Assembly (NCBI GenBank): GCA_027486835.1
Contig: JAIXOJ010000010.1
Location: 1 to 64,000, forward strand
DNA length: 64,000 bases
DNA from: Chitinophagaceae bacterium
GTDB lineage: Bacteria > Bacteroidota > Bacteroidia > Chitinophagales > Chitinophagaceae
Direction of reading: 5' to 3'
In this document: positions 1 through 64,000 of the stretch, in pieces
Layout: the number at the start of each line of letters is the position of its first letter
Position numbering within the stretch: the stretch's first letter is position 1
Notes under the pieces: model-generated
What the model saw: only the letters and a program-made list of their open reading frames with translations
Databases searched by the model: none
Told to the model about the DNA's origin: nothing
Position numbers and translations under genes: made by a program

Positions 1-231
1 AGTGTTGACGGTCATTTAAGGAGTGATGACGGTCATTTAAGCAGTGTTGACGGTCATTTAAGGAGTGATGACGGTCATTTAAGCAGTGTTGACGGTCATT
101 TAAGGAGTGTTGACGGTCATTTAAGGAGTGTTGACGGTCTTTTAAGCAATGTTTACGGTCATTTAAGGAGTGTTGACGGTCATTTCCGAGGTGTTGACGG
201 TCTTTTCCGAGGTGTTGATGGTCTTTCCAGA
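1..231. repeat. 21-bp tandem repeat array A
   Basis: Eleven head-to-tail 21-bp units run from base 1, so the left end of the array is outside the window. Most units contain the short dyad TGAC-G-GTCA. The first eight units end in TTTAAGG or TTTAAGC and alternate partly between GTGTTGAC and GTGATGAC starts. The last three drift to TTTCCGA endings. Because 21 is a multiple of three, frame 1 stays open to the TAG at 274-276 (heptad SVDGHLR), but there is no start codon inside the window. I read the array as non-coding, though the end of an upstream gene cannot be excluded. Confidence 0.9.
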
Positions 232-437
232 GCTGTTGCCCCTGGTCCCCTAAAGGGGGGTCGAAGATTATTGTAGAAACTAACCTCACACCAACTCCTC
301 TCCAAAAGGAAGGGAATGAAAGGAAATAGCCCCCATCCCCAAAGGGGTGTTCTGGTGTAGGATTCAGTACCGAATAGCGATGTGAAAGTCTTTTAAAGAG
401 TATTGATTTAAGTTGAATTTGGAAAAAAACATCGACA

Positions 438-668
438 GTATTCGATGCAATACTCAAAGTATTTGATGTAATACTAAAAGTATTCGATGTAATAGTCAAG
501 GTATTTGATGCAATAGTCAAAGTATTTGATGCAATAGTCAAGGTATTTGATGCAATAGTCAAAGTATTTGATGCAATACTCAAGGTGTTTGATTCAATAC
601 TCACTGTATTTGATTCAATACTCACTGTATTTGATCAAATATTCACGGTGTTTGAAAGGATAATGAAC
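438..668. repeat. 21-bp tandem repeat array B
   Basis: About eleven 21-bp units follow each other without gaps. The sequence is unrelated to the array that opens the window, but the period is the same. The best-preserved units carry the dyad AGTATT-N6-AATACT, where the central six bases are YGATGY. Later units drift (AATAGTC, then GATTCAATACTCAC), and the last two are clearly degenerate. No gene is recognisable between this array and the one ending at 231. That 206-bp spacer holds only C-rich/G-rich intergenic sequence with short CCCC-TAAA-GGGG type pairs. Confidence 0.9.
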
Positions 669-1257
669 GTTTTTATAACCTCTTTTAAGATAGTTTGGCT
701 TGAGTCAAATGCTTTTAATTGGGGTTAATGATTGATTAATCGTTTATATGGTAGATTAATCAATCATTGACGCAATTTGAGAAATGATAAAGGTGTTTTT
801 ATTGTTCTAGGTCTTTTAATTGGTGGATTGTCAATGATATTCTTTTATCAATCTTGCTACTGCCTTGGTATAAATAATAGAGGCAATATTTTGAAAAGGT
901 TCATGGCTGCTGGGTTTTGTAGTGTATTAAACCTGTTAGGTTTTGGAAACCTGACAGGTTTTTTTACGGGTAAACTTATTGTGAATGCAAATAATTAGTC
1001 TTGTTCTGAGACGAAGTACTCATTTTAAATGTGTTAACTAGACTATAGTTTTTCTGCAAAATGCAGTTCTACCAATGTTAGTTAATCACCTTTTAGCCAA
1101 TATTTCTTGGTATTGAAACAAAAAATGGTAAGGAAAACTGGTCACTTGTGACTGAGGGAGGCGAAGCCGTGGAATAGGTTTGATAAAAATTATTTGTCTA
1201 TTTGAAATAAATTGGACATTAAATTAGTGGTGTTTGAATTTTAAATTAGCGTAACGG
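669..1257. other. Intergenic region without a supported gene
   Basis: This stretch separates the repeat arrays from the first enzyme gene. It contains one terminator-like hairpin at 929-965. A 73-codon open frame (777-998) runs straight through the hairpin and looks incidental. No convincing -7 box was found before the gene at 1258. Nothing else is recognisable. Confidence 0.6.
929..965 (+). terminator. Hairpin followed by T-run, terminator-like
   Basis: The arms AACCTGTTAGGTTT and AAACCTGACAGGTT pair with one mismatch around a TGG loop and are followed by seven T residues. This is the classical shape of an intrinsic terminator. The outer AAC...GTTT / AAAC...GTT pattern matches the hairpins at 45606, 46861, 46948 and 46993. 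It may therefore be a member of a dispersed palindrome family as well as, or instead of, a terminator. Confidence 0.6.
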
Positions 1258-4200
1258 ATGAAAAGATATTTATTCTTATTTTGGATATTATTTGTATCCA
1301 ATCATTTATTCGGGCAAAATTATGATTCAAGTGGTATTTATACGGGACCTACTTTATCTGCACCTTTTGTTGTGGATTTTTCTTCTACAACAAGTTGGGT
1401 ACAGCCATTACCTACTGGAGGATTAACTTCAAGCTTGACCCAAAGTGCTGATGTTGCTTTTGTAAACTGTATTTTGCAAAATAGAACACCAAGTGGTGGA
1501 ACAACATCACAAGTTTTGCGGACTAACGGAACTGCGAGTATTATTTATTTACCGAAGTTCAGTAAAGTAAATCAATTAATTTTTGAAGGATTTGTAGTAG
1601 GTACTCAGGCTTTTACAATACAACGTTGGGATGGAACTGCTTGGCAAGATGTTGCTACAAAAAATTTCCCATCGCCTACTTGGGGTAGTTTGGAGGTGAA
1701 TATTGGAATTGACACTCCCGTACAGTTAAGATACACTCAGACTTCAGGTGCATTCATGGCTATAAAGAAAATCACGGTTTCGGATAGTCCTGTATTGATT
1801 TCTGGTCAAACCTTTACTTCGCAACAAATAATAGGAAATCTATTTAATGTAACCATTGAGAATTGTACTTTTAAAAATATGGTAGCTTCTCCTGCATTAG
1901 GGGTAACTGATTGCAAAAATGTAATTATCAAAAATTGCCTGATTGAAAACATTAAATACTCTTCATCACAAGGAATTGCTTTAAGAATCAATAATTTCTC
2001 GGATGTGTTGATTGACAGTATCACCATCCGGCATCACCGTGCGCCAAATGGACATTCAAGTGCTTTGAACATTGATGGCGCATTATCAAAAAACATAACT
2101 GTTCAAAATTCTACTATCTATGATGTGGATGGCGGTGGGATAGTGACAAATGGCACAAGTACGGTTGATGTAGAACCCGGAAAATCAACCCATGATAGAC
2201 CCATACCCGGTGTGAAAATTTTGAATAATTTAATTTATGATACTGGGTTAAGTCCTGATGATTCTCCGCTGCAAAATTCTCCAAAACATGGTATGTATGT
2301 TAAGGCATGGGATTGCTTGGTAGAAGGTAATACTGTTTACAATGCATGGGATGGACAGTGTATTTCCATCCGAAGCACAGGTGTGGTACGTGGCAATACA
2401 TGTTATAATGCGAGAACAGGACCTTTTAGCTATTGGCCGCAAAAGCCTGCAGGCCCTAGCAATAAGCTAATAGTTGAAAACAACGTATTTTATCAAACCA
2501 AAAACATGAAAAGTGTGGCAGATACTCGACCGATCAGCACCGATGTGCGATTATTGGCTATCAATCCTTGGGATACAACTGTTGGTAAGAAGTTTGATGA
2601 TTTTATAGTTAGGTTCAATACGGTTGTGATGTATAATGCTGTACAAACAAATGCAACGATTCCTGTCATTTTTATAGGATTTAATTACAATAATGTCAAA
2701 GTATATGGCAATTACATTGTTGATTTGAGAACTGTTGCTAATACACCAAAGTATTTGAGTAATTATGTTACGGTTAATTCCGTTACTGCTTTAGCAAAAA
2801 ATACAAGTAACTATACCGCCTCCAATTTTAATGGCTTTGTTGATGGAGCAAATTTCGATTTTCGATTGGCGGGTTCTTCAGGTGCTATAAATTATGCAAA
2901 TACTGAAATTGATTTTCCAACCAATGATATTGAAAACAATAAACGAGTAGGCGGAAGTTTAGATGCCGGTGCTTATAATATTGCAAAATGGACTGGGGCA
3001 ACCAATACTAATTGGTCGATTTCTACCAACTGGCAGAATGGTAGTATCCCCAAAAGTGGAGCTGCTATTTATATTCCTACAGCAGCAATAAACTATCCTT
3101 TATTGGATATAAATAGAACTGTGGGTGACTTGAATTTACAAAGTGGGGCAAAACTGGGTATCAATGAAAAAACACTAACTATCAATGGTGCAATGAATGG
3201 TTTGGGAGCCATTACAGGGTCTTCTACTTCCAATTTATTGGTCGGTGGTGGTGGGGCATTGGGAACAATTTATTTTGATCAAACGAATGCGGGAGTAAGC
3301 AATGTGTTGAACAAGCTTACCATTAACAGAACTAATAGCGGCAGCCTAAGTTTGGGTAATGCGTTACAAATTACTGGAGTTTTAACACCAACTGCCGGAA
3401 CCTTTAATACCAATGGCTTTCTCACTTTAAAAAGTACCTCCATTGCCAATTCCGCAATTGTAGGTAAGGCAACTGGAGCAGTTTTGGGTAATGTAACGGT
3501 AGAAAGATTTATACCTAATGGTTTTAGGGCTTATCGGGACATTGGGGCTGGTGTGTTCAAAGCAGGTTCGGTATTTAGCAATTGGCAGGAAGGAGGCAGT
3601 TACACTAATACTGGTTATGGCATTTTTATTACAGGCGGCACTCCTTTTCCAAGCGGCACGGTGAACAGTGCAGATAATACAACTGGATTTGATAGAAGCA
3701 TCAACGCCGTGAAATCTGCTTATTATTATAAATCAGGTACTTGGTCTGCCTTGACCAATACAACTTCTGAACAAATAAACCCCTATTTAGGCTATCGATT
3801 TTTGATAAGAGGGGACAGGGGTTTTAATATTTTCACAACCCCAATCAATCCTATCAGCAATGGAATTTATCCTATGGTAAGTTCAACTACACTGAGGACA
3901 ATTGGAAAATTGATAACAGGAACAGTAACATTTAGTACCGCAGGCATTCAAAACAGTATATCAGGAACAACTTATCAATCAAGTGCTTTTGGTCTGAACG
4001 CCACTTCGAATGGCTTTAGTTCTGTCGCCAATCCTTACGTTTGCCCAATAGATTGGAAACAAGTTTATGAGAACGGACAGTTGACCAATATCCAACCAAA
4101 CTATTATTACCTCGACCCTTCGTTTGGTTCCGTGGGTGCCTATTTTAGTTACAATCCAGTAAGCGATGTAAGCAATTTTCCTGCAATGTACAGGCGGTTT

Positions 4201-5337
4201 GTCCAAGCTGGGCAAGCTTTTTTTGTACAAACTGCGAGTGCGGGGAGTCCACAATTGGTTATAAAAGAGACCGATAAATCTGATACCGCTACTAAGACTG
4301 CTGTTTTTGGCGCATCGCCTAATTATAGCAAATTATATATCAATTTATTAAAGAAAAACGGAACGGATTATAAGTTAATGGATGCAGCGGTGGCTGTTTT
4401 TTCAATAACGTTTAGCAATGGAATTGGCAAGGAAGATGCTTTAAAAATTGATAATAGTTTCGATAATTTATCCATCAACAATCTCTCGATAATCAATGGC
4501 AGCAATCAATTTAGTATTGATGGCAGAAAGCCGGTAGCATCGGGCGATAGTATTTTTTTGCGAATAGACCAATTGAGCGATATGGTGGGCTATCGTTTGC
4601 AAATTGATGCGAAAGCATTTACCAATGTAGGGTTTTCGCTGTTCTTGGTAGATAAATATCTAAATACCTTGAACCCTATCAGAGACAGTACGACAAATTT
4701 TGATATAAATGTGGACACCACCATCAAAGCAAGCTATCAAAACCGGTTTGCGGTTGTTTTCAAGCCAATAGCACTCCCTATAGCAGGCATAACCTTACAA
4801 GCAAAACTGACTAATCAATTGGTGAAGCTTAGATGGAAAGATGAAACAGGTTCAACAATAATATTTTATGACATTGAAAAGTCTATGGATGGAATTGTTT
4901 TTGAAAAAATAGGCACGTTGAAAGCAAGTACATTGGTGAATCAGGATATTGAATTTGTAGATAACGATTTGTTGGATGATAAAAGCTACTATAGAATAAA
5001 GGCAGTAAATGTTGTTGGGGATTTTACATATAGCAATCTGATTTTCATGCAGCATGAAAACAAAGAACGAACTCCAAACATTTTTATTAATTCCGCCAAT
5101 TCAAATAACAATACTCTTCAGTTATGCTTTAAGGAGGTAAAAAAAGGAAGCTATTTTGTTTCCATTCATAGTATAGATGGCAAACGTTTTTTTGAACAAA
5201 TTATAAAACATGAAGGAGAAACACGCAATTATGCTTTACAACTCAATGGGGTTGGCATTCATGTATTCTTAATAGAAGTACTTAGTAAAGAAAATGGTAA
5301 CAGATTGTTTAGTTCTCCATTCAAGTTAGCGCATTGA
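1258..5337 (+). CDS. Secreted parallel beta-helix protein with T9SS sorting domain
   Basis: A 1359-aa exported protein with signal peptide MKRYLFLFWILFVSNHLFGQ. Residues about 20-170 look like a beta-sandwich. Residues about 180-560 are a right-handed parallel beta-helix rich in NxTI.NxTI-type rungs, including HGMYVKAWDCLVEGNTVYN near residue 343. This helix is clearly related to the N-terminal half of the protein at 8943. From residue 578 (WTGATNTNWS) begins a long beta-rich module also present in the protein at 15745. A fibronectin-III-like segment lies near 1176-1265, and the last ~90 residues resemble a degenerate type A T9SS C-terminal domain. Beta-helix proteins in such loci are usually polysaccharide lyases or glycosidases. 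No catalytic residues could be assigned, so activity on a uronate polymer is an inference. Confidence 0.75.
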   Translation: MKRYLFLFWILFVSNHLFGQNYDSSGIYTGPTLSAPFVVDFSSTTSWVQPLPTGGLTSSLTQSADVAFVNCILQNRTPSGGTTSQVLRTNGTASIIYLPKFSKVNQLIFEGFVVGTQAFTIQRWDGTAWQDVATKNFPSPTWGSLEVNIGIDTPVQLRYTQTSGAFMAIKKITVSDSPVLISGQTFTSQQIIGNLFNVTIENCTFKNMVASPALGVTDCKNVIIKNCLIENIKYSSSQGIALRINNFSDVLIDSITIRHHRAPNGHSSALNIDGALSKNITVQNSTIYDVDGGGIVTNGTSTVDVEPGKSTHDRPIPGVKILNNLIYDTGLSPDDSPLQNSPKHGMYVKAWDCLVEGNTVYNAWDGQCISIRSTGVVRGNTCYNARTGPFSYWPQKPAGPSNKLIVENNVFYQTKNMKSVADTRPISTDVRLLAINPWDTTVGKKFDDFIVRFNTVVMYNAVQTNATIPVIFIGFNYNNVKVYGNYIVDLRTVANTPKYLSNYVTVNSVTALAKNTSNYTASNFNGFVDGANFDFRLAGSSGAINYANTEIDFPTNDIENNKRVGGSLDAGAYNIAKWTGATNTNWSISTNWQNGSIPKSGAAIYIPTAAINYPLLDINRTVGDLNLQSGAKLGINEKTLTINGAMNGLGAITGSSTSNLLVGGGGALGTIYFDQTNAGVSNVLNKLTINRTNSGSLSLGNALQITGVLTPTAGTFNTNGFLTLKSTSIANSAIVGKATGAVLGNVTVERFIPNGFRAYRDIGAGVFKAGSVFSNWQEGGSYTNTGYGIFITGGTPFPSGTVNSADNTTGFDRSINAVKSAYYYKSGTWSALTNTTSEQINPYLGYRFLIRGDRGFNIFTTPINPISNGIYPMVSSTTLRTIGKLITGTVTFSTAGIQNSISGTTYQSSAFGLNATSNGFSSVANPYVCPIDWKQVYENGQLTNIQPNYYYLDPSFGSVGAYFSYNPVSDVSNFPAMYRRFVQAGQAFFVQTASAGSPQLVIKETDKSDTATKTAVFGASPNYSKLYINLLKKNGTDYKLMDAAVAVFSITFSNGIGKEDALKIDNSFDNLSINNLSIINGSNQFSIDGRKPVASGDSIFLRIDQLSDMVGYRLQIDAKAFTNVGFSLFLVDKYLNTLNPIRDSTTNFDINVDTTIKASYQNRFAVVFKPIALPIAGITLQAKLTNQLVKLRWKDETGSTIIFYDIEKSMDGIVFEKIGTLKASTLVNQDIEFVDNDLLDDKSYYRIKAVNVVGDFTYSNLIFMQHENKERTPNIFINSANSNNNTLQLCFKEVKKGSYFVSIHSIDGKRFFEQIIKHEGETRNYALQLNGVGIHVFLIEVLSKENGNRLFSSPFKLAH

Positions 5338-5386
5338 CTTAAAGAATTGAATTCTTGACAAAGAATGAAAACTGATATTATCTTGA

Positions 5387-5394
5387 TACTTTTG
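5387..5394 (+). promoter_or_regulatory. Candidate Bacteroidota -7 box
   Basis: TACTTTTG fits the TAnnTTTG -7 consensus and lies 38 bases before the ATG at 5433, leaving a leader of about 30 nt. No clear -33 TTG element stands at the usual distance, so this is only a candidate promoter for the GH13 gene. Confidence 0.35.
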
Positions 5395-5432
5395 AATTTC
5401 ACAAACAAATAATGGCTTATTTAATTTAAAAA

Positions 5433-7127
5433 ATGAACAGAAGAGTGGTTTTGAAATGTGTTCAATTGATAATGGTTTTTTTGGTTCATTCACAGCTTTA
5501 CGCCCAACCCAAACCAGCACCCAAATGGTTAGAAAAAGCCGTCTTTTATCAGATATATCCTCAAAGTTTTAAGGATACAGATGGTGATGGTATTGGTGAT
5601 GTAAAGGGTATCATTGAAAAGCTGGATTATGTACAATCCTTGGGCTGCAATGCTTTATGGCTCAACCCTTGTTTTGAATCTGCATTTAAAGATGCGGGTT
5701 ATGATGTGATAGATTATTATAAAGTAGCCCCTCGGTATGGCACAAATAATGATTTAAAAAAATTGTTTCAAGAAGCCCATAAACGGGGTATCAAAGTATG
5801 TCTTGATTTGGTAGCAGGCCATACTTCCGACCAACACCCTTGGTTTAAGAAATCTACTAAAAAAGAAGGTGTTTATACAGATAGATACATCTGGACTCCA
5901 ACACTAAAAGATGAAAATTCAGCTTATGTAAAGGCCACTGGGGAAAGGAAGGAATATTTTATGAAGAACTTTTTTGATTGCCAGCCTGCCTTAAATTATG
6001 GTTTTGCCACTATTGAAAATCCTTGGGAACAGCCGGTAAACTCCACTGCCGCCCAAAATTCAAGAAAAGAATTGTTTGCTATCATGGATTATTGGATGAC
6101 ATTGGGAGCAGATGGTTTTAGAGTTGATATGGCTTCTTCACTCATTAAGCGAGATGTTGATTTTGTGGAAACTGGAAAGCTTTGGGCAGAAATAAGGGGT
6201 AAATTCCAAGATAAATATCCAGAGGGCGTTTTGATTTCGGAGTGGGGGAATCCAGAACAAGCAATCAAAGCTGGTTTTATGATTGACTTCATGATTCATT
6301 TTGGCGTAAAAGGCTTTCCTTCTCTCTTCTTTAATGAAGAAGGGGTTTTTCATAGAAAGGATTGTTATTTCAGTGCCGAGGGCAATGGTTCGCCAATAGA
6401 GTTTGTTGAAAATTATTTACATCAAATAAATGCTGTTGGTAATAATGGCTTTGTTTCAGTACCCACTGCCAACCACGATATCCAACGCCCACACGCTGGC
6501 AACCGAAATTCCCAAGAACAATTAAAAGTGGTGATGACCTTTTTGCTTACCCTAAAAGGCATACCCTTCATTTATTATGGGGATGAAATAGGGATGCCCT
6601 TTATAAGCAATTTGCCTGATAAAGAAGGCAGTTTGCTCGTGGGCATGAATGACATTTATGGCAATCCTCTTGGCAACAGAGCTGGCACAAGAACACCCAT
6701 GCAATGGAACAATGACCCCAATGCTGGTTTCTCAAATGCAAAACCCAATCAGTTATACCTACCAATAGATAAAAAAGCCTCCCACATCAACGTAGCCGAG
6801 CAAATTGTACAACCCAATTCATTGTTCAATTTCACAAAATCACTCATCCAATTGCGTAAAAAGCATGAAGCATTGGGTAATATGGGTGAAATAGAATTTG
6901 TTTATGCCAAAGAAAATACCTATCCCTTGGTCTATACAAGGTCTTTTGGAAAAGATAAGTTTTTGGTGGTTGTTAATCCAAGTAAAAATAAATCTTCTGC
7001 TACCATACCATTAAGCACTACTGTTAAACCAACTCCAATTATTAAGGAGAAAGTTCAGATAAAAAAGCAAGAAAATAATCTAACTATTGTTTGTGATGGT
7101 TTTTCTTATGCCATTTATAAATTGTGA
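5433..7127 (+). CDS. GH13 alpha-glucosidase/alpha-amylase family enzyme, exported
   Basis: A 564-aa protein that cleaves or transfers alpha-glucosidic bonds. A signal peptide (ending LYAQ) is followed by the typical GH13 start KAVFYQIYPQSFKDTDGDG and a TIM barrel. The catalytic triad is visible: nucleophile D232 in GFRVDMA, acid/base E270 in LISEWGN, and transition-state D349 in NHDIQR. A short beta-sheet C-terminal domain closes the protein. Length and the QIYPQSF/DGDGIGD start match the oligo-1,6-glucosidase/alpha-glucosidase subfamilies rather than endo-amylases. It stands 95 bp after the beta-helix gene and about 60 bp before the GH105 gene, on the same strand. Its job in a uronate-oriented locus is probably to trim alpha-glucosyl side chains, which is an inference. 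Confidence 0.9.
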   Translation: MNRRVVLKCVQLIMVFLVHSQLYAQPKPAPKWLEKAVFYQIYPQSFKDTDGDGIGDVKGIIEKLDYVQSLGCNALWLNPCFESAFKDAGYDVIDYYKVAPRYGTNNDLKKLFQEAHKRGIKVCLDLVAGHTSDQHPWFKKSTKKEGVYTDRYIWTPTLKDENSAYVKATGERKEYFMKNFFDCQPALNYGFATIENPWEQPVNSTAAQNSRKELFAIMDYWMTLGADGFRVDMASSLIKRDVDFVETGKLWAEIRGKFQDKYPEGVLISEWGNPEQAIKAGFMIDFMIHFGVKGFPSLFFNEEGVFHRKDCYFSAEGNGSPIEFVENYLHQINAVGNNGFVSVPTANHDIQRPHAGNRNSQEQLKVVMTFLLTLKGIPFIYYGDEIGMPFISNLPDKEGSLLVGMNDIYGNPLGNRAGTRTPMQWNNDPNAGFSNAKPNQLYLPIDKKASHINVAEQIVQPNSLFNFTKSLIQLRKKHEALGNMGEIEFVYAKENTYPLVYTRSFGKDKFLVVVNPSKNKSSATIPLSTTVKPTPIIKEKVQIKKQENNLTIVCDGFSYAIYKL

Positions 7128-7191
7128 GAAAGGGCATTGATTGGGTATATGTTGGTTTATTTAATTTTTATTGTTACTAAATATGTTTAAA

Positions 7192-8667
7192 ATGAAAATA
7201 TTGATTGGGTTGGTTATTCTTATGCTTTCGTTGCCTGGTTTTTCTCAATCTAAAATGAGTAAAAGACCCGCTGCTTATGCAGTCGCCCAATTATCAGGCA
7301 CTGGGGTAATAAAAAACCACAAACAAGTTGGGGGTGTATATTTTCCATGGAAAACTATCGGTATCCAAACCGATGCTCCCGAAAGTGTACTTGCTTTGAA
7401 ATGGAATAATGTAGATAAAAAATCATTGGGCCATGAACCGAGATTAAGGCTTGCAACCGCTTCTGGCTTACGTTATTGGCAGTATTTGGATATTACCTTG
7501 CCCAATGGGGAACTTTTAGGGACGATGGATATTTCTATGACAACAGACTTTCAACTTTTTGAACTAACCATTCCAACCAACAAGATAGACGCTGTTTTGA
7601 AATTGGGGGTAGAAGTACGTTCAAGGGGTAAAGGGGATTCCATTAGTTTTTTTGTTCCGGAAAAGGATGTACCCGATGCCCTATGTCCGCATTTGTTGAT
7701 TCAAGGTACTTTATCACCAAGGGAAGAATTTCTAAGACAGTTTATAACCAAAGCGGGCGTTGATGGATACGGTTGGCAAGGTGGATGTGTATTAGATGGA
7801 TTAGCTGCGTTGGCTTCAAAAGCAAAAAATCCAACACCCTATCAACAAGCCTTAGATAATCTATTGAACCAATATTTTCCCAAAGGCGAACCCTTGCATA
7901 CCTATCCAAGTATTGAAAACACATCTTGCGTTGCTCAATTGGCATTTAGCCAACCCTATCATCCTGAGATAGAAAATACAGTGTTGTTTTGGAAAAGCAG
8001 GGAAAATGAAATGGGTGAAGTGGTGGACCACAATCAAATAGCTGCGGAGGGCAACTATACTGTTTCTTGGCCTTTGGCAGTCATAGCAAAACAATTGAAT
8101 AAACCCGAGTTGGCAGAAAAAGCAATAAAGGGGCTTCGTTTTAGGGCGAAATACTTGATAGATTCCAACGGCAATCAATGGCTCAGATATAGATTCGGGA
8201 TGAACCCTTTGCGAACCTATAAACATTGGTCAAGGGGCAATGCTTGGTATTTTTTAGGTATGGCCAAGACGATGGATGTGTTGCCCGAAGTGCCAGCCGA
8301 TTTAATAATGGAATTTCAAAGGGCAGCAAAGCATTTGGTTGATTTGCAGGATGCAGAAGGAATGTGGCACATGTTTGCTTGCGAACCCGAAACAGCCCCC
8401 GAATCTTCAGGCACAGCTGGCATTGCCACCGCAATGGCAATTGGTGTTCGCAGGGGTTGGCTTGGAAAAGAATACACAGTAATTGCCCGAAAAGCCCTCA
8501 AAGCCCTTGAAAGCAGATTAACGCCAGACGGTTTTTTAACTTGTGTGGCACATTGTAACCGACCTACTGGGGGCGAAAAATTCCAACGAGAAACAAAAGG
8601 CTCTATCCTGAAATTCGGAATGGGCTTCTATGCGCAATTGTTGGCAGAGTTGGAATTTAAAGATTAA
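7192..8667 (+). CDS. GH105-type unsaturated uronyl hydrolase with N-terminal beta-domain
   Basis: A 491-aa protein expected to remove the 4,5-unsaturated uronic acid left by polysaccharide lyases, through hydration of the double bond. The ATG at 7192 gives a clean signal peptide (MKILIGLVILMLSLPGFSQ); an ATG at 7183 is also possible. Residues about 25-170 form a beta-sandwich-like domain not usual in plain GH105. The (alpha/alpha)6 toroid follows, with WSRGNAWYFLGMA (W346) and the ESSGTAGIATAMAIGVRRGWL helix typical of GH105/GH88. Its C-terminus (KGSILKFGMGFYAQLLAE) recurs as a broken copy at 26673-26775. The family is clear, but substrate and linkage are not. Confidence 0.85.
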   Translation: MKILIGLVILMLSLPGFSQSKMSKRPAAYAVAQLSGTGVIKNHKQVGGVYFPWKTIGIQTDAPESVLALKWNNVDKKSLGHEPRLRLATASGLRYWQYLDITLPNGELLGTMDISMTTDFQLFELTIPTNKIDAVLKLGVEVRSRGKGDSISFFVPEKDVPDALCPHLLIQGTLSPREEFLRQFITKAGVDGYGWQGGCVLDGLAALASKAKNPTPYQQALDNLLNQYFPKGEPLHTYPSIENTSCVAQLAFSQPYHPEIENTVLFWKSRENEMGEVVDHNQIAAEGNYTVSWPLAVIAKQLNKPELAEKAIKGLRFRAKYLIDSNGNQWLRYRFGMNPLRTYKHWSRGNAWYFLGMAKTMDVLPEVPADLIMEFQRAAKHLVDLQDAEGMWHMFACEPETAPESSGTAGIATAMAIGVRRGWLGKEYTVIARKALKALESRLTPDGFLTCVAHCNRPTGGEKFQRETKGSILKFGMGFYAQLLAELEFKD

Positions 8668-8942
8668 CAGAGGGTAATGTAAATATTGTCAATCGTTGAA
8701 TTGTTATTGATTTAAAATGCTTTCATTTCAACTCGGTATTTTCTAATCTTGTTAAAAAAAGAATCTTTAGATCAGCCTGAAGCTGTTGATGATTTAAAAA
8801 GAATACGCTAAAAGACATCAATTACTGAGAATTAATACAACTTAAGCAAGTGCAGAGATGGTTATTGTTTGAACAAAATTTGAACATGAAAACAAAGAGT
8901 TTGACTAGTTATAGTTACTTAACGTTGAAAATAAATGAATTT

Positions 8943-11105
8943 ATGGCTAGAAGCCAAGTACTACAAAAGACACTATTATCATTATTGATGGTAACTGTTT
9001 TTATTGTTTCTTATGCCCAAAAATGGAGTGAAACTATTGATGGAAAAGTGTTTGACAAAGGGCTCGCACTTAGTGGTAAAGAAAACATACTCATTAAAAA
9101 TTGCCAAATAACCAATGTTAATGGTAAGAACGGCATTGAGTTGAAAGATTGCAAAAACATCCGCATTGAACATTGTGTGGTAAGACATGTGGGCAGTGAG
9201 GCTTTGTCTGATTATGTGAAAGGTTCTTTATTACCCAAAGACTCGGCTGATTATCCCCAAAAAAGAGGACATTTTGAATCTAAAGGGATTTACTTATTCA
9301 ATAGTAAAGAAGTGGTGATTGCTGATTGTGATATTACCGATGTTTTTGGTCAAGGAATAAAAGTAAATGGGGATGATTACACCAAAACAAGTGACATAAT
9401 TATAGAGAACAACCGCATTGCTTATACTTATGATGATGCCTTGAAATTTGAGGTTTCAGGAGATCAAAGTAAAGTGGACGAAGTGTTGCCATTTAAAGGT
9501 GGTATTGTTCGGGGCAATCTGATTCATGATATTGGGTTAGGCGTTACACAATTGCCCTTTGCACGACATGGCATGTACCTAAAAGCACGTGATATTTTGG
9601 TGGAAAACAATACGGTTTATAATTGTTTTTATGGACAAGGAATTTCTCTAAGGAATGCGGGGATAGTAAGAAATAATAAAGTTTGGAATTGTTGCGGAGG
9701 TCTTTGCATCGCTTATTGGGCGCAAACCAATACGGAAGGCAGTACAAAAACAGTGGTTATAGAAGGAAACCAATGTAGGCAAGATTATACCATGAATGTG
9801 GTGATGCGCAACATCAACACATTGACAAAGAAACCCGATAATGGCCTTCAACCCATGATTTTGGTGGCTTATAGCCAAGATCAGGACAAAGCAAGAATTG
9901 ATCAATTTATTGTTAAGAATAACACTTGCATTGCCAACCAAGACTTCAATTCAGACAAAGCGTTGATTGGAGGTGTGGGAAAATTGCAACCTTGGCAACA
10001 AGTGGTGGTAGAGAACAACATCTTGATTGACCATCGAGTCAAAAAGAATTATTACAGCAAAATGCCTTTGGATGTTAAAACCAATATGAGGCTTGTGGCA
10101 GACTGGCAATTGTTGCATTTTGACGAGTCGGTAAAAAAAGTGTATAAATGGCCGGATGACCACAAATTATGGGCTTGGACAAACGGGGTGCTTTATAATG
10201 GAATACTCGAAATAGCTAAGCAAACCAATGACACTCTTTACTGGAATTTTCTTAAAAATATAGGTGAGCAAAACCAATGGCAATTAGGACCTAAACCCTA
10301 TCATGCCGATGATATATGTGTTGGTCAATTGTATGCTGGTTTATATGAAAAATTCAAGGACAAAGCAATGATTACGCCGACCCAAAAAAGTCTTCAATAT
10401 GTTATAGACAATCCAAAGAAAACCCCATTAGATTTTACTGTGGCTAACAACCAAGACCGTTGGAGTTGGTGCGATGCGCTGTTTATGGCACCGCCCACTT
10501 TTGCAAGGGTGGCAAAAATTTCGGGCGATAAAAAATTATTGGAATTCATGGACAAAGAATTTTGGACAACTTATGATACGCTATACAATAAAAATGATAG
10601 TCTATTCTTTAGAGACACCCGCTACAAATCAAAAAAAGAAGCGAACGGAGAAAATGTGTATTGGGCAAGGGGTAATGGTTGGGTAATTGGTGGTTTGACC
10701 ACCATCATTGATAATTTGCCAGAAAAACACCCTTCTAAACAAAAGTACATAGCCCTTTTCAAGCAAATGATACAACGCATTGCCCATTTGCAGGACGACA
10801 AAGGCTTTTGGCATCCTAGTTTATTGGATTACAAAACCTATCCTTTTCCTGAAACAAGTTCTACAAGTTTCTTTGTTTATGGCTTGGCTTGGGGCATCAA
10901 TAATGGGTACTTAGATAAAACTTTATTTCAGCCCATAGCTCAGAAAGGATGGCAAGCATTAACCACGGCCATTCATCCCGATGGGAAATTAGGATGGGTG
11001 CAAGAAATAGGGGCAGACCCCACAAAGGTTGCTTTTGAGGATACGGAAGTGTATGGGGTAGGGGCTTTTTTACTAGCGGGGAGTGAGATGGTGAAAATGA
11101 AATAA
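8943..11105 (+). CDS. Fusion: parallel beta-helix domain plus GH105 domain
   Basis: A 720-aa exported protein. The ATG at 8943 gives a good signal peptide (MARSQVLQKTLLSLL, ending SYAQ); starts at 8850 or 8886 would add about 20-30 residues ahead of it. Residues about 27-365 are a right-handed beta-helix related to that of the protein at 1258 (shared HGMY.KA.D.LVENNTVYN block). Residues about 371-720 are a GH105-type toroid with DDICVGQLYAGLYEKF, WCDALFMAPPTFARVAKISG, W574 in YWARGNGWVIGGL, and the ETSSTSFFVYGLAWGI helix. The likely logic is one chain in which the helix cleaves (or binds) the polymer and the GH105 part removes the unsaturated end. GH105 activity is well supported. The helix activity is inferred. 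Confidence 0.85.
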   Translation: MARSQVLQKTLLSLLMVTVFIVSYAQKWSETIDGKVFDKGLALSGKENILIKNCQITNVNGKNGIELKDCKNIRIEHCVVRHVGSEALSDYVKGSLLPKDSADYPQKRGHFESKGIYLFNSKEVVIADCDITDVFGQGIKVNGDDYTKTSDIIIENNRIAYTYDDALKFEVSGDQSKVDEVLPFKGGIVRGNLIHDIGLGVTQLPFARHGMYLKARDILVENNTVYNCFYGQGISLRNAGIVRNNKVWNCCGGLCIAYWAQTNTEGSTKTVVIEGNQCRQDYTMNVVMRNINTLTKKPDNGLQPMILVAYSQDQDKARIDQFIVKNNTCIANQDFNSDKALIGGVGKLQPWQQVVVENNILIDHRVKKNYYSKMPLDVKTNMRLVADWQLLHFDESVKKVYKWPDDHKLWAWTNGVLYNGILEIAKQTNDTLYWNFLKNIGEQNQWQLGPKPYHADDICVGQLYAGLYEKFKDKAMITPTQKSLQYVIDNPKKTPLDFTVANNQDRWSWCDALFMAPPTFARVAKISGDKKLLEFMDKEFWTTYDTLYNKNDSLFFRDTRYKSKKEANGENVYWARGNGWVIGGLTTIIDNLPEKHPSKQKYIALFKQMIQRIAHLQDDKGFWHPSLLDYKTYPFPETSSTSFFVYGLAWGINNGYLDKTLFQPIAQKGWQALTTAIHPDGKLGWVQEIGADPTKVAFEDTEVYGVGAFLLAGSEMVKMK

Positions 11106-11266
11106 CTGGTTTTGTTTTATTTGCTATAGCAATATTGATGTCAAATACGATTGGATTAAAACCGGATTGAGCATCTTGTAGATGGATTTGAATATGGTTT
11201 TTTCATTCAGTTTTTTATATTCGCATCCTAATCTATTCTTATTGCAAATTGCATATTGATTCTATT

Positions 11267-11992
11267 ATGGTATTTTCATTAGCACCCTTAGCTGTTACAA
11301 ACCTTGGTTATGAAGAATTGGCAGAATTACCAGTTCGTTTAAAGTATGATATTGATAATAATATCGACAAATCCAAAATGACTGATGTTACATTAACAGA
11401 TTATTTGTCTGATTTGTATGAAAAAGGTACAACTTTTAAAAATGGTTTGGGAAAAGGTGGTGCTAATGACTACACCCTTAAATTGTTTAATGCAGATAAG
11501 TTAAGGGACAGGGCAATTGCCATTTTTATGCAAGCCCTTAGACTTGCACATGAAGCTGATGATGAAGCAGAAGTGGATGCAGCGGAGAGCCTATTGAACA
11601 TGCTTAAACCTTTTGGTAATGTGCAACGTAAAAATTTTGAGGCAGAATCAGCAGCTATTGACGCAATTCTTGTTAACCTTAGTGAAGCAAAATATAAAGC
11701 ACATATCACTAAGTTGGGGTTGGCAAAATATGTAGCCAAGATTCAACAAACTAATGATGATTTCAAAGCCTTATTCACCACAAGGGTTGCTGACAAATTG
11801 AAGGAAACACCTTTGGATTTAAAGGCAGTAAGAAAGGAATTAATCATTATTTACAATGACACGGTAGAATATATTTTAGCTATGGCAAAAAGTAAAAAGC
11901 ACCCCAATGTGGAACTTTTCAAACAATTGCTAACCGTTGTAAACGCTGGTAGAAAATATTTTAATGATAATTACATTCGTAGAGGAAAATAA
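11267..11992 (+). CDS. DUF6261-like protein of unknown function
   Basis: A 241-aa, mostly helical protein without signal peptide or membrane segment, starting at the ATG at 11267 (MVFSLAPLAV); an upstream TTG at 11249 is less likely. The pattern DKLRDRAIAIFMQAL, KPFGNVQRKNFEAESAAIDAIL, LGLAKYVAKIQQTNDDFKALFTTR resembles the Bacteroidota-restricted DUF6261 family. This is my recognition by pattern and was not searched. It is an intracellular-looking outlier inside a run of secreted enzymes. The 41-bp repeat array at 12050 starts 58 bp after its stop codon. That juxtaposition is the only functional clue; a role in handling the array DNA would be speculation. Confidence 0.65.
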   Translation: MVFSLAPLAVTNLGYEELAELPVRLKYDIDNNIDKSKMTDVTLTDYLSDLYEKGTTFKNGLGKGGANDYTLKLFNADKLRDRAIAIFMQALRLAHEADDEAEVDAAESLLNMLKPFGNVQRKNFEAESAAIDAILVNLSEAKYKAHITKLGLAKYVAKIQQTNDDFKALFTTRVADKLKETPLDLKAVRKELIIIYNDTVEYILAMAKSKKHPNVELFKQLLTVVNAGRKYFNDNYIRRGK

Positions 11993-12049
11993 GTTTACTG
12001 ATACTGCAATGACCAACATAAAGGCCAGTCTCCGTAAAGCATTTTTGAG

Positions 12050-12295
12050 TTGTCCGAGCGTTGGACAGCCTGCTGCAAGGATGTTTTGAGTTGTCCGATT
12101 GTCGGACAGCCTGCTGCAAGGATGTTTTGAGTTGTCCGAGTGTCGGACAGCCTGCTCCAAGGATGTTTTGACTTGTCCGAGCGTCGGACAGCTTCCTGCA
12201 AGGATGTTTTGAATTGTCCGAGTGTCGGACAGCTTCCTGCAAGGATGTTTTGAATTGTCCGAGTGTCGGACAGCCTGCTGCAAGTATGTTTTGAG
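12050..12295. repeat. 41-bp tandem repeat array C with perfect dyads
   Basis: Six units start at 12050, 12091, 12132, 12173, 12214 and 12255, so the period is exactly 41 bp. Most units hold the dyad GTCCGA-GTG-TCGGAC (variants GCG, ATT and a T-for-C change in the first unit), separated by a spacer with GCCTGCTGCAAGGATG or GCTTCCTGCAAGGATG. A partial seventh start is seen at 12295. The array fills the space between the DUF6261-like gene and the GH2 gene. Because 41 is not a multiple of three, the long minus-strand frames across it are by-products of the repeat. Confidence 0.92.
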
Positions 12296-12355
12296 TTGGA
12301 TAAAGCGTTTATTTGCTTTGTTAACCTTGTATTTATTAGTGTGAAACTTAGTTTA

Positions 12356-15184
12356 ATGATAAAAAGCAGTCCCCTTCTTTATTGTGTAACCATTCTCATT
12401 TGTTGTTGTCTTCCGTTTGTTATAACGGCTCAAAATGCACCTACAGAAACCCTGTCACTCAACAAAGGCTGGCGTTTTTTTAAAGGCGATATTCCTTTTC
12501 CAGAAATAATTGGGCATCGAATGACCTATCAGAGTGCTAAAGCCGGCAAAGCTTATGGGGCAGCAGCTCCAGATTTTGATGATAGCGAATGGAGAATAGT
12601 TGCTTTGCCTCATGATTGGGCGGTAGAAAACCCAATTGATTCTACAGCAAACGTGGCACAAGGATTTAGAAAAAGAGGGATAGGCTGGTATAGGAGAAAT
12701 TTTAAACTAGATAAAAAAGACCGAGGAAAACACCTTGAAATTCAACTAGATGGCATCGCTACACATTGCACCATTTGGTTTAATGGCACCATGCTCCATC
12801 GCAATTTTTGCGGCTACACCTCCTCCTATATAGACATTACAGCCTACGCAAAATTTGGCGATGAAATCAACAATTTATCTATTAGGGTGGATGCCAGTGT
12901 TCAAGAAGGGTGGTGGTACGAGGGTGCTGGAATATATCGGAACACTTGGTTGGTAAAACGTTCGCCCGTACACATTATTACGGATGGTGTTTATGCGCAT
13001 CCAGTAAAGAAAGAAAACAATTCTTGGGAAATACCTGCTGAAGTAACGCTCTATAACATAACCAAGCAAAAGAAAAATGTGAGTGTTGAAGTGACTTTAT
13101 TTAATAAATCAAATCAAGAAATAACGCGTGCAAGTACTAACCTTAGCATACTTCCATTGTTAGAAAATAGTGCGCAACTTTCCTTAACCGTTTCTAATCC
13201 CCAGCTTTGGTCTTTGGAAACGCCAACGCTTTATAAAGTAAAAACTGAAATAAAAGAAAACGGCATACTGGTAGATCAGTTGACCACCCATTGTGGTTTT
13301 AGAACCATTGAATTTACTGCCGATTCAGGATGTTTTCTCAATGGCAAATACCTAAAAATAAAAGGTGTTTGCAATCATCAGGATATGCCTGCTGTAGGTG
13401 TTGCAGTACCAAATTCGCTATGGGATTTTCGGATTCGTAAATTGAAAGAATTGGGTTCCAATGCTTATCGTTGCGCACATCATCCCCCAGCAAAAGAATT
13501 CTTGGATGTCTGTGATAGTTTGGGCTTTTTGGTGATGGGAGAAAATAGGAATTTTAATACTTCGCCAGAATATATACGCCAATTGCAGTGGATGGTGCGT
13601 AGAGATCGCAATCATCCAAGTATTATGCTTTGGTCAGTTTTTAATGAGGAGCCAATGGAGGGGACGGAAAATGGCTATGAAATGGTTCGCAGGATGAGTA
13701 CTGAAGTGAAAAAATTGGATACCACAAGACCAGTGATGGCGGCTCAATTAGGCGGGCATTTTGAACCCATTAATGTATCGCAAGCGGTGGACTTGGTGGG
13801 CTTTAATTATAAAATGCAGAACTACGATAAGTTTCATTCCTTAAATCCCAAGAAACCCATTACAAGTTCGGAAGACGTTTCTGGGCTAATGACACGAGGG
13901 GAATATAAAACCGATAGGAGTAAAAATATCCTTGAAGCATATGACACTGAAAAACCAGGATGGGGAAACACCCACAGGGAGGCATGGAAAATGATTGGCC
14001 CTCGCAAGTTTGTAGCAGGTTGTTTTGTATGGACAGGCTTTGATTATCGTGGCGAACCAACCCCTTTTGTATGGCCATCGGCGGGTTCTTTCTTTGGTAT
14101 TATGGATCAATGTGGGTTTCCAAAAACAGCCTATTATCTCCATCAAGCACAATGGATAGACAACAAACCCATTTTACACTTAGTGCCACATTGGAACTGG
14201 CCAGATGATAGCATCGGTAAACCAATAAGAGTAATGGCACTTACCAATGCCGAGCAGGTGAAATTGTATTTAAATGGGAAATTGATTGCAGAAAAACAGA
14301 TTGACCCTTATGATATGGCAACATGGAATGTACCCTATCAACCAGGAAAATTAGAAGCCATTGGCTATAAAGGGGGTAAAGAAATGGCTCGGTTTAAAGT
14401 AGAAACCACCGTTGAACCAGTAGCCATTCAACTCATACCCTTTAGAGGCACGATGAAAAATGATGGTACTGATGCGATTCCTGTAACTGTGCAAGTAATT
14501 GACAAAAAAGGAAGGGTGGTACCCACCGCCAACAACCCCATTGAGTTTAGTATCAATACATCTGGAAAAATATTGGGCGTAGGCAATGGCGATCCCAACA
14601 GTCATGAAGCCGATACTGCGGCAAAACGTCATTTATTTAACGGCTTGGCTCAAGTGACCATCCAATCGATAGAAGGGAAATTGCAACCAATCGAATTAAC
14701 CGCCACTTCCCCCAATTTAAAACCGGCTACAATAACAGTTGCGCTTTTGCCAACGGAATCCTTGAATTATGTGGCTATTGTACATCCAGAATTAATAATT
14801 GACAAATGGCGCATTTCACCTTATGCTAAAGCTAAACCCGACCCCACGCAAAAAATTGCTGATAACGACATGAATAGTTGGGCACCAGTAAAACCAGGCT
14901 CACTGCAAAACTTCGACGAAAGTCAGTTTGCTATGTATCGAGCAAAGTTTACCCCTTATATGGCTCAACAAAAACAAGGCGGGGTGCTCCAAATAAACCA
15001 GGTTGCAGGTAAAGCCGAGGTTTGGATTGATAATAAATTGGTTTTCACAAAAGCATCATTTGAACCAGCAGCGATTCAACTGTCCTTGGAGCCATCGGAT
15101 AAAGAAAGGGAAATTACCATTCTCATAGAAAGAGCGGCAGGAAAGCTAGCTGGATTGGGTGGGGTAGTTAAGATTGGACAATAA
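12356..15184 (+). CDS. GH2 family exo-glycosidase (beta-galactosidase-like)
   Basis: A 942-aa exported retaining exo-beta-glycosidase. I take the ATG at 12356, which gives a signal peptide ending FVITAQ; the frame is open further upstream into the repeat array. The order is sugar-binding jelly roll (NKGWRFFKGD, LPHDWAVE, WWYEGAGIYRNTWL), immunoglobulin-like domain, and TIM barrel with acid/base E431 in WSVFNEEP and probable nucleophile E506 in ITSSEDVSG. The FVWTGFDYRGEPTPF segment and C-terminal immunoglobulin-like domains follow, the last resembling a galactose-binding fold. This layout is typical of Bacteroidota GH2 enzymes with C-terminal DUF4982-like parts. Beta-galactosidase is the commonest activity, but glucuronidase or others are possible. 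It follows the 41-bp array, which may lie in its leader or promoter region. Confidence 0.88.
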   Translation: MIKSSPLLYCVTILICCCLPFVITAQNAPTETLSLNKGWRFFKGDIPFPEIIGHRMTYQSAKAGKAYGAAAPDFDDSEWRIVALPHDWAVENPIDSTANVAQGFRKRGIGWYRRNFKLDKKDRGKHLEIQLDGIATHCTIWFNGTMLHRNFCGYTSSYIDITAYAKFGDEINNLSIRVDASVQEGWWYEGAGIYRNTWLVKRSPVHIITDGVYAHPVKKENNSWEIPAEVTLYNITKQKKNVSVEVTLFNKSNQEITRASTNLSILPLLENSAQLSLTVSNPQLWSLETPTLYKVKTEIKENGILVDQLTTHCGFRTIEFTADSGCFLNGKYLKIKGVCNHQDMPAVGVAVPNSLWDFRIRKLKELGSNAYRCAHHPPAKEFLDVCDSLGFLVMGENRNFNTSPEYIRQLQWMVRRDRNHPSIMLWSVFNEEPMEGTENGYEMVRRMSTEVKKLDTTRPVMAAQLGGHFEPINVSQAVDLVGFNYKMQNYDKFHSLNPKKPITSSEDVSGLMTRGEYKTDRSKNILEAYDTEKPGWGNTHREAWKMIGPRKFVAGCFVWTGFDYRGEPTPFVWPSAGSFFGIMDQCGFPKTAYYLHQAQWIDNKPILHLVPHWNWPDDSIGKPIRVMALTNAEQVKLYLNGKLIAEKQIDPYDMATWNVPYQPGKLEAIGYKGGKEMARFKVETTVEPVAIQLIPFRGTMKNDGTDAIPVTVQVIDKKGRVVPTANNPIEFSINTSGKILGVGNGDPNSHEADTAAKRHLFNGLAQVTIQSIEGKLQPIELTATSPNLKPATITVALLPTESLNYVAIVHPELIIDKWRISPYAKAKPDPTQKIADNDMNSWAPVKPGSLQNFDESQFAMYRAKFTPYMAQQKQGGVLQINQVAGKAEVWIDNKLVFTKASFEPAAIQLSLEPSDKEREITILIERAAGKLAGLGGVVKIGQ

Positions 15185-15744
15185 AATTAAATGTAGGAGG
15201 TTGGTGTTGGTAAATGCAGGTATTTGCAAAGAGGATAGTGATACAATAATGATATAAACCATCCACCTCCTCGGAATTAACCATCACTTCTTTACAGCCA
15301 CTGCCGAATTTAAAGCACTTATGCTTTCGAACACTTCGTAAGCAGTTTTGCTTTGGGGGGAGTAAGTTTTTTTGCAGGCAACGCGTCGCATACTGCTGCA
15401 CAATATGATTTCCTAGTTTTGGTATGTCTTACAAATTGATTTAGCTAAGGCAGTCATTTTCGAAAAAAGATGAGATTATTTGGGATGGTAAAAAATAAAG
15501 AATTGCTTAGCATTTGAATGATAAATGGGGGCATAAAAGTTTTCGTTTTGCCCCTCGCCCTTGGAGAGTGGTTGGGGTGGGGTTTTAATTAATTACTGCG
15601 AAAAACTTTTATACACCCAATGGGTGTAGCGTGCAGCGCAAACAGAGATTAGACAACTTCATTAGAAATTAAGTATAGGGTAAGTTCAAACCTATAGTTA
15701 ACGATATTTCAGTTCCATTCCTTGTACCAGTAATATTTTAAATT
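15185..15744. other. Intergenic region, 560 bp, no supported gene
   Basis: No gene is convincing here. On the minus strand, 15284-15391 encodes a short coding-looking stretch of 35 codons (MRRVACKKTYSPQSKTAYEV...) that might be a gene fragment, but it matches nothing I recognise. Around 15550-15585 a CT-rich then G-rich stretch (CCCCTCGCCC ... GGGGTGGGG) resembles common Bacteroidota intergenic filler. No promoter box of good quality was found before 15745. Confidence 0.5.
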
Positions 15745-18700
15745 ATGAAAAGAGTTTTACAGCGTTTCATTCTTTCCTTATTATTTCTATCAGTTATTGA
15801 TCTTGCCCATGCGGGATTTACGCCAACTTTCAACAATGGTGTGGTAAAGTATGCCCCCGCTACAGTTTCAGCCGACCAGAAAGTTTGGGCAAATGCTTGG
15901 CAGGCCAAGATTGGAGGTGCTTTTAATCCCGCTGTAAATCTATTTGGCGCAACAGCTCCTTACGATTATGTCAATTCAGCACGTTTTGCAATGTCTTTGC
16001 TCGACGAAGGCGATCCAGCAGAGCAAACAAAAGCTTTCAACATCATTTCGGCCTTATTGGCTATTCAGGATGTAAATGGGCAATGGAATGGTGCTTGGGA
16101 AGATTTTATAGGGGTAATTTTAATTGATATTTATACCCATCATGGCAGCAAGTTTTCCGTTAGTGTGCTGGATAGTATGGAAACAGCCATTATTCGTTCG
16201 GCCACAAAATGTCAATCAGAAAATACAAGGGTTGAATACACCAATATTTCTCTCATGGAGACCAACTGTGCCTTTTTGGCTTCTCAAATTTTTGACATCC
16301 CATCGATGAAAATATTTGCCCAAAATAAATTCGAAGAGATTTATTATTATAACATGGCACAGGGCACATTCAGCGAATACAACAGCAATAATTATACACC
16401 TGTTTTTCTGGATGATTTAATGCGAATGGAGCAATACATGGTGCGACAAACGGACTTAGATAAAATAACAGATCTTAACCGATTGGCTTGGAAAATGATT
16501 GGCGAGCATTGGCACAAACCATCGGGGCAATGGGTAGGGCCAATTAGTAGGGCTTATTTTACTCGAACCGACAAATTGTATGGTAACTGGTACGGCGTAT
16601 TGTATGTGGCCTCTGGTGGGTTGATAGATTATGGCGATCGCTTTAATCAATTTGATGTAAAATTGGATTATCATATTCCTACGGATATATTGAATACCTA
16701 TTTCATTAACCCCGTTTATCCAGCAATGGTTGTTGACCAATTTCGGGCATTTGAGAAAGATGGGCCACAAACAGTTGCCACCAATTATATGACCAGCAAT
16801 TTTTCTTTTTCGAGCTACGATTGGTCAAGCTGCTGGGAGCAACGGAGATTTTGTGTTTCTTATTGGGGTACTAAGCTGTCACCAAGATATTTAGCAGTTA
16901 GATTCCTTCATGATAATAGGGATTTTGGTGCTGCCATTTTTAATTCCAAACAAAACAAGAACAGTGTATTGGCAGGAATAAACATAGCCACCAATTTTGG
17001 GGATACGCACATCAGCACGGATAATATCAATGGGGATATTACTGCCACCGATTTGCGATTGAGGTTTGAGTTGGGTACCCCTTCCTCAGTAAGTAGTATC
17101 ACTTTACCAACCAATCGTTTCGACCCATTTACTTTCATAACGAATGGTATGACCATAAAAATCCATCTATTTAGTGCTGGATTTTCGGGTTATCCAGATG
17201 GCTATTGGGTAAAAGGGAGTAACAGCACAACTGCTTGGGTGGACTATGTGGTATATAGCGGCAGTTCAACAACCATCAATTTCAATGCAATGGCCGATGC
17301 TTCCTTAGGTTTCACTTTGTCGGCAAGTGCTTTAAGTTCAGAGATACCCACTGCTTCAAACGCAACATCTACTATCACCTCGGGAGTTATGACCGCCAAC
17401 TGGAATGGAATGACCTTACAAATGCCCGTAAAGCCTGCTCCAATTACTAAATTGGCAGTTACTAGTGTTTCAATTGCCCCAGCAACTGTGTCCTTGCGCA
17501 AAAACGAAGCTATCCAATTAAAGGCTGAAATCATTCCTTCCAAAGCAACCAATCAAATGGTTACTTGGTCAAGCAGCAACCCTACTGTAGCAACAGTTAA
17601 TAGACTTGGTTTGGTATCAGCTATTGGTTTGGGTAGTACTACCATAACTGCCATTACCCAAGATGGCAATAGGATGGCAACCAGATCTGTTTTGGTTTCT
17701 GATTATACTTGGACAGGTGCAAGCAATACCAATTGGAGTTTACATTCTAATTGGTTGGATAGTGTACCTCCTCCTGCTGCGGTTGATATTCTTATACCTA
17801 GTGGATTATCAAGATACCCAGTACTAAACAGAAATGATACCATAGGAAAATGTAAACTTCAAGCGGGTGCCAGTATGGATATCAATGGATATACCCTCCA
17901 TATTAAAGATTCAGTTTTGGGTACGGGTACTTTCATCGGTTCAGCCCAATCGAATTTGGTTTTAAATGGATCAGGAACTATTTATTTATCCCAATTATCC
18001 AATGGAAATTCCAATGCGTTGAATTCGATTATCATCAATACCACTGGTAGAATTACTTTAGGAAATTCCTTGCAGGTAACTAAACAAGTCAAAGTAACAG
18101 CAGGCATTTTGGCATCATCTGGAAATCTTACCCTAGTTGCTAGTAGCAACGGCATAGCTAGGATACCTACATTGGGGGGTACTATCACAGGAAATGTAAT
18201 TACCCAATTGTACATACCTGCCAAAGGCGCTAGGAAATATAGTTTTATTGGTAGTTCTGTAGCTCAGCCAATTAGCAATGCCTGGCAAAAACAGATGTAC
18301 ATAACAGGAAGTGGCAGCGGTGGGGCAGTTTGCGGTAGCACCAATGGCAATGGTGGAACAACAGACCGATTCAACAGCAATGGATTTGACAAAACGCCAA
18401 CCGATACGCCCAGTATGTTTGATTACAACGCCATCCAAATCAATGGAACTAGATGGCTAACAATACCCAATACCATTAATACCAACCTAACTCCTGGAAA
18501 GGGTTACCGATTAAATATCAGAGGCGATAGAAATGCAAGCACTTGTTTGGATCAATTGTCGAGCATTACACCAACAGCACCAACAGCAGTTGTTTTAAAC
18601 GCAACTGGTGTATTAACCCAAGGCGACCTTACAATTAATCTGAATGACACCAATAAACACCTCTATACTTTGTTGGCCAATCCCTACCCTAATCAAATCA

Positions 18701-19923
18701 GCTTCGCCGCATTAAAGGCTTCCAATACAACCATCAACAATAAGTTGTGGACTTATAGTCCTTATGGTAATGGTAACTACACCACTTTTTCTAATGGCTT
18801 AGTAAACAATCCAGCCGCAGGATACAACGGTACAAATGCTGATTATATTGCCATTGGGCAAGCTTTTTTTGTGGAAGCCAACAAAACAGGTACCAGCCTA
18901 ACCTTTAAGGAGTCCCATAAAATTGATTCTTTAGTACCCAACTTTCAATACTTCGGTTTCAATAACCTTCAAGTACTGAGGTTAGGATTTTATGATACGG
19001 CCAATATTAAGTTAGATGAATGCGCGTTGCGTTACAACACTTTTGGTTCAAAGAATTACAATGAAGAATGGGATGCCATTGCACTAGGAGGGGGCAATCA
19101 ATCGCTTACTAGTACAAAAGATGCTTATTCGTTAGCCATTGCTACACGGTCTTTAACCAATTCCACCGATACTATTCATTTAAATGTTAGTAGTAATAAA
19201 GTTGGAGTATTTAATCTACAAATTCAGGAAATAACAGGCTTTGATGCCAGCACCCAATACCAATTAAAGGACAATTATTTAGGCAAAACACAATCCATTG
19301 ATTTAAACAAGGGCTATCAGTTCACCATAACTAACGATACAGCAAGTTTTGGAGGCAACCGTTTTGTTTTATTAATTGGCAAATCCACCCCTCTCCCGAT
19401 AGTATTTAGCTATATCAATTGTAAAAGAGAAAACAGCAAGGCAGTAATTAATTGGGAAGTCAATGAGGAAAAAGAAATAAGCCACTTTATTGTGGAAAGA
19501 CAAATAGGGGATAATTCTTTTAAAAGTATCGGTACAGTTAAGCAAAGAGGTGCTGCTAATGTTGGATATGAGTTTATAGATGCAGAACTGCCTTCCTATG
19601 GATTATTCTTTTATAGAGTAGTGGCAATAGAAAAAAACGGGAATAAGGTGTTTAGTAAAACGGTATCGTTGAATAATCCTTCTATAACGTCCGTTGAAAC
19701 AAGTATTTATCCAAATCCGGCAAAGGATAGATTATACCTAGCAGGTAAAGGAATCGTTTCAGTTGCGATAGTTGATGAATTGGGCAGGGTAGTGGTAAGT
19801 AAAAAATTGAATGGATTTGTAAATACATCAATGGATGTATCAGCTTTGATAAAGGGATGCTATGTTGTGTTAATTGAAACAATGAGCGGCAATTGGGAAA
19901 GAAAAAAGTTGCTTAAGGATTAA
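15745..19923 (+). CDS. Unrecognised toroid-type enzyme fused to T9SS multidomain tail
   Basis: A 1392-aa exported protein (signal peptide ending LAHA). Residues about 24-560 are a domain shared with the proteins at 20132 and 39848: a helical N-terminal half and a beta-rich second half. Conserved blocks are EYNSNNYTPVFLDD (E211), GEHWHKPSGQWVGPISRAY (H255, H257), CWEQRRF and AWVDYVVYSG. Residues about 575-650 are a bacterial Ig-like (Big2) domain. From 656 (WTGASNTNWS) comes the long module also found in the protein at 1258. A classic type A T9SS sorting domain begins at IYPNPAKDRLYL (about 1320) and ends KKLLKD. Helical toroid plus beta-sandwich with conserved His/Tyr suggests a polysaccharide lyase, but this is an inference and no known family is assigned. 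Confidence 0.75.
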   Translation: MKRVLQRFILSLLFLSVIDLAHAGFTPTFNNGVVKYAPATVSADQKVWANAWQAKIGGAFNPAVNLFGATAPYDYVNSARFAMSLLDEGDPAEQTKAFNIISALLAIQDVNGQWNGAWEDFIGVILIDIYTHHGSKFSVSVLDSMETAIIRSATKCQSENTRVEYTNISLMETNCAFLASQIFDIPSMKIFAQNKFEEIYYYNMAQGTFSEYNSNNYTPVFLDDLMRMEQYMVRQTDLDKITDLNRLAWKMIGEHWHKPSGQWVGPISRAYFTRTDKLYGNWYGVLYVASGGLIDYGDRFNQFDVKLDYHIPTDILNTYFINPVYPAMVVDQFRAFEKDGPQTVATNYMTSNFSFSSYDWSSCWEQRRFCVSYWGTKLSPRYLAVRFLHDNRDFGAAIFNSKQNKNSVLAGINIATNFGDTHISTDNINGDITATDLRLRFELGTPSSVSSITLPTNRFDPFTFITNGMTIKIHLFSAGFSGYPDGYWVKGSNSTTAWVDYVVYSGSSTTINFNAMADASLGFTLSASALSSEIPTASNATSTITSGVMTANWNGMTLQMPVKPAPITKLAVTSVSIAPATVSLRKNEAIQLKAEIIPSKATNQMVTWSSSNPTVATVNRLGLVSAIGLGSTTITAITQDGNRMATRSVLVSDYTWTGASNTNWSLHSNWLDSVPPPAAVDILIPSGLSRYPVLNRNDTIGKCKLQAGASMDINGYTLHIKDSVLGTGTFIGSAQSNLVLNGSGTIYLSQLSNGNSNALNSIIINTTGRITLGNSLQVTKQVKVTAGILASSGNLTLVASSNGIARIPTLGGTITGNVITQLYIPAKGARKYSFIGSSVAQPISNAWQKQMYITGSGSGGAVCGSTNGNGGTTDRFNSNGFDKTPTDTPSMFDYNAIQINGTRWLTIPNTINTNLTPGKGYRLNIRGDRNASTCLDQLSSITPTAPTAVVLNATGVLTQGDLTINLNDTNKHLYTLLANPYPNQISFAALKASNTTINNKLWTYSPYGNGNYTTFSNGLVNNPAAGYNGTNADYIAIGQAFFVEANKTGTSLTFKESHKIDSLVPNFQYFGFNNLQVLRLGFYDTANIKLDECALRYNTFGSKNYNEEWDAIALGGGNQSLTSTKDAYSLAIATRSLTNSTDTIHLNVSSNKVGVFNLQIQEITGFDASTQYQLKDNYLGKTQSIDLNKGYQFTITNDTASFGGNRFVLLIGKSTPLPIVFSYINCKRENSKAVINWEVNEEKEISHFIVERQIGDNSFKSIGTVKQRGAANVGYEFIDAELPSYGLFFYRVVAIEKNGNKVFSKTVSLNNPSITSVETSIYPNPAKDRLYLAGKGIVSVAIVDELGRVVVSKKLNGFVNTSMDVSALIKGCYVVLIETMSGNWERKKLLKD

Positions 19924-20131
19924 GGGAATGGATCAACAAAAGTGTAATCATCTTTAGTAGCGGGAAAAATAAGGTTAGCAAATCCTGTAAAGATTTTGGA
20001 ACAGAAACTCAATAGATGTGATGAAGGATTGTCGCTTATTGAATGAAAAGTTGCATAGGAGTTGGCTGTGAAGAGGAAGTCCAAGATTTATGGATAAGAT
20101 AAATTATTAAAACACAATTTCGCTGATATAA

Positions 20132-21934
20132 ATGAAGTTCAAGTTATTTTTTATAGGCATTTTCCTATCGATTCTTTCGTGCGATGCACAATACAATAAT
20201 GGATTTATCAAATATGCACCAGCTAAGCTGACCAGCGACCAAAAAGCCGCATTTGCTAAAACCATTGAAGGCAAAAGCAAATCGTATGATGCAAGTGAAA
20301 AAATGTTGACCGTAAAAGTTTCAACAACAGATTATAATACGCTATTACATGGTAACCTTACAGGACAACTGCACGATGTGCGTTCCTCATTTTGGTACGC
20401 AGAAGATTTATTGACACAAGATGAACCTGAAAGCACGAGTGAAGCATTTGCAATAATTGAAAAATTAATATCCTTACAAGATACTATAACTGGTTCTAAA
20501 ACATTTGGTCTATGGGGTAATTATCTGGAAGTAAGCGTGAACAAAATGGAAAAACCTGATTATAATTGGGCTGATTTCTGTGGGGTTTCATTGCTAAACA
20601 TTTGGATGGGGTATCAAGAAAAAATACCCGAACCGCTCAAGCCGCAAATTAAAAAAGCCATTATCAACGCTGCAGCTTGTATTAAAAAGCGAAACATTGG
20701 CCCTGATTACACCAATATAGCAGTAATGGGTACTTATGTCACCTATATGACAGGTTACTTATTTGATGACAAAGTGTTACAGACCTACGCCACCAAACGC
20801 TTGCTACGCTTTTATGATTTTACGTTGAAATTAAAAGGCTTTCCCGAATATAACAGCAGTAATTATACTTTGGTGGTGTTGGATGATTTGTGTCGTTTCA
20901 AAATGCACATTGAAGAGCCTACTGCTAAAAAAATGTTGGATGAACTTTACTTGATGGTTTGGGAAATGATTGCCCGTCATTTTCACCAACCAACCGCCCA
21001 ATGGACAGGGCCACAAAGCCGAGCCTATTTTTCCTTGATTAACGAAGCATGGGGTACCTCTTATTATGGTTTGCTCTATAAAGCATCAAAGGGCAAAATC
21101 GTACTAAGCAGCGACGCAAAGGAAAAGGCCGATAAAATCATCTTGAATCACCAATTGCCTGATAAATTATACAACTATTACCTTGCTCCAAGCTATCCAC
21201 GTACCGAAGTGGATGTTTTTATCCCAGATACGCTGCAGGTAATCGGCACCTGCTATATGGCCGAAAAGTACAACTTAGCCACAGCCAATCGTAGTTGTTT
21301 GTGGAACCAAAGGCGACCTTTCACTGCTTACTGGGGTAGCTCCAAAAGTCCAAGGTTTTTACAATTACAGTTTTTACGGAACAATTACGACTTTAGTTCC
21401 GCAGCACTTTATACCGCTCAAAAAGAGAATACCGTATTGGGCGGAGTTAACCTGTTTCTCTATGGCGGCAACACACATCTAGGCGGAGATGCCATCAAAA
21501 GCGGAAAAATTAAAGCCAAGGATTTCCGTATTCGTTTGTTGTTTGGACGAACCTCCAAAAAGGAATTAATGACTTTACCTGAAAAAGAGAACGATAGTTT
21601 TTCCATCCACTTAGATGGTTTGCAATTTAATATCCAATTCTTCAAAGCATCATTTGACGGAGCAGTAGGACATTGGGAAAAAGGTGGAAATGGGAAAGAT
21701 GCTTGGGTGGATTATGTGATTTATTCAGGGGGTGAAAAAGAGTTTGACTTAACTCAAATCAAAGAAGCCATTTGGGCATTCACCTTTTCGATGGGAAGCG
21801 CATCTGATACTTTTCTAAAAGCTAAACCTGCCTTTGATATCCAAAACAATCAACTGAAAGCAACTTGGAATTCATTGGACTTAAGTGTCCCAACCAATTT
21901 ATTGCCATTGGGAGGCTATCCAAAGAATTTATAG
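20132..21934 (+). CDS. Second member of the unrecognised toroid-type family
   Basis: A 600-aa exported protein (signal peptide ending SCDAQ; the cysteine two residues before AQ leaves a lipoprotein possible). It is collinear with the first ~540 residues of the protein at 15745 and with the whole protein at 39848. It lacks any T9SS tail. Conserved blocks: GPDYTNIAVMGTYVTYM, EYNSSNYTLVVLDD (E239), RHFHQPTAQWTGPQSRAYF (H283, H285), NRSCLWNQRRPFTAYWG, NYDFSS, and HWEKGGNGKDAWVDYVIYSG near the end. The two-part shape (helices, then strands) recalls alpha/alpha-toroid lyases with a beta-sandwich domain. Position between another copy and a TIM-barrel protein supports a role in the same degradation route. 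Function is unknown. Confidence 0.8.
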   Translation: MKFKLFFIGIFLSILSCDAQYNNGFIKYAPAKLTSDQKAAFAKTIEGKSKSYDASEKMLTVKVSTTDYNTLLHGNLTGQLHDVRSSFWYAEDLLTQDEPESTSEAFAIIEKLISLQDTITGSKTFGLWGNYLEVSVNKMEKPDYNWADFCGVSLLNIWMGYQEKIPEPLKPQIKKAIINAAACIKKRNIGPDYTNIAVMGTYVTYMTGYLFDDKVLQTYATKRLLRFYDFTLKLKGFPEYNSSNYTLVVLDDLCRFKMHIEEPTAKKMLDELYLMVWEMIARHFHQPTAQWTGPQSRAYFSLINEAWGTSYYGLLYKASKGKIVLSSDAKEKADKIILNHQLPDKLYNYYLAPSYPRTEVDVFIPDTLQVIGTCYMAEKYNLATANRSCLWNQRRPFTAYWGSSKSPRFLQLQFLRNNYDFSSAALYTAQKENTVLGGVNLFLYGGNTHLGGDAIKSGKIKAKDFRIRLLFGRTSKKELMTLPEKENDSFSIHLDGLQFNIQFFKASFDGAVGHWEKGGNGKDAWVDYVIYSGGEKEFDLTQIKEAIWAFTFSMGSASDTFLKAKPAFDIQNNQLKATWNSLDLSVPTNLLPLGGYPKNL

Positions 21935-22070
21935 TAAGCGGTTACAATCTTTTGGGCTTTTAATATTCCATATAAACTAAACTTAGACAACTGCTTGGCT
22001 GCTTCTTTTAGATAATTGTAAATAGCACTTTGGAAAGTATAAAAGGTTTGAACATAATACCGAATTTAAA

Positions 22071-24266
22071 ATGAAGCATATTAACTTGAAAACTTTCGTT
22101 GGGTTTGTTATCGTCCTTGCACAGCTTGTGGTTTGCAACATTCAGGCTCAAAATGCAAAAATGAGTGTTGCGTACGTGAAAAATATGGAGAACCAAAACC
22201 ATCCTCAAATGGCTTATTGGTTTTTTAATAAGGACATGTTGGTTAACAAAAAGTATCGTCTGGTAATCGACACATTAGCCCGGGAAAGTAAATTCGACAT
22301 GTTGTTTTTAACCTGTCAGGGAAACAATCAAGTGAATCTTTTTGATGTGAAAACCATGTACCCCATTTTGAAGGACATGGTTCAATATGCTCAGGAAAAA
22401 GGAATTCGTATAGGGTTACAATTGTTTCCAAATAAATCCTCTGAAAAGGTTTCTTTAGAGAATACTACAAGAATGATACAGGAAGGGGAAATGGTTCTTT
22501 CCGAAAATGGTACGGCAAATTATACGGTTCAAGCTGATTATATAAGAAATCCATCGTTGTTGATTAAAAGCGATATTCTCAAAGTATATGCTTTCAAAAA
22601 AATAAGTGAGTGGGTTTTTGATGCTACTACATTATTAGACATTACTCAAAAGGCAAAGGCTGTAGATGAAAAAGGTACATTACAGGTAAGTATAGATGCT
22701 GGAAAAGAATTAAAGGATTATACGGTTTATATACTTTCTCAGCATTACTATAATTATTCAAGTTGTGAAAGCAATGAGGATAGTATAAAGCTAAGAAAGG
22801 TATTAACGGCCTATTCCGACATTCCTTTAGGAGGTGTATCGCTTGATGAGTATTGTAATTTGGACATTAAGCCTGAATGGACGCTGAAAAAAGGGGAGGT
22901 ATATAGAGGAAGAAGGTATTCTTTGCCAATGTCTAAACAATTTAAACAAAGCACTGGGAATGAGTTGGAAAAAACGCTTTTTGACATGCGATATGCGCCA
23001 ATAGGAAAGCCTGAAGTACGAATAAAAGCAATCAACGAGTATATGCTAGCAATGAGTGGAACCACAGAAAGAACACAGTTAGCGATGTATGAAATGAGCA
23101 AATCATTGTTTGGTAAAAATACTTTCATTGGATTTCACAATACGCGTCACAACGCATTGAACAATGATGAGGTTTGGGAAACAGGGTTAAACTGGTGGCG
23201 TGTAAAAAGAGATTATGGGCATTCGGATGAGTATATGACCACTCCCGTTCAGTTGGGAATTGGAATGAGTTACCACCAAAATGCGATGTATAACATGTTC
23301 TATACCCATAACCTAAAAAAACTCGTAACGAAAACCTTGAGTGATTTACGTTATGGTATTCGCACCAATTATCTTTCTGTGGCCTCATCCATGTTCGGCG
23401 CGCGAATAGATAGCTTGGGCTCATTGGCTTCGATTAATAAAGTGGAAAATTTTACAAGGTTGATGAATCGGTTTAATCCATCTTTCCCGAAAATAAAGTT
23501 GTTGGTGCTTTTCGGTATGCCTGAACAATTAAATTGGTTTCCAGATGAATCTAAACGAAACAAATTCGATATCAGCAACATTGAAATAGAAAAGAAAGCT
23601 CAAAAATTATGGGAAATGGGTTATCTGAACGCATTGTTTCCCACCAATGTGATTGATGATAAATTATTAGTGATAAACAAAGACGGGAAGCCAACCATCA
23701 ATGGGCATACTTTCGATGCTGTTGTGTTTTTGTATCCTGAATACTCAAAAAAATCAACCCTTAACTTTCTGAAACAATACGTTGACAAAGGTGGGAAATT
23801 GATGGTGGAAGGAAGAGCAACATATGATTTTGAAGGGCAAAGTATTACAGATGAGTGGGATTACATACGTAATAAAGCGGTAGAGCAATCATTTTCAATT
23901 GATAAAATACAGGACTTAGGTATTTCTACTAATCCTATTCGTAATGGAGTAGAAAATGAGGATGGATCTTTTACTTTCACCAATAACAACGTATTTAACG
24001 CCGATTCACTAATGGAGTTTGAGGTTAAAGCTGGAATCAATGCGTTTAAAGGCAAATGCAAGGAAGGGGCAGTAATAAAAATTGGGAAAAGTGGAGGCGT
24101 GGAAAAACTTGCGGCCACTGGTTTTATTTCACTTTCAAAGAACGGGAAGCCTTATTTATCCTTAGATAAACCAGCAGATGTATTTTACGAAGCCCAAAAC
24201 GGAAAACCCAAATTGACCATTATTGATGAAACAAAAACCAGTAAAGTTGTATATCCGTTGCAATGA
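22071..24266 (+). CDS. Putative TIM-barrel glycosidase with amidotransferase-like domain
   Basis: A 731-aa exported protein (signal peptide ending NIQAQ). I do not recognise a named family. The first ~450 residues have TIM-barrel character: KFDMLFLTCQG, GIRIGLQLFP, and GGVSLDEYCNL with D259/E260 at a position where clan A glycosidases carry a catalytic acid. From about residue 475 (KIKLLVLFGMPEQL ... VVFLYPEYS ... YVDKGGKLMVEGR) the fold resembles the class I glutamine-amidotransferase-like domain that follows the barrel in GH42 and related enzymes. A small beta-sandwich ends the chain. It lies 136 bp after the previous enzyme gene. A glycosidase role is an inference from architecture and neighbours; catalytic residues are not proven. 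Confidence 0.6.
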   Translation: MKHINLKTFVGFVIVLAQLVVCNIQAQNAKMSVAYVKNMENQNHPQMAYWFFNKDMLVNKKYRLVIDTLARESKFDMLFLTCQGNNQVNLFDVKTMYPILKDMVQYAQEKGIRIGLQLFPNKSSEKVSLENTTRMIQEGEMVLSENGTANYTVQADYIRNPSLLIKSDILKVYAFKKISEWVFDATTLLDITQKAKAVDEKGTLQVSIDAGKELKDYTVYILSQHYYNYSSCESNEDSIKLRKVLTAYSDIPLGGVSLDEYCNLDIKPEWTLKKGEVYRGRRYSLPMSKQFKQSTGNELEKTLFDMRYAPIGKPEVRIKAINEYMLAMSGTTERTQLAMYEMSKSLFGKNTFIGFHNTRHNALNNDEVWETGLNWWRVKRDYGHSDEYMTTPVQLGIGMSYHQNAMYNMFYTHNLKKLVTKTLSDLRYGIRTNYLSVASSMFGARIDSLGSLASINKVENFTRLMNRFNPSFPKIKLLVLFGMPEQLNWFPDESKRNKFDISNIEIEKKAQKLWEMGYLNALFPTNVIDDKLLVINKDGKPTINGHTFDAVVFLYPEYSKKSTLNFLKQYVDKGGKLMVEGRATYDFEGQSITDEWDYIRNKAVEQSFSIDKIQDLGISTNPIRNGVENEDGSFTFTNNNVFNADSLMEFEVKAGINAFKGKCKEGAVIKIGKSGGVEKLAATGFISLSKNGKPYLSLDKPADVFYEAQNGKPKLTIIDETKTSKVVYPLQ

Positions 24267-24351
24267 GTTCAGCTTCCCTAAGGCCAATCGGCAATCATTA
24301 ATGGATGGGTTACTCACACGTAGTAAATTGTTGCATTTTTGGCTTGAGCGA

Positions 24352-24541
24352 ATATTCTGCAACAGATTTGTTGCAGAATATGAATTGAAAGGGAATTTGC
24401 AACAGCTTTGTTGCTTTTTTATTGTTTCTAAAGTATTTGCAACAATTTTATTGCAACGCTTTTGTTGCAAATTTTCTTTTCGTTTGAAATTAGCAACATT
24501 TTTGTTTCTTTTTTTTGCTTCGAAGTAAATTTGCAACAAAA
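24352..24541. repeat. Cluster of TTGCAACA dyads (array E)
   Basis: At least eight copies of TTGCAACA or its complement TGTTGCAA lie in 190 bp. The first pair forms a perfect hairpin (24352-24381) with 13-bp arms ATATTCTGCAACA around GATT. The second (about 24399-24414) is GCAACA-GCTT-TGTTGC followed by six T, which could terminate transcription of the upstream gene. A third dyad is TTGCAAC-GCTTTT-GTTGCAA at 24451-24470. Single half sites stand near 24437, 24491 and 24531. The last half site ends about ten bases before the ATG at 24551. Spacing is irregular, unlike the 21-bp arrays. Operators for the adjacent HTH-like protein are the simplest reading. Confidence 0.75.
24399..24420 (+). terminator. 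Possible intrinsic terminator
   Basis: The arms GCAACA and TGTTGC around GCTT are followed by TTTTTT. It lies about 130 bp after the stop codon of the gene at 22071. The stem is short and is part of the TTGCAACA cluster, so the T-run may be accidental. Confidence 0.4.
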
Positions 24542-24550
24542 GAACTTGAT

Positions 24551-25069
24551 ATGATCGAACTGAGAGATGCTACTGGGCTTACGCAACAATTGTTGGCAGA
24601 CTTTGCAAATATCTCAAGAGGGGTTTTAGCCATGGGCGAATTGGGCTTGAGAGCATTACAAAGCAATGTGATGCAAAAAATCATATCACTTTGGTCGCAT
24701 GTGCCACCATCGGCTGATCCAGCAAATCTACCTTTGATAACTGACGTACTCGCAAAGGAATCAATAGAAGCAGATAGGAAAATAGCTGATTATAAAGAAT
24801 TTTGTAGATTGAAAGCAGCCAACAAGCAATTGGAATTAGACAAAATGATCCTTAAATACCAACAAAGCCTTAGGCTGCATCAAACGCTCAGGGCTTACGG
24901 CAATCAGTTGCCACAAAACCAAGAAAATGCAGCTACCATTTCTTGGATAGATGGAGCCACTTCTTTTGCTACCCTAAAATTGGCGGACAATAGTCTTGCT
25001 AAACAGCAGTTGTTAGCACTCGAAATCAGGCAATTGCTATCCATTGTTTCTGATACAAAACCTGTTTAA
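24551..25069 (+). CDS. Small XRE-like helix-turn-helix protein
   Basis: A 172-aa soluble protein beginning MIELRDATGLTQ; the frame is open upstream but the ATG at 24551 is the natural start. Residues about 8-35 (TGLTQQLLADFANISRGVL, then AMGELG) fit an XRE-type helix-turn-helix in which the usual ErG turn reads GELG. The remainder (about 60-130) is charged and helical, with a likely coiled coil around KAANKQLELDKMILKYQQSL. It lacks a signal peptide and is the only non-enzyme gene between the genes at 22071 and 25187. The dense TTGCAACA cluster directly upstream suggests it binds there and controls itself or its neighbours. This is an inference. Confidence 0.65.
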   Translation: MIELRDATGLTQQLLADFANISRGVLAMGELGLRALQSNVMQKIISLWSHVPPSADPANLPLITDVLAKESIEADRKIADYKEFCRLKAANKQLELDKMILKYQQSLRLHQTLRAYGNQLPQNQENAATISWIDGATSFATLKLADNSLAKQQLLALEIRQLLSIVSDTKPV

Positions 25070-25186
25070 TGCCTGTCATCCATTCATGGTGTTATTGTTA
25101 CTTATCACGCTTAACTGAAAGAGAATTAATAAAAAAGAGGCCAGTAAAGCCCATTTTTCAGGTTTAGTATAATAAAACAGTCCGAA

Positions 25187-26527
25187 ATGTTGAAAGTGTT
25201 TTTTCCCGTTTTAGTTTTTATTGGGTTGCAAGCATCAGCCCAGCAAACCGTCAACAAACCCGAGCGGGAGCAACAGTTTATCGATTGGGGTTTTGGCATG
25301 TTCATCCATTGGAGTTTCGATTCGCAAGTGGGTGCTGTCATAAGTCATTCCATGGCTGGGGCTTCGGCGGATTATGTGGATAGGTTGGTGCATGAATTGC
25401 CCAAAACCTTTAATCCCAAAAAGTTTGATCCAGAGGAATGGGCTGTAGCGGCAAAATTGGCCGGAATGAAATATGTGGTGTTTACCACCAAGCATCACTC
25501 TGGCTTTTGCATGTGGGACACCAAGACCACTCCTTTCAACGTGATGAATACACCTTTCAAAAGGGATATTACCAAAGAATTATTCGATGCGTTTCGCAAG
25601 CAAGGCATCGCCATTGGGGTGTATTTTTCTCCCGATGATTTTAATTATTTGTATGAAAATAAGATACCGATCGGTCGCCTGCAACATCCGCAACATTATC
25701 CTGCCAACAATGCTGGGTTAATGAATTTAGACAAAGCACAGGTGAAAGAATTATTAACCAATTATGGAAAAATAGACCTTATTTTCTTTGACGGTCCTGC
25801 CGAAGGATTAAAAGAATATGCTTGGAAATTGCAACCGGACATCATCGTTACCCGTGGGCAAATGCAAACCCCCGAGCAAAACCTGCCCGACAAACCCATT
25901 CCCGGACCTTGGGAAGCCTGTTTTACAATGGGTACGGATTGGCAATACAAACCCACTAACGATCCCCACAAAAGCGGTACCGAAATCATCAATATGTTGA
26001 TTGAAACAAGGGCAAAGGGCGGTAATTTGTTGATGAACGTTGGTCCCAAACCCAATGGAGAATTGCAAATTGAGCAAGAAGCCCGCTTGCAGGAATTGGC
26101 TTTGTGGAATTTGGTCAATCAGGAAGCGATCCATGATGTGCGCACTTGGAACCTATCCAAAGAAGGTAATATTTGGTTTACCAAAGCGAAAGACACCAAT
26201 ACCGTTTATGCTTTCGTGCAAGGTGGCGATGCTTGGAAATATGGCACAAGAAAGGAATTTGTATTCAAAACCCTAGAAGCCAATGGCAAAACAAAGGTCA
26301 GCGTCCTTGGCTATGGCAGCAATTTGTTAGAATACAAAGAAGGCTTTGATGCCAAAGTTTATACAGCAAGTACCCCGATTGGTTTGGTGGTTAGTGCCGT
26401 AAATGGACATCGGCTTTATACCAACAACCAATGGCCCAACCCTGTAATATTAAAGATTGAAAACGTAACCTATAAAAAGGCAGTTACCAAAGAAGAAAAG
26501 CAAAAAAAAATAGATGGTGCTTTGTAG
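25187..26527 (+). CDS. GH29 alpha-L-fucosidase, exported
   Basis: A 446-aa retaining alpha-L-fucosidase that removes terminal alpha-fucose. Signal peptide MLKVFFPVLVFIGLQASAQ; then DWGFGMFIHWSFDSQVG, VFTTKHHSGFCMWDTK, GIAIGVYFSPDDF and nucleophile D202 in DLIFFDG, all typical of GH29. RAKGGNLLMNVGPKPNGE closes the barrel, and a short beta-sandwich follows. The general acid varies within GH29 and I did not assign it. A second, divergent GH29 gene lies at 51885 (HWGVFSVPAYSP type), so the locus probably faces fucose in two linkages. Confidence 0.92.
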   Translation: MLKVFFPVLVFIGLQASAQQTVNKPEREQQFIDWGFGMFIHWSFDSQVGAVISHSMAGASADYVDRLVHELPKTFNPKKFDPEEWAVAAKLAGMKYVVFTTKHHSGFCMWDTKTTPFNVMNTPFKRDITKELFDAFRKQGIAIGVYFSPDDFNYLYENKIPIGRLQHPQHYPANNAGLMNLDKAQVKELLTNYGKIDLIFFDGPAEGLKEYAWKLQPDIIVTRGQMQTPEQNLPDKPIPGPWEACFTMGTDWQYKPTNDPHKSGTEIINMLIETRAKGGNLLMNVGPKPNGELQIEQEARLQELALWNLVNQEAIHDVRTWNLSKEGNIWFTKAKDTNTVYAFVQGGDAWKYGTRKEFVFKTLEANGKTKVSVLGYGSNLLEYKEGFDAKVYTASTPIGLVVSAVNGHRLYTNNQWPNPVILKIENVTYKKAVTKEEKQKKIDGAL

Positions 26528-27163
26528 GTTGAATGGAATAACGTTTTAAATAATGATTTCAACGAATTGTTTACATAGTAAAACCAGTATCATCCCCTCA
26601 AGTTTGGTAGAGATGCTTTACTATCTTGTTTTTACATGTAATCCTCAAAAAAATCAGCCAATAAACCTGCGTTCTATGCCGTTATGCCACTGTAGGGAAC
26701 GGCGGTAACAAAGGATCTATACTGAAATTCGGAATGGGGTTTTATGCGCAATTGTTGGCGGAACATGTTTATTAAATGATCTGTTTAATAAAACATTCCT
26801 TACCAAAAGCCCAATTTCATGTTTGGGAGAAAAATTGGAGCGTTGAAAGGAATGAAGTTGTGTGTTGAAATAACTTTCTTATTGAAAAATTGCCAAGAAG
26901 TTTGCGTAGATTATAAATTAGGGTCTCAAAAAGCAATTTGGATGAAATTAGGTTTCAATTGATAGAGTAAGCATTTAAGAAATAGGTTGTGATAATAGAA
27001 TAAGAAGTGGCAATTGATATTGGCTTAGTTGATATTCTGATAATTAAGACATAAAATGCGATTATTGAAACCACAGAATACCAAAATGAGTAGAATAGCT
27101 TGGTGCATTTTTAATGTTTTTTTCATCCAATCTTAATGTGACTTACCAAATAAATAAAAATAG
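26528..27163. other. Intergenic region holding a gene remnant
   Basis: A 636-bp gap between GH29 and GH2 genes. Apart from the GH105 C-terminal remnant at 26673-26775, no gene, array or good -7 box is recognisable. The rest is AT-rich and looks like decayed sequence. Its size and the remnant suggest a gene was lost here. Confidence 0.55.
26673..26775 (+). pseudogene. Remnant of a GH105 C-terminus
   Basis: In one frame this stretch reads ...CRYATVGNGGN, then KGSILKFGMGFYAQLLAE, then HVY and a TAA at 26773-26775. The central 18 residues are identical to the end of the intact GH105 protein encoded at 7192-8667. The DNA is similar but not identical (for example GGATCTATACTG against GGCTCTATCCTG), so it is an old duplicate or recombination scar. 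Nothing upstream restores the rest of the gene. Confidence 0.8.
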
Positions 27164-28933
27164 ATGAAGCGTATTTTACTTGTTTTCATTATTTACTCTT
27201 TTTCAGTAAAGGCTCAGTCTTTTATATTGAATCCCTATGGACATGCAAACACCCAATCTTTGAATGGTAAGTGGAATGCGATAATTGACCTTTATTGCAG
27301 AGGAGAAAAGGCTAAGTTCTATCAAAACCGAAAGCCTGCTTCGAAATCAGAGTTCGTGGAATATTCCTTTCAAGATGGTTTGCGCTTAGATGTTCCTAGT
27401 GATTTTAATTCACAATTACCCGAATTGAAATATTACGAGGGAAATGTATGGTATCAACGATATTTTACTATTTCTGATAACACACCCAAACGTCGGTTCA
27501 TTTATTTCGCAGGGGTTAATTATCAAGCCACTGTTTGGTTAAATGGCGTTGAAATTGGAAAGCATGAGGGCGGATTTACCCCTTTTCAGTTAGAGGTTAC
27601 CAATCAGCTAAAACAAGGTGAAAACGATTTGGTGGTAATGGTAAACAACAGCAGAAAAGTGGATGGAATACCCGCACTAAACTTTGATTGGTGGAACTAT
27701 GGAGGAATTACCCGAGATGTTTTGTTGATTGAAACACCAAGTGCTTATCTATCTGACTATTCATTGCAATCAAAGAAAGGAGCACCATCACAAATAAATG
27801 GGTATGTACAATTGGCAGGGGCAGAAAAAGAACAGCAAGTTGAACTATCAATACCGGAATTGAAAATTAAAACCAATCTTTCTACCAACCAAAAGGGCTA
27901 TGCAGCTATTGATTTACCAGCAAAACCAACGCTTTGGACGCCAGAAGCTCCAAAATTGTACGATGTATATTTCATTGTAAATAATGATACTGTTAGCGAC
28001 CAAATTGGGTTTAGAACCATTGAAACTAAGGGCAATGATATTCTTTTGAATGGCAAATCCATTTTTCTAAAAGGAGTCAACTTTCACGAAGAAATTCCAC
28101 AACGTTTAGGTCGTGCGTATAGTGATGCCGATGCCGCGATGATTTTAAATGAAGTAAAAGCACTCGGATGTAATTATGCGCGAACGGCACACTATCCACA
28201 AAACGAACTGCTCCTTCGCAAGGCAGCGCAACTAGGAATAATGATTTGGGAGGAAATTCCTATTTGGCAAGGCATTGAATTTACCAATCCTATCATCTTG
28301 AAAAAAGCAGAAAACATGCTTCGCGAAATGATTTATCGGGATAAAAACAGAGCCAATATCATTATTTGGAGCATTGCTAATGAAACTTGGCCCTCTCCTT
28401 CGAGAGACAGTGTTTTAACCGAATTAGTTAGCCTAACCCATCAGTTAGACAATACCCGCTTGGTGGCAGCCGCCTTTGATAATCCAGTTTACGACAAATC
28501 AACATTCACCTTTAACTTAAAAGATAGGTTGGCAGAAGTGGTAGATGTGGTAGGCGTTAATAAATATTTAGGTTGGTATCTACCATTTCCTACTTCTCCC
28601 GAAAACATTATTTGGAATGTGGCAAAAAACAAACCCCTCATCTTTTCAGAGTTTGGCGGAGAGGCGCTTTATGGTCAGCATGGCTTTGCTGATAGTGCGG
28701 CTTCTTGGAGTGAAGATTATCAAGAAGCTATTTATAAAAAGAACATAGTCATGTTTAAAAACATCCCCAATTTGCGGGGGACAAGCCCATGGGTATTGTT
28801 TGATTTTCGTTCACCCACTCGTTGGCATCCCTTGAATCAGGAAGGATGGAATAGAAAGGGTCTAGTTTCCGACAAAGGACAGCGCAAAAAGTCATGGTAT
28901 GTGATGAAAAAGTTTTATCAAGAACGAGATTAA
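27164..28933 (+). CDS. GH2 beta-glucuronidase-like enzyme
   Basis: A 589-aa exported protein (signal peptide MKRILLVFIIYSFSVKAQ), the short three-domain GH2 form. The jelly roll contains YYEGNVWYQRYF, VNYQATVWLNGVEIGKHEGG and FDWWNYGGITRDVLL; this WWNYGG-R motif is typical of beta-glucuronidase-type members. The barrel has FLKGVNFHEE, acid/base E407 in WSIANETW and nucleophile E496 in IFSEFGGEALYG. Length agrees with UidA-like enzymes of about 600 residues. A beta-glucuronidase fits the uronate theme of the locus. Beta-galactosidase or beta-galacturonidase cannot be excluded. Confidence 0.88.
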   Translation: MKRILLVFIIYSFSVKAQSFILNPYGHANTQSLNGKWNAIIDLYCRGEKAKFYQNRKPASKSEFVEYSFQDGLRLDVPSDFNSQLPELKYYEGNVWYQRYFTISDNTPKRRFIYFAGVNYQATVWLNGVEIGKHEGGFTPFQLEVTNQLKQGENDLVVMVNNSRKVDGIPALNFDWWNYGGITRDVLLIETPSAYLSDYSLQSKKGAPSQINGYVQLAGAEKEQQVELSIPELKIKTNLSTNQKGYAAIDLPAKPTLWTPEAPKLYDVYFIVNNDTVSDQIGFRTIETKGNDILLNGKSIFLKGVNFHEEIPQRLGRAYSDADAAMILNEVKALGCNYARTAHYPQNELLLRKAAQLGIMIWEEIPIWQGIEFTNPIILKKAENMLREMIYRDKNRANIIIWSIANETWPSPSRDSVLTELVSLTHQLDNTRLVAAAFDNPVYDKSTFTFNLKDRLAEVVDVVGVNKYLGWYLPFPTSPENIIWNVAKNKPLIFSEFGGEALYGQHGFADSAASWSEDYQEAIYKKNIVMFKNIPNLRGTSPWVLFDFRSPTRWHPLNQEGWNRKGLVSDKGQRKKSWYVMKKFYQERD

Positions 28934-29098
28934 ATAAATAAAAAGGACTTTCTAATAAGTTAGTGCTTGAAGATTTGGGTTGGCAAATAGGTTTGTCAGG
29001 ATATCGCAGCAAGTTTAGAGTTGGTTAATCGCCATTGATTTTTTTTAAGAATATTGACTATGAGGTTTGAAAATGGTGAAATGGATTAACTAAGAGCT

Positions 29099-30334
29099 AT
29101 GAGAAAATTGATATTTATTCTTTGTCTTTTTGTTTGTAGCTATTCAGTCCATGCCCAAGGAGATAGTTTAGTTGATGTAATTGAGGCAACTTATAGAGGG
29201 GGATTACCCAATTTTTTTCACAAGATAAACGACCATAAAACTATCAAAGTGGCTTACTTAGGCGGCAGCATCACAAGAGCCGATAAGGGATGGCGCGACC
29301 AAACATTTAGTTGGTTGCAAGAAACCTATCCTAGTGCTCAATTTGTGCAAATAATGGCAGCCATTGGGGGGACAGGTTCCGATTTTGGGGCTTATCGTTT
29401 GAAAAACCACGTGTTAGACAATCAACCTGACCTTGTTTTTGTAGAATTTGCGGTAAATGATCAATCCAAAACCTCACAACAGGTAAAGGAATCTATAGAA
29501 GGCATAGTTCGGCAGATTTGGAAAGCCAACCCTACAACAGACATTTGTTTTGTTTATACGTTTCAGAAAGTACAACTATCTATATATCAAAAAGGAAAGT
29601 TCCCCGTTTCCGCTTCAGCAATGGAGGCAATTGCTGATTATTATAAAATCCCTACTATCTGTATGGCTTTGCCCGCAATAAAATTGATTGAAGAAGGCAA
29701 AATGATTGTTCAAGGTAAAATAAAAGACAACCCTGATAAGCAGGTCTTTTCCGAAGATGGTGTACACCCTTTTGTCGAAACAGGCCACAAGATATACGCT
29801 GAAAAAGTAAAAGAACACTTTCAAGCGATGCAAGGGGTTGGTACACAGGGTAAACACAAAATAAAAAAAGCCTTATTAGCTTCCAATCTTGAAAATGTTG
29901 AGATGGTTACATTAGATAAAATAGAAAAAAGCAAGGGATGGCAATTGGTTGATTCGGTAGTGTTGAACAAACCGTTCGCATCTTTAATGCCCCCTGTTTA
30001 TGGAACAGCCGATACCAGTGATTTTATTAAAATTTCTTTCAAAGGAAATAGTCTTGGTTTTGTAGATGTAATTGGACCAACGAGTGGGCAAATTATGGTT
30101 ACTATAGACAATAATGCACCACAATACATCAACCGATTTGATAAATATTGTACCTATTATCGGATGCACTATTACATCATTTCGGCTTTGCCCGACGGCA
30201 ATCATACAGCCATAATAAAACTTTCTTCCAACAAAGTGGATAAGGTAAAAATTTTATCAGAGAAAAATAATGCTGCTACGATAGTTGATGAAAAGCAGGC
30301 TTTATATATCGGGGCTTTTTTAGTAGGGAAGTAG
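29099..30334 (+). CDS. SGNH/GDSL-type carbohydrate esterase
   Basis: A 411-aa exported protein (signal peptide ending SVHAQ). An SGNH hydrolase fold fills residues about 45-245: Ser57 in GGSITRA (block I), the block II glycine in IGGTGSDFGAYRL, Asn in FAVNDQSK (block III), and the Asp220/His223 pair in DGVHPF (block V). Residues about 270-411 form a beta-rich domain. The likely reaction is removal of acetyl or other acyl groups from the polysaccharide so that glycosidases can act. It is preceded by GH2 and followed by GH3 on the same strand. The acyl group is unknown. Confidence 0.85.
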   Translation: MRKLIFILCLFVCSYSVHAQGDSLVDVIEATYRGGLPNFFHKINDHKTIKVAYLGGSITRADKGWRDQTFSWLQETYPSAQFVQIMAAIGGTGSDFGAYRLKNHVLDNQPDLVFVEFAVNDQSKTSQQVKESIEGIVRQIWKANPTTDICFVYTFQKVQLSIYQKGKFPVSASAMEAIADYYKIPTICMALPAIKLIEEGKMIVQGKIKDNPDKQVFSEDGVHPFVETGHKIYAEKVKEHFQAMQGVGTQGKHKIKKALLASNLENVEMVTLDKIEKSKGWQLVDSVVLNKPFASLMPPVYGTADTSDFIKISFKGNSLGFVDVIGPTSGQIMVTIDNNAPQYINRFDKYCTYYRMHYYIISALPDGNHTAIIKLSSNKVDKVKILSEKNNAATIVDEKQALYIGAFLVGK

Positions 30335-30509
30335 AATTTTTATGTAAGCCCAGATTGAACGCGTTGGAAAAGAAGCAAAAACATTTTGCAACAGCTTTTG
30401 AGGTCGTTTTTATCAGGCTAGTAAATTGATATCATTAGCGGATTCTCATTTGTGTAATTGATAATAAAATTATAAGAGAGTAATAGCTCTAAATGTGATA
30501 ATAGTAAAT

Positions 30510-32714
30510 ATGAAAATATATAGTTACAAATTCCTGTTGGTAAGTGGTTTAATGGCCATCGGTTCAGTTGCTTTTTCCCAATCGCCACTTTATAAAAACA
30601 AGTCGGCTTCCATCCCTTCAAGGGTGCAGGATTTGTTGAAAAGAATGACTTTGGAGGAAAAGGTTTTACAGCTTAGTCAGTTGTCTTTTGGTAATAATAC
30701 CAACGCAAACAATATTGGCAATAAGGTAAAAAATATTCCAGCAGGTATTGGATCGTTGATTTATAACAGTGATAACCCTGTGTATCGAAATCAGATGCAA
30801 AAAAAGGCGATGGAGGAAACGAGGTTGGGCATTCCAATTCTGTTTGGCAATGACGTTATTCATGGTCTGCGTACCGTTTACCCCATTTCATTGGCACAAG
30901 CCTGTAGTTGGAATCCTCAATTGGTGCAACAAGCCTGCGCAATGGCGGCCAAGGAATCGAAATTGGCAGGGATAGATTGGACATTTTCTCCGATGATTGA
31001 TGTGGCGAGGGATGGCAGATGGGGTAGGATTTCGGAGGGCTATGGCGAAGATCCCTATACCAATGCCGTTTTTGGAGTGGCATCGGTAAAGGGCTATCAA
31101 GGCAATCATTTATCGGATAGTTTTTCCATTGCTGCCTGTTTAAAACATTATGTGGGTTATGGTGCATCGGAGGGAGGTCGGGATTACAGCTACACCGAAA
31201 TTTCCCAACAAACTTTGTGGGACACCTATTTACCGCCGTTCGAGGCCTGTGTGAAAGCGGGCGCAGCCACCTTGATGAGTTCCTTTAACGACATTAGTGG
31301 TGTGCCATCATCTGCCAATCATTATACCCTAACGGAGATTTTAAAAGACAAATGGAAGCACCAAGGCTTTGTGGTATCTGACTGGAATGCTGTGGAACAA
31401 TTAATCAATCAAGGAGTGGCTGCAAATAGAAAAGAAGCTGGCTATAAAGCATTTAATGCGGGTGTTGATATGGACATGGTGGACAAGATTTATATTGAAA
31501 ATATGCCACAATTGCTTGCTGAGAAAAAAATTACACAAGCAAAAATTGATGATGCAGTAAGCCGAGTACTCCACTTAAAATTCCAATTGGGTCTATTCGA
31601 TAAACCATTTGCGACCGTTTTGGAAGAAAATGAAAGAGTCCTGTTGCCTGCAAGCAGAAAATTGGCCCAAGATTTAGCATCGGAATCCATCGTGTTATTG
31701 AAAAACAAACAGCAAATGCTCCCCATAAAAAGCAACATTAAATCTGTGGCATTAATTGGCCCGATGGTAAAGGATAGGTCCAATATCATGGGTTCATGGG
31801 CTTTTGATTCGAAGGATGAGGATGCTGAAACGATATGGGAAGGGTTCGGAAAAGTGTTTGCCAACCAAGTAGCATTCAATTACGCAAAGGGATGCGATTT
31901 TGATAGTACGGACGAGTCGGGTTTTCAAGCTGGCATCGAACAAGCGAATCAATCAGATTTGGTAATCGTTTGTTTGGGAGAAAAAAAGAAATGGAGCGGC
32001 GAAAATGGTTCACGATCCACCCTTGCCTTGCCCGCTATACAAGAAAAATTGGTAATGGAATTAAAGAAATCGGGCAAACCCATCGTGTTGGTATTGTCAT
32101 CTGGTCGCCCATTGGAATTGGTTCGTTTAGAGCCGTTGGCAGATGCAATCGTCAATTTATGGCAACCTGGTGTGCAAGGCGGTTCTGCATTGGCAGATAT
32201 AGTCAAGGGCAACGTCAATCCTTCTGGAAAATTGGCGGTCACTTTTCCTTTAACAACGGGGCAAATCCCTACATATTACAACATGCGCCCCAATTCAAGA
32301 ACCAACACCCAAGGCAATTACAAAGACATTTCCACCGCGCCACTTTATTGGTTTGGTCACGGTTTGAGTTACACCACTTATCAATATGATAGTGTAAAAA
32401 TTTCAGCTACCAAGGTAAAAAAGAACGAAAAAATTGTGGCGGAAGTAACGGTGTCCAACACAGGAAAAGTATCAGGAAAAGAAACCGTGCTTTGGTTTAT
32501 TTCCAACCCCGCTTGTTCCATTTCGCGTCCCATGAAAGAATTAAAATATTTTGAAAAGAAAGAAATTGCGGCGGGAGGAAAAGCAACCTATAAATTCGAA
32601 ATCGACCCCATGCGCGACTTAAGTTTTGTGGATGCAACCGGGAAAAAGTTTTTGGAAAGCGGGAGCTATTTTCTATTGGTAGGTGGTCAGAAGGTGAAAA
32701 TCGAAATTGAATGA
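30510..32714 (+). CDS. GH3 beta-glucosidase-type enzyme, exported
   Basis: A 734-aa retaining exo-glycosidase. The ATG at 30510 gives signal peptide MKIYSYKFLLVSGLMAIGSVAFSQ (a GTG five codons upstream is less likely). The N-terminal barrel contains PILFGNDVIHGLRTVYPI, GRWGRISEGYGEDPY, KHYVGYGASEGGRDY and nucleophile D291 in FVVSDWNAVEQL. The alpha/beta sandwich and the C-terminal fibronectin-III-like domain (FGHGLSYTTYQY) follow. Length and order match periplasmic BglX-type beta-glucosidases. No PA14 insert is present, unlike the second GH3 gene at 55522. Confidence 0.92.
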   Translation: MKIYSYKFLLVSGLMAIGSVAFSQSPLYKNKSASIPSRVQDLLKRMTLEEKVLQLSQLSFGNNTNANNIGNKVKNIPAGIGSLIYNSDNPVYRNQMQKKAMEETRLGIPILFGNDVIHGLRTVYPISLAQACSWNPQLVQQACAMAAKESKLAGIDWTFSPMIDVARDGRWGRISEGYGEDPYTNAVFGVASVKGYQGNHLSDSFSIAACLKHYVGYGASEGGRDYSYTEISQQTLWDTYLPPFEACVKAGAATLMSSFNDISGVPSSANHYTLTEILKDKWKHQGFVVSDWNAVEQLINQGVAANRKEAGYKAFNAGVDMDMVDKIYIENMPQLLAEKKITQAKIDDAVSRVLHLKFQLGLFDKPFATVLEENERVLLPASRKLAQDLASESIVLLKNKQQMLPIKSNIKSVALIGPMVKDRSNIMGSWAFDSKDEDAETIWEGFGKVFANQVAFNYAKGCDFDSTDESGFQAGIEQANQSDLVIVCLGEKKKWSGENGSRSTLALPAIQEKLVMELKKSGKPIVLVLSSGRPLELVRLEPLADAIVNLWQPGVQGGSALADIVKGNVNPSGKLAVTFPLTTGQIPTYYNMRPNSRTNTQGNYKDISTAPLYWFGHGLSYTTYQYDSVKISATKVKKNEKIVAEVTVSNTGKVSGKETVLWFISNPACSISRPMKELKYFEKKEIAAGGKATYKFEIDPMRDLSFVDATGKKFLESGSYFLLVGGQKVKIEIE

Positions 32715-32747
32715 ATAGATAAGTGAGATTTTGTAAAATCAAGTTTA

Positions 32748-35027
32748 ATGAAAACAGTGCAGGTTGAAAAAAAACTATATTTAAAGATTAGAACAATCTT
32801 TTTAATGTTATTTCTATTTGGGTCGGTTCAAATTGCATATAATCAGAATACTATACGATGGCAATGGTCTAAATTAGGGTTGCCTTCAATAGAATATAAT
32901 GGCTTGTTACCTGCTAACACTATTGATAAAAAAGATAATGATGCACTCCTTGCGTCAGACCCTTATTTTTTGTTGGGTAATTACCGACTTACACTATTTG
33001 TACATGCCAGCGGTAACTTCCAGTTTCTTACCGGTGAACGTTCGTGGGTACGTGTAAATGCTTCAAAAAACGATTTCGATTATGGTAGCAATGAAGCCTC
33101 GATTACCATTAGCAATAAAAATACATTACTCACTGGACTCAATTCAATCGCCTCAAATCCTTTGGTTTGCCGTAAACATTTTGGTGTTGGATTTGCCCGT
33201 TATAACTACACTGTGAATAATATTTTGTGTAGAAGGGTTATATCTGTAAAACCGTCTAAAGTAATCAATACAGGGTTTCCTGGCTTTGTAATTACTGTAT
33301 CACTTATAAACAACGGAAGAAAGTCTGCGCAACTTCAGTACACCGAAAAAATGCCTGTAAACTATACAAGCAATAAAACTAGTTGGTCAGATGAGACTGA
33401 AAAAATAATCTATCACACAGACGGTGGTCAGAACTTGGCTAACCTCGCAATAGCAAATATTAAATACAAGGAAGTTGAATTTATGTCCGTTCCATCCTCG
33501 CCGAATGAACGCTTTCCTTATGATATTGCGCCGCCGGTTGTGTATATGTTCGCACAACCCAACAACACTGTCACTTCAAAAGTTAGCTTAAATTCAGATA
33601 CACTTGTAACATCAATGAATGTGAAATTAAAGGCAGGTGAAAGTAAAACCTTCAACATAGTGATTGGCCTTAATTTTAATAACGACGAAACAGCTATTAG
33701 AAATGACATTGCTGAAATGTTTAAGGATTCAAATTCGGATATGTTAGATGAAGGCTTGTTTACAAATCAATGGAAACAAAAATTGCCTGATTTAAGCTCA
33801 GAAAAGGATGAAATTATTCGACGTGAAATGCTTTGGAATGCCCACGCTCTTGAAGCTATGGCTACTTATAGCCAATACTACAACGAAACGTTTATCCCCC
33901 AAGGCACGCTATATTCTTATCATTATGGGTGGAATGTTTCAAGTAGAGATCATTTGCAGGCTACACTTGGTGTTTGTTATACCAATCCAGCACTGGCCAA
34001 ATCAAGTATTAAGTTTGTAATGCAACATACCGATAACAATGGCGATATTAAACGCGAAGATGTGGGAAATGGCTTTTCTCCGCGTACTTACAATAAAGAA
34101 AGCGATGCTCAATTGTATATGTTTAATACCGTTGCTGAATATTTAAGTGCATCAAAGGATTATAACTTTTTGTATGAACAAGTGAACTGGTACCCTGCTG
34201 AAAGTAAGCTAAGCACTTCTGTCTTGTCTTATTTAGAACGTTGCTTTGTGTATTTGCGTGATGAGGTGGGTGTTGGTCCCAATGGCCTAGTTCGTTTACT
34301 TAACTCCGATTGGAATGATGGCTTCTGGAAAAAGAACTGCCCAGATTTCTTTATGAAGCGTTCCGAGTCACATCTGAATACTGCCATGCTTTTAGCCGTA
34401 TTTCCCAAACTCATAATCGAATTGAAAAAATCAGAGATTCCAAGTGCTCAAATACTTGCTAATCAACTGGAGCAATACAGAGCAAAAATTTTCGGTTCTT
34501 ATATGAAAGACTTTGGTAATCGTAAATTCTCCGCTCGCGCCTACGTTAGCAACGATATAAAATATGGCCTTGATAATGTTTCTGTAGAACCTCAAGGCTA
34601 CTTGTTACAAATACCTGAACTAAGCAACGAGCGTAAACAGGAAATATATAATTATGTAAAAGAGAAACTATATACCCCAGAACAGACAGGTTTTCGTAGT
34701 ATCGAAAAATCTATTTGGGGCAAAGGGGAAGGCGAAGACGGCGGAATATGGTATTCGGTGGAATATCCTATTGTAGCTGCCTTAGCCTCATTCAACAAGG
34801 CTGAAGGGTGGGAAATGTTGAGGGCATTATCGTTCAATAATTTTTCAACGCATTTTCCAGATTATTGGATGGGACAATGGACAGCGCCTGACAATATTAA
34901 TTCAAGCCTATCTAAGAGAACAGGATTGTATCGTTTTTGGAGGGGCGATAACCAACGAGTATTTCAAGGATATTGTTGTCACCCTCATGCCTGGCCACTT
35001 TTCTGCTATTTTAAACTTAAGAATTAG
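32748..35027 (+). CDS. Exported GH94/GH36-like (alpha/alpha)6 glycosidase or phosphorylase-like protein
   Basis: A 759-aa protein with an N-terminal hydrophobic signal (IRTIFLMLFLFGSVQIAYNQ). An N-terminal beta-sandwich (to about 330) is followed by an (alpha/alpha)6 barrel containing VSSRDHLQATLGVCYTNP, LLNSDWNDGFWK (D521 and D524), GRKFSARAYVSND-like and YWMGQWTAPDNINSS. The DWND motif and overall layout resemble GH94 cellobiose phosphorylase relatives. Export is odd for a phosphorylase, so a hydrolytic relative is more likely; I cannot assign a substrate. The gene is 33 bp after GH3, and a decayed carbohydrate-binding-like fragment follows it. Confidence 0.7.
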   Translation: MKTVQVEKKLYLKIRTIFLMLFLFGSVQIAYNQNTIRWQWSKLGLPSIEYNGLLPANTIDKKDNDALLASDPYFLLGNYRLTLFVHASGNFQFLTGERSWVRVNASKNDFDYGSNEASITISNKNTLLTGLNSIASNPLVCRKHFGVGFARYNYTVNNILCRRVISVKPSKVINTGFPGFVITVSLINNGRKSAQLQYTEKMPVNYTSNKTSWSDETEKIIYHTDGGQNLANLAIANIKYKEVEFMSVPSSPNERFPYDIAPPVVYMFAQPNNTVTSKVSLNSDTLVTSMNVKLKAGESKTFNIVIGLNFNNDETAIRNDIAEMFKDSNSDMLDEGLFTNQWKQKLPDLSSEKDEIIRREMLWNAHALEAMATYSQYYNETFIPQGTLYSYHYGWNVSSRDHLQATLGVCYTNPALAKSSIKFVMQHTDNNGDIKREDVGNGFSPRTYNKESDAQLYMFNTVAEYLSASKDYNFLYEQVNWYPAESKLSTSVLSYLERCFVYLRDEVGVGPNGLVRLLNSDWNDGFWKKNCPDFFMKRSESHLNTAMLLAVFPKLIIELKKSEIPSAQILANQLEQYRAKIFGSYMKDFGNRKFSARAYVSNDIKYGLDNVSVEPQGYLLQIPELSNERKQEIYNYVKEKLYTPEQTGFRSIEKSIWGKGEGEDGGIWYSVEYPIVAALASFNKAEGWEMLRALSFNNFSTHFPDYWMGQWTAPDNINSSLSKRTGLYRFWRGDNQRVFQGYCCHPHAWPLFCYFKLKN

Positions 35028-35131
35028 TAATTATTTGTTATGTACCTTGTGTGCTTACAGTTTAACAGAAAGAAAAGTACGATAATTGAATTGGTTGAAA
35101 CTTAATACATTGATTATTTCTTTAAAATTGA
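35028..35131. other. Short intergenic stretch between GH94-like gene and remnant
   Basis: No gene or regulatory element is recognisable between the stop codon of the GH94-like gene and the decayed domain that starts about 35132. A TGA at 35129-35131 closes the remnant's frame on the left. Confidence 0.5.
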
Positions 35132-35524
35132 AGAAATAAAAAAGACTCTAATTATTATCATACCTATACTATTATTAATGGTTGCCTTTTTCAAAAAAAG
35201 CAAGATAGGAATTCGGTCAATCCTATAACTTCTGATGTATGTGTTTCTATCCCTTATAAATTGACCAGCCCCTTTTAAGATAAGGCCGCTGGTTTTGATA
35301 CCAATGCTTCTAGAGGTGGTACTATAAATGAAATAAAAACTTTTAAGTTGTCTGTAAACAATAAGCTTGCTGGTGAATATACCGTTCCGGTGAAAACGGG
35401 CAGCTACCATAAATGGAATTACGCAGAAAATATGGGTACAATCACTTTTAAAAAAGCGGGTTTAAACCTTATTACTTTGCATATTAGCGGTGGGATGAAT
35501 TATGCATATCTCGAAATAAATTAA
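35132..35524 (+). pseudogene. Remnant of a carbohydrate-binding-like C-terminal domain
   Basis: One frame reads as coding from about 35132 to the TAA at 35522-35524, broken only by an in-frame TAA at 35276-35278. After the stop come SVNNKLAGEYTVPVKTGS, W-N-Y-A-E-N, then TFKKAGLNLITLHISGGMNY, then AYLEIN. The ending (KAGxNxITLxxSGGxNxxYLEI) is the usual close of CBM6/CBM35-type beta-sandwich modules. No start codon, signal peptide or catalytic part is left, so this is probably the tail of a lost enzyme. It sits 30 bp before the GH31 start. Confidence 0.65.
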
Positions 35525-35554
35525 GGGCATATAAAAAAAAATACTATTAAACTA

Positions 35555-38251
35555 ATGAGCTTCATTTTAAAAAGGGTTGGTTTGCTATGGATATGTGTTT
35601 GTTGTACATTGGTTTTTGTAAATGCCCAAAATAACCCGATTGCTAATCCCGCTTCAATAATAACTTTTGGTAAAGCAAGATTTACCGTTTTAACCACTGG
35701 ACTTGTTAGGATGGAATGGGACAGCCTTGGTGTTTTTGAAGACAATGCCACACAGGTAATTGTGAACAGATATTTACCCAAACCCAACTTTATAGTAAAG
35801 CAAACCGCCAACAAGCTAAACATTGCTACTGATAAATTTCAATTGACCTATCAAAAATCAGGAGAAAAATTCAATGCTTCCAACCTCCAAATAGCAGTAA
35901 TCAAAGAGCAAAAAAGTATTCAATGGACTTTGTCCACTAAGGACACGGCCAATTTAAAAGGAACTAGCCGCACGCTGGATAGCTATAATGGGGATGTTGC
36001 TGAGTGGGATAAAAGTAAAAAATTGGAATTGGAAGATGGGTTATTGTCTAAGGAGGGTTGGCACCTGCTGGACGATTCCAAATCCTATTTGTTGGATAAT
36101 TCAGATTTGCCGTGGATAAAAGAGCGTCGCAGCTTCACCTCTCAAGACTTCTACTTTTTTGCCTACAGCAGCAATTATAAAGCTGCTCTTTTTGATTATA
36201 CCCTCATAACTGGAAAAGTGCCCCTGCCCCCTCGATTCACTTTTGGATATTGGTGGAGCAGGTATTACACCTATTCCGACAAAGAATTAAGAACCCTGGT
36301 AGAAAAATTTGAACGTTATAAAATTCCTTTGGATGTATTGGTGATTGATATGGACTGGCATCCGACAGAAAATTTGTATGTTGACGGTTTTAAAAAAGCG
36401 AAGTCTGATTTGTCGGGTTCCCTACGTGGATGGGGTGGTTATACTTGGGACAGGACTATTTTCCCCAATCCCGAAGGATTTTTAAAATGGACAGCCGATA
36501 AACAATTAAAAATAACCTTGAACCTACACCCAGCATCGGGTATTCCCTATAAGGATGAAAAATATGCTGCTTTTGCCAAAGCAATGCAATTCGATACCAC
36601 AGGGACCTCTCTTAGAAAATCCGAAGAAAACAATCCATATATTAAAAAGCCAAATTTTGATGAAAGTAGCTATAAAGACATTCCTTATGAAGGTGGCGAT
36701 AAAAAATTTATGGGAACGCTTTTCGATACGGTGCTGCATCCATTAGAAAGGCAAGGTGTTGACTTTTGGTGGCTGGATTGGCAACAATATAAAAACTCGA
36801 AACGCTATTCCAATCTAAGCAATGTTTGGTGGTTGAACCATGTGTTTTTTCATCAAATGCAATTGCAGAAGAAAGCTCGTCCGTTGATTTATCATCGCTG
36901 GGGAGGTATGGGCAACCATCGCTACCAGATAGGGTTTTCCGGCGATGCCTCCATCACTTGGAAATCCTTAGCCTATCAACCTTATTTTACAGCTACCGCC
37001 TCTAATGTGTTGTATGGATATTGGAGTCACGATATTGGCGGCCATATAGGTACAAAAGATACCACAGAAGCAAAAGGGCAACACATCAGCCCCGAACTCT
37101 ATACCCGTTGGTTACAATATGGTGTTTTCAGCCCTATTTTGCGTACACACTCCGTTCGGGGGCTTCCTTTGAATAGAGAGCCTTGGGAATTTTCAACCAA
37201 GTATGGTGAAATTATTTCCGGCTACATCCAATTGCGTTATTCATTAGCTCCCTACATCTATACGATGGCTCGCAAAACCTATGATAGCGGTATCTCGCTT
37301 TGCAGACCGTTGTATTATGATTATCCCAATGATAATGAATCCTACAAGCAACCATCTGAATACCTTTTTGGAGACAATTTATTGGTAGCCCAAATTGCAG
37401 AACCATCCATTAACGATGTATCCACCAAAAGTATTTGGTTGCCCAAAGGAAATTGGATAGAGCTAACAACAGGAAAGCGATTCTTGGGAAATCAACACGT
37501 AACAAGGCGTTTTGCATTGAATGAATACCCAATTTACATAAAAGAGGGAGCCATTATTCCTACTTATCCCACCCTTATGCATTTGAAACAAAATTGTGAT
37601 ACGGTAATTCTAAAAGTGTATGGAAGTGGAAGTTCCGAAAGCCTAATGTATGAAGATGCTGGGGATGATGATAACTATAAAAATGGGCAATCAAGTATCA
37701 CAAGATTTAAGTCAGAAGTAAAGGGGAATAATTTGCAAGTTGTATCCATATTTCCTACGGAAGGAAGTTTTAATGGAATGTCTCCTTCTAAAACTTATTT
37801 GGTACAATTACATGGTCAGCAAATGCCTTTGCAGGTTAAAGTAAATGGTATGATGGTGCCATTTTCAAATGCTTATTCAGCCAATAAATCTTGGAAATAC
37901 CTTAGCGATGTGTTGGCCGTAGAAATAGCCATATCTAAAATGGATAAAAAATCAACAGTAGATATTGAAGTTATTTACCCCGATAATAGGATACAGATAG
38001 ATGGGTTGCTGGGTAAAATGAATACCGCTGAAAAGGTTTTTGAATACCTAAAAGCAACGACAAAATTGGCCTTGATTCCAGCTGCAATTTGTAAAGCAGG
38101 TGCTTTAAAATTAAACTTAAACTATGAGCCAACCCGATTTCAGGAGTTAGTCGGCGAATTTCTAATCACCTATCAGCAATTAGAAAAGATTACTGCTACT
38201 ATGGCTTTGGATGAGAATCAGCAGATGCGAGTTCAAGCAATCTTGAAATAG
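35555..38251 (+). CDS. GH31 alpha-glycosidase, exported
   Basis: An 898-aa retaining alpha-glycosidase (signal peptide ending VFVNAQ). The galactose-mutarotase-like N-domain is followed by a TIM barrel with FTFGYWWSRYYTYSDKEL, VLVIDMDWHPT, nucleophile D408 in FWWLDWQQ and acid/base D464 in GFSGDASITW, then SHDIGGHIG and the two C-terminal beta-domains. Alpha-glucosidase and alpha-xylosidase are the commonest activities, and the sequence alone does not separate them. About 130 residues beyond the usual end (from about 770) form an extra helical tail (EKVFEYLKATTKLALIPAAICKAG...). Confidence 0.92.
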   Translation: MSFILKRVGLLWICVCCTLVFVNAQNNPIANPASIITFGKARFTVLTTGLVRMEWDSLGVFEDNATQVIVNRYLPKPNFIVKQTANKLNIATDKFQLTYQKSGEKFNASNLQIAVIKEQKSIQWTLSTKDTANLKGTSRTLDSYNGDVAEWDKSKKLELEDGLLSKEGWHLLDDSKSYLLDNSDLPWIKERRSFTSQDFYFFAYSSNYKAALFDYTLITGKVPLPPRFTFGYWWSRYYTYSDKELRTLVEKFERYKIPLDVLVIDMDWHPTENLYVDGFKKAKSDLSGSLRGWGGYTWDRTIFPNPEGFLKWTADKQLKITLNLHPASGIPYKDEKYAAFAKAMQFDTTGTSLRKSEENNPYIKKPNFDESSYKDIPYEGGDKKFMGTLFDTVLHPLERQGVDFWWLDWQQYKNSKRYSNLSNVWWLNHVFFHQMQLQKKARPLIYHRWGGMGNHRYQIGFSGDASITWKSLAYQPYFTATASNVLYGYWSHDIGGHIGTKDTTEAKGQHISPELYTRWLQYGVFSPILRTHSVRGLPLNREPWEFSTKYGEIISGYIQLRYSLAPYIYTMARKTYDSGISLCRPLYYDYPNDNESYKQPSEYLFGDNLLVAQIAEPSINDVSTKSIWLPKGNWIELTTGKRFLGNQHVTRRFALNEYPIYIKEGAIIPTYPTLMHLKQNCDTVILKVYGSGSSESLMYEDAGDDDNYKNGQSSITRFKSEVKGNNLQVVSIFPTEGSFNGMSPSKTYLVQLHGQQMPLQVKVNGMMVPFSNAYSANKSWKYLSDVLAVEIAISKMDKKSTVDIEVIYPDNRIQIDGLLGKMNTAEKVFEYLKATTKLALIPAAICKAGALKLNLNYEPTRFQELVGEFLITYQQLEKITATMALDENQQMRVQAILK

Positions 38252-38342
38252 AAAATGAATAGCTGTAAGCAATACATTTTCCAAGGTTGGATTTTCGTTT
38301 TATTGTTAGGTTATTGTGAAGTGAAATCTAAAAACCATTTCG

Positions 38343-39860
38343 ATGAATATTGTTAGGTTGATAATTCTGTGTTTGTTTTTTATACAGTCCAAAGCTCAAG
38401 ATTTCAATATAACCAGTTTTGGTGCTAAAGGTGATAGCCTCACTTTAAATACCAAGTCGATCCAGTCTGCCATTGATGCGGCGGCTGTTCATGGAGGCAC
38501 GGTTATTATTCCAGCAGGCATTTTTCGAAGTGGTACTTTATACATGAAAAGCCATGTTTCTCTTTTTGTGTCTAAAGGTGCTAAGCTGATAGGGAGTGTA
38601 GATTCTACTGATTATCCCGATAATATTCCTTCAGTATCAGGCAAAAAGCCCCACATGTCGTTTTGGAAAAAAATGCCCACGAAGGCGTTGGTGTATGCAG
38701 ATAATCAAGACGACATCAGCATAAGAGGGGAGGGGACAATTGATGGAAATGGTGGTCACAAGAATTTTAAAACCTTCAACGACGACCCCAACCGTCCCAA
38801 ACTGATTATGTTCATCAATTGTAGGGATGTGTTGGTTGAAAATGTATATCTAATCAATTCAGCATTTTGGTTGCAACATTATTTTGGTTGCGATAGAGTA
38901 AAAATCAAGGGGATTACCGTTTTCAACCATGCCAATCATAACAATGATGGAATTGACATTGACAGTAGGAATGTGACTATTTCCGATTGTATTATTGAAT
39001 CAACGGACGATGCTATTTGCTTAAAAAGCGATGCCGATTTTTTTTCTTGCGAGAATATTGTTATCACCAATTGTGTGCTGGCATCTGATTGTAACCTCAT
39101 AAAATTTGGTACGGCTTCTTTTGGTGGATTTAAAAACATCACAGTATCTAATTGTGTGTTCAGAAAACCCAGTAAACCAGCATGGATAAAGAAAACTCCA
39201 GGTGCAGATTCTGTTTCTGCATTGGCCGGCTTGGCTTTGGAAATTGTAGATGGGGGTACAATGGAAAAAATCAACATCAACAACATCGTGATGGATGGGG
39301 TGCAAACACCTATTTTCATAAGATTGGGTAAGAGAAACGGAGTTGGCGTTTTGAAGGATGTTATCATTAGTAATATCCAAGCTTCTGCGCACAGCCTTAT
39401 TCCGAGTTCTATTACAGCAGTTGCGGGTGCTTATGTTCAAAATGTGTTGCTAAAGGATATTTTTCTCTATGTAAAAGGTGAAGGCACACTAGAAGATGCA
39501 AACAGAATAGTGCCTGATCCTGAAAAAAAATATCCTGAGAACGTCATGTTTGGTGCGAGTTTGCCAGCTTATGGGTTGTTTATTCGTCATGCAAAAGGAA
39601 TCACATGCCAAAACATTCAATTCAATCTCCTTGCAAAAGACAGTCGCCCTGCTATTTTTCTAGATGATGTGCAAAGCATTAAAATGGATGGTTGTCAATT
39701 TGCTCCATCGGAAGAAAACCAACCGACAATCAGGATAAAGGACGTTAAGGGAATAACATTAAGCAATTTAAGTGGAGAAAATAGTGATAGTCAACTTAGT
39801 ATTGGCATTGTTGGTAAAAGAGAAAAAAGGATAAAATTTATAAAAAAATGGAAAGATTGA
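38343..39860 (+). CDS. GH28 polygalacturonase-family enzyme
   Basis: A 505-aa exported protein (signal peptide MNIVRLIILCLFFIQSKAQ). It has the GH28 right-handed beta-helix start FNITSFGAKGDSLTLNTKSIQSAI and the catalytic region NHNNDGIDIDSRNVTI, ESTDDAICLKSDAD, which gives the three catalytic Asp residues, plus FGTASFGGFKNITV. It hydrolyses galacturonate-containing or related glycosidic bonds by inversion. Exo-polygalacturonase, rhamnogalacturonan hydrolase and side-chain-specific members share these motifs. Its stop codon overlaps the start of the next gene by 13 bp, which indicates co-transcription. Confidence 0.9.
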   Translation: MNIVRLIILCLFFIQSKAQDFNITSFGAKGDSLTLNTKSIQSAIDAAAVHGGTVIIPAGIFRSGTLYMKSHVSLFVSKGAKLIGSVDSTDYPDNIPSVSGKKPHMSFWKKMPTKALVYADNQDDISIRGEGTIDGNGGHKNFKTFNDDPNRPKLIMFINCRDVLVENVYLINSAFWLQHYFGCDRVKIKGITVFNHANHNNDGIDIDSRNVTISDCIIESTDDAICLKSDADFFSCENIVITNCVLASDCNLIKFGTASFGGFKNITVSNCVFRKPSKPAWIKKTPGADSVSALAGLALEIVDGGTMEKININNIVMDGVQTPIFIRLGKRNGVGVLKDVIISNIQASAHSLIPSSITAVAGAYVQNVLLKDIFLYVKGEGTLEDANRIVPDPEKKYPENVMFGASLPAYGLFIRHAKGITCQNIQFNLLAKDSRPAIFLDDVQSIKMDGCQFAPSEENQPTIRIKDVKGITLSNLSGENSDSQLSIGIVGKREKRIKFIKKWKD

Positions 39861-41656
39861 GTTTTTTGATGAGGAGAAAAGTTGTTGTTACAACCTTCGC
39901 ATTGTTTGCTATTGCCAATTTGGCGTTCGGTCAGGATTATCAGGATAAGTACATTAAATACTCCTCAGCAAAATTGAGCGAGGAGCAAAAAGACGTACTG
40001 AAAAAGGAAATCAAGGGTGTTAACTACGATGAAAAAGAAGCGATGGTGTTGACCAAGATTACCGAATGGCAATATCATATTGATACAGTTGGGGTTACTT
40101 ACCACAGGGTAGGAAATACTTTCGGCTATGCCCGTATGCTTTTGAATACTTTAGAGGATAAACACATCGACCGAGCCTGCAAAGCCATTTTGGCCAGTAT
40201 TGCGTTGCAGGATGTGAATCCCAATTCAAAAACTTTTGGCTTGTGGCCTTATTTTAAAGAAGAGCCGTTGGCCACCAAAAGAACGCCACCAGATTTCAAT
40301 ATGGCCGATTTTTTCAGTGTTACCCTTTTAGACATTTATATGGGTCACAAGCAACGGTTGCCAGATAGCGTGGTGGCAAAAATTGTGGCTTCTTTAAAAT
40401 TGGCTTCTCGTTGTATTGAGAAAAGAAACCAAGGTCCCAGCTATACCAATATTGCTATTATGGGTACGTATGTTACTTACATGGTATCCCATTTGTTTGA
40501 TATGCCTGATATGCAAGCCTATGCTGCCAAAAGGTTGAAAACTTTTTACGATTATACCATCGAAAAACAAGGATTTACTGAGTATAATAGCCCCACTTAC
40601 ACTATTACGGCATTGGACGAAGTTTCTAGGATGAAACAACACATAATAGAGCCAGAGGCAAAAGCAATGGTGGACAAAATAAACGATGTGGCATGGAGCA
40701 TCATTGCACGTCATTATCATAAACCATCAGGTCAATGGGCTGGACCGAATAGCAGGTCTTATAGTACATTCTTAAAACAAGAAAAATTATATACAATCTT
40801 GAATTTGGCCTCAAAAGGAAAAGTGAATCTTGGGGTAAGAAAGTTTGATGCCAATGAAATCTTGTTGGAATATGAAATGCCTGAAAAGTATTTCTCTTAT
40901 TTTAACGCTCCCGTATATCCTCGTTTGGAAAATGATGTGTTTGAACCCAACGAACCTAAAGTGACTGGAACAACTTTGCTGGAAAAAGAATTCGTGCTTT
41001 CCACCGCCAATCGTTCTTGTTTATGGAACCAACGTCGTCCGTTTTTAGCCTTCTGGGGTACTAAAGAAAGCCCTCGATATTTACAGTTCCAATTTGTCAA
41101 AAACAATTACGACTTCAGCTCTGCGGCAATTTTCACTCATCAAGATGGCACCAATGTTTTGGCAGGGGTGAATCTGTTTTTGTTCGGTGGGGATAAACAT
41201 ATTGGTATAGATAAAATTAAAACTGGAAAATTCAAGGCCAAAGATTTGCGCTTGCGATTTAGGTTTGGTGGTACAAAATCTTCCGACGATTTGAACATAC
41301 CCAACAAAGAAAATGAACCATTCCAATTCAAATTAGACGATCTTAATTTCCAATTCCACCTCTTTCAAGCAAGTCTTGACAAACAAAAAGGCTTTTGGGA
41401 AAAAGGCGGCGATGGAAAAGATGCTTGGATAGATTATGTGTTATATACAGGGGCGGAAAAAGAATTTGATTTGAATACCGTACAAGAAGCTGTGTGGGCA
41501 TTTACTTTTTCAATGGGTGAAAAAGGAAAAAAGCTGCCTGCTTCAAAACCGGAATTCGATAGTAAAGACAAAACATTTAATGCCAAATGGAACAATTTGA
41601 CCATTACTTTTCCAACCAATCTATTGCCATTGGGCGGATTTCCCAAAAATTTGTAA
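39848..41656 (+). CDS. Third member of the unrecognised toroid-type family
   Basis: About 602 aa from the ATG at 39848; an ATG at 39869 (MRRKVVVTTFALFAIANLAFGQ) gives a more compact signal peptide. It is collinear with the protein at 20132 along its whole length. Invariant blocks: YTNIAIMGTYVTYM, EYNSPTYTITALDE (E245), RHYHKPSGQWAGPNSRSY (H289, H291), NRSCLWNQRRPFLAFWG, NYDFSSAA, KAKDLRLRFRFGG, EKGGDGKDAWIDYVLYTG, and the ending NLLPLGGFPKNL (NLLPLGGYPKNL in the copy at 20132). It overlaps GH28 and is followed after 28 bp by the beta-helix gene, so it belongs to the same operon. A lyase or hydrolase acting on the same polymer is inferred. Confidence 0.8.
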   Translation: MERLSFLMRRKVVVTTFALFAIANLAFGQDYQDKYIKYSSAKLSEEQKDVLKKEIKGVNYDEKEAMVLTKITEWQYHIDTVGVTYHRVGNTFGYARMLLNTLEDKHIDRACKAILASIALQDVNPNSKTFGLWPYFKEEPLATKRTPPDFNMADFFSVTLLDIYMGHKQRLPDSVVAKIVASLKLASRCIEKRNQGPSYTNIAIMGTYVTYMVSHLFDMPDMQAYAAKRLKTFYDYTIEKQGFTEYNSPTYTITALDEVSRMKQHIIEPEAKAMVDKINDVAWSIIARHYHKPSGQWAGPNSRSYSTFLKQEKLYTILNLASKGKVNLGVRKFDANEILLEYEMPEKYFSYFNAPVYPRLENDVFEPNEPKVTGTTLLEKEFVLSTANRSCLWNQRRPFLAFWGTKESPRYLQFQFVKNNYDFSSAAIFTHQDGTNVLAGVNLFLFGGDKHIGIDKIKTGKFKAKDLRLRFRFGGTKSSDDLNIPNKENEPFQFKLDDLNFQFHLFQASLDKQKGFWEKGGDGKDAWIDYVLYTGAEKEFDLNTVQEAVWAFTFSMGEKGKKLPASKPEFDSKDKTFNAKWNNLTITFPTNLLPLGGFPKNL

Positions 41657-41684
41657 ACGTTTCAATTAGTGATAAAATAGAATT

Positions 41685-44600
41685 ATGAAAAATGGTGTAT
41701 TTTCTACAGAAAGTTTAAAACGGATGTTGATCAAATCCATCTTTTTGGTGGGTATGATAGTGGGGTTAGGTTGTGTAGCGGATGCCCAGCCTTATTATGT
41801 GGATCCCGTTAATGGTAGTGATACCTATAATGGGTCAATGAATACGCCCTTCCAAACCGTCAATAAAGCTCGGACCGCTGTTCGTGCCTATTTGGCAACG
41901 CTTACCACGATGAATTCCGATTTGTATGTGTATCTGAGAGGAGGTACTTATTCGCTAACTGCTACGCTAAACTTCACAGGTTTGGATGGGGGCAAGAATG
42001 GCTTCAACGTTATTTACAAAGCTTATAATAACGAGAAACCTATTGTTAATGGCGGCAAACAAGTTACGGGCTGGACAAAAGTGACGGGGCAGGAGTATTA
42101 TGTTGCCAATGTGCCCCTTACGGGAACAATTACGTATCCCAATTATTTCAGACAGATTTGGGTGAACGGTGCTAGAAGAATGCAAGCCAAAAGCGATTTT
42201 ATCAACGTTTATCCCAAACCTTTTGACAATGTTGTTTCTACACAAGTGGCTGATGGCTATATTGTAAAAAAAGCGGCCATCAAACCTTACACTAATATTT
42301 CCGACATACGAATATTTCAAACGGGCAAGTTCAAGCATGTGGAACAAATCGTGAATAATATCGCTAATATCAGCGATTCGGAACAAGTGTTGATGATGCG
42401 CAATTCGGCGTATGACAACTGGACCAAAACCTACGTTTACAATAATCTGAACCAAATACAGGTGGTGAATGCTTTTGAGGAATTAGACGAGCCAGGTGAA
42501 TTTTATTTGAATAGAACTACTAGAAAATTATATTACTACCCACAGCCGGGCGAAAACATGTCAACTGCCGAGGTGGTAGTGCCTTCCACGGAATATTTGG
42601 TAAAACTTACGGGTACTAGTGCCAGCAGGGTGCAGAACCTTCAATTTGAAGGCATTGATTTTAAATATGGCAATTGGACGGGTGCTAACCTTACTTCCAA
42701 GGAAATTGGTAGAAGCCAGGCCGATTTGTATTCGGACTATAGCAGCATAGAAGGACAAATTTCGATGATTTACGCACAAAATATTGCCCTTAGGAACTGT
42801 CGCTTTGAGCAGTTTGCCAGTACAGGTATTTATATCATGTCAAACAATAACAATATTACTATTGAAGGGAATGTTTTTAAAGACTTAACAGCAGCAGCAG
42901 TAATTATTGGCGTTGGCAATAGTGGTGCTGTGATATTTGATGCATCTGTCAATCGGGATATTTTGATTAAAAACAATGTAATAAGAAATATAGGGGCAGA
43001 CTTTTTCCAAGCATCGGGTATTTATGCCAATGCCACCAAAAATTTAAGCATCATTCATAATGATGTTGCCGATGTTGCTTATTTTGGAATCAACCAACGA
43101 TATGGCAATTCCATTGCTGAAATAACAGGTGCTTTGGCAGTTGCCAATACAGGAAACACCTTAATCCAATACAATAAAGTCACCAATTTTGGTACAGCAG
43201 CCAAGTTAGGTTTTGGCGTGGGAGATGAAATAGCTGGGGTTTATTTTTTTGGGGTAAGAACCTCCAAAGTCCAATACAACTATGTGCAGTATGGTGGGAA
43301 GGATGAACACTTGGAAGGGGCTTTTCGCCAAGACCAATATGGTTGTGGCAATTATTGGGAAAACAATGTTGCAGATTGTAAACCTGCATCCCGCTCTTTT
43401 TCTTGGTACGATGCCTATAATACCCAATCGGATACCTTGTTGTTTGCCAACTGCTATGCCAATGTGTTGGGACAATTTAAGCCAACAGCCAATGCTGATA
43501 CGGTCAATATTTTCTATGAACCCAATGCCCCTGCTTGGTCTGCCGGTGCACAATCCATTATTAACAATGCGGGAGTTGAACCTTCTTATCAGTACTTATT
43601 AAATGAATTTGGCGACGGCACCAATATTGCCCCAAAAGCCACTGTAACCAGCTCTTCCAATTTTTCTACCACCTACAGAGCAACCAATATTACAGATAAA
43701 AAAGTAGCCACTTTTTGGAAACCTGCCGCGGGCAACGAGACCACAGGTTCTTGGATTCAATTGGCTTTCCCTCAGCCCATTGCCATCAATAAATTACAAT
43801 TGGTATTTGAATATAATAATGCCAATCCAGCTAATCGGCAATTGTTTGAAGTACGTGTATCTAATGATCCCAATTTTAATGCTTATAATATTCTTGGTGG
43901 CCAACCCGCAAAGCCTTATCCATATTTGATAACCTACCTTGAAACAACGGTTCCCATAGCCTACAACACGATTGATTTATTGGGTATCGATACTTTTGGA
44001 TACAAGTACATCCGGATTTTTGGTCGCTCCATGAGCTGGGCTGAATGTAGGGTTTATGGAAAAGAACAAGCCGTTCCCCCAACTAATTATTACAATAATT
44101 CGTCCTTGGCCTTTTTGCCCTATATCCCGCTTTCTACGCCAGTGGAAAAAGAAATATGGAGCATACAAGTGGAAGATACCACCGATAATTCAAGGGTTTA
44201 TTTTGGTAACAATGTAAAGTATTGGAACCAAACTGGCGGCATGAAATTCGGAACAGCTACCGTTTCGGGTGGAATTGCCAATTTAACTGGCGGCACTTTT
44301 ACTTTCAAAGGGGGTATTTATAGAAACGAGCGTACAGGCTTTAAAATAAAAATTACGGAAAATACAGCAACCACCACGCATTGGATTGCCATTAGAGCCG
44401 CTACTGTTTTGAGCGGGCTTACCGATCAAGATGATTATTTAATCAGTATGAGACAACTGACCACGGGACTATATAATACCAATTTGCAAATACAACGCAG
44501 GAATAGAGATGGCACTTTCAATACTTTTTATGGTTCTAGTGGCAGCTTAGGTACTTCCGTGCTACGGAACACCACCCTTTTTTCTGCTTTTACCACCGTT

Positions 44601-45584
44601 GTATTTGAAACCGTCAATAGGGCAAACGGGTTGGGAATTATAATGAAACTGGGTTCGGATACCGTATTTAATTTTACCGATATTGGTGCGAAACGTGTTA
44701 CCACCCCAGGCTATTTCGTGTTTAGGCCCGGCAATACAAATGGTACCATGGAAATTACCGACATACCAGTTACGGGCATTCAATTATCGCCAACCGATAC
44801 CACCATCAATGTAAACCAAACCATCCAATTAAACCCAGTTGTATTGCCTGAAAGCGCCACGATAAATAAAGTGTATTATACATCTTCCAACCCAGCCATT
44901 GCTACGGTAAATAGCCTTGGGCAAGTGAAAGGACTGGCCGTTGGACAAACCATTGTAACGGTCACTACGAAAGATGGTGGTTTTGTGGCTTCCATTAAAG
45001 TGAACGTCCAAATCCCGCTTTCCATAGCCAAAATTGCGTTGTCGGCCACTTATGGCAAGCAACAAGTGGTATTGAAATGGAATTCGATTAGTGATAAGGA
45101 AATTGCCAGTTTTGAAATTGAGCAAGCTGAGAAAATAGGGAATTTTAAGTATGCTGGTTCGGTTAAAGGTGGAACAGCTTTAAATGCCAATTATTCCTTT
45201 ATCCATGAAGGCGTTGCACAAGGGCTGCAATATTTTTACAGGGTAAAAGCAGTGTTTAAGGATGGAACGATTGTCTATAGCAATTCTATTGTAGTTATCA
45301 TACCAACCAATCCATTAAAAATAACCGTAAGCCCTAACCCAATCCATCAGAATATGGTAAAGCTCAATTTTGAAAATGTGCCATTGGATACCTATCAATG
45401 TAAACTCTACGATATTTCAGGTAAAACATTGGTTGAAAAAAACATTTTTCACACGGAAAATACCCATCAGTACCAGTTGGGGATTCCTGCCTCGGTTTTG
45501 GCAAACAAATTTGTGTATTTGGTTATCCAATCACTCAAAGCAGATGCGCCCATATTTGAGCAAAAACTGGTTGTTGGTAAGTAG
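41685..45584 (+). CDS. GH141-like beta-helix protein with CBM32-like domain and T9SS tail
   Basis: A 1299-aa exported protein; the signal peptide is best from 41724 (MLIKSIFLVGMIVGLGCVADAQ), but the ATG at 41685 is in frame. Residues about 25-640 are a right-handed beta-helix with the start YYVDPVNGSDTYNGSMNTPFQ, VNGGKQVTGW and ELDEPGEFYLN typical of GH141-like (alpha-fucosidase/xylanase) and related helix enzymes. Then come an F5/8-type (CBM32-like) domain (about 646-795, NIAPKATVTSSS...), a beta-sandwich, a Big2 domain (1028-1108), a fibronectin-III-like domain, and a type A T9SS tail (SPNPIHQNM...). The N-terminal part is closely related to the gene starting at 62489. GH141 membership is by pattern only. 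Confidence 0.75.
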   Translation: MKNGVFSTESLKRMLIKSIFLVGMIVGLGCVADAQPYYVDPVNGSDTYNGSMNTPFQTVNKARTAVRAYLATLTTMNSDLYVYLRGGTYSLTATLNFTGLDGGKNGFNVIYKAYNNEKPIVNGGKQVTGWTKVTGQEYYVANVPLTGTITYPNYFRQIWVNGARRMQAKSDFINVYPKPFDNVVSTQVADGYIVKKAAIKPYTNISDIRIFQTGKFKHVEQIVNNIANISDSEQVLMMRNSAYDNWTKTYVYNNLNQIQVVNAFEELDEPGEFYLNRTTRKLYYYPQPGENMSTAEVVVPSTEYLVKLTGTSASRVQNLQFEGIDFKYGNWTGANLTSKEIGRSQADLYSDYSSIEGQISMIYAQNIALRNCRFEQFASTGIYIMSNNNNITIEGNVFKDLTAAAVIIGVGNSGAVIFDASVNRDILIKNNVIRNIGADFFQASGIYANATKNLSIIHNDVADVAYFGINQRYGNSIAEITGALAVANTGNTLIQYNKVTNFGTAAKLGFGVGDEIAGVYFFGVRTSKVQYNYVQYGGKDEHLEGAFRQDQYGCGNYWENNVADCKPASRSFSWYDAYNTQSDTLLFANCYANVLGQFKPTANADTVNIFYEPNAPAWSAGAQSIINNAGVEPSYQYLLNEFGDGTNIAPKATVTSSSNFSTTYRATNITDKKVATFWKPAAGNETTGSWIQLAFPQPIAINKLQLVFEYNNANPANRQLFEVRVSNDPNFNAYNILGGQPAKPYPYLITYLETTVPIAYNTIDLLGIDTFGYKYIRIFGRSMSWAECRVYGKEQAVPPTNYYNNSSLAFLPYIPLSTPVEKEIWSIQVEDTTDNSRVYFGNNVKYWNQTGGMKFGTATVSGGIANLTGGTFTFKGGIYRNERTGFKIKITENTATTTHWIAIRAATVLSGLTDQDDYLISMRQLTTGLYNTNLQIQRRNRDGTFNTFYGSSGSLGTSVLRNTTLFSAFTTVVFETVNRANGLGIIMKLGSDTVFNFTDIGAKRVTTPGYFVFRPGNTNGTMEITDIPVTGIQLSPTDTTINVNQTIQLNPVVLPESATINKVYYTSSNPAIATVNSLGQVKGLAVGQTIVTVTTKDGGFVASIKVNVQIPLSIAKIALSATYGKQQVVLKWNSISDKEIASFEIEQAEKIGNFKYAGSVKGGTALNANYSFIHEGVAQGLQYFYRVKAVFKDGTIVYSNSIVVIIPTNPLKITVSPNPIHQNMVKLNFENVPLDTYQCKLYDISGKTLVEKNIFHTENTHQYQLGIPASVLANKFVYLVIQSLKADAPIFEQKLVVGK

Positions 45585-45605
45585 GAAATAGTTGAAAAAG
45601 TCGCA

Positions 45606-45639
45606 AACTTTTATAGGGTTTCAAAACCCTATAAAAGTT
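45606..45639. repeat. Perfect 16-bp-stem hairpin
   Basis: The arms AACTTTTATAGGGTTT and AAACCCTATAAAAGTT are exact complements around a 2-nt loop. It follows the gene ending at 45584 and has no T-run, so it may end transcription weakly or may be a dispersed palindrome. It has the same outline as the hairpins at 46861, 46948 and 46993. Confidence 0.85.
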
Positions 45640-45675
45640 CATTCCCTCTTTAAAGAAAATTTATCTGAATAGTAT

Positions 45676-46830
45676 ATGTATAGAATCAAGTTGTTGTTAG
45701 TGTTGTTTGCCTTTTGTTGTTGGCAAGGGTATGGTCAGAAAAAAGCTGGTTCGGGTACTGACTATTTTAAGGATTTGCCCAAGAAGGCATCCCCTAAAGA
45801 AATCGGAAAAAAAATAGCCGAACGATTTATGGCAACCCCGCATACCAATTTTGGAAATAAGAACGGAAAAAAACCAGACCATATCACTTATCCAGACGTA
45901 TGCACTTGGTACGGTGCTTTCCAGTATGCTAAATTGACCAAGGATGCCGATTTATCCAAACGGCTATTGGAGAAAACCTCCTTATTGCTAGGCAGTGAAT
46001 CTAATTTGGTACCTATACCCAAAAATGTGGACTATACCGTATTTGGCGTATTGCCTTTAGAGGCTTTTATCCAAACAAAAGATTCAGCTTACTTTAAATT
46101 GGGTATTAAAAGCGCGGATGCACAGTTTAAAACCCTATCTACTGAGGAATACGACAAACTACCGCAAGAAGTAAAAAACTGGTACAAAGAAGGATTGAGT
46201 TGGCAAACAAGGTTTTGGATGGATGATATGTATATGATTACTTCCATACAAGTGCAAGCCTACCGTGCCACCAAAAACGAGCAATACATCAACCGTGCAG
46301 CAAGGGAAATGGTGGCTTATTTGGATACGCTTCAAAACCCCGATGGATTGTTTTTCCATGCGCCCGATGTGCCGCATTATTGGGGTAGGGGAGATGGTTG
46401 GTTAGCCGCAGGCATGGCCGAATTGTTACAGTCGCTTCCTAAAAACAACCTCTATCGTCCCAAAATAATGAGTGGATATTTAAAAATGATGCAGGCTTTA
46501 TTGGCTAATCAAACCGAATCTGGTTTGTGGAGGCAATTGATAACCGATAAATCGGCATGGGTAGAAACCTCTGGCAGTGCCATGTTCACTTTTGCGTTTA
46601 TCACGGGCGTAAAAAATGGATGGTTGCCCGCCTCTACCTACGGAAAAGCTGCTCAAAAAGCGTGGATTTCCTTGACAGGATATTTGGATGAAAATTTCGA
46701 TTTAAAAGAGATTTGCGAAGGCACGAACAAAAAGAACGACCGCCAATATTATTTGGATAGAAAGCGCATCACCGGCGACTTGCATGGTCAAGCCCCTATG
46801 TTGTGGTGCGTGAATGCATTGTTGCAATAA
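45676..46830 (+). CDS. GH105 unsaturated uronyl hydrolase
   Basis: A 384-aa exported protein (signal peptide ending GYGQ), the standard single-domain GH105/GH88 size. Key blocks: RFWMDDMYMITSIQ (D183, D184), FFHAPDVPHYWGRGDGWLAAGM (W236), WVETSGSAMFTFAF and LHGQAPMLWCVNALLQ. It should remove the unsaturated uronate from lyase products in the periplasm. It differs strongly from the GH105 modules at 7192 and 8943, so the three probably handle different oligomers. A perfect hairpin lies between it and the upstream T9SS gene. Confidence 0.92.
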   Translation: MYRIKLLLVLFAFCCWQGYGQKKAGSGTDYFKDLPKKASPKEIGKKIAERFMATPHTNFGNKNGKKPDHITYPDVCTWYGAFQYAKLTKDADLSKRLLEKTSLLLGSESNLVPIPKNVDYTVFGVLPLEAFIQTKDSAYFKLGIKSADAQFKTLSTEEYDKLPQEVKNWYKEGLSWQTRFWMDDMYMITSIQVQAYRATKNEQYINRAAREMVAYLDTLQNPDGLFFHAPDVPHYWGRGDGWLAAGMAELLQSLPKNNLYRPKIMSGYLKMMQALLANQTESGLWRQLITDKSAWVETSGSAMFTFAFITGVKNGWLPASTYGKAAQKAWISLTGYLDENFDLKEICEGTNKKNDRQYYLDRKRITGDLHGQAPMLWCVNALLQ

Positions 46831-46860
46831 TTGCAAAATCCTATAAACGTTTGGAATTAC

Positions 46861-46893
46861 AACTTCCCGAAAGTTTCAAACTTTCGGGAAGTT
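46861..46893. repeat. Perfect 16-bp-stem hairpin, copy 1
   Basis: The arms AACTTCCCGAAAGTTT and AAACTTTCGGGAAGTT pair perfectly around a single C. It stands 30 bp after the GH105 stop codon. The surrounding ~87 bp (from the TCCTATAAACGTT block through the hairpin to GAAAGAAAAAACCT) is repeated with few changes at 46926-47000. Confidence 0.85.
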
Positions 46894-46912
46894 TTCGAAA
46901 GAAAAAACCTAC

Positions 46913-47025
46913 ATAGGATTTGAAATCCTATAAACGTTGGGAATTACAACTTCCCGAAAGTTTCAAACTTTCAGGAAGTTTTGGAAAGAAAAAACCTTTA
47001 TGTGGTTTCAAACCCTATTAAGGTT
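46913..47025. repeat. Palindrome cluster, copies 2-4
   Basis: Three further inverted repeats follow: ATAGGATTT-G-AAATCCTAT (46913-46931), a second copy of the 16-bp hairpin with one change (46948-46980), and an imperfect one of the same 33-nt outline, AACCTTTATGTGGTTT-C-AAACCCTATTAAGGTT (46993-47025). They fill the space between two convergent genes, so they may act as a two-way terminator. Their repetition points to a dispersed REP-like element. Confidence 0.75.
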
Positions 47026-47033
47026 ACACCAGC

Positions 47034-47411
47034 TTAAACCCCACCCATTTTGCCTTGAACAATTTCTTTATAAATCTTCAATTCTGCTTCTAATGCTGCA
47101 ATGCGATTGTCTTTTTCTTCCATTTCCTTATCCACCAATGGATTGGGAATTGCAGGATGCGCTTTGCTAAAAGCCATGGCCAATTCTGCTAAAAAATTAT
47201 AATCGATGGCAGCACCAACCCTCCATAAAATGGCTGTTTGAACAGAAGGTTGTTTTACATAATCCTTTACTACTGAAGGGCTTACGTCTATTTGTCTAGC
47301 AACCTCGGCTTTCGATATTTTTATATGCTTAAATTGTTTTGCAATCATTGCACCGATATTAGGGCAACTATCTTTACTACTTACTAGGTATTTTCTATTA
47401 ACCGGCGACAT
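47034..47411 (-). CDS. Small helix-turn-helix protein with coiled-coil tail
   Basis: A 125-aa soluble protein and the only clear minus-strand gene. Residues about 18-75 (IGAMIAKQFKHIKISKAEVA, then RQIDVSPSVVKDYVKQPSVQ) look like an XRE-type helix-turn-helix, and ILWRVGAAIDYNFLAELAMA resembles the helix after it. Residues about 96-120 (EMEEKDNRIAALEAELKIYK) form a coiled coil, probably for dimerisation. The gene is convergent with GH105 and divergent from the beta-mannosidase gene. The 21-bp repeat array lies directly upstream of its putative promoter, which makes array binding or autoregulation a reasonable but unproven idea. Confidence 0.75.
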   Translation of the reverse strand: MSPVNRKYLVSSKDSCPNIGAMIAKQFKHIKISKAEVARQIDVSPSVVKDYVKQPSVQTAILWRVGAAIDYNFLAELAMAFSKAHPAIPNPLVDKEMEEKDNRIAALEAELKIYKEIVQGKMGGV

Positions 47412-47450
47412 CTTTAACGAATTTGATATTAATAATACATAAATTTAGTT

Positions 47451-47458
47451 CAAAGTTA
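47451..47458 (-). promoter_or_regulatory. Candidate -7 box for the minus-strand HTH gene
   Basis: On the minus strand this reads TAACTTTG, an exact TAnnTTTG match, about 40 bases before the ATG at 47411. The nearest TTG upstream is too close to be a canonical -33 element. The 21-bp array begins about 24 bp further upstream, at a position where bound protein would influence this promoter. Confidence 0.45.
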
Positions 47459-47481
47459 CAAGATTTAATCAATATATAGAC

Positions 47482-47838
47482 GTCTTAGAACGCTGTAGAG
47501 GCATCTTAAACACTAGCGTGGTGCTTAAATACGACGGTTTAGTAGGTTAAAATGTATTTATCGAAGTCTTAAACCCCTGTATCATTGTCTTATAATGCTA
47601 TGAAAGTAGCTAATACAGCTACGATTAGGTTTTAAACTACTGTGTCCACGTCTTAGATAACGCTGTCTTGGTTTTAGACGACTTCGTTAACGTCTTGAAC
47701 GACGACGTTCACGTCTCAGACGACGATGTTCACGTCTTGAACGTCTTCGTCCTAGTCTTAAACGTCTTCGTCCTAGTCTTAAACGACTCTGTCTACGTCT
47801 TGAACGACGATGTTCACGTCTTAGGCTACTTTCATTCG
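47482..47838. repeat. 21-bp tandem repeat array D
   Basis: About sixteen to seventeen units can be followed. Those from 47650 to 47817 (eight units) are in exact 21-bp register and well conserved, each opening with GTCTTRAA or a close variant. Those from 47482 to 47649 are decayed, with occasional 20- or 22-bp steps. In the conserved units a dyad is centred at the same place (between unit positions 12 and 13). Examples are GAACG-ACGA-CGTTC, TGAAC-GACGAT-GTTCA, ACGA-CT-TCGT and ACG-TCTT-CGT, so ACG-N4-CGT is the common core. The array lies between divergent genes (HTH protein and beta-mannosidase). Confidence 0.88.
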
Positions 47839-47920
47839 AATCTTAATCTATCTTTTTCACCTTCATTCAACTTTTTATATTCTAGGCATTTCTTTGTAAC
47901 TCATTATTCATTTAAGCTTC

Positions 47921-50470
47921 ATGCGACTATTTTCTTTTCTATTTCTTTTTACGCTTTCAGGATTGTCCGCCCAACAAATTGTTCCGTTAAATCATTCCGC
48001 TTGGTCGTTCAAAAAAGCCAAAGATACGGAGTGGCTTCCTGCCACAGTGCCCGGAACGGTTCATACAGACCTGTTGGCGAATAAAAAAATTGAAGAACCT
48101 TTTTATCGTACCAACGAAAAAGACTTGCAATGGATAGAAACCACCGATTGGGAGTATAAAACCACCTTGTCTGTGTCCAATAATCTTTTACAGGAAGAAC
48201 ACGTGGAATTGGTATTCGAGGGTTTGGATACTTATGCCGATGTATTTCTGAACGAACAAAAAATTATCACGGCAAACAATATGTTCCTGTTATGGAAAGC
48301 CGATGTGAAGCAATGGTTGCATCAGGGAAACAACCAATTGCGCATTTATTTCCATTCGCCAATCAACAAAGTATTGCCACAATATGACAGCCTTGGATAT
48401 GTAGTGCCCGTAAGCAATAACGACCAAGGAACAAAACGTGTGAGTGTTTACACCCGAAAGGCTGGTTATCATTATGGTTGGGATTGGGGGCCAAGGTTTG
48501 TTACTTCGGGCATTTGGAGACCTGCCTATTTAAAAGCATGGAGCGACTTGGAATTGGAAGATGTATTTATTAAGCAATTAAACATCGGCGACAAAACGGT
48601 TCAGGCAGAGGCACAGGTATCCGTAAATGCCACAAAAAATGAAGTCCGCATTTTACAGATTTTCGTGGATGACAACCCCAAGCCCCTTCTTTCCGAAACC
48701 ATTTGGCTCAATGCAGGTGCCAACCAAATTAACAAGCGATTGGAGCTTAAAAACATACAGCTTTGGTGGCCAAACGGCATGGGTAAACAGTCGCTCTATC
48801 GGTTTACTGCCAAATGGCTCGATCAACAAAACCAAGTCATTGCATCAAAAACCATCAAAAAAGGATTTAGGGATATAGAAGTGGTGCAAGAATCAGACTC
48901 GGCAGGTCAGTCATTTTATTTTAAAATCAATGGAAAGCCTTTGTTCATAAAAGGTTCTAACTATATTCCCTTAGATAATTTTCTTCCCCGGGTAGGCAAA
49001 GAACGCTATGAGCAATTGTTGAATACCGCTGTTGAAAGCAACATGAACATGTTGCGTGTTTGGGGCGGCGGCATTTATGAAAACGATCTGTTTTACGATC
49101 GCTGCGATGAAAAAGGCATTTTGGTATGGCAAGATTTTATGTTTGCCTGTGCATTGTTCCCCCCGATTCCAGCCTTAAAACAAAGCATTTACGATGAAGC
49201 GGTTTATAATGTAAAACGCCTTCGCAACCATTCCTCCATCGCTTTATGGTGCGGCAATAACGAGATAGCACAGTTTATGAACCAAAACTATTGGGGGCAT
49301 ACCAAGGCCTATTTTAGGGATGCCGCCGACTCCATGGCATTGCAAAATACTTATCGCAACATTTTCCATGAAATATTGCCAGCCGTGGTAAAAGCTTATG
49401 ACAACGACCGTTTTTATTGGTCAACTTCTGCTAATTCAATCAACTATGCCACGGTTTACAGCGGTGGCAAAAAATCGGGCGATTACCATTATTATGGTGT
49501 TTGGGGCGGAAAACCTATTGAGGAATACAACAACAATGTGGGCCGGTTTATGAGCGAATATGGTTTTCAAGCTTTCCCAGAATTTGAAACCGTAAAACAA
49601 TACACTTTGCCCGAGGATTATAATATTGAATCTGAGGTAATGAAAGCCCACCAACGATCGAAGAACGGCAATGCAAAAATTGCCAATTACCTGAAAGATA
49701 ATTTTAAAATACCAGCCGCTTTTGAAGATTTTTTATTCGTGGGCCAGTTGATGCAAAGCGAAGCCATCCGCATAGCCATTGAAGCGCACCGCAGAAACAA
49801 ACCATACTGTATGGGCACATTGTATTGGCAAATCAACGATTGTTGGCCCGTGGCTAGTTGGAGCAGCATGGATTATTATGGACGATGGAAAGCGTTGCAA
49901 TACACAGTAAAAAAAGGGTTTGCCCCCCAAATGATTTCAATTTTTAAAGGAGAAAATGGCCCGATAAACATCCATTTGATTTCAGATGATTTAACGCCAA
50001 CCAAGGGAAAACTAACGGTAAGACTGTTGGATTTTACTGGAAAAACAATCCGACAATTCCAAAAAAATATCCAGTTGCCTACCAATAGCAGTGGCATATA
50101 TTACACGGTGCCTGCCAATGATTGGTTGCAAAATATAGATACCACTTCCCAATTAGTGGAAGCCGTTTTTGAAAACAGCAATACCCGCCGAGCAACCCGT
50201 GGGCTGTATTTTTTTAGCAAACCCAAAAACCTACAGCTACAACAACCCAATATTGTTATCAGCAAGGTGGACGATACCCATATTAAGCTAACGGCAACTA
50301 CTGTGGCCCGTTTTGTTTACCTGCAATTGCCTGGCGTTACCAATGCTTTTGAAGACAATTATGTTGATGTATTGCCCAATACACCAACCATCATCCAACT
50401 CAAACAGCCATTGGGTTTAGACGCGGTGAACCAAATAAAAGTGAAGTCACTTTTTGATACGATGAAATAG
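47921..50470 (+). CDS. GH2 beta-mannosidase
   Basis: An 849-aa exported protein (signal peptide MRLFSFLFLFTLSGLSAQ) releasing beta-mannose from non-reducing ends. Features of the mannosidase subgroup of GH2 are present: ATVPGTVHTDLL, LVFEGLDTYADVFLN, RKAGYHYGWDWGPRFVTSGI, LRVWGGGIYENDLFYDRCDE, acid/base E448 in LWCGNNEIAQF, nucleophile E546 in RFMSEYGFQAFPE, and GTLYWQINDCWPVASWSSMD. Length fits BtMan2A-like enzymes. It is followed by a GH26 mannanase gene after about 120 bp, a classical mannan-degrading pair. The 21-bp array lies some 80 bp upstream, on the promoter side. Confidence 0.94.
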   Translation: MRLFSFLFLFTLSGLSAQQIVPLNHSAWSFKKAKDTEWLPATVPGTVHTDLLANKKIEEPFYRTNEKDLQWIETTDWEYKTTLSVSNNLLQEEHVELVFEGLDTYADVFLNEQKIITANNMFLLWKADVKQWLHQGNNQLRIYFHSPINKVLPQYDSLGYVVPVSNNDQGTKRVSVYTRKAGYHYGWDWGPRFVTSGIWRPAYLKAWSDLELEDVFIKQLNIGDKTVQAEAQVSVNATKNEVRILQIFVDDNPKPLLSETIWLNAGANQINKRLELKNIQLWWPNGMGKQSLYRFTAKWLDQQNQVIASKTIKKGFRDIEVVQESDSAGQSFYFKINGKPLFIKGSNYIPLDNFLPRVGKERYEQLLNTAVESNMNMLRVWGGGIYENDLFYDRCDEKGILVWQDFMFACALFPPIPALKQSIYDEAVYNVKRLRNHSSIALWCGNNEIAQFMNQNYWGHTKAYFRDAADSMALQNTYRNIFHEILPAVVKAYDNDRFYWSTSANSINYATVYSGGKKSGDYHYYGVWGGKPIEEYNNNVGRFMSEYGFQAFPEFETVKQYTLPEDYNIESEVMKAHQRSKNGNAKIANYLKDNFKIPAAFEDFLFVGQLMQSEAIRIAIEAHRRNKPYCMGTLYWQINDCWPVASWSSMDYYGRWKALQYTVKKGFAPQMISIFKGENGPINIHLISDDLTPTKGKLTVRLLDFTGKTIRQFQKNIQLPTNSSGIYYTVPANDWLQNIDTTSQLVEAVFENSNTRRATRGLYFFSKPKNLQLQQPNIVISKVDDTHIKLTATTVARFVYLQLPGVTNAFEDNYVDVLPNTPTIIQLKQPLGLDAVNQIKVKSLFDTMK

Positions 50471-50491
50471 GAAAGGAACGTTAATATGTAG

Positions 50492-50513
50492 GGGCAATCC
50501 CTTGTGGTTGCCC
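50492..50513. repeat. Short inverted repeat after the beta-mannosidase gene
   Basis: GGGCAA and TTGCCC pair around a 10-nt loop, followed by TTAAATTT. The sequence around it (GTAGGGGCAATCCC...) is of a type that occurs in many genomes as an intergenic repeat. It may serve as a weak terminator between the GH2 and GH26 genes. Confidence 0.45.
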
Positions 50514-50589
50514 TTAAATTTCAATTTCTTCCTCAATAAAAGTATCACTATACAGTAAAAATTGGTTTACTTTTAAAACTTTAGAATAG

Positions 50590-51591
50590 ATGAAAAACAC
50601 TGGATATGGAATTCTTCTAGCAATCTTTTTTTTATGGTCTAGCCATCAAAAAATCCAAGCACAGCTTTGGAAAAAAGATGCTTTTCTCAAGCACTTGAAA
50701 AAGATGGAAGGAAAAGGGGCTTATTCAGGTCAATTTATTCGATGGAACCACAATGCATCTTTGGACGAAATAAAAACCATTCACGACAGTGCTTCGCAGT
50801 GGGTAAGCATTTTGGGCATTGATTATTTTTCCAATAAAAAAGAACTAATTCCTGCTGCCCCGGCCAATTATCTATTGGTGAATGCGGTGGTTACCTCTTA
50901 TTTCAAAAAAGGAGGTATTGTTAATCTATCCTGCCACTTCAACAATCCACAAAATGGCCGGAGTGCTTGGGATACTAAGATTGATTTTGATTCCTTATTG
51001 ATGAAAGGCAGCAGGGTTGAGGCAAATTATCTTCATCAGTTGGATACCGTTGCTGTGGGCATGAAAAATTTGATTGCTTCCAATGTGTTGGTCATTTTCA
51101 GGCCCTTGCATGAAATGAGCGGCGACTGGTTTTGGTGGTGCGGTCAAAAAAGATACACGGAATTGTGGTTGCTTACCTATCGATATTTGGAAGAAACAAA
51201 AGGAATCAAGGATTTGGTTTGGTGCTATAGCCCGTCAACTATGGGCAATGTTTTGGCTTATTATCCCGGAAATGCGTTTGTGGACATCGTAGCCTTGGAT
51301 GCCTATACCGCCGATTTGAAAAAAGTTGCTTTTGCGCAATACCAATCCTTGTTATCCATCGGAAAGCCCTTTGGTTTTGGGGAATACGGCCCTTGGGACG
51401 GCAATGTGGCTTCTACCCAAGCGCAATATGATTTTCAATTGTTTGGAAAGGCATTAAAAACCGATTTTCCCAAAGCTGTTTTCTTTTTAACCTGGCGCGA
51501 CCATTGGGGCATGGCAAAAAACAAGGGAATTGCAGCGTTTTTGAATGATAAATGGGTTAAAAACGCTAATCCAAAAGATATGAAGCAATAG
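50590..51591 (+). CDS. GH26 beta-mannanase
   Basis: A 333-aa exported endo-acting enzyme (signal peptide ending KIQAQ). GH26 signatures: GAYSGQFIRWNHNA, VNLSCHFNNPQNG, acid/base E175 in IFRPLHEMSGDWFWWCG, DLVWCYSPS, DIVALDAYT, and nucleophile E265 in PFGFGEYGPW. Size is that of a single catalytic domain without binding modules. Next to GH2 beta-mannosidase and a GH97 gene it forms a mannan/galactomannan block. Mannobiohydrolase or other GH26 specificities are possible. Confidence 0.93.
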   Translation: MKNTGYGILLAIFFLWSSHQKIQAQLWKKDAFLKHLKKMEGKGAYSGQFIRWNHNASLDEIKTIHDSASQWVSILGIDYFSNKKELIPAAPANYLLVNAVVTSYFKKGGIVNLSCHFNNPQNGRSAWDTKIDFDSLLMKGSRVEANYLHQLDTVAVGMKNLIASNVLVIFRPLHEMSGDWFWWCGQKRYTELWLLTYRYLEETKGIKDLVWCYSPSTMGNVLAYYPGNAFVDIVALDAYTADLKKVAFAQYQSLLSIGKPFGFGEYGPWDGNVASTQAQYDFQLFGKALKTDFPKAVFFLTWRDHWGMAKNKGIAAFLNDKWVKNANPKDMKQ

Positions 51592-51884
51592 GGTGTAATT
51601 CTTTTTTTAATGCTTTATCTCTAATCAAAACGTTATTAATCAAGCATGAGTATATCTTATGAATGGGTTTCCCGCTAGTTTTCAAATTTGTCTGTAATGG
51701 AGTTCCCTGGAGTACTTTGTCAATTGCTATGGGTGCTATTAAAAGCTTTATCAAGGATTGCATTGAGCTGGTCTCTACTCTTTTTATAACGATATTGTCA
51801 ATCTCGCTACTATTGCAATCGTTTGTGCTTTCGGCAAAACGACAATTTGGACAATTGAATAATTTATTTTTTTACTTGAACACT

Positions 51885-53285
51885 ATGAATATGATAAGGA
51901 GAATTGGAAAATTAAGTGTGTTGCTCTTATTGCTAAATATGTCAGCACCTGCGCAAAAAAGTTATGAACCCAATTGGCAGTCCATTGACAGCCGGCCCGT
52001 GCCTGCTTGGTTCGAGGATGCCAAGTTTGGGATTTTTATCCATTGGGGCGTGTTCTCGGTGCCGGCTTATAGCCCTACCGTGAGGGACAAAGTGGGGGTG
52101 TACGAACGCTATGCCGAGTGGTATTGGAACAAGCTTGTAAATCCTTCCAAGACCCAACAATTTTTTATTGATTACCACACCCGCATGTATGGCAAAGACG
52201 CCAAATACCAAGATTTCGCTAGTCAGTTCAAAGCCGAAATGTTCAATCCCGATGAGTGGGCAGAACGTTTTAAGCAAGCAGGGGCACAATACATTGTCTT
52301 AACCTCAAAACACCACGAAGGATTCACGCTTTGGCCAAGTGCGCAAAGCTGGAATTGGAACGCTATGGATGTGGGTCCCCATCGCGATTTGTGTGGCGAC
52401 CTCACCAAATCCGTAAAGGCTAAAGGGCTGCACATGGGCTTTTATTATTCACTCTATGAATGGTTCAACCCATTGTACAAATCCAACCTTAACCAGTATG
52501 TGGACAACCACATGATCCCGCAAATGAAAGACTTGGTAACCCGCTACCAACCAGATGTGCTTTGGACGGACGGCGAATGGGAAAAACAAAGCGCAGATTG
52601 GAAAAGTCCGCAATTTTTGTCATGGTTATACAATGAATCGCCGGTTAAAAATTCCATCGTCGTTAACGACCGTTGGGGTAAAGAAACTCGCGGCAAGCAC
52701 GGAGGGTTCTACACCACGGAATATGATTTGGTGGAAGACAAAAATGCCAGTGAAACTTCCATCAACCATCCTTGGGAAGAATGTAGGGGCATGGCAGGTT
52801 CGTTTGGCTACAACCGCAACGAGATTTTGGAGGACTATTCCACTTCCAAGGAATTGATTGACATTTTAATTAATAAAGTGGCCCGTGGCGGCAACCTTTT
52901 GTTGAACATTGGGCCAACGGCCGATGGCAGGATTCCAGAGTTGATGCAACAACGTCTTGCAGATATGGGTGCTTGGTTAAAAATTAACGGCGAAGGCATT
53001 TATGCCACCAGAAAATGGAGCAAAGCACCTGCGATAAACAATAATTCCACGGTTTTTTACACCACAAAAGGGCGTGATTTATACGCCATTATCACCAAAT
53101 GGCAAGATAGCCCTATCGTAATTGAAGGTGTTGCAAAGCCAACCGCGGTTTCCTTGTTAGGGTACAATGGTGCAGTGAAAAGTGATTTTACCAAGAATAA
53201 ACTAAGGGTAACACCACCTGCTTTGTCACCTAGTAATAATCCCTCGCCTTATGCATGGGTAATTAAATTGGAAAATGCGTTATAA
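51885..53285 (+). CDS. GH29 alpha-L-fucosidase, second copy
   Basis: A 466-aa exported protein. I start it at the ATG at 51885 (MNMIRRIGKLSVLLLLLNMSAPAQ, a signal peptide); the frame is open back to 51663 but that part is not protein-like for this family. Motifs: AWFEDAKFGIFIHWGVFSVP, VLTSKHHEGFTLWPS, GLHMGFYYSLYEWFNP, nucleophile D229 in VLWTDGEWEK, VARGGNLLLNIGPTADG. These match the GH29-A type (human/plant-like, broad alpha-fucosidases), unlike the shorter enzyme at 25187. It ends eight bases before the preferred start of the GH97 gene, so they are probably translated together. Confidence 0.92.
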   Translation: MNMIRRIGKLSVLLLLLNMSAPAQKSYEPNWQSIDSRPVPAWFEDAKFGIFIHWGVFSVPAYSPTVRDKVGVYERYAEWYWNKLVNPSKTQQFFIDYHTRMYGKDAKYQDFASQFKAEMFNPDEWAERFKQAGAQYIVLTSKHHEGFTLWPSAQSWNWNAMDVGPHRDLCGDLTKSVKAKGLHMGFYYSLYEWFNPLYKSNLNQYVDNHMIPQMKDLVTRYQPDVLWTDGEWEKQSADWKSPQFLSWLYNESPVKNSIVVNDRWGKETRGKHGGFYTTEYDLVEDKNASETSINHPWEECRGMAGSFGYNRNEILEDYSTSKELIDILINKVARGGNLLLNIGPTADGRIPELMQQRLADMGAWLKINGEGIYATRKWSKAPAINNNSTVFYTTKGRDLYAIITKWQDSPIVIEGVAKPTAVSLLGYNGAVKSDFTKNKLRVTPPALSPSNNPSPYAWVIKLENAL

Positions 53286-53292
53286 GATCAGC

Positions 53293-55287
53293 ATGAAGAA
53301 AAGGGTTGTTTTTTGTTTTAGTTTGTTTTGTATAGTGTTGCGTGCGCAAGCCCAAAGTTTTACGGTTTTATCGCCCAATAAAGATATTCGGGTATTGGTA
53401 AAATCCGATGCGGAGATTAGCTATGAGGTGTTTTTTCAAGAAAAACGTATTTCGGGTGCCAATCCTTTGGCATTGTCCATTACCGATGGAAAAATACTCG
53501 GGCAAAACAGTCAGTTGAAGGATAGCAAAACCAAGTCTGTCAATCAAGTTGTAACCCCCGTTTATGGCATGGCAAAAAATTATCAGGATAATTACAACGA
53601 GTTGCTATTAAGCTATTCGGATGATTTTTCCGTGGTTTTTAGGGTATATAACAATGGGGTGGCTTATCGTTTTATTACCAATCTTGCAGGTGATATTAAA
53701 GTAAAGGATGAAATTGTCAATTATCGCTTTGAATCCGATGTAAAAAGTTGGTTGCTGAATTTGCCATTTCAAAACAGTTACGAAGAAAACTATTTGACAA
53801 AAACAGTATCCTATTTGGATTCCAATAAAATGGCAGGATTGCCGATGTTGGTCGAGAACAAAGGGGTTAAAGTGGCCATAACCGAAGCCGATTTGTTGGA
53901 TTATGGGGCATTATACCTCACCTACAATGGTCAAAATAGCTTGAAAGGAGTTTTCCCTAAATATGTTTCCAAGGATACCATCGGGGGCTGTTGTCCCAAT
54001 TTCGAGAAAATACCTGTTCAAAGGGCAGACTATATCGCTGCTACTTCCGGCAAACGTTCCTTTCCTTGGCGATTGATGATCATTGCGGAAAAAGACAAGG
54101 ATTTATTGTACAACAATTTGGTGTATTTATTGGCGGCTGACAATAAAATCGGGGATGCCAGTTGGGTAAAACCGGGAAAAGTGGCTTGGGATTGGTGGAG
54201 TGCCAACAACCTAACGGGCGTGGATTTTAAATCGGGTTTTAATACCGAAACCTACAAATATTTCATTGATTTTGCCTCCCGTAATGGCATTGAATACATC
54301 AATATGGACGAGGGTTGGAGCGACCAATTCGATTTGCTTAAACTGAATGATGGTACGGTTAAAGTAAACACCAGTAGTTCCCAAGGTAGTAAATTAGATA
54401 TGCCTTATTTATTTAAGTATGCCAAGGAAAAAAAGGTAGGTATATTCCTTTGGTGTGTATGGCATACCCTCGACAGGCAAATGAACGAGGCCTTGGACCA
54501 ATTTGAAAAATGGGGGGTCAAGGGACTAAAGGTTGATTTTATGAGCCGGGACGACCAAACCGTTGTGAATTTTTATGAAAGGCTGGCAAAAGAAGCCGCC
54601 AAAAGAAAAATGCTCCTCAATTTTCATGGGGCATTTAAACCAACCGGATTGGAACGCACTTATCCCAATGTCATCAACAGGGAAGCGGTTCAGGGGTTGG
54701 AGTTCGACAAGTTTACCGCAAAGGCCGATCCTGAAAATGCGGCACATATTCCCTTCATCCGCATGTTGGCAGGCCCGATGGACTACACGCCGGGCGGCTT
54801 GTACAACGCCAACCTAAAAGATTTCAAAGTGAGCAAAAGCAGGCCCATGACCCTTGGTACCCGTTGCCACCAATTGGCCATGTTTACCCTTTTTTATGCA
54901 CCCTTGGAAATGTTGAGCGATGCACCGACCGCTTACGAAAAAGAGCCGGTGATATTAAATTACCTAGCCAAAATGCCTACCGTTTGGGACGAGACCATTC
55001 CTTTGGATGGAAAAGTGGGCGACTATGCCGTCATTGCCCGTAGAAAGGGAAACAATTGGTACATCGCAGGCTTGACCGATTGGACCGAGAGAAAGGTTGA
55101 ATTGTCGTTTCCTTTCCTAAAGGCCAACACCAGCTATCAAGCAACGGTTTTTACAGATGGTATCAATGCCAATAGGGTAGGGGACGATTATCAATTCAAT
55201 AAAAAGCAAGTAAAACAAGGGGATAATATCACTATTTCAATGGCGCAAGGTGGTGGTTTTTCAATGGTGTTGACGCCTAGTAAATAA
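53293..55287 (+). CDS. GH97 family, probable retaining alpha-galactosidase type
   Basis: A 664-aa exported protein. The ATG at 53293 gives signal peptide MKKRVVFCFSLFCIVLRAQAQ; an ATG at 53275 would overlap the GH29 gene. The N-terminal beta-sandwich (SPNKDIRVLV, NNGVAYRF) is followed by a TIM barrel with WDWWSANNLTG, EYINMDEGWSD, FLWCVWHTLD, GLKVDFMSRDDQ (D415) and NREAVQGLEF (E464), then GPMDYTPGG. In GH97 the KVDF aspartate is the nucleophile of the retaining alpha-galactosidase branch, whereas the inverting SusB branch uses Glu residues instead. That reading fits galactomannan side-chain removal next to GH26 and mannosidase; biochemical proof is absent. Confidence 0.88.
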   Translation: MKKRVVFCFSLFCIVLRAQAQSFTVLSPNKDIRVLVKSDAEISYEVFFQEKRISGANPLALSITDGKILGQNSQLKDSKTKSVNQVVTPVYGMAKNYQDNYNELLLSYSDDFSVVFRVYNNGVAYRFITNLAGDIKVKDEIVNYRFESDVKSWLLNLPFQNSYEENYLTKTVSYLDSNKMAGLPMLVENKGVKVAITEADLLDYGALYLTYNGQNSLKGVFPKYVSKDTIGGCCPNFEKIPVQRADYIAATSGKRSFPWRLMIIAEKDKDLLYNNLVYLLAADNKIGDASWVKPGKVAWDWWSANNLTGVDFKSGFNTETYKYFIDFASRNGIEYINMDEGWSDQFDLLKLNDGTVKVNTSSSQGSKLDMPYLFKYAKEKKVGIFLWCVWHTLDRQMNEALDQFEKWGVKGLKVDFMSRDDQTVVNFYERLAKEAAKRKMLLNFHGAFKPTGLERTYPNVINREAVQGLEFDKFTAKADPENAAHIPFIRMLAGPMDYTPGGLYNANLKDFKVSKSRPMTLGTRCHQLAMFTLFYAPLEMLSDAPTAYEKEPVILNYLAKMPTVWDETIPLDGKVGDYAVIARRKGNNWYIAGLTDWTERKVELSFPFLKANTSYQATVFTDGINANRVGDDYQFNKKQVKQGDNITISMAQGGGFSMVLTPSK

Positions 55288-55472
55288 GATCTGGAAATTG
55301 TTTGTTCGCTCATTAAACTATCTAGGGCTTTAAGCTCTGTAAAATATTTAGTGCGAGCAATAAAATCCAATTAAATAGAAAAAAAAAGAAGTTGTGCCTA
55401 ATAAAATATCATTTAAAACGAGGTACAATAGAATCAATCGGTCCAAACATGGAAATCACTAAATCAGTGGTT

Positions 55473-55480
55473 TACATTTG
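55473..55480 (+). promoter_or_regulatory. Candidate Bacteroidota -7 box before GH3
   Basis: TACATTTG is an exact TAnnTTTG match placed 49 bases before the ATG at 55522. No good -33 element is seen. It would start a transcript carrying GH3, PL8 and the heparinase-like lyase. Confidence 0.4.
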
Positions 55481-55521
55481 GGCTGATATCTCAAAAATTG
55501 TTGAAGAAAAGTTGTAGAAAT

Positions 55522-58131
55522 ATGAAAAAAGGAATGGCTGTTTGCCTTGCTTTGGTTTTGTTGTTGTCGATGCCTTTTGCCCAAAAAGAGGCGGCGGTTA
55601 GTTATACCGATGAAAATCTAAGCGTGGAGCAACGCGTGAGCGATTTGGTAGCAAAATTGACGCTACCGCAAAAGATCAAACTTCTCCAATACCGATCTAC
55701 CGCCATTGATTCCAACGGTGTAAAAGTGCCCGCTTACAATTGGTGGAACGAGTGTTTGCACGGCGTGGCAAGGGCAGGCAAGGCAACCGTGTTTCCACAG
55801 GCAATTGGGTTGGCAGCAACTTGGGACACGGCGTTGATCTTCAAAGTAGCGGATGCCATTTCCGACGAAGCAAGGGCCAAATACAACTATTTTTCATCCA
55901 AAGGACAGCGGGGCATCTATCAGGGATTGAATTTTTGGACGCCCAATATCAACATTTTCAGGGATCCAAGGTGGGGCAGGGGCATGGAAACCTATGGCGA
56001 AGACCCTTTTTTAACCGGAAAAATTGCTGCATCTTTTGTTCGGGGCTTGCAAGGGAATAATCCCAACTATTTCAAAACCATTGCCACCATCAAACATTTT
56101 GTGGTTCATAGCGGCCCGGAATCCAGCCGCCACCGCTTCAATGCCAACGTGAGCGACTATGACTTTTACAATACTTACACCCCTGCATTTAAAAGGGTAA
56201 TCGAGGAAGCGGGCGTCTATTCTTTGATGTGCGCCTATAATCGTTTTCGCGACAAACCTTGCTGTGGGAGCGATTTTTTGTTGACCGATTTACTGAGAAA
56301 ACAATGGGGCTTTAAAGGATTTATCGTAACGGATTGCGGTGCGGTGGATGATTTTTATAAAAAAGAAACCCATCAAGTGGTAGCCACCCCGGAAGAAGCA
56401 TCCGCATTGGCAATTAAAGCAGGGGTTGACTTGGAATGCGGCGATATTTTCAACGCGATTGATAAGGCCATCGAAAAAAAATTGATCACGGAAGCGGAAT
56501 TGGATGTAGCCTTGAAACGTCTTTTTACCGCTCGGTTCAAACTGGGACTGTTTGATGAAAAATCCAAATTGCCCTTTAACCAAATACCTTTTTCCGTAGT
56601 GGAAAGCGCGGCCAATCAACAGTTGGCATTGGAAGCTGCTAAAAAATCAATTGTACTTTTAAAGAACGAAAAAAACGCTTTGCCGTTGGGCAAGGGTTTG
56701 AAAACCTTGGCCATTATCGGCCCAAATGCCGATGACGAAGAAACGATCTTGGCCAATTACCACGGGTTTTCTTCCCACACGGTTACTCCCCTAAAAGGAA
56801 TAACTAAAAAGCTTCCAAATACCAAAATACTATATGCCAAAGGTTGTGCCCATGCGGACGGACTGCCCACTTATGAAATCATACCCTCTACATTTTTGTT
56901 TGCCGATGCGGGCCAAAAATCCCAAGGGTTGAAAGCAACCTATTACAGCAACCTCCAATTCAAAGGCGAACCCGTATTATCTAAAATCGATACGCTTATT
57001 CATTTTAATTGGATAGAAAAATTGCCTGCCGCAAAGCTCAATCCCTTTGGTTTTTCCGTGGTTTGGGAAGGTTTCATAACTGCCCCAACTTCTGGCAATT
57101 ACACGTTGGATGTTTTTGGCAGCAACGATGTAGAGCTATATCTGAACAACAAGAAATTATTGGAATTGCACAACACCCACGAGCCCAACCACAGCTATGC
57201 CAACATCGAATTAAAGAAGAACGAATTGCAACAAATCAAAGTAAAATACGTCAACAGAGGCAGCAATCCATTGATAACCTTGAATTGGCAAAGACCGGAT
57301 TGGAATTTATTGGACGAAGCGATGGAAGTTGCCAAAAAAGCTGATGCCGTGGTGCTTTGCATGGGCCTTTCCCCAAGGATTGAAGGCGAGGAAATGAAAA
57401 TTAAATTGGATGGTTTCGATGGGGGCGACAGGGTGAAATTGGCATTGCCACAAGTGCAACAAAACCTCATTAAAAACATAGCGGCATTGGGTAAACCCGT
57501 GGTCTTGGTATTGTTGAACGGAAGCGCGGTGGCCATCAATTGGGAAAAAGACAACCTGCCTGCGATACTGGAAAGCTTTTATGGCGGTCAAGCGGCGGGA
57601 ACTGCCATTGCCGATGTGCTTTTTGGCGATTACAATCCTTCTGGAAAACTGCCCGTTACCTTCTATCGTTCCGAATCGGATCTGCCCGCTTTTGATGATT
57701 ACAATATGCAAGGACGGACCTATCGTTATTTTACGGGAAAGCCCTTGTTCCCCTTTGGTTTCGGATTGAGCTATACCAAGTTTGAATTTAGCAAAATCGC
57801 CGTCCAGAAAAAGCAAGTTGGCAACAAATCGGTTTATGCAGTGGAAGCCAACATCAAAAACATTGGCAATTTTGATGGGGAGGAAGTGGCCCAGCTATAC
57901 ATAAAATCCAAGGAAAGCAAAACGACCTCGCCGAATTGTTCCTTGAAATCATTTCAACGGGTTGCGCTGAAAAAAGGGGAAACCAAAAAACTGGTTTTTA
58001 ACCTAAGCGAAACTGATTTTTACGAGCAATTGGCCAATGATCAATGGAACAAATCCAATCAGCAGTTTGAGATTTTTATTGATGGCGGGCAACCGGGTTT
58101 AGGCTCTTTAAAGAAAGACATTCGCTTGTAA
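55522..58131 (+). CDS. GH3 enzyme with PA14 insert (xylosidase/glucosidase type)
   Basis: An 869-aa exported protein; the ATG at 55522 starts a signal peptide ending MPFAQ. Blocks: YNWWNECLHGVARAGKATVF, WTPNINIFRDPRWGRGMETY, KHFVVHSGPESSRHRFNANV, and nucleophile D271 in FIVTDCGAVDDF. A PA14 domain (about 475-605: LKATYYSNLQFKGEPV, WEGFITAPTSGNYTLDVFGS) interrupts the second domain, as in many beta-xylosidase and beta-glucosidase members. FGFGLSYTKFEF starts the C-terminal fibronectin-III-like domain. WNECLHGV is typical of the xylosidase/arabinofuranosidase branch, so beta-xylosidase is the first guess. It leads a close-packed group with the two lyase genes. Confidence 0.9.
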   Translation: MKKGMAVCLALVLLLSMPFAQKEAAVSYTDENLSVEQRVSDLVAKLTLPQKIKLLQYRSTAIDSNGVKVPAYNWWNECLHGVARAGKATVFPQAIGLAATWDTALIFKVADAISDEARAKYNYFSSKGQRGIYQGLNFWTPNINIFRDPRWGRGMETYGEDPFLTGKIAASFVRGLQGNNPNYFKTIATIKHFVVHSGPESSRHRFNANVSDYDFYNTYTPAFKRVIEEAGVYSLMCAYNRFRDKPCCGSDFLLTDLLRKQWGFKGFIVTDCGAVDDFYKKETHQVVATPEEASALAIKAGVDLECGDIFNAIDKAIEKKLITEAELDVALKRLFTARFKLGLFDEKSKLPFNQIPFSVVESAANQQLALEAAKKSIVLLKNEKNALPLGKGLKTLAIIGPNADDEETILANYHGFSSHTVTPLKGITKKLPNTKILYAKGCAHADGLPTYEIIPSTFLFADAGQKSQGLKATYYSNLQFKGEPVLSKIDTLIHFNWIEKLPAAKLNPFGFSVVWEGFITAPTSGNYTLDVFGSNDVELYLNNKKLLELHNTHEPNHSYANIELKKNELQQIKVKYVNRGSNPLITLNWQRPDWNLLDEAMEVAKKADAVVLCMGLSPRIEGEEMKIKLDGFDGGDRVKLALPQVQQNLIKNIAALGKPVVLVLLNGSAVAINWEKDNLPAILESFYGGQAAGTAIADVLFGDYNPSGKLPVTFYRSESDLPAFDDYNMQGRTYRYFTGKPLFPFGFGLSYTKFEFSKIAVQKKQVGNKSVYAVEANIKNIGNFDGEEVAQLYIKSKESKTTSPNCSLKSFQRVALKKGETKKLVFNLSETDFYEQLANDQWNKSNQQFEIFIDGGQPGLGSLKKDIRL

Positions 58132-58169
58132 TATTCTTGTATTTATTTTTCATCCACATATACGCCCAT

Positions 58170-60338
58170 ATGAATATCGATAAGCGGTGGTTATTGATGC
58201 TATGCTTTTGTTTGCTTGCCTTAAACAATGTTTTTGGGCAAGTGGATAAACTCACAGCCACCATCCAAGCAGGCATTTTAAAATCGAATGTGAATGATAA
58301 TAACATCTCAAAATACCTCAGCGAACAATACAAAGAAGACGGTAGTTGGAGCGATATTGATTATTCCAGTACCGTCAAAACCAACTGGCCTCCAAGCGAC
58401 CACATCAAAAGATTGAAGGAACTTTGCATTGCCTACAATTCTTCTAAAAGTAAATTCTATCAAGACAGTGAATTGAAATCTAAAATCCAAGCCTTGTTCA
58501 ATTATTACAACAGCAAGCAACCTGTTTCAACCAATTGGTGGTGGCAGGCCATTGGGGTGCCATTGAATTATGCAGAGGCTTTGATAATTATGAAACGAAA
58601 GGACTCTTATGGTTTTGACCAAGCAACTTTGGTTCAATTGGCAGACCAAGGGTTGTTATTCTATCAAGCAGCAGCGAAAAAATATCCTATGGCAACAACG
58701 GGTACTAATCAGTCTTGGCTGTTAAAAACCTCTATCGCCAAAGCTTGTATCAACAATGATGAAACAGAGGTAAAAGACAATTTTGATACAGCCTTTGCCA
58801 ACCTGAAAATATTTGAAGGAAAAGGCGAGGGAATTAAGATAGATAAAAGCTTTGCGCAACATGGGTTGCAACTATATACTTATGGTTATGGAAGGGTTTA
58901 TTTAGATGATATTACCTATTATCTTGAAATTGTAAAAGGAACCTATTTTGAACCAGATAGCACCAAAACACAGTTGATGATTGATTTGGTCTTGGATGGT
59001 TTTCAATGGTTTGACCACAAAAAAGCCTTTGATTTTGGTGCCAATGGAAGGGAGATTTCGAGAAAAACCAATAGTTTATCCTCCACATCTTTAAAGACTT
59101 CTATTGAACGTTTGCTCAAACTAAGCAATTATAGAATCAATGAATTAAAATACTTTTTAGACTATTTGTCGGGCAAAAAATCAACCTTCCAAAGCCCAGG
59201 CAACAAGCACTTTTGGAAAGCAGATATGATGGTGCAGCATGGTGCCAATTTTTATCTCTCTGCCAAAACACCTTCCAATAGAACCATCGGTACTGAATCA
59301 GGAAACGATGAAAACATAAAAAGCAAATACCTGCCATGGGGAGCAACAAACATCATGGTGGAAGGCAATGAATACCAAAATTTGATGCCCGTGTGGGATT
59401 GGGCAAGGATTCCAGGTGTAACCAACGAATTGGAGGAGGTTATGCCCTATAAAAAAACAGGGTTTTACACCTATAATCAAACAACCAACTTTGCAGGCGG
59501 AGTTTCAAACAGCACTTTTGGATTAACGGTCTATGATTATAAAAGAGATTCCATCAATGCCAAAAAAGCCTATTTCTTCACCCCAGATGGCATGTATTGT
59601 ATGGGAACAAGTATTGCATCCCTAAAAAAAGACAGTACCAACCCCATCATAACATCCGTCAATCAATGTAAATCTGTTGGAAAAGTGTTTGTTAACAACG
59701 GCATCGAAACTAGCACTTTCAATGATGAAAAATCACAGACAGAACCAATAAAATGGGTACACCATAACAAAGTGGGGTATTATTTCCCTGAAAAAAATCC
59801 CATTCAAGTAATCAACCAAATGCAATCAGGCAGTTGGTACGACATCAACCGTTCCCAAGATAAAACCCTATTGAAAGAAAAGGTGTTTGGTGTAATTGTC
59901 AATCATGGAAATAAGCCAAGCAATGCTGCTTATGAATACATCGTTGTTCCAGACAAAAACATAGAGGACTTTGAAAAATTTGTTCAGACAAATCCCTTTT
60001 TAAAATTAGCAAACTCAAATGCTGTTCAGGCCGTTGTGGATGTAAAAAATCAAGTATTTGCCTATTCTTTTTATTCAAAATCACAAGCTCAGTTTGATAA
60101 CAAATTCACCATATCCGTAGATAAACCATGTTTGATTTTGATTCAAAAAAAGGATAAAGAATCCTATCAAATTTCAGTAGCCGACCCCTCCCAAACGCTG
60201 GAAGAAGTGGTATTAACCATCTCTAAGAAGTTAAGCGGAAAAGGCATTATCAATTCATCAAATAAGGAAACTACCATAAAATTTTCATTACCCAAAGGCG
60301 ACGAAAAAGGCAAAACAATAACAGAAATCTTTAACTAA
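58170..60338 (+). CDS. PL8 polysaccharide lyase
   Basis: A 722-aa exported protein, starting at 58170 (MNIDKRWLLMLCFCLLALNNVFGQ); an in-frame ATG at 58137 would add 11 residues. The (alpha/alpha)5-type toroid carries NWWWQAIGVPLNY, the catalytic DKSFAQHGLQLYTYGYG block (H231, and Y240 as likely catalytic base/acid) and FGANGREISRK (R294, E295). The beta-sandwich half has GNEYQNLMPVWDWARIPG. PL8 cleaves hyaluronan, chondroitin or xanthan by beta-elimination. Its products carry unsaturated uronates, the substrates of GH105/GH88, three of which are in this window. Which polymer is attacked cannot be told. It starts 38 bp after GH3. Confidence 0.92.
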   Translation: MNIDKRWLLMLCFCLLALNNVFGQVDKLTATIQAGILKSNVNDNNISKYLSEQYKEDGSWSDIDYSSTVKTNWPPSDHIKRLKELCIAYNSSKSKFYQDSELKSKIQALFNYYNSKQPVSTNWWWQAIGVPLNYAEALIIMKRKDSYGFDQATLVQLADQGLLFYQAAAKKYPMATTGTNQSWLLKTSIAKACINNDETEVKDNFDTAFANLKIFEGKGEGIKIDKSFAQHGLQLYTYGYGRVYLDDITYYLEIVKGTYFEPDSTKTQLMIDLVLDGFQWFDHKKAFDFGANGREISRKTNSLSSTSLKTSIERLLKLSNYRINELKYFLDYLSGKKSTFQSPGNKHFWKADMMVQHGANFYLSAKTPSNRTIGTESGNDENIKSKYLPWGATNIMVEGNEYQNLMPVWDWARIPGVTNELEEVMPYKKTGFYTYNQTTNFAGGVSNSTFGLTVYDYKRDSINAKKAYFFTPDGMYCMGTSIASLKKDSTNPIITSVNQCKSVGKVFVNNGIETSTFNDEKSQTEPIKWVHHNKVGYYFPEKNPIQVINQMQSGSWYDINRSQDKTLLKEKVFGVIVNHGNKPSNAAYEYIVVPDKNIEDFEKFVQTNPFLKLANSNAVQAVVDVKNQVFAYSFYSKSQAQFDNKFTISVDKPCLILIQKKDKESYQISVADPSQTLEEVVLTISKKLSGKGIINSSNKETTIKFSLPKGDEKGKTITEIFN

Positions 60339-60376
60339 CAATAAGCAATAAGCATTAAGAATTTAGCATTATAAAA

Positions 60377-62206
60377 ATGAAACTACTCCTTCTACTCCCC
60401 ACCCTTTTCATTTTATCCTTTCAAACCGCTATAGCACAGCTATTTGAGGATGAAGCTTTGAAATCCAACATTCATCCATCTATCCTATTAAAAAAAGGAG
60501 AGGAGCAAGCCTTAAAGGAAGCCATTCAAGCCTCACCACAACTAACTATCGTTGAAAATGCCATAATAGAACAAGCCGACAAACTGCTTGAAAAACCCAC
60601 CCTAACTTATCAAAAAACAGGTAAGAGATTGCTTGATGTCTCAAGAGAATGTTTAAAAAGGGTTTTTTATTGGTCATATTGTTTTAGAATGTTGGGAGAA
60701 AAAAAATATGTACTAAGAACAGAACAAGAATTGTTAGCCGTTTCCAATTTTCCCGATTGGAATCCCTCCCATTTTTTGGATGTGGCAGAAATGACAATGG
60801 CTCTTTCAATTGGCTATGATTGGCTTTTTGATGAAATGTCCGAAGCTTCCCGACAAACCATAAGCACAGCCATAATTCAAAAAGGACTAATTGCCTCAAA
60901 AAATGAAAAGGATGCTTGGTTCCTAAAATCTGATAATAATTGGAACCAGGTGTGCAATGCTGGAATGTTGTTTGGAGCATTAGCAATAAGAGAAAAAGAA
61001 ACCGATTTAGCAAAATTTATAGTAGAACGTTCCTTACAATCAGTGAACCTACCCATGCAGCAATATGAACCCAATGGCAATTTCAATGAAGGCTATATGT
61101 ATTGGGGTTATGGCACTTCCTTCAATGTGATGATGATGGATGCTGCTGAGAAGTTTTTTGCTAAAGAATTATTTCCTAATAACAAGATGCAAGGCTTTAT
61201 GAAATCTGCTGATTATATGCTCCACATGGTTGGAACTTCATCAAAACCTTTCAACTATGGCGACTGCAACAACAATGTTCTTTTAAATCCACCCGTGTTT
61301 TGGTTTGCAAAAAGGAGTGTCAATGTGAGTTTGTTGTATAATGAATTAAAATTGATAAAAGCTGACAACAAAAGGCTAACAAACGAAAGATTATTACCTG
61401 CAGTTTTGCTTTGGGGGGCAGGATTAGAAATGGAAAAAGCACAAGCACCCCAAACCAATTTCTTTATTGGTAAAGGCGAGGCACCTGTTTGTTTGATGCG
61501 AACTTCTTGGACCAATCCGAATGCCATTTTTGTTGGTGTAAAAGCTGGTTCGCCATCCTCCAATCATGGCCACATGGACGTAGGAAGTTTTGTTTTAGAT
61601 GCCTTGGGCGAGCGTTGGGCAAGCGATTTTGGGATGCAGGATTATAATTCTTTAGAATCCAAAGGCTTGAAGATTTTTGATAAAAAGCAATCTTCCGACA
61701 GGTGGAAAGTGTTTAGATATACCAACCTAACCCATAATACCCTCGCTTTCAATGATTCTTTGCAGCGCATAAATGGCAAAGCAGTTTTTGAAAACTATAC
61801 CAACCAACAAAACATTTTGTCCTGCACCTCTAATCTTACTTCGGTGTATGATGGGCAGGTGAAAAGTGCTAAAAGAACCGTGTCTTTAAAAGATGATAAA
61901 ATGGTAGTCATAGAAGATGAAATAATTGCCAACAACCAATCCACCAAATTGAGGTGGAGTATGCTCACAGAAGCAAGCCCAACCTTAAATGAAAAAAATG
62001 GCGAAATACTCTTAACAATAAAAGAAAAACAATTACGTCTAAAAGTGAATGCCAATACAAAGTTTACCCTCAAAACCTGGACAACACAATCCACCAATAC
62101 TTATGACGCACCCAATCCTGGTACTATAATTATTGGCTTTGAAGCAGACCTTACCCCCAAGCAAGCAGCAACATTTAAAGTGAGCTTAGTGCCAATCGAA
62201 AAGTAA
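60377..62206 (+). CDS. Heparinase II/III superfamily lyase
   Basis: A 609-aa exported protein (signal peptide ending TAIAQ). The helical toroid (WNPSHFLDVAEMTMALSIGY, SDNNWNQVCNAGMLFGALAI, GNFNEGYMYWGYGTSF) is followed by the beta-domain with PSSNHGHMDVGSFVLDALGE and RYTNLTHNTLAFN, the two signatures of the heparinase II/III family. Tyr and His in these blocks are the expected catalytic residues. Family members cut heparin/heparan, alginate or other uronate polymers; PL15, PL17 and PL21 share the motifs. It is 38 bp after PL8, so two different lyases are probably made together. Confidence 0.88.
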   Translation: MKLLLLLPTLFILSFQTAIAQLFEDEALKSNIHPSILLKKGEEQALKEAIQASPQLTIVENAIIEQADKLLEKPTLTYQKTGKRLLDVSRECLKRVFYWSYCFRMLGEKKYVLRTEQELLAVSNFPDWNPSHFLDVAEMTMALSIGYDWLFDEMSEASRQTISTAIIQKGLIASKNEKDAWFLKSDNNWNQVCNAGMLFGALAIREKETDLAKFIVERSLQSVNLPMQQYEPNGNFNEGYMYWGYGTSFNVMMMDAAEKFFAKELFPNNKMQGFMKSADYMLHMVGTSSKPFNYGDCNNNVLLNPPVFWFAKRSVNVSLLYNELKLIKADNKRLTNERLLPAVLLWGAGLEMEKAQAPQTNFFIGKGEAPVCLMRTSWTNPNAIFVGVKAGSPSSNHGHMDVGSFVLDALGERWASDFGMQDYNSLESKGLKIFDKKQSSDRWKVFRYTNLTHNTLAFNDSLQRINGKAVFENYTNQQNILSCTSNLTSVYDGQVKSAKRTVSLKDDKMVVIEDEIIANNQSTKLRWSMLTEASPTLNEKNGEILLTIKEKQLRLKVNANTKFTLKTWTTQSTNTYDAPNPGTIIIGFEADLTPKQAATFKVSLVPIEK

Positions 62207-62488
62207 TGGTAATGGCGATTTTAGGAGTCAAATTTGCCAACGATATTTTCTATGACATATTTTAAACAAATCCCTTTGTCATAACCGTAGGCTATGTCTA
62301 TCCTCTAATAGGGGTTCTTCTTGTTTATTTTGATATTGATTCTTTATCCCTAAAATCATTTTTCGTCAGTTTGAAGTTCATTCTAATTCAGTTATAGTTC
62401 AAATTTGTCAATCAATTAAGTTCAAAAAATGTATCTAAAAGTGTTGTTTTATTACAGTTGTTCTTTCTTTTCATCTATTGGTTTCTCT

Positions 62489-64000
62489 ATGAAATTTTCT
62501 AAGATAAAAGTCCTATCACACTTGGCTTTTTTATTCTTTTTCTTAGTTGCAATTTGCAGCTATGCCCAACCATTTTATGTAGATCCAATCAACGGCAGAG
62601 ATACCTACAACGGTTCTTTAGCTACCCCATTTCAAACCATCACTAAAGCAAGAGATGCTGTTCGCTTAGTGAATTCTTCCATGACCAAAGACATCTATGT
62701 TTATCTTTTTGGTGGTGACCACAGGCTAACAAGTACCCTAAATTTTACCAGTGCTGATGGCGGCACCAACAATTTCAAGGTAATTTATCAAGCTTACAAT
62801 AATCAAAAGCCCGTTATTTCAGGCGGAAAGAAAGTAACAGGTTGGTCGCTTGTGGCAGGGCAAAAATATTATGTGGCCAATGTACCAACTGGCACCAACG
62901 GCTTTCCATCTTATTGTAGGAATATTTGGGTAAATGGCAGACGATGCCTGCAAGCAAAAAGTGATTTCATCAATGTTTATCCCAAACCTTTTGACGATGT
63001 GGCCACAACTCAGATATGCGATGGATATGTAGTAAAAAAAGCGGCAATAAAAAACTACACAAACCTTTCCGACATACGAATATTCCATGAAGGAATTTTT
63101 AAACACATTGAACAATCTGCTACTTCAATAAACAACATCAGCGATTCCGAGCAAGTAATTATGATGAAACAAACAGCTTACGATACTTGGGCGCAGAGTT
63201 ATTTATACAACAACCTCAACCAAATCCAAGTATGGAATGCTTTTGAAGAACTGGACGAGCCCGGCGAATTTTACTTGAATAGAACCACCAGAAAATTGTA
63301 TTATTATCCAAGGCCTGGAGAAAACCTATTAACTGCTGATGTGGAAGTCCCCGCAGTGGAAACCTTGGTAAAATTGACGGGTACGAGTGCTAATAGATTA
63401 CAAAACCTACAGTTTGAAGGAATTGGCTTTGATTTCGGAAATTGGTCAGGTCCACTCAACACCACCAAAGAAGTTGGCAGAAGCCAAGCCGATTTGTATT
63501 CCGACTATACCAGCATAGAAGGGCAATTTTGGATGGATTTTTCACAGTTGATCACCATAAAAAAATGTCGATTCGAGCATTTGACCAGTGGAGGTATTTA
63601 CCTTTTGTCTAATAACAATAACATCTTGATTGAAGGAAATATTTTTCACGACCTCACAACATCATCCATCACCATTGGTAGGAGCATGGGTGCCACCCTC
63701 AACGGAAATATCAATCGGGACATCATCATAAGAAACAATTTGGTGAGGCAAATTGGCGAAGATTTTTTCCAGGCATCAGGCATATTTGCCAATGCAAGCA
63801 AGAACGTGAGTATCCTCCACAACGATGTAGCCGATGTAGCTTATTTTGGTATCAATCAACGATATGGAAATTCCGCTGCTGAAATTACCTCTACTGGTGC
63901 TGTCAATAATACTGGAAATACCCTTATCCAATACAATCGGGTCTCGAATTATGGCACCGCTTTTAAATATGGTTTTGGAATAGGTGATGAAATAGCGGGT
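62489..64000 (+). CDS. Second GH141-like beta-helix protein, cut by window end
   Basis: A partial gene: 504 codons from the ATG at 62489 to the last base with no stop. Signal peptide MKFSKIKVLSHLAFLFFFLV, ending CSYAQ. The sequence follows the protein at 41685 block by block: PFYVDPINGRDTYNGSLATP, ISGGKKVTGW, KSDFINVYPKPFDDV, NAFEELDEPGEFYLNRTTRK, and NDVADVAYFGINQRYGNS. The pair probably arose by duplication. Whether it also carries the CBM32-like, Big2 and T9SS parts lies outside the window. The 282 bp before it hold no array or clear -7 box. Confidence 0.85.
   Translation, partial: MKFSKIKVLSHLAFLFFFLVAICSYAQPFYVDPINGRDTYNGSLATPFQTITKARDAVRLVNSSMTKDIYVYLFGGDHRLTSTLNFTSADGGTNNFKVIYQAYNNQKPVISGGKKVTGWSLVAGQKYYVANVPTGTNGFPSYCRNIWVNGRRCLQAKSDFINVYPKPFDDVATTQICDGYVVKKAAIKNYTNLSDIRIFHEGIFKHIEQSATSINNISDSEQVIMMKQTAYDTWAQSYLYNNLNQIQVWNAFEELDEPGEFYLNRTTRKLYYYPRPGENLLTADVEVPAVETLVKLTGTSANRLQNLQFEGIGFDFGNWSGPLNTTKEVGRSQADLYSDYTSIEGQFWMDFSQLITIKKCRFEHLTSGGIYLLSNNNNILIEGNIFHDLTTSSITIGRSMGATLNGNINRDIIIRNNLVRQIGEDFFQASGIFANASKNVSILHNDVADVAYFGINQRYGNSAAEITSTGAVNNTGNTLIQYNRVSNYGTAFKYGFGIGDEIAG

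Follow-up and report, generated by a model that had tools for sequence, protein, structure and literature searches.

In Bacteroidota, the genes of three unrelated families of small proteins lie beside tandem arrays of short inverted repeats (dyads), which recur at a spacing of 20-22 bp, that is, two turns of the DNA helix. This gene-plus-array class, which may be widespread in the phylum, is apparently undescribed, and no description of it was found in the open-access literature in PMC. The reading that fits best, and that we regard as reasonably probable, is that these are protein-specific modules, in which a small putative DNA-binding protein reads the array near its own gene. The stretch of 64,000 nucleotides that was analysed (the window; contig C39, positions 1-64000) comes from a 6.4-Mb genome in 219 contigs and contains the following genes and arrays, the arrays being given without strand:

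1-238: 21-bp array with a TTGACGGTCATTTAAGG unit, at the contig end (TRF)
437-668: 21-bp array, AGTATTTGATGCAATACTCAA, with no small gene adjoining it in the window (TRF)
11267-11992, plus strand: DUF6261 protein, 241 aa from the ATG, all-helical (Pfam PF19775, E=1.6e-32)
12043-12298: 41-bp array of six dyads, TTGTCCGA-N2-GTCGGACAG (TRF; 92% matches)
24359-24538: cluster of GCAACA-N4-TGTTGC dyads in 40-bp steps (8 sites)
24551-25069, plus strand: P0002, 172 aa, HTH_3-like N-terminus (HTH_3 E=0.0028, below the Pfam cut-off)
47034-47411, minus strand: P0003, 125 aa, HTH-like N-terminal half and likely C-terminal coiled coil (HTH_24/HTH_3 E=0.015-0.03, weak; the description rests also on family alignments A2/A5)
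47482-47838: 21-bp array upstream of P0003 (TRF; identity at lag 21 of 0.57-0.71)

The array positions and the 21- and 41-bp periods given in the initial annotation were borne out by TRF, with edges shifted by a few bp, and the genes at 11267, 24551 and 47034, which it had singled out as small, are on a reading of the ORF list the only ones in the window below about 300 aa. Its further claim, that every unit is built on an inverted repeat, holds in part: when the arrays were tested singly by column shuffling, two reached significance for dyad symmetry, 12043-12298 with p=0.015 and 47482-47838 with p=0.011-0.019, and two did not, 437-668 with p=0.10 and 1-231 with p=0.45. The 12043-12298 array begins 51 bp past the DUF6261 stop codon. 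The cluster at 24352-24541 contains eight GCAACA/TGTTGC sites (0.23 expected), five of which form two dyads (24359/24369 and 24399/24409) and a third half (24439) in exact 40-bp steps, so that a near-four-turn spacing is found there too; the exact 8-mer TTGCAACA has only four copies in it, and the cluster ends about 12 bp ahead of the P0002 ATG. As the window starts at a contig end, a gene partnering the arrays at 1-231 and 438-668 could sit past the break.

The product of 11267-11992 scores 113 bits against PF19775 (curated cut-off 27) and is thus a member of the DUF6261 family. Its AlphaFold model has a pLDDT of 91 and gave no match in PDB or BFVD at E<=1e-3; the protein has no known DNA-binding fold. 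DUF6261 genes occur in 12 of 392 genomes, with up to 11 copies per genome. In genomes other than that of the window, 40 of 50 distinct loci have an array within 800 bp of the gene, compared with 12 of 517 control genes (p=4e-41), and all 40 arrays lie upstream. In several of the loci scored as arrayless the best lag is still 41-42 and the units are degenerate, and in array-poor genomes arrays are still found at DUF6261 genes. The window's own genome is array-rich (control rate 72/419), and all ten DUF6261 genes examined there have an array; that of the window gene, like those of two close paralogues, lies downstream. A first search of this genome yielded six DUF6261 copies, six P0003 homologues and several P0002 homologues, and the arrays near the DUF6261 and P0003 copies differ in sequence and have a period of either 41-42 or 21-22 bp.

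P0003-like genes have an array in 13 of 15 cases (7/7 in the window's genome, 6/8 in others), and the enrichment beside homologues that the initial annotation had proposed as a check is therefore found for this family as well as for DUF6261. The P0002 family profile matches 14 places in the window's genome, and P0002 homologues have the site variants TTGCCACAA, TTGTGACAA and TTGCAGCAA in the corresponding position. When near-array genes were compared all against all, P0003-like genes (5/5), DUF6261 (6/8) and a new family (3/3) ranked at the top. The array rule extends to at least one further family, here called YIP: a 229-aa protein consisting of a helical domain and a beta-sandwich matching FN3 structures, present in 17 of 198 genomes of the class, which adjoins a 21/42-bp array at 20 of 23 testable loci (17/20 in other genomes), upstream in the loci listed. 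In the window's genome, a 22-bp array built on a TAGGCTA-type dyad lies downstream of each of the two genes for HU-DNA_bdg+DUF4469 proteins, and arrays also adjoin other small family-less proteins and one protein with a CarboxypepD_reg domain. HTH-like or HU domains are found in three of the array-linked protein groups; in DUF6261 and YIP, no domain known to bind DNA was recognised. Hidden homology among the DUF6261, YIP and L214 families was considered and rejected, since profile comparisons gave no detectable relationship. Another array-linked protein (L261, 203 aa) belongs to a family too rare in the sample to serve as a phylum-wide test.

DUF6261 arrays are composed of 40-42 bp units. The second-best dyad is offset from the best one by half a unit in 19 of 54 arrays, against about 3 expected by position count, so there is a tendency for two dyads, A and B, to take turns every 20-21 bp. 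The dyad design put forward in the initial annotation is significant across the arrays of homologues, with symmetry at p<=0.05 in 32 of 54 DUF6261 arrays and combined values of p=1e-12 for YIP and p=7e-5 for P0003-like arrays. In Parabacteroides distasonis, whose DUF6261 protein is WP_011966849.1, an array has five TCTTAGGCCTAAGA-type dyads spaced 41, 42, 41 and 42 bp apart, with a between-unit identity of 0.80 in dyad columns and 0.34 in the rest (spacers); that dyads and phase are kept while spacers have diverged shows selection on both and is unlike the product of recent slippage. Conservation across 46 arrays is likewise higher in dyad columns (0.78) than in the remaining ones (0.67; p=1e-4).

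Array sequence evolves faster than protein. Sequences diverge quickly between DUF6261 paralogues: where the proteins are 65-80% identical, the units have a mean similarity of 0.51 (shuffled mean 0.43), and at the loci L026 and L030 the gene and downstream DNA are 86-89% identical while the array region gives no alignment. The initial annotation had suggested that array sequence might covary with the DNA-reading helix of the protein. Array similarity does track protein identity among close DUF6261 pairs (Mantel rho 0.35, p=0.012), but the link to a helix is only suggestive: alignment columns 71-90, a predicted helix with nearly invariant D77, R80 and D81, are the best array correlate in close pairs (pointwise p=0.003, corrected p=0.06), which makes this helix a lead rather than a result as a candidate specificity determinant. 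The DUF6261 N-terminal arm, which looked promising by eye in a few pairs, was rejected in this role after a permutation test (p=0.38). DUF6261 and P0003-like arrays are each more alike within their family than they are to arrays of other families; YIP arrays have neither within-family similarity nor a common sequence theme. CTA/TAG-type tetramers, a motif picked post hoc, occur 4.3 times per unit in P0003-like arrays against 1.2 expected, and 0.5-0.65 times per unit in DUF6261 and YIP arrays. The dyad of the window's DUF6261 array, the single case in which a dyad was demonstrated to be private, is absent elsewhere in its genome at up to two mismatches, and a trans regulon for this protein was rejected because the dyad is confined to its own array.

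Several other explanations of the arrays have been weighed. If they were neutral slippage minisatellites and their position beside these genes coincidental, a repeat-rich genus in which the units of an array are often homogenised would be a natural setting; as a full account this is refuted, and we give it next to no weight, because the enrichment outside the window's genome reaches p=4e-41, dyads are kept but spacers are not, and the periods of intergenic arrays cluster at 21 and 40-42 bp. We also disfavour, as very unlikely, the idea that the arrays are transcribed as RNA hairpins to which the small proteins bind: the dyads could fold in this way, but nothing in RNA would call for a spacing held strictly at 41/42 and 21 bp, and imperfect pairs of dyad arms include 69 G-U and 79 A-C combinations. 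As G-U does not exceed A-C, RNA pairing is apparently not selected and DNA is favoured, and the hairpin reading was rejected on these wobble counts. A selfish or plasmid-like origin, with arrays acting as iteron- or centromere-like maintenance sites and their diversity reflecting incompatibility between copies, would account for the patchy, multi-copy distribution of DUF6261, the fast divergence between paralogues and the iteron-like 21-bp spacing. It is nevertheless improbable: searches for a phage or plasmid origin gave no match to phages or viral contigs and a single weak match to a plasmid record, beside der/era, and were thus without support; no gene for replication, partition or a transposase was observed in the modules; and some DUF6261 pairs have homologous flanks, indicating that they were inherited in place.

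The remaining alternative is that a common host factor reads dyad architecture and phasing rather than sequence, the small genes being frequent payloads. We consider it rather unlikely, yet a real rival, mainly because of solo arrays. In sampled contigs of the window's genome totalling 860 kb, a biased census because the contigs were partly selected for carrying these genes, there are 52 arrays, only some of which adjoin recognised partner-type genes, and another genome (G007) is array-rich, with 15 arrays in 180 kb, and has no DUF6261 or P0003-like match. The 1-231 array family has more copies on six contigs (C44, C45, C55, C99, C137 and C183), several at contig ends and mostly adjoining surface-protein genes; the copy on C44 is located 226 bp upstream of the gene for a 296-aa protein. 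The end of C55 has a second copy of the 437-668 array, neighbours included. The initial annotation had held that identical arrays elsewhere without such a gene would speak against its proposal, and these were found in part, since the 1-231 array recurs elsewhere and many arrays of the genus have no recognised partner. A common factor would also suit arrays of unrelated sequence but one design, many of them adjoining ordinary genes, and the YIP arrays, which share no sequence theme. Against it stand the family-specific sequence signal in DUF6261 and P0003-like arrays, the relationship of array similarity to protein identity in close DUF6261 pairs, and the arrays kept at DUF6261 genes in array-poor genomes. 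Some solo arrays resemble DUF6261-linked arrays across the whole unit (66-76%). Divergent genes flank 11 of the 26 arrays in the 41-bp class, compared with 50 of 212 intergenic regions, a hint of regulation.

In the proposed model of protein-specific modules, each module would comprise a small predicted DNA-binding protein and an array of about 4 to 20 dyads. Protein dimers would bind successive dyads on the same face of the helix, as deduced from the spacing, and could assemble cooperatively into a filament. For DUF6261, one half each of A and B would fall into every 20.5-bp step, which fits a protein in contact with a neighbour at each end. Since most arrays are found 20-500 bp upstream of the gene they belong to, assembly on the array would switch or limit this gene, and the result would be a nucleoprotein that is self-limiting and self-addressed; the modules are thus probably autoregulated via cooperative assembly on the array. 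The downstream arrays of the window DUF6261 gene, its two paralogues and both HU+DUF4469 genes mean that promoter control can be only part of the story. The FN3/Ig-like tails of several families would present a binding surface on the array, and the cellular job of the complex may, as a guess, be a local chromosome-organising or docking role. More tentatively, and with rather less confidence than we place in the modules themselves, Bacteroidota may have a general class of self-addressed chromatin, in which unrelated small proteins, often helical with FN3/Ig tails, would each assemble, in register with the helix, on a fast-evolving dyad array that is private to them and adjoins their gene, and thereby mark or organise chosen chromosomal places in a modular way.

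DUF6261, helical+FN3, small HTH-like and HU+DUF4469 proteins thus become one testable class with candidate target DNA. The pairs amount to a natural library in which the specificity of protein-DNA couples shifts, useful for studying the evolution of recognition, and one of them is found in P. distasonis, a culturable gut species.

Among known systems, an anti-phage defence role has no support from PADLOC models, which gave one weak match (E=0.013) for P0003 and none for the rest. With regard to toxin-antitoxin pairs, the neighbours in the window are large, no small partner ORF is conspicuous in the ORF list and matches to antitoxin models are weak. Like the modules, REP/RAYT elements have palindromic repeats beside a cognate gene, and the 1-231 array has dispersed copies; in contrast to them, no Y1 transposase was recognised, the phasing is strictly helical and the window DUF6261 dyad is not dispersed. 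Clustered palindromic sites are also characteristic of parS, which is read by the spreading protein ParB, whereas the modules have no ParA/ParB, both absent in family scans of array-linked proteins, and their sites are apparently private to each copy. Iteron plasmid replicons likewise have tandem, phased repeats of 20-22 bp beside the gene of the binding protein, and phased tandem sites of about 21 bp are present in our arrays; the modules differ in being chromosomal and many per genome, in having dyads rather than simple direct sites and in lacking a Rep domain, with no match to a replication initiator in Pfam or NCBIfam among P0001-P0003. The HU-DNA_bdg / HU-HIG / DUF4469 proteins of Bacteroidota fuse an HU-like and an Ig-like domain, and the pair in the window's genome has the 22-bp array, whereas DUF6261 and P0003 have no HU domain; to our knowledge, no array partner has been described for these proteins. 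MetJ, Arc and XRE-type phage repressors, finally, are small DNA-binding proteins with repeated dyad operators near their own gene; cooperative binding is expected in both them and the modules, and P0002 and P0003 are HTH-like, with HTH matches below cut-off. In contrast to these autoregulators, the modules include DUF6261 and YIP, which have no known DNA-binding domain (the domain check gave no match for DUF6261), place some arrays downstream, and bring together unrelated folds under one spacing rule on longer, apparently sequence-private arrays.

At the start of the window, positions 1-5337 are nearly duplicated at the end of contig C55 of the same genome (L297, G000:C55:56000-63063), and this near copy includes both 21-bp arrays as well as a 1361-aa homologue of the window's first gene. 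Directly 3' of the 47034 gene, which encodes a 125-aa HTH-like protein, lies another repeat:

Window 46836-47025, 87-bp unit in about two copies, with the inverted repeat ACTTCCCGAAAG...CTTTCGGGAAGT

Among the compared genomes, G012 (L193-L203), from the same genus, carries abundant AATTCGTG-type and heptamer repeats in addition to 21-bp arrays, and G362, nearly devoid of arrays elsewhere, contains a solo array:

L170:19089-19301, solo 41-bp array flanked by 480-aa and 164-aa genes

The small helical protein DUF6261 and a phased dyad array also occur in a Parabacteroides distasonis record named as a plasmid (L204:3381-3560), where der and era adjoin the locus; this record is probably a chromosomal fragment. 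DUF6261 is likewise encoded on a contig titled Limnohabitans (L034), a genus outside Bacteroidota; this contig is probably misbinned.

Proteins of unknown function directly adjoin phased arrays at four further positions, and some of them have an FN3/Ig-like tail:

L261:17394-18005
L262:317-1255
L262:5571-6785
L295:4723-5613

What the first reader, a model, noticed from the sequence alone, without database searches (positions are those of the whole stretch)
47034..47838. HTH/coiled-coil gene with a decaying 21-bp array directly upstream of its -7 box
Seen: a 125-aa helix-turn-helix protein, a TAACTTTG box 40 bp before its start, then the array. The array is sharp at the mannosidase side (47650-47817, exact 21-bp steps) and decayed towards the HTH gene (47482-47649). 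The dyad centre is constant while the arms differ between units. Inference: growth and homogenisation at one end, ageing at the other, as in arrays that expand by polar duplication.
Basis: partly seen in the sequence, partly recalled or inferred. Interest (0 to 1): 0.62.

Follow-up and report, generated by a model that had tools for sequence, protein, structure and literature searches.

The report
DNA-binding gene with its own array
A small bacterial DNA-binding protein is encoded beside a row of evenly spaced binding-site-like repeats that seems to be its own; relatives across the Bacteroidia carry the same gene-plus-array cassette with different repeats, and what the cassette does for the cell is unknown.

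Summary
Window 47034-47411(-) encodes a Cro/C1-type HTH plus coiled-coil protein; upstream lies a 344-bp, 21-bp-period array, sharp at 47650-47825, decayed at 47482-47649. Homologues (no Pfam or NCBIfam family) occur patchily in Bacteroidia. Of 64 distinct homologue loci, 56 have such an array within 500 bp upstream, against 2-12% of other genes. Each array has its own 16-17-bp dyad, median 10 sites, mostly spaced 21 or 22 bp. Proteins with similar recognition helices tend to have similar dyads (post hoc measure; a first raw test was weak). In 27 loci, and apparently in the window's own genome across a contig gap, an unnamed helical ~163-aa partner gene lies on the far side: partner-array-HTH. 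The cassette duplicates, and is present or absent between species, as a unit. Best explanation: a dedicated array-binding autoregulator in a chromosomal cassette, working like plasmid StbA/stbDR or ParR/parC but not a member of those. Binding is inferred, not shown.

The parts
47034..47411 (-). HTH (Cro/C1-type) plus C-terminal coiled-coil protein, 125 aa; recognition helix about residues 44-52, coiled coil 90-122
   Evidence: ORF; AlphaFold; PDB-profile and fold matches to Cro/C1 proteins and coiled coils, weak; no Pfam match above cutoff, no NCBIfam
47650..47825 (.). sharp half of the 21-bp array (gene-distal), dyad CGTTtAAGaCTTaAACG
   Evidence: TRF; lag-21 identity 0.71; motif; palindrome p=0.03
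47482..47649 (.). decayed, gene-proximal half of the same array, still in 21-bp register
   Evidence: lag-21 identity 0.45 vs 0.24-0.32 at other short lags; local score 9 within the shuffle range; units printed
47451..47458 (-). TAACTTTG, a -7-like box 39 bp before the HTH start; not conserved in the family
   Evidence: read; family test (3 of 33, expected 1.9)

Best explanation
The gene encodes a dimeric Cro/C1-type DNA-binding protein whose dedicated target is the array directly upstream of it. Dimers sit on dyads repeated every two helical turns (21-22 bp), all on one face of the DNA, and the coiled-coil tails hold neighbouring dimers together into a short nucleoprotein rod covering about ten sites. 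As the array fills the space up to near the gene's start (median 47 bp) and often follows a co-directional partner gene, the rod most likely controls the HTH gene's own expression and read-through from the partner. Gene, array and often a helical partner gene form a small chromosomal cassette that duplicates and is gained or lost as a unit; each copy has its own protein-array specificity, so several cassettes can live in one genome without cross-talk. Shown: association, dyads, phasing, array diversity, unit duplication, presence/absence. Supported but not proven: that the protein binds its own array. Inferred: dimer, rod, autoregulation, selection for orthogonality.
For: Arrays at 56 of 64 distinct homologue loci vs 8/151, 4/44, 2/117, 11/93 and 3/156 other genes. 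In the first set 23 of 23 hits above 60 bits have it upstream and none has a comparable one downstream; in genomes found later 10 of 12 hits above 75 bits outside G000; in named genomes 31 of 33, the two others being gene fragments. Dyads of 16-17 bp, different per locus; 29 of 65 arrays palindromic at p<=0.05. Spacing: 396 of 597 exactly 21, 116 exactly 22. Recognition-helix identity >=0.5 with rest of protein <0.65: 20 pairs, operator similarity 0.825 vs 0.736, 0 of 5000 permutations; e.g. G000:C210, G079:C11 and G004:C40 share a GCTAaTAGC-like core. Unit duplication: L014/L017 alike from the first repeat to about 20 bp after the stop, flanks unrelated. Partner-array-HTH in 27 distinct loci; in the window's own genome the array below the partner at the end of C150 and the array above the HTH at the end of C56 have the same 22-bp unit in the same orientation. 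Empty site in Aequorivita todarodis.
Against: No binding or expression data. A raw Mantel test of recognition helix vs operator was weak (r=0.089, 97 of 2000 permutations as high; partial -0.004, 1058 of 2000); the normalised measure was tried after it. In sliding windows the recognition helix (residues 40-56) gives 64 vs 54 in matched controls, but an N-terminal window (8-20, 13 pairs) gives the same. Eight of 64 loci fail: L202 and L210 just under threshold, G864 and G872, two fragments, two pseudogenes. The window genome is full of 21/41/42-bp arrays without an HTH gene (17 arrays of such periods in a 200-kb sample). The higher identity of the L199/L215 cassette than of its flanks may reflect recent exchange rather than selection.
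Confidence: 0.6

Rival explanations
1. The array is a chromosomal centromere-like or anchoring site: the HTH protein coats it to position or pair DNA, as StbA does on stbDRs of plasmid R388 or ParR on parC, and regulation of its own gene is secondary.
For: Long, evenly phased arrays (median 10 sites) are more than simple repression needs; R388 StbA works through two sets of five 9-bp repeats around its own promoter, and StbB is not required for stability (passages of PMC3098194).
Against: Patchy presence (49 of 294 genomes of the family have any hit at E<=1e-3, only part of them strong members), several copies per genome, no recurring motor gene seen among gene clusters shared by three or more of 20 neighbourhoods (not all genes were named), no homologues in the plasmid, phage and viral collections searched.
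Confidence: 0.17
2. Toxin-antitoxin-like pair: the helical partner is a toxin or effector, the HTH protein its antitoxin and array-binding autoregulator.
For: HTH fold closest to HigA, HipB and other Cro/C1 proteins (weak, E 0.012 and above); paired genes; mobile, multi-copy, diverse specificities.
Against: Partner found beside the HTH array in 27 of 73 distinct loci only, and not at the window locus; partner copies with arrays occur in genomes where the window protein found no HTH homologue, e.g. G005; partner has no solved or family match; the only PADLOC hits are to type I specificity subunits over the coiled coil.
Confidence: 0.1
3. One reading: a minisatellite without function that grows by polar duplication at one end and ages at the other, next to the gene by accident.
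For: Gradient in the window array (rho -0.68) and two identical adjacent units; arrays without HTH are common in this genome.
Against: 56 of 64 vs 2-12% association; no polarity in 64 arrays; no unit change in the L199/L215 pair; dyads and locked spacing.
Confidence: 0.06
4. The array acts as RNA: it is transcribed between partner and HTH gene and its inverted repeats fold into hairpins that control decay or translation.
For: In many loci the array fills the gap between two co-directional genes (2-177 bp from partner to array; median 47 bp from array to HTH), with no family-wide promoter box.
Against: Period locked near two DNA helical turns; AT-rich (G+C 0.29), so hairpins would be weak; no Rfam match in the window. 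RNA folding of the arrays was not tested.
Confidence: 0.07

Closest known systems
StbA / stbDR of plasmid R388 (PMC3098194, passages read)
   Same: small DNA-binding protein with a cognate array of about ten direct repeats around its own operon's promoter; stability function without a required ATPase
   Different: 9-bp repeats spaced by 2 bp in two sets of five, on a plasmid; here dyads at 21-22 bp on chromosomal contigs, many copies with different sequences; sequence relation to StbA not tested
ParR / parC (type II plasmid partition), recalled
   Same: small DNA-binding dimer on an array of about ten sites upstream of its own operon, helical phasing
   Different: ParR is a ribbon-helix-helix protein with an actin-like ParM; here a Cro/C1 HTH with coiled coil and no motor gene seen nearby
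sopC / SopB of the F plasmid, recalled
   Same: tandem repeats each with an inverted repeat, spaced in about whole numbers of helical turns
   Different: 43-bp units, ParB-type protein with SopA ATPase
Cro/C1-type antitoxins and regulators (HigA, HipB, ClgR, C proteins)
   Same: fold of the DNA-binding domain; autoregulation typical of the class (recalled)
   Different: few operators (recalled) rather than an array of about ten; no long C-terminal coiled coil of this kind
REP/BIME-type extragenic repeats, recalled
   Same: intergenic, palindromic, many per genome
   Different: here each array has its own sequence; the period, not the sequence, is shared

Membership tests
Cro/C1-type (XRE) HTH proteins | Cro/C1 HTH fold of five helices | tested here: met
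   AlphaFold helices 18-29, 33-39, 44-52, 58-68, 72-83; top fold matches are Cro/C1 proteins, though E >= 0.012; PDB profile hits MBF1, HipB, CylR2
Cro/C1-type (XRE) HTH proteins | curated family score (Pfam HTH_3, HTH_26) | tested here: not met
   14.8 and 13.9 bits against cutoffs 23 and 22
StbA/stbDR plasmid stabilisation | carried on plasmids | tested here: not met
   L199 HTH protein: no tblastn match in 72,556 plasmid records; several loci lie on contigs of 0.4 to 1.7 Mb
StbA/stbDR plasmid stabilisation | sequence relation to StbA | not tested
   StbA was not compared
ParR/parC partition | actin-like ATPase gene in the operon | tested here: inconclusive
   no such family stood out among the clusters shared by 20 neighbourhoods and ten neighbours scanned with Pfam; not every neighbour was named
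ParR/parC partition | ribbon-helix-helix DNA-binding protein | tested here: not met
   all-helical HTH model, no strand
Type II toxin-antitoxin | toxin gene adjacent | tested here: not met
   partner adjacent in 27 of 73 distinct loci, separated by the array, absent at the window locus
Type II toxin-antitoxin | toxic partner neutralised by the HTH protein | not testable with these tools
   needs an expression test
Polar minisatellite | unit change concentrated at one end | tested here: not met
   64 arrays, mean rho 0.013; L199/L215 units unchanged in number and order; the window array alone shows a gradient
Known anti-phage defence proteins | PADLOC model match | tested here: not met
   no hit for the window protein; only coiled-coil-region similarity to type I specificity subunits for the L206 HTH protein
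Phage or viral genes | homologues in phage or viral collections | tested here: not met
   L199 protein vs 50,697 phage records none; A4 vs viral contigs none; short HTH match of the window protein to phrog_7676, E 1.5e-5 over 26 residues

The most novel reading that the evidence does not exclude
Bacteroidia chromosomes carry an undescribed kind of selfish or housekeeping cassette: a helical partner protein, a phased array of about ten dyads, and a dedicated HTH/coiled-coil protein. Its protein-DNA specificity diversifies freely, giving a natural library of orthogonal protein-array pairs, and the genome-wide 21/41/42-bp arrays without an HTH gene are its other or degraded members, using further partner families such as DUF6261.
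Probability: 0.38. Interest if true: 0.87.

Novelty: new variant of a known kind. Interest (0 to 1): 0.72.

Why it matters
If right, dozens of natural, mutually different HTH-array pairs exist with one architecture, which makes the recognition code of Cro/C1 proteins and the assembly of phased nucleoprotein rods directly testable. It also gives a first handle on why some Bacteroidia genomes hold an array of about 21-bp period every 10-15 kb (8.5 per 100 kb in the window genome's sample; 0.5 and 0 in two genomes without a strong family hit). The protein and partner families have no Pfam or NCBIfam name, and the listings of eight full-text searches showed no paper describing them; subscription papers and preprints are not covered.

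Tried and rejected
Polar growth: tested on 64 arrays and one orthologous pair and rejected as a general account. -7 box as part of the module: rejected. Window protein acting on other arrays of its genome: the window array finds no second good match in the genome (best other E 0.55), and six HTH arrays of G000 scored against 31 fetched G000 sequences do not match each other's or orphan arrays except the sister pair C55/C39 (a visual likeness of L107:3789-4138 proved chance-level, 19 vs 105 bits). Raw Mantel test: weak, see evidence against. Empty site for the window locus: the GH2 neighbour's matches in the other genomes of the genus are only 40-42% identical, so none could be judged. Fold match of the partner: none. 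Rfam: none in the window. Plasmid, phage and viral homologues: none. Hit dropped by rounding: G442:C192 (60.5 bits) has no array (score 11) and is outside the 64. Six of the 70 entries are loci reached twice; all six pass, hence 56 of 64. Lower-scoring generic HTH hits mostly have no array. The motif finder imposes symmetry and a minimum spacing of 17, so its outputs alone prove neither; hence.

Full report
What is there. The ORF 47034-47411(-) encodes 125 aa. AlphaFold on 31 homologues gives a compact HTH domain and one long C-terminal helix (mean pLDDT 89.2). Profile and fold searches of the PDB find Cro/C1-type proteins and coiled coils, weakly. No Pfam model passes its cutoff and NCBIfam has none. 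Upstream, 47482-47825 is one 21-bp-period array: score 71 against at most 13 in 300 shuffles; the half far from the gene is sharp and the near half decayed but in register. The TAACTTTG box lies at 47451-47458 on the minus strand.

The gene-array pair is a family trait. The window's genome (G000, 6.4 Mb, 219 contigs) has six places, the window's included, that match most of the window protein. A profile search of 294 genomes of its family found 49 with any hit at E<=1e-3; a group of strong hits separates from generic HTH proteins. Of 51 loci scanned, all 23 above 60 bits have a period-21/22 (or 41-44) array upstream and none a comparable one downstream; of the 28 weaker hits most have none. 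Searches of 396 genomes of the order and 395 of the phylum gave 12 new hits above 75 bits outside G000; 10 have the array, G872 and G864 do not reach the threshold. A scan of named genomes gave 33 loci (Limnovirga soli, Taibaiella lutea, Aequorivita, Flavobacterium and others); 31 have the array and two in Aequorivita antarctica are gene fragments. With one fixed rule (score >=18 in 500 bp upstream), 62 of 70 entries pass, that is 56 of 64 distinct loci, against 8 of 151, 4 of 44, 2 of 117, 11 of 93 and 3 of 156 other genes in five background sets. A second HTH subfamily (six first members, alignment A3) also has arrays.

Anatomy of the arrays. A palindromic motif search gave a 16-17-bp dyad in 44 of 45 loci and in 31 of 33 named loci. 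The search imposes symmetry, so a separate permutation test was run: 29 of 65 arrays are palindromic at p<=0.05 and 15 at p<=0.01; the window array has p=0.03. Of 597 spacings between picked sites (minimum spacing 17 imposed), 396 are 21, 116 are 22 and 531 are 20-22. Median site number is 10 and the array ends a median of 47 bp before the gene or matched start. The dyads differ from locus to locus; the six G000 arrays tested do not match one another except for the sister pair.

Does the protein read its array? Pairs of loci whose recognition helices are at least half identical while the rest of the protein is under 65% identical (20 pairs of 2278) have more similar operators than all pairs (0.825 vs 0.736; 0 of 5000 permutations). 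Against this stand a weak raw Mantel test tried first and a sliding-window control in which the recognition helix is best only jointly with an N-terminal window. I take this as support, not proof.

A third part. In 27 distinct loci of 73 (29 of 79 entries) a ~163-aa protein of no known family or fold, modelled as all-helical, lies just across the array, nearly always in the same direction. The second HTH subfamily has another ~313-aa neighbour in four loci (G182, G000:C18, G000:C97, G399; alike by eye). Searching the ~163-aa family in 59 relatives gave hits in 9 genomes; of 24 loci scanned (of 27 rows), 17 have an array of such period downstream, 4 upstream and 3 neither, with or without an HTH gene. 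In G000 the partner on C150 and the HTH on C56 both run into contig ends inside an array of the same 22-bp unit, as expected if the assembly broke inside one cassette.

Mobility and turnover. In G032 two loci are alike from the first repeat to about 20 bp after the HTH stop and unrelated outside. Between a csbD-like and a clpB-like gene (names recalled from their sequence), four of eight genomes compared carry partner-array-HTH, one (Aequorivita todarodis) has only about 100 bp there, and three have other genes. In the pair L199/L215 partner (97.4%), array (95.2%, no gap) and HTH (97%) are more alike than the flanks (83.1 and 87.5%), which means either constraint or recent exchange of the cassette; units kept number and order. 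Homologues were not found in the plasmid, phage or viral collections.

Genome context. The window genome holds 17 arrays of helical-multiple period in a 200-kb sample (8.5 per 100 kb), Taibaiella lutea (G207) 4 in 200 kb, and two genomes without a strong family hit 1 and 0 in 200 kb each (four genomes only, stretches chosen from large contigs). Most arrays have no HTH gene, so the cassette is the best defined part of a wider repeat system.

Interpretation. The association, phasing and array diversity point to a dedicated array-binding protein. Because the array occupies the interval up to the gene's start and often follows a co-directional partner, the most likely action is control of its own expression by a phased nucleoprotein rod. 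It works like StbA on stbDRs (passages of PMC3098194 read) or ParR on parC (recalled), but fails defining tests of both.

Noticed in passing
11249-11992(+) and 12043-12298: A DUF6261 gene (PF19775, E 1.6e-32) is followed 51 bp later by a 41-bp-period array (two units of 20.5) whose unit is palindromic (p=0.01); it looks like a sibling module without an HTH gene.
   Followed up: partly
1-238 and 437-674: Two more 21-bp arrays with unrelated units at the contig start, no HTH gene in sight; the second has an AGTATT...AATACT dyad (p=0.09).
   Followed up: partly
46836-47025: Two 87-bp direct repeats with a perfect 16-bp inverted repeat (AACTTCCCGAAAGTTT) just downstream of the HTH gene.
   Followed up: no
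L063, L064, L040, L131: A second HTH/coiled-coil subfamily (A3) with its own ~313-aa neighbour and 21-bp arrays.
   Followed up: partly
L227 and L228: In Aequorivita antarctica an N-terminal and a C-terminal HTH-gene fragment lie on different contigs without arrays: broken copies.
   Followed up: no
L190, L192, L193, L007, L070: Decayed or truncated HTH copies in the window's genome (stops inside, or coil only), suggesting birth and death of cassettes.
   Followed up: no
L199:5281-5324 and L215:5278-5324: The last ~14 residues of the coiled coil differ sharply (53.5% DNA identity) between otherwise 97% identical genes, as if the C-terminal end had been exchanged.
   Followed up: no
L102:16638-17339, L106:9637-10314, L112:2407-3153: Further unnamed proteins of 225-248 aa next to 21- or 63-bp-period arrays without HTH genes.
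   Followed up: no
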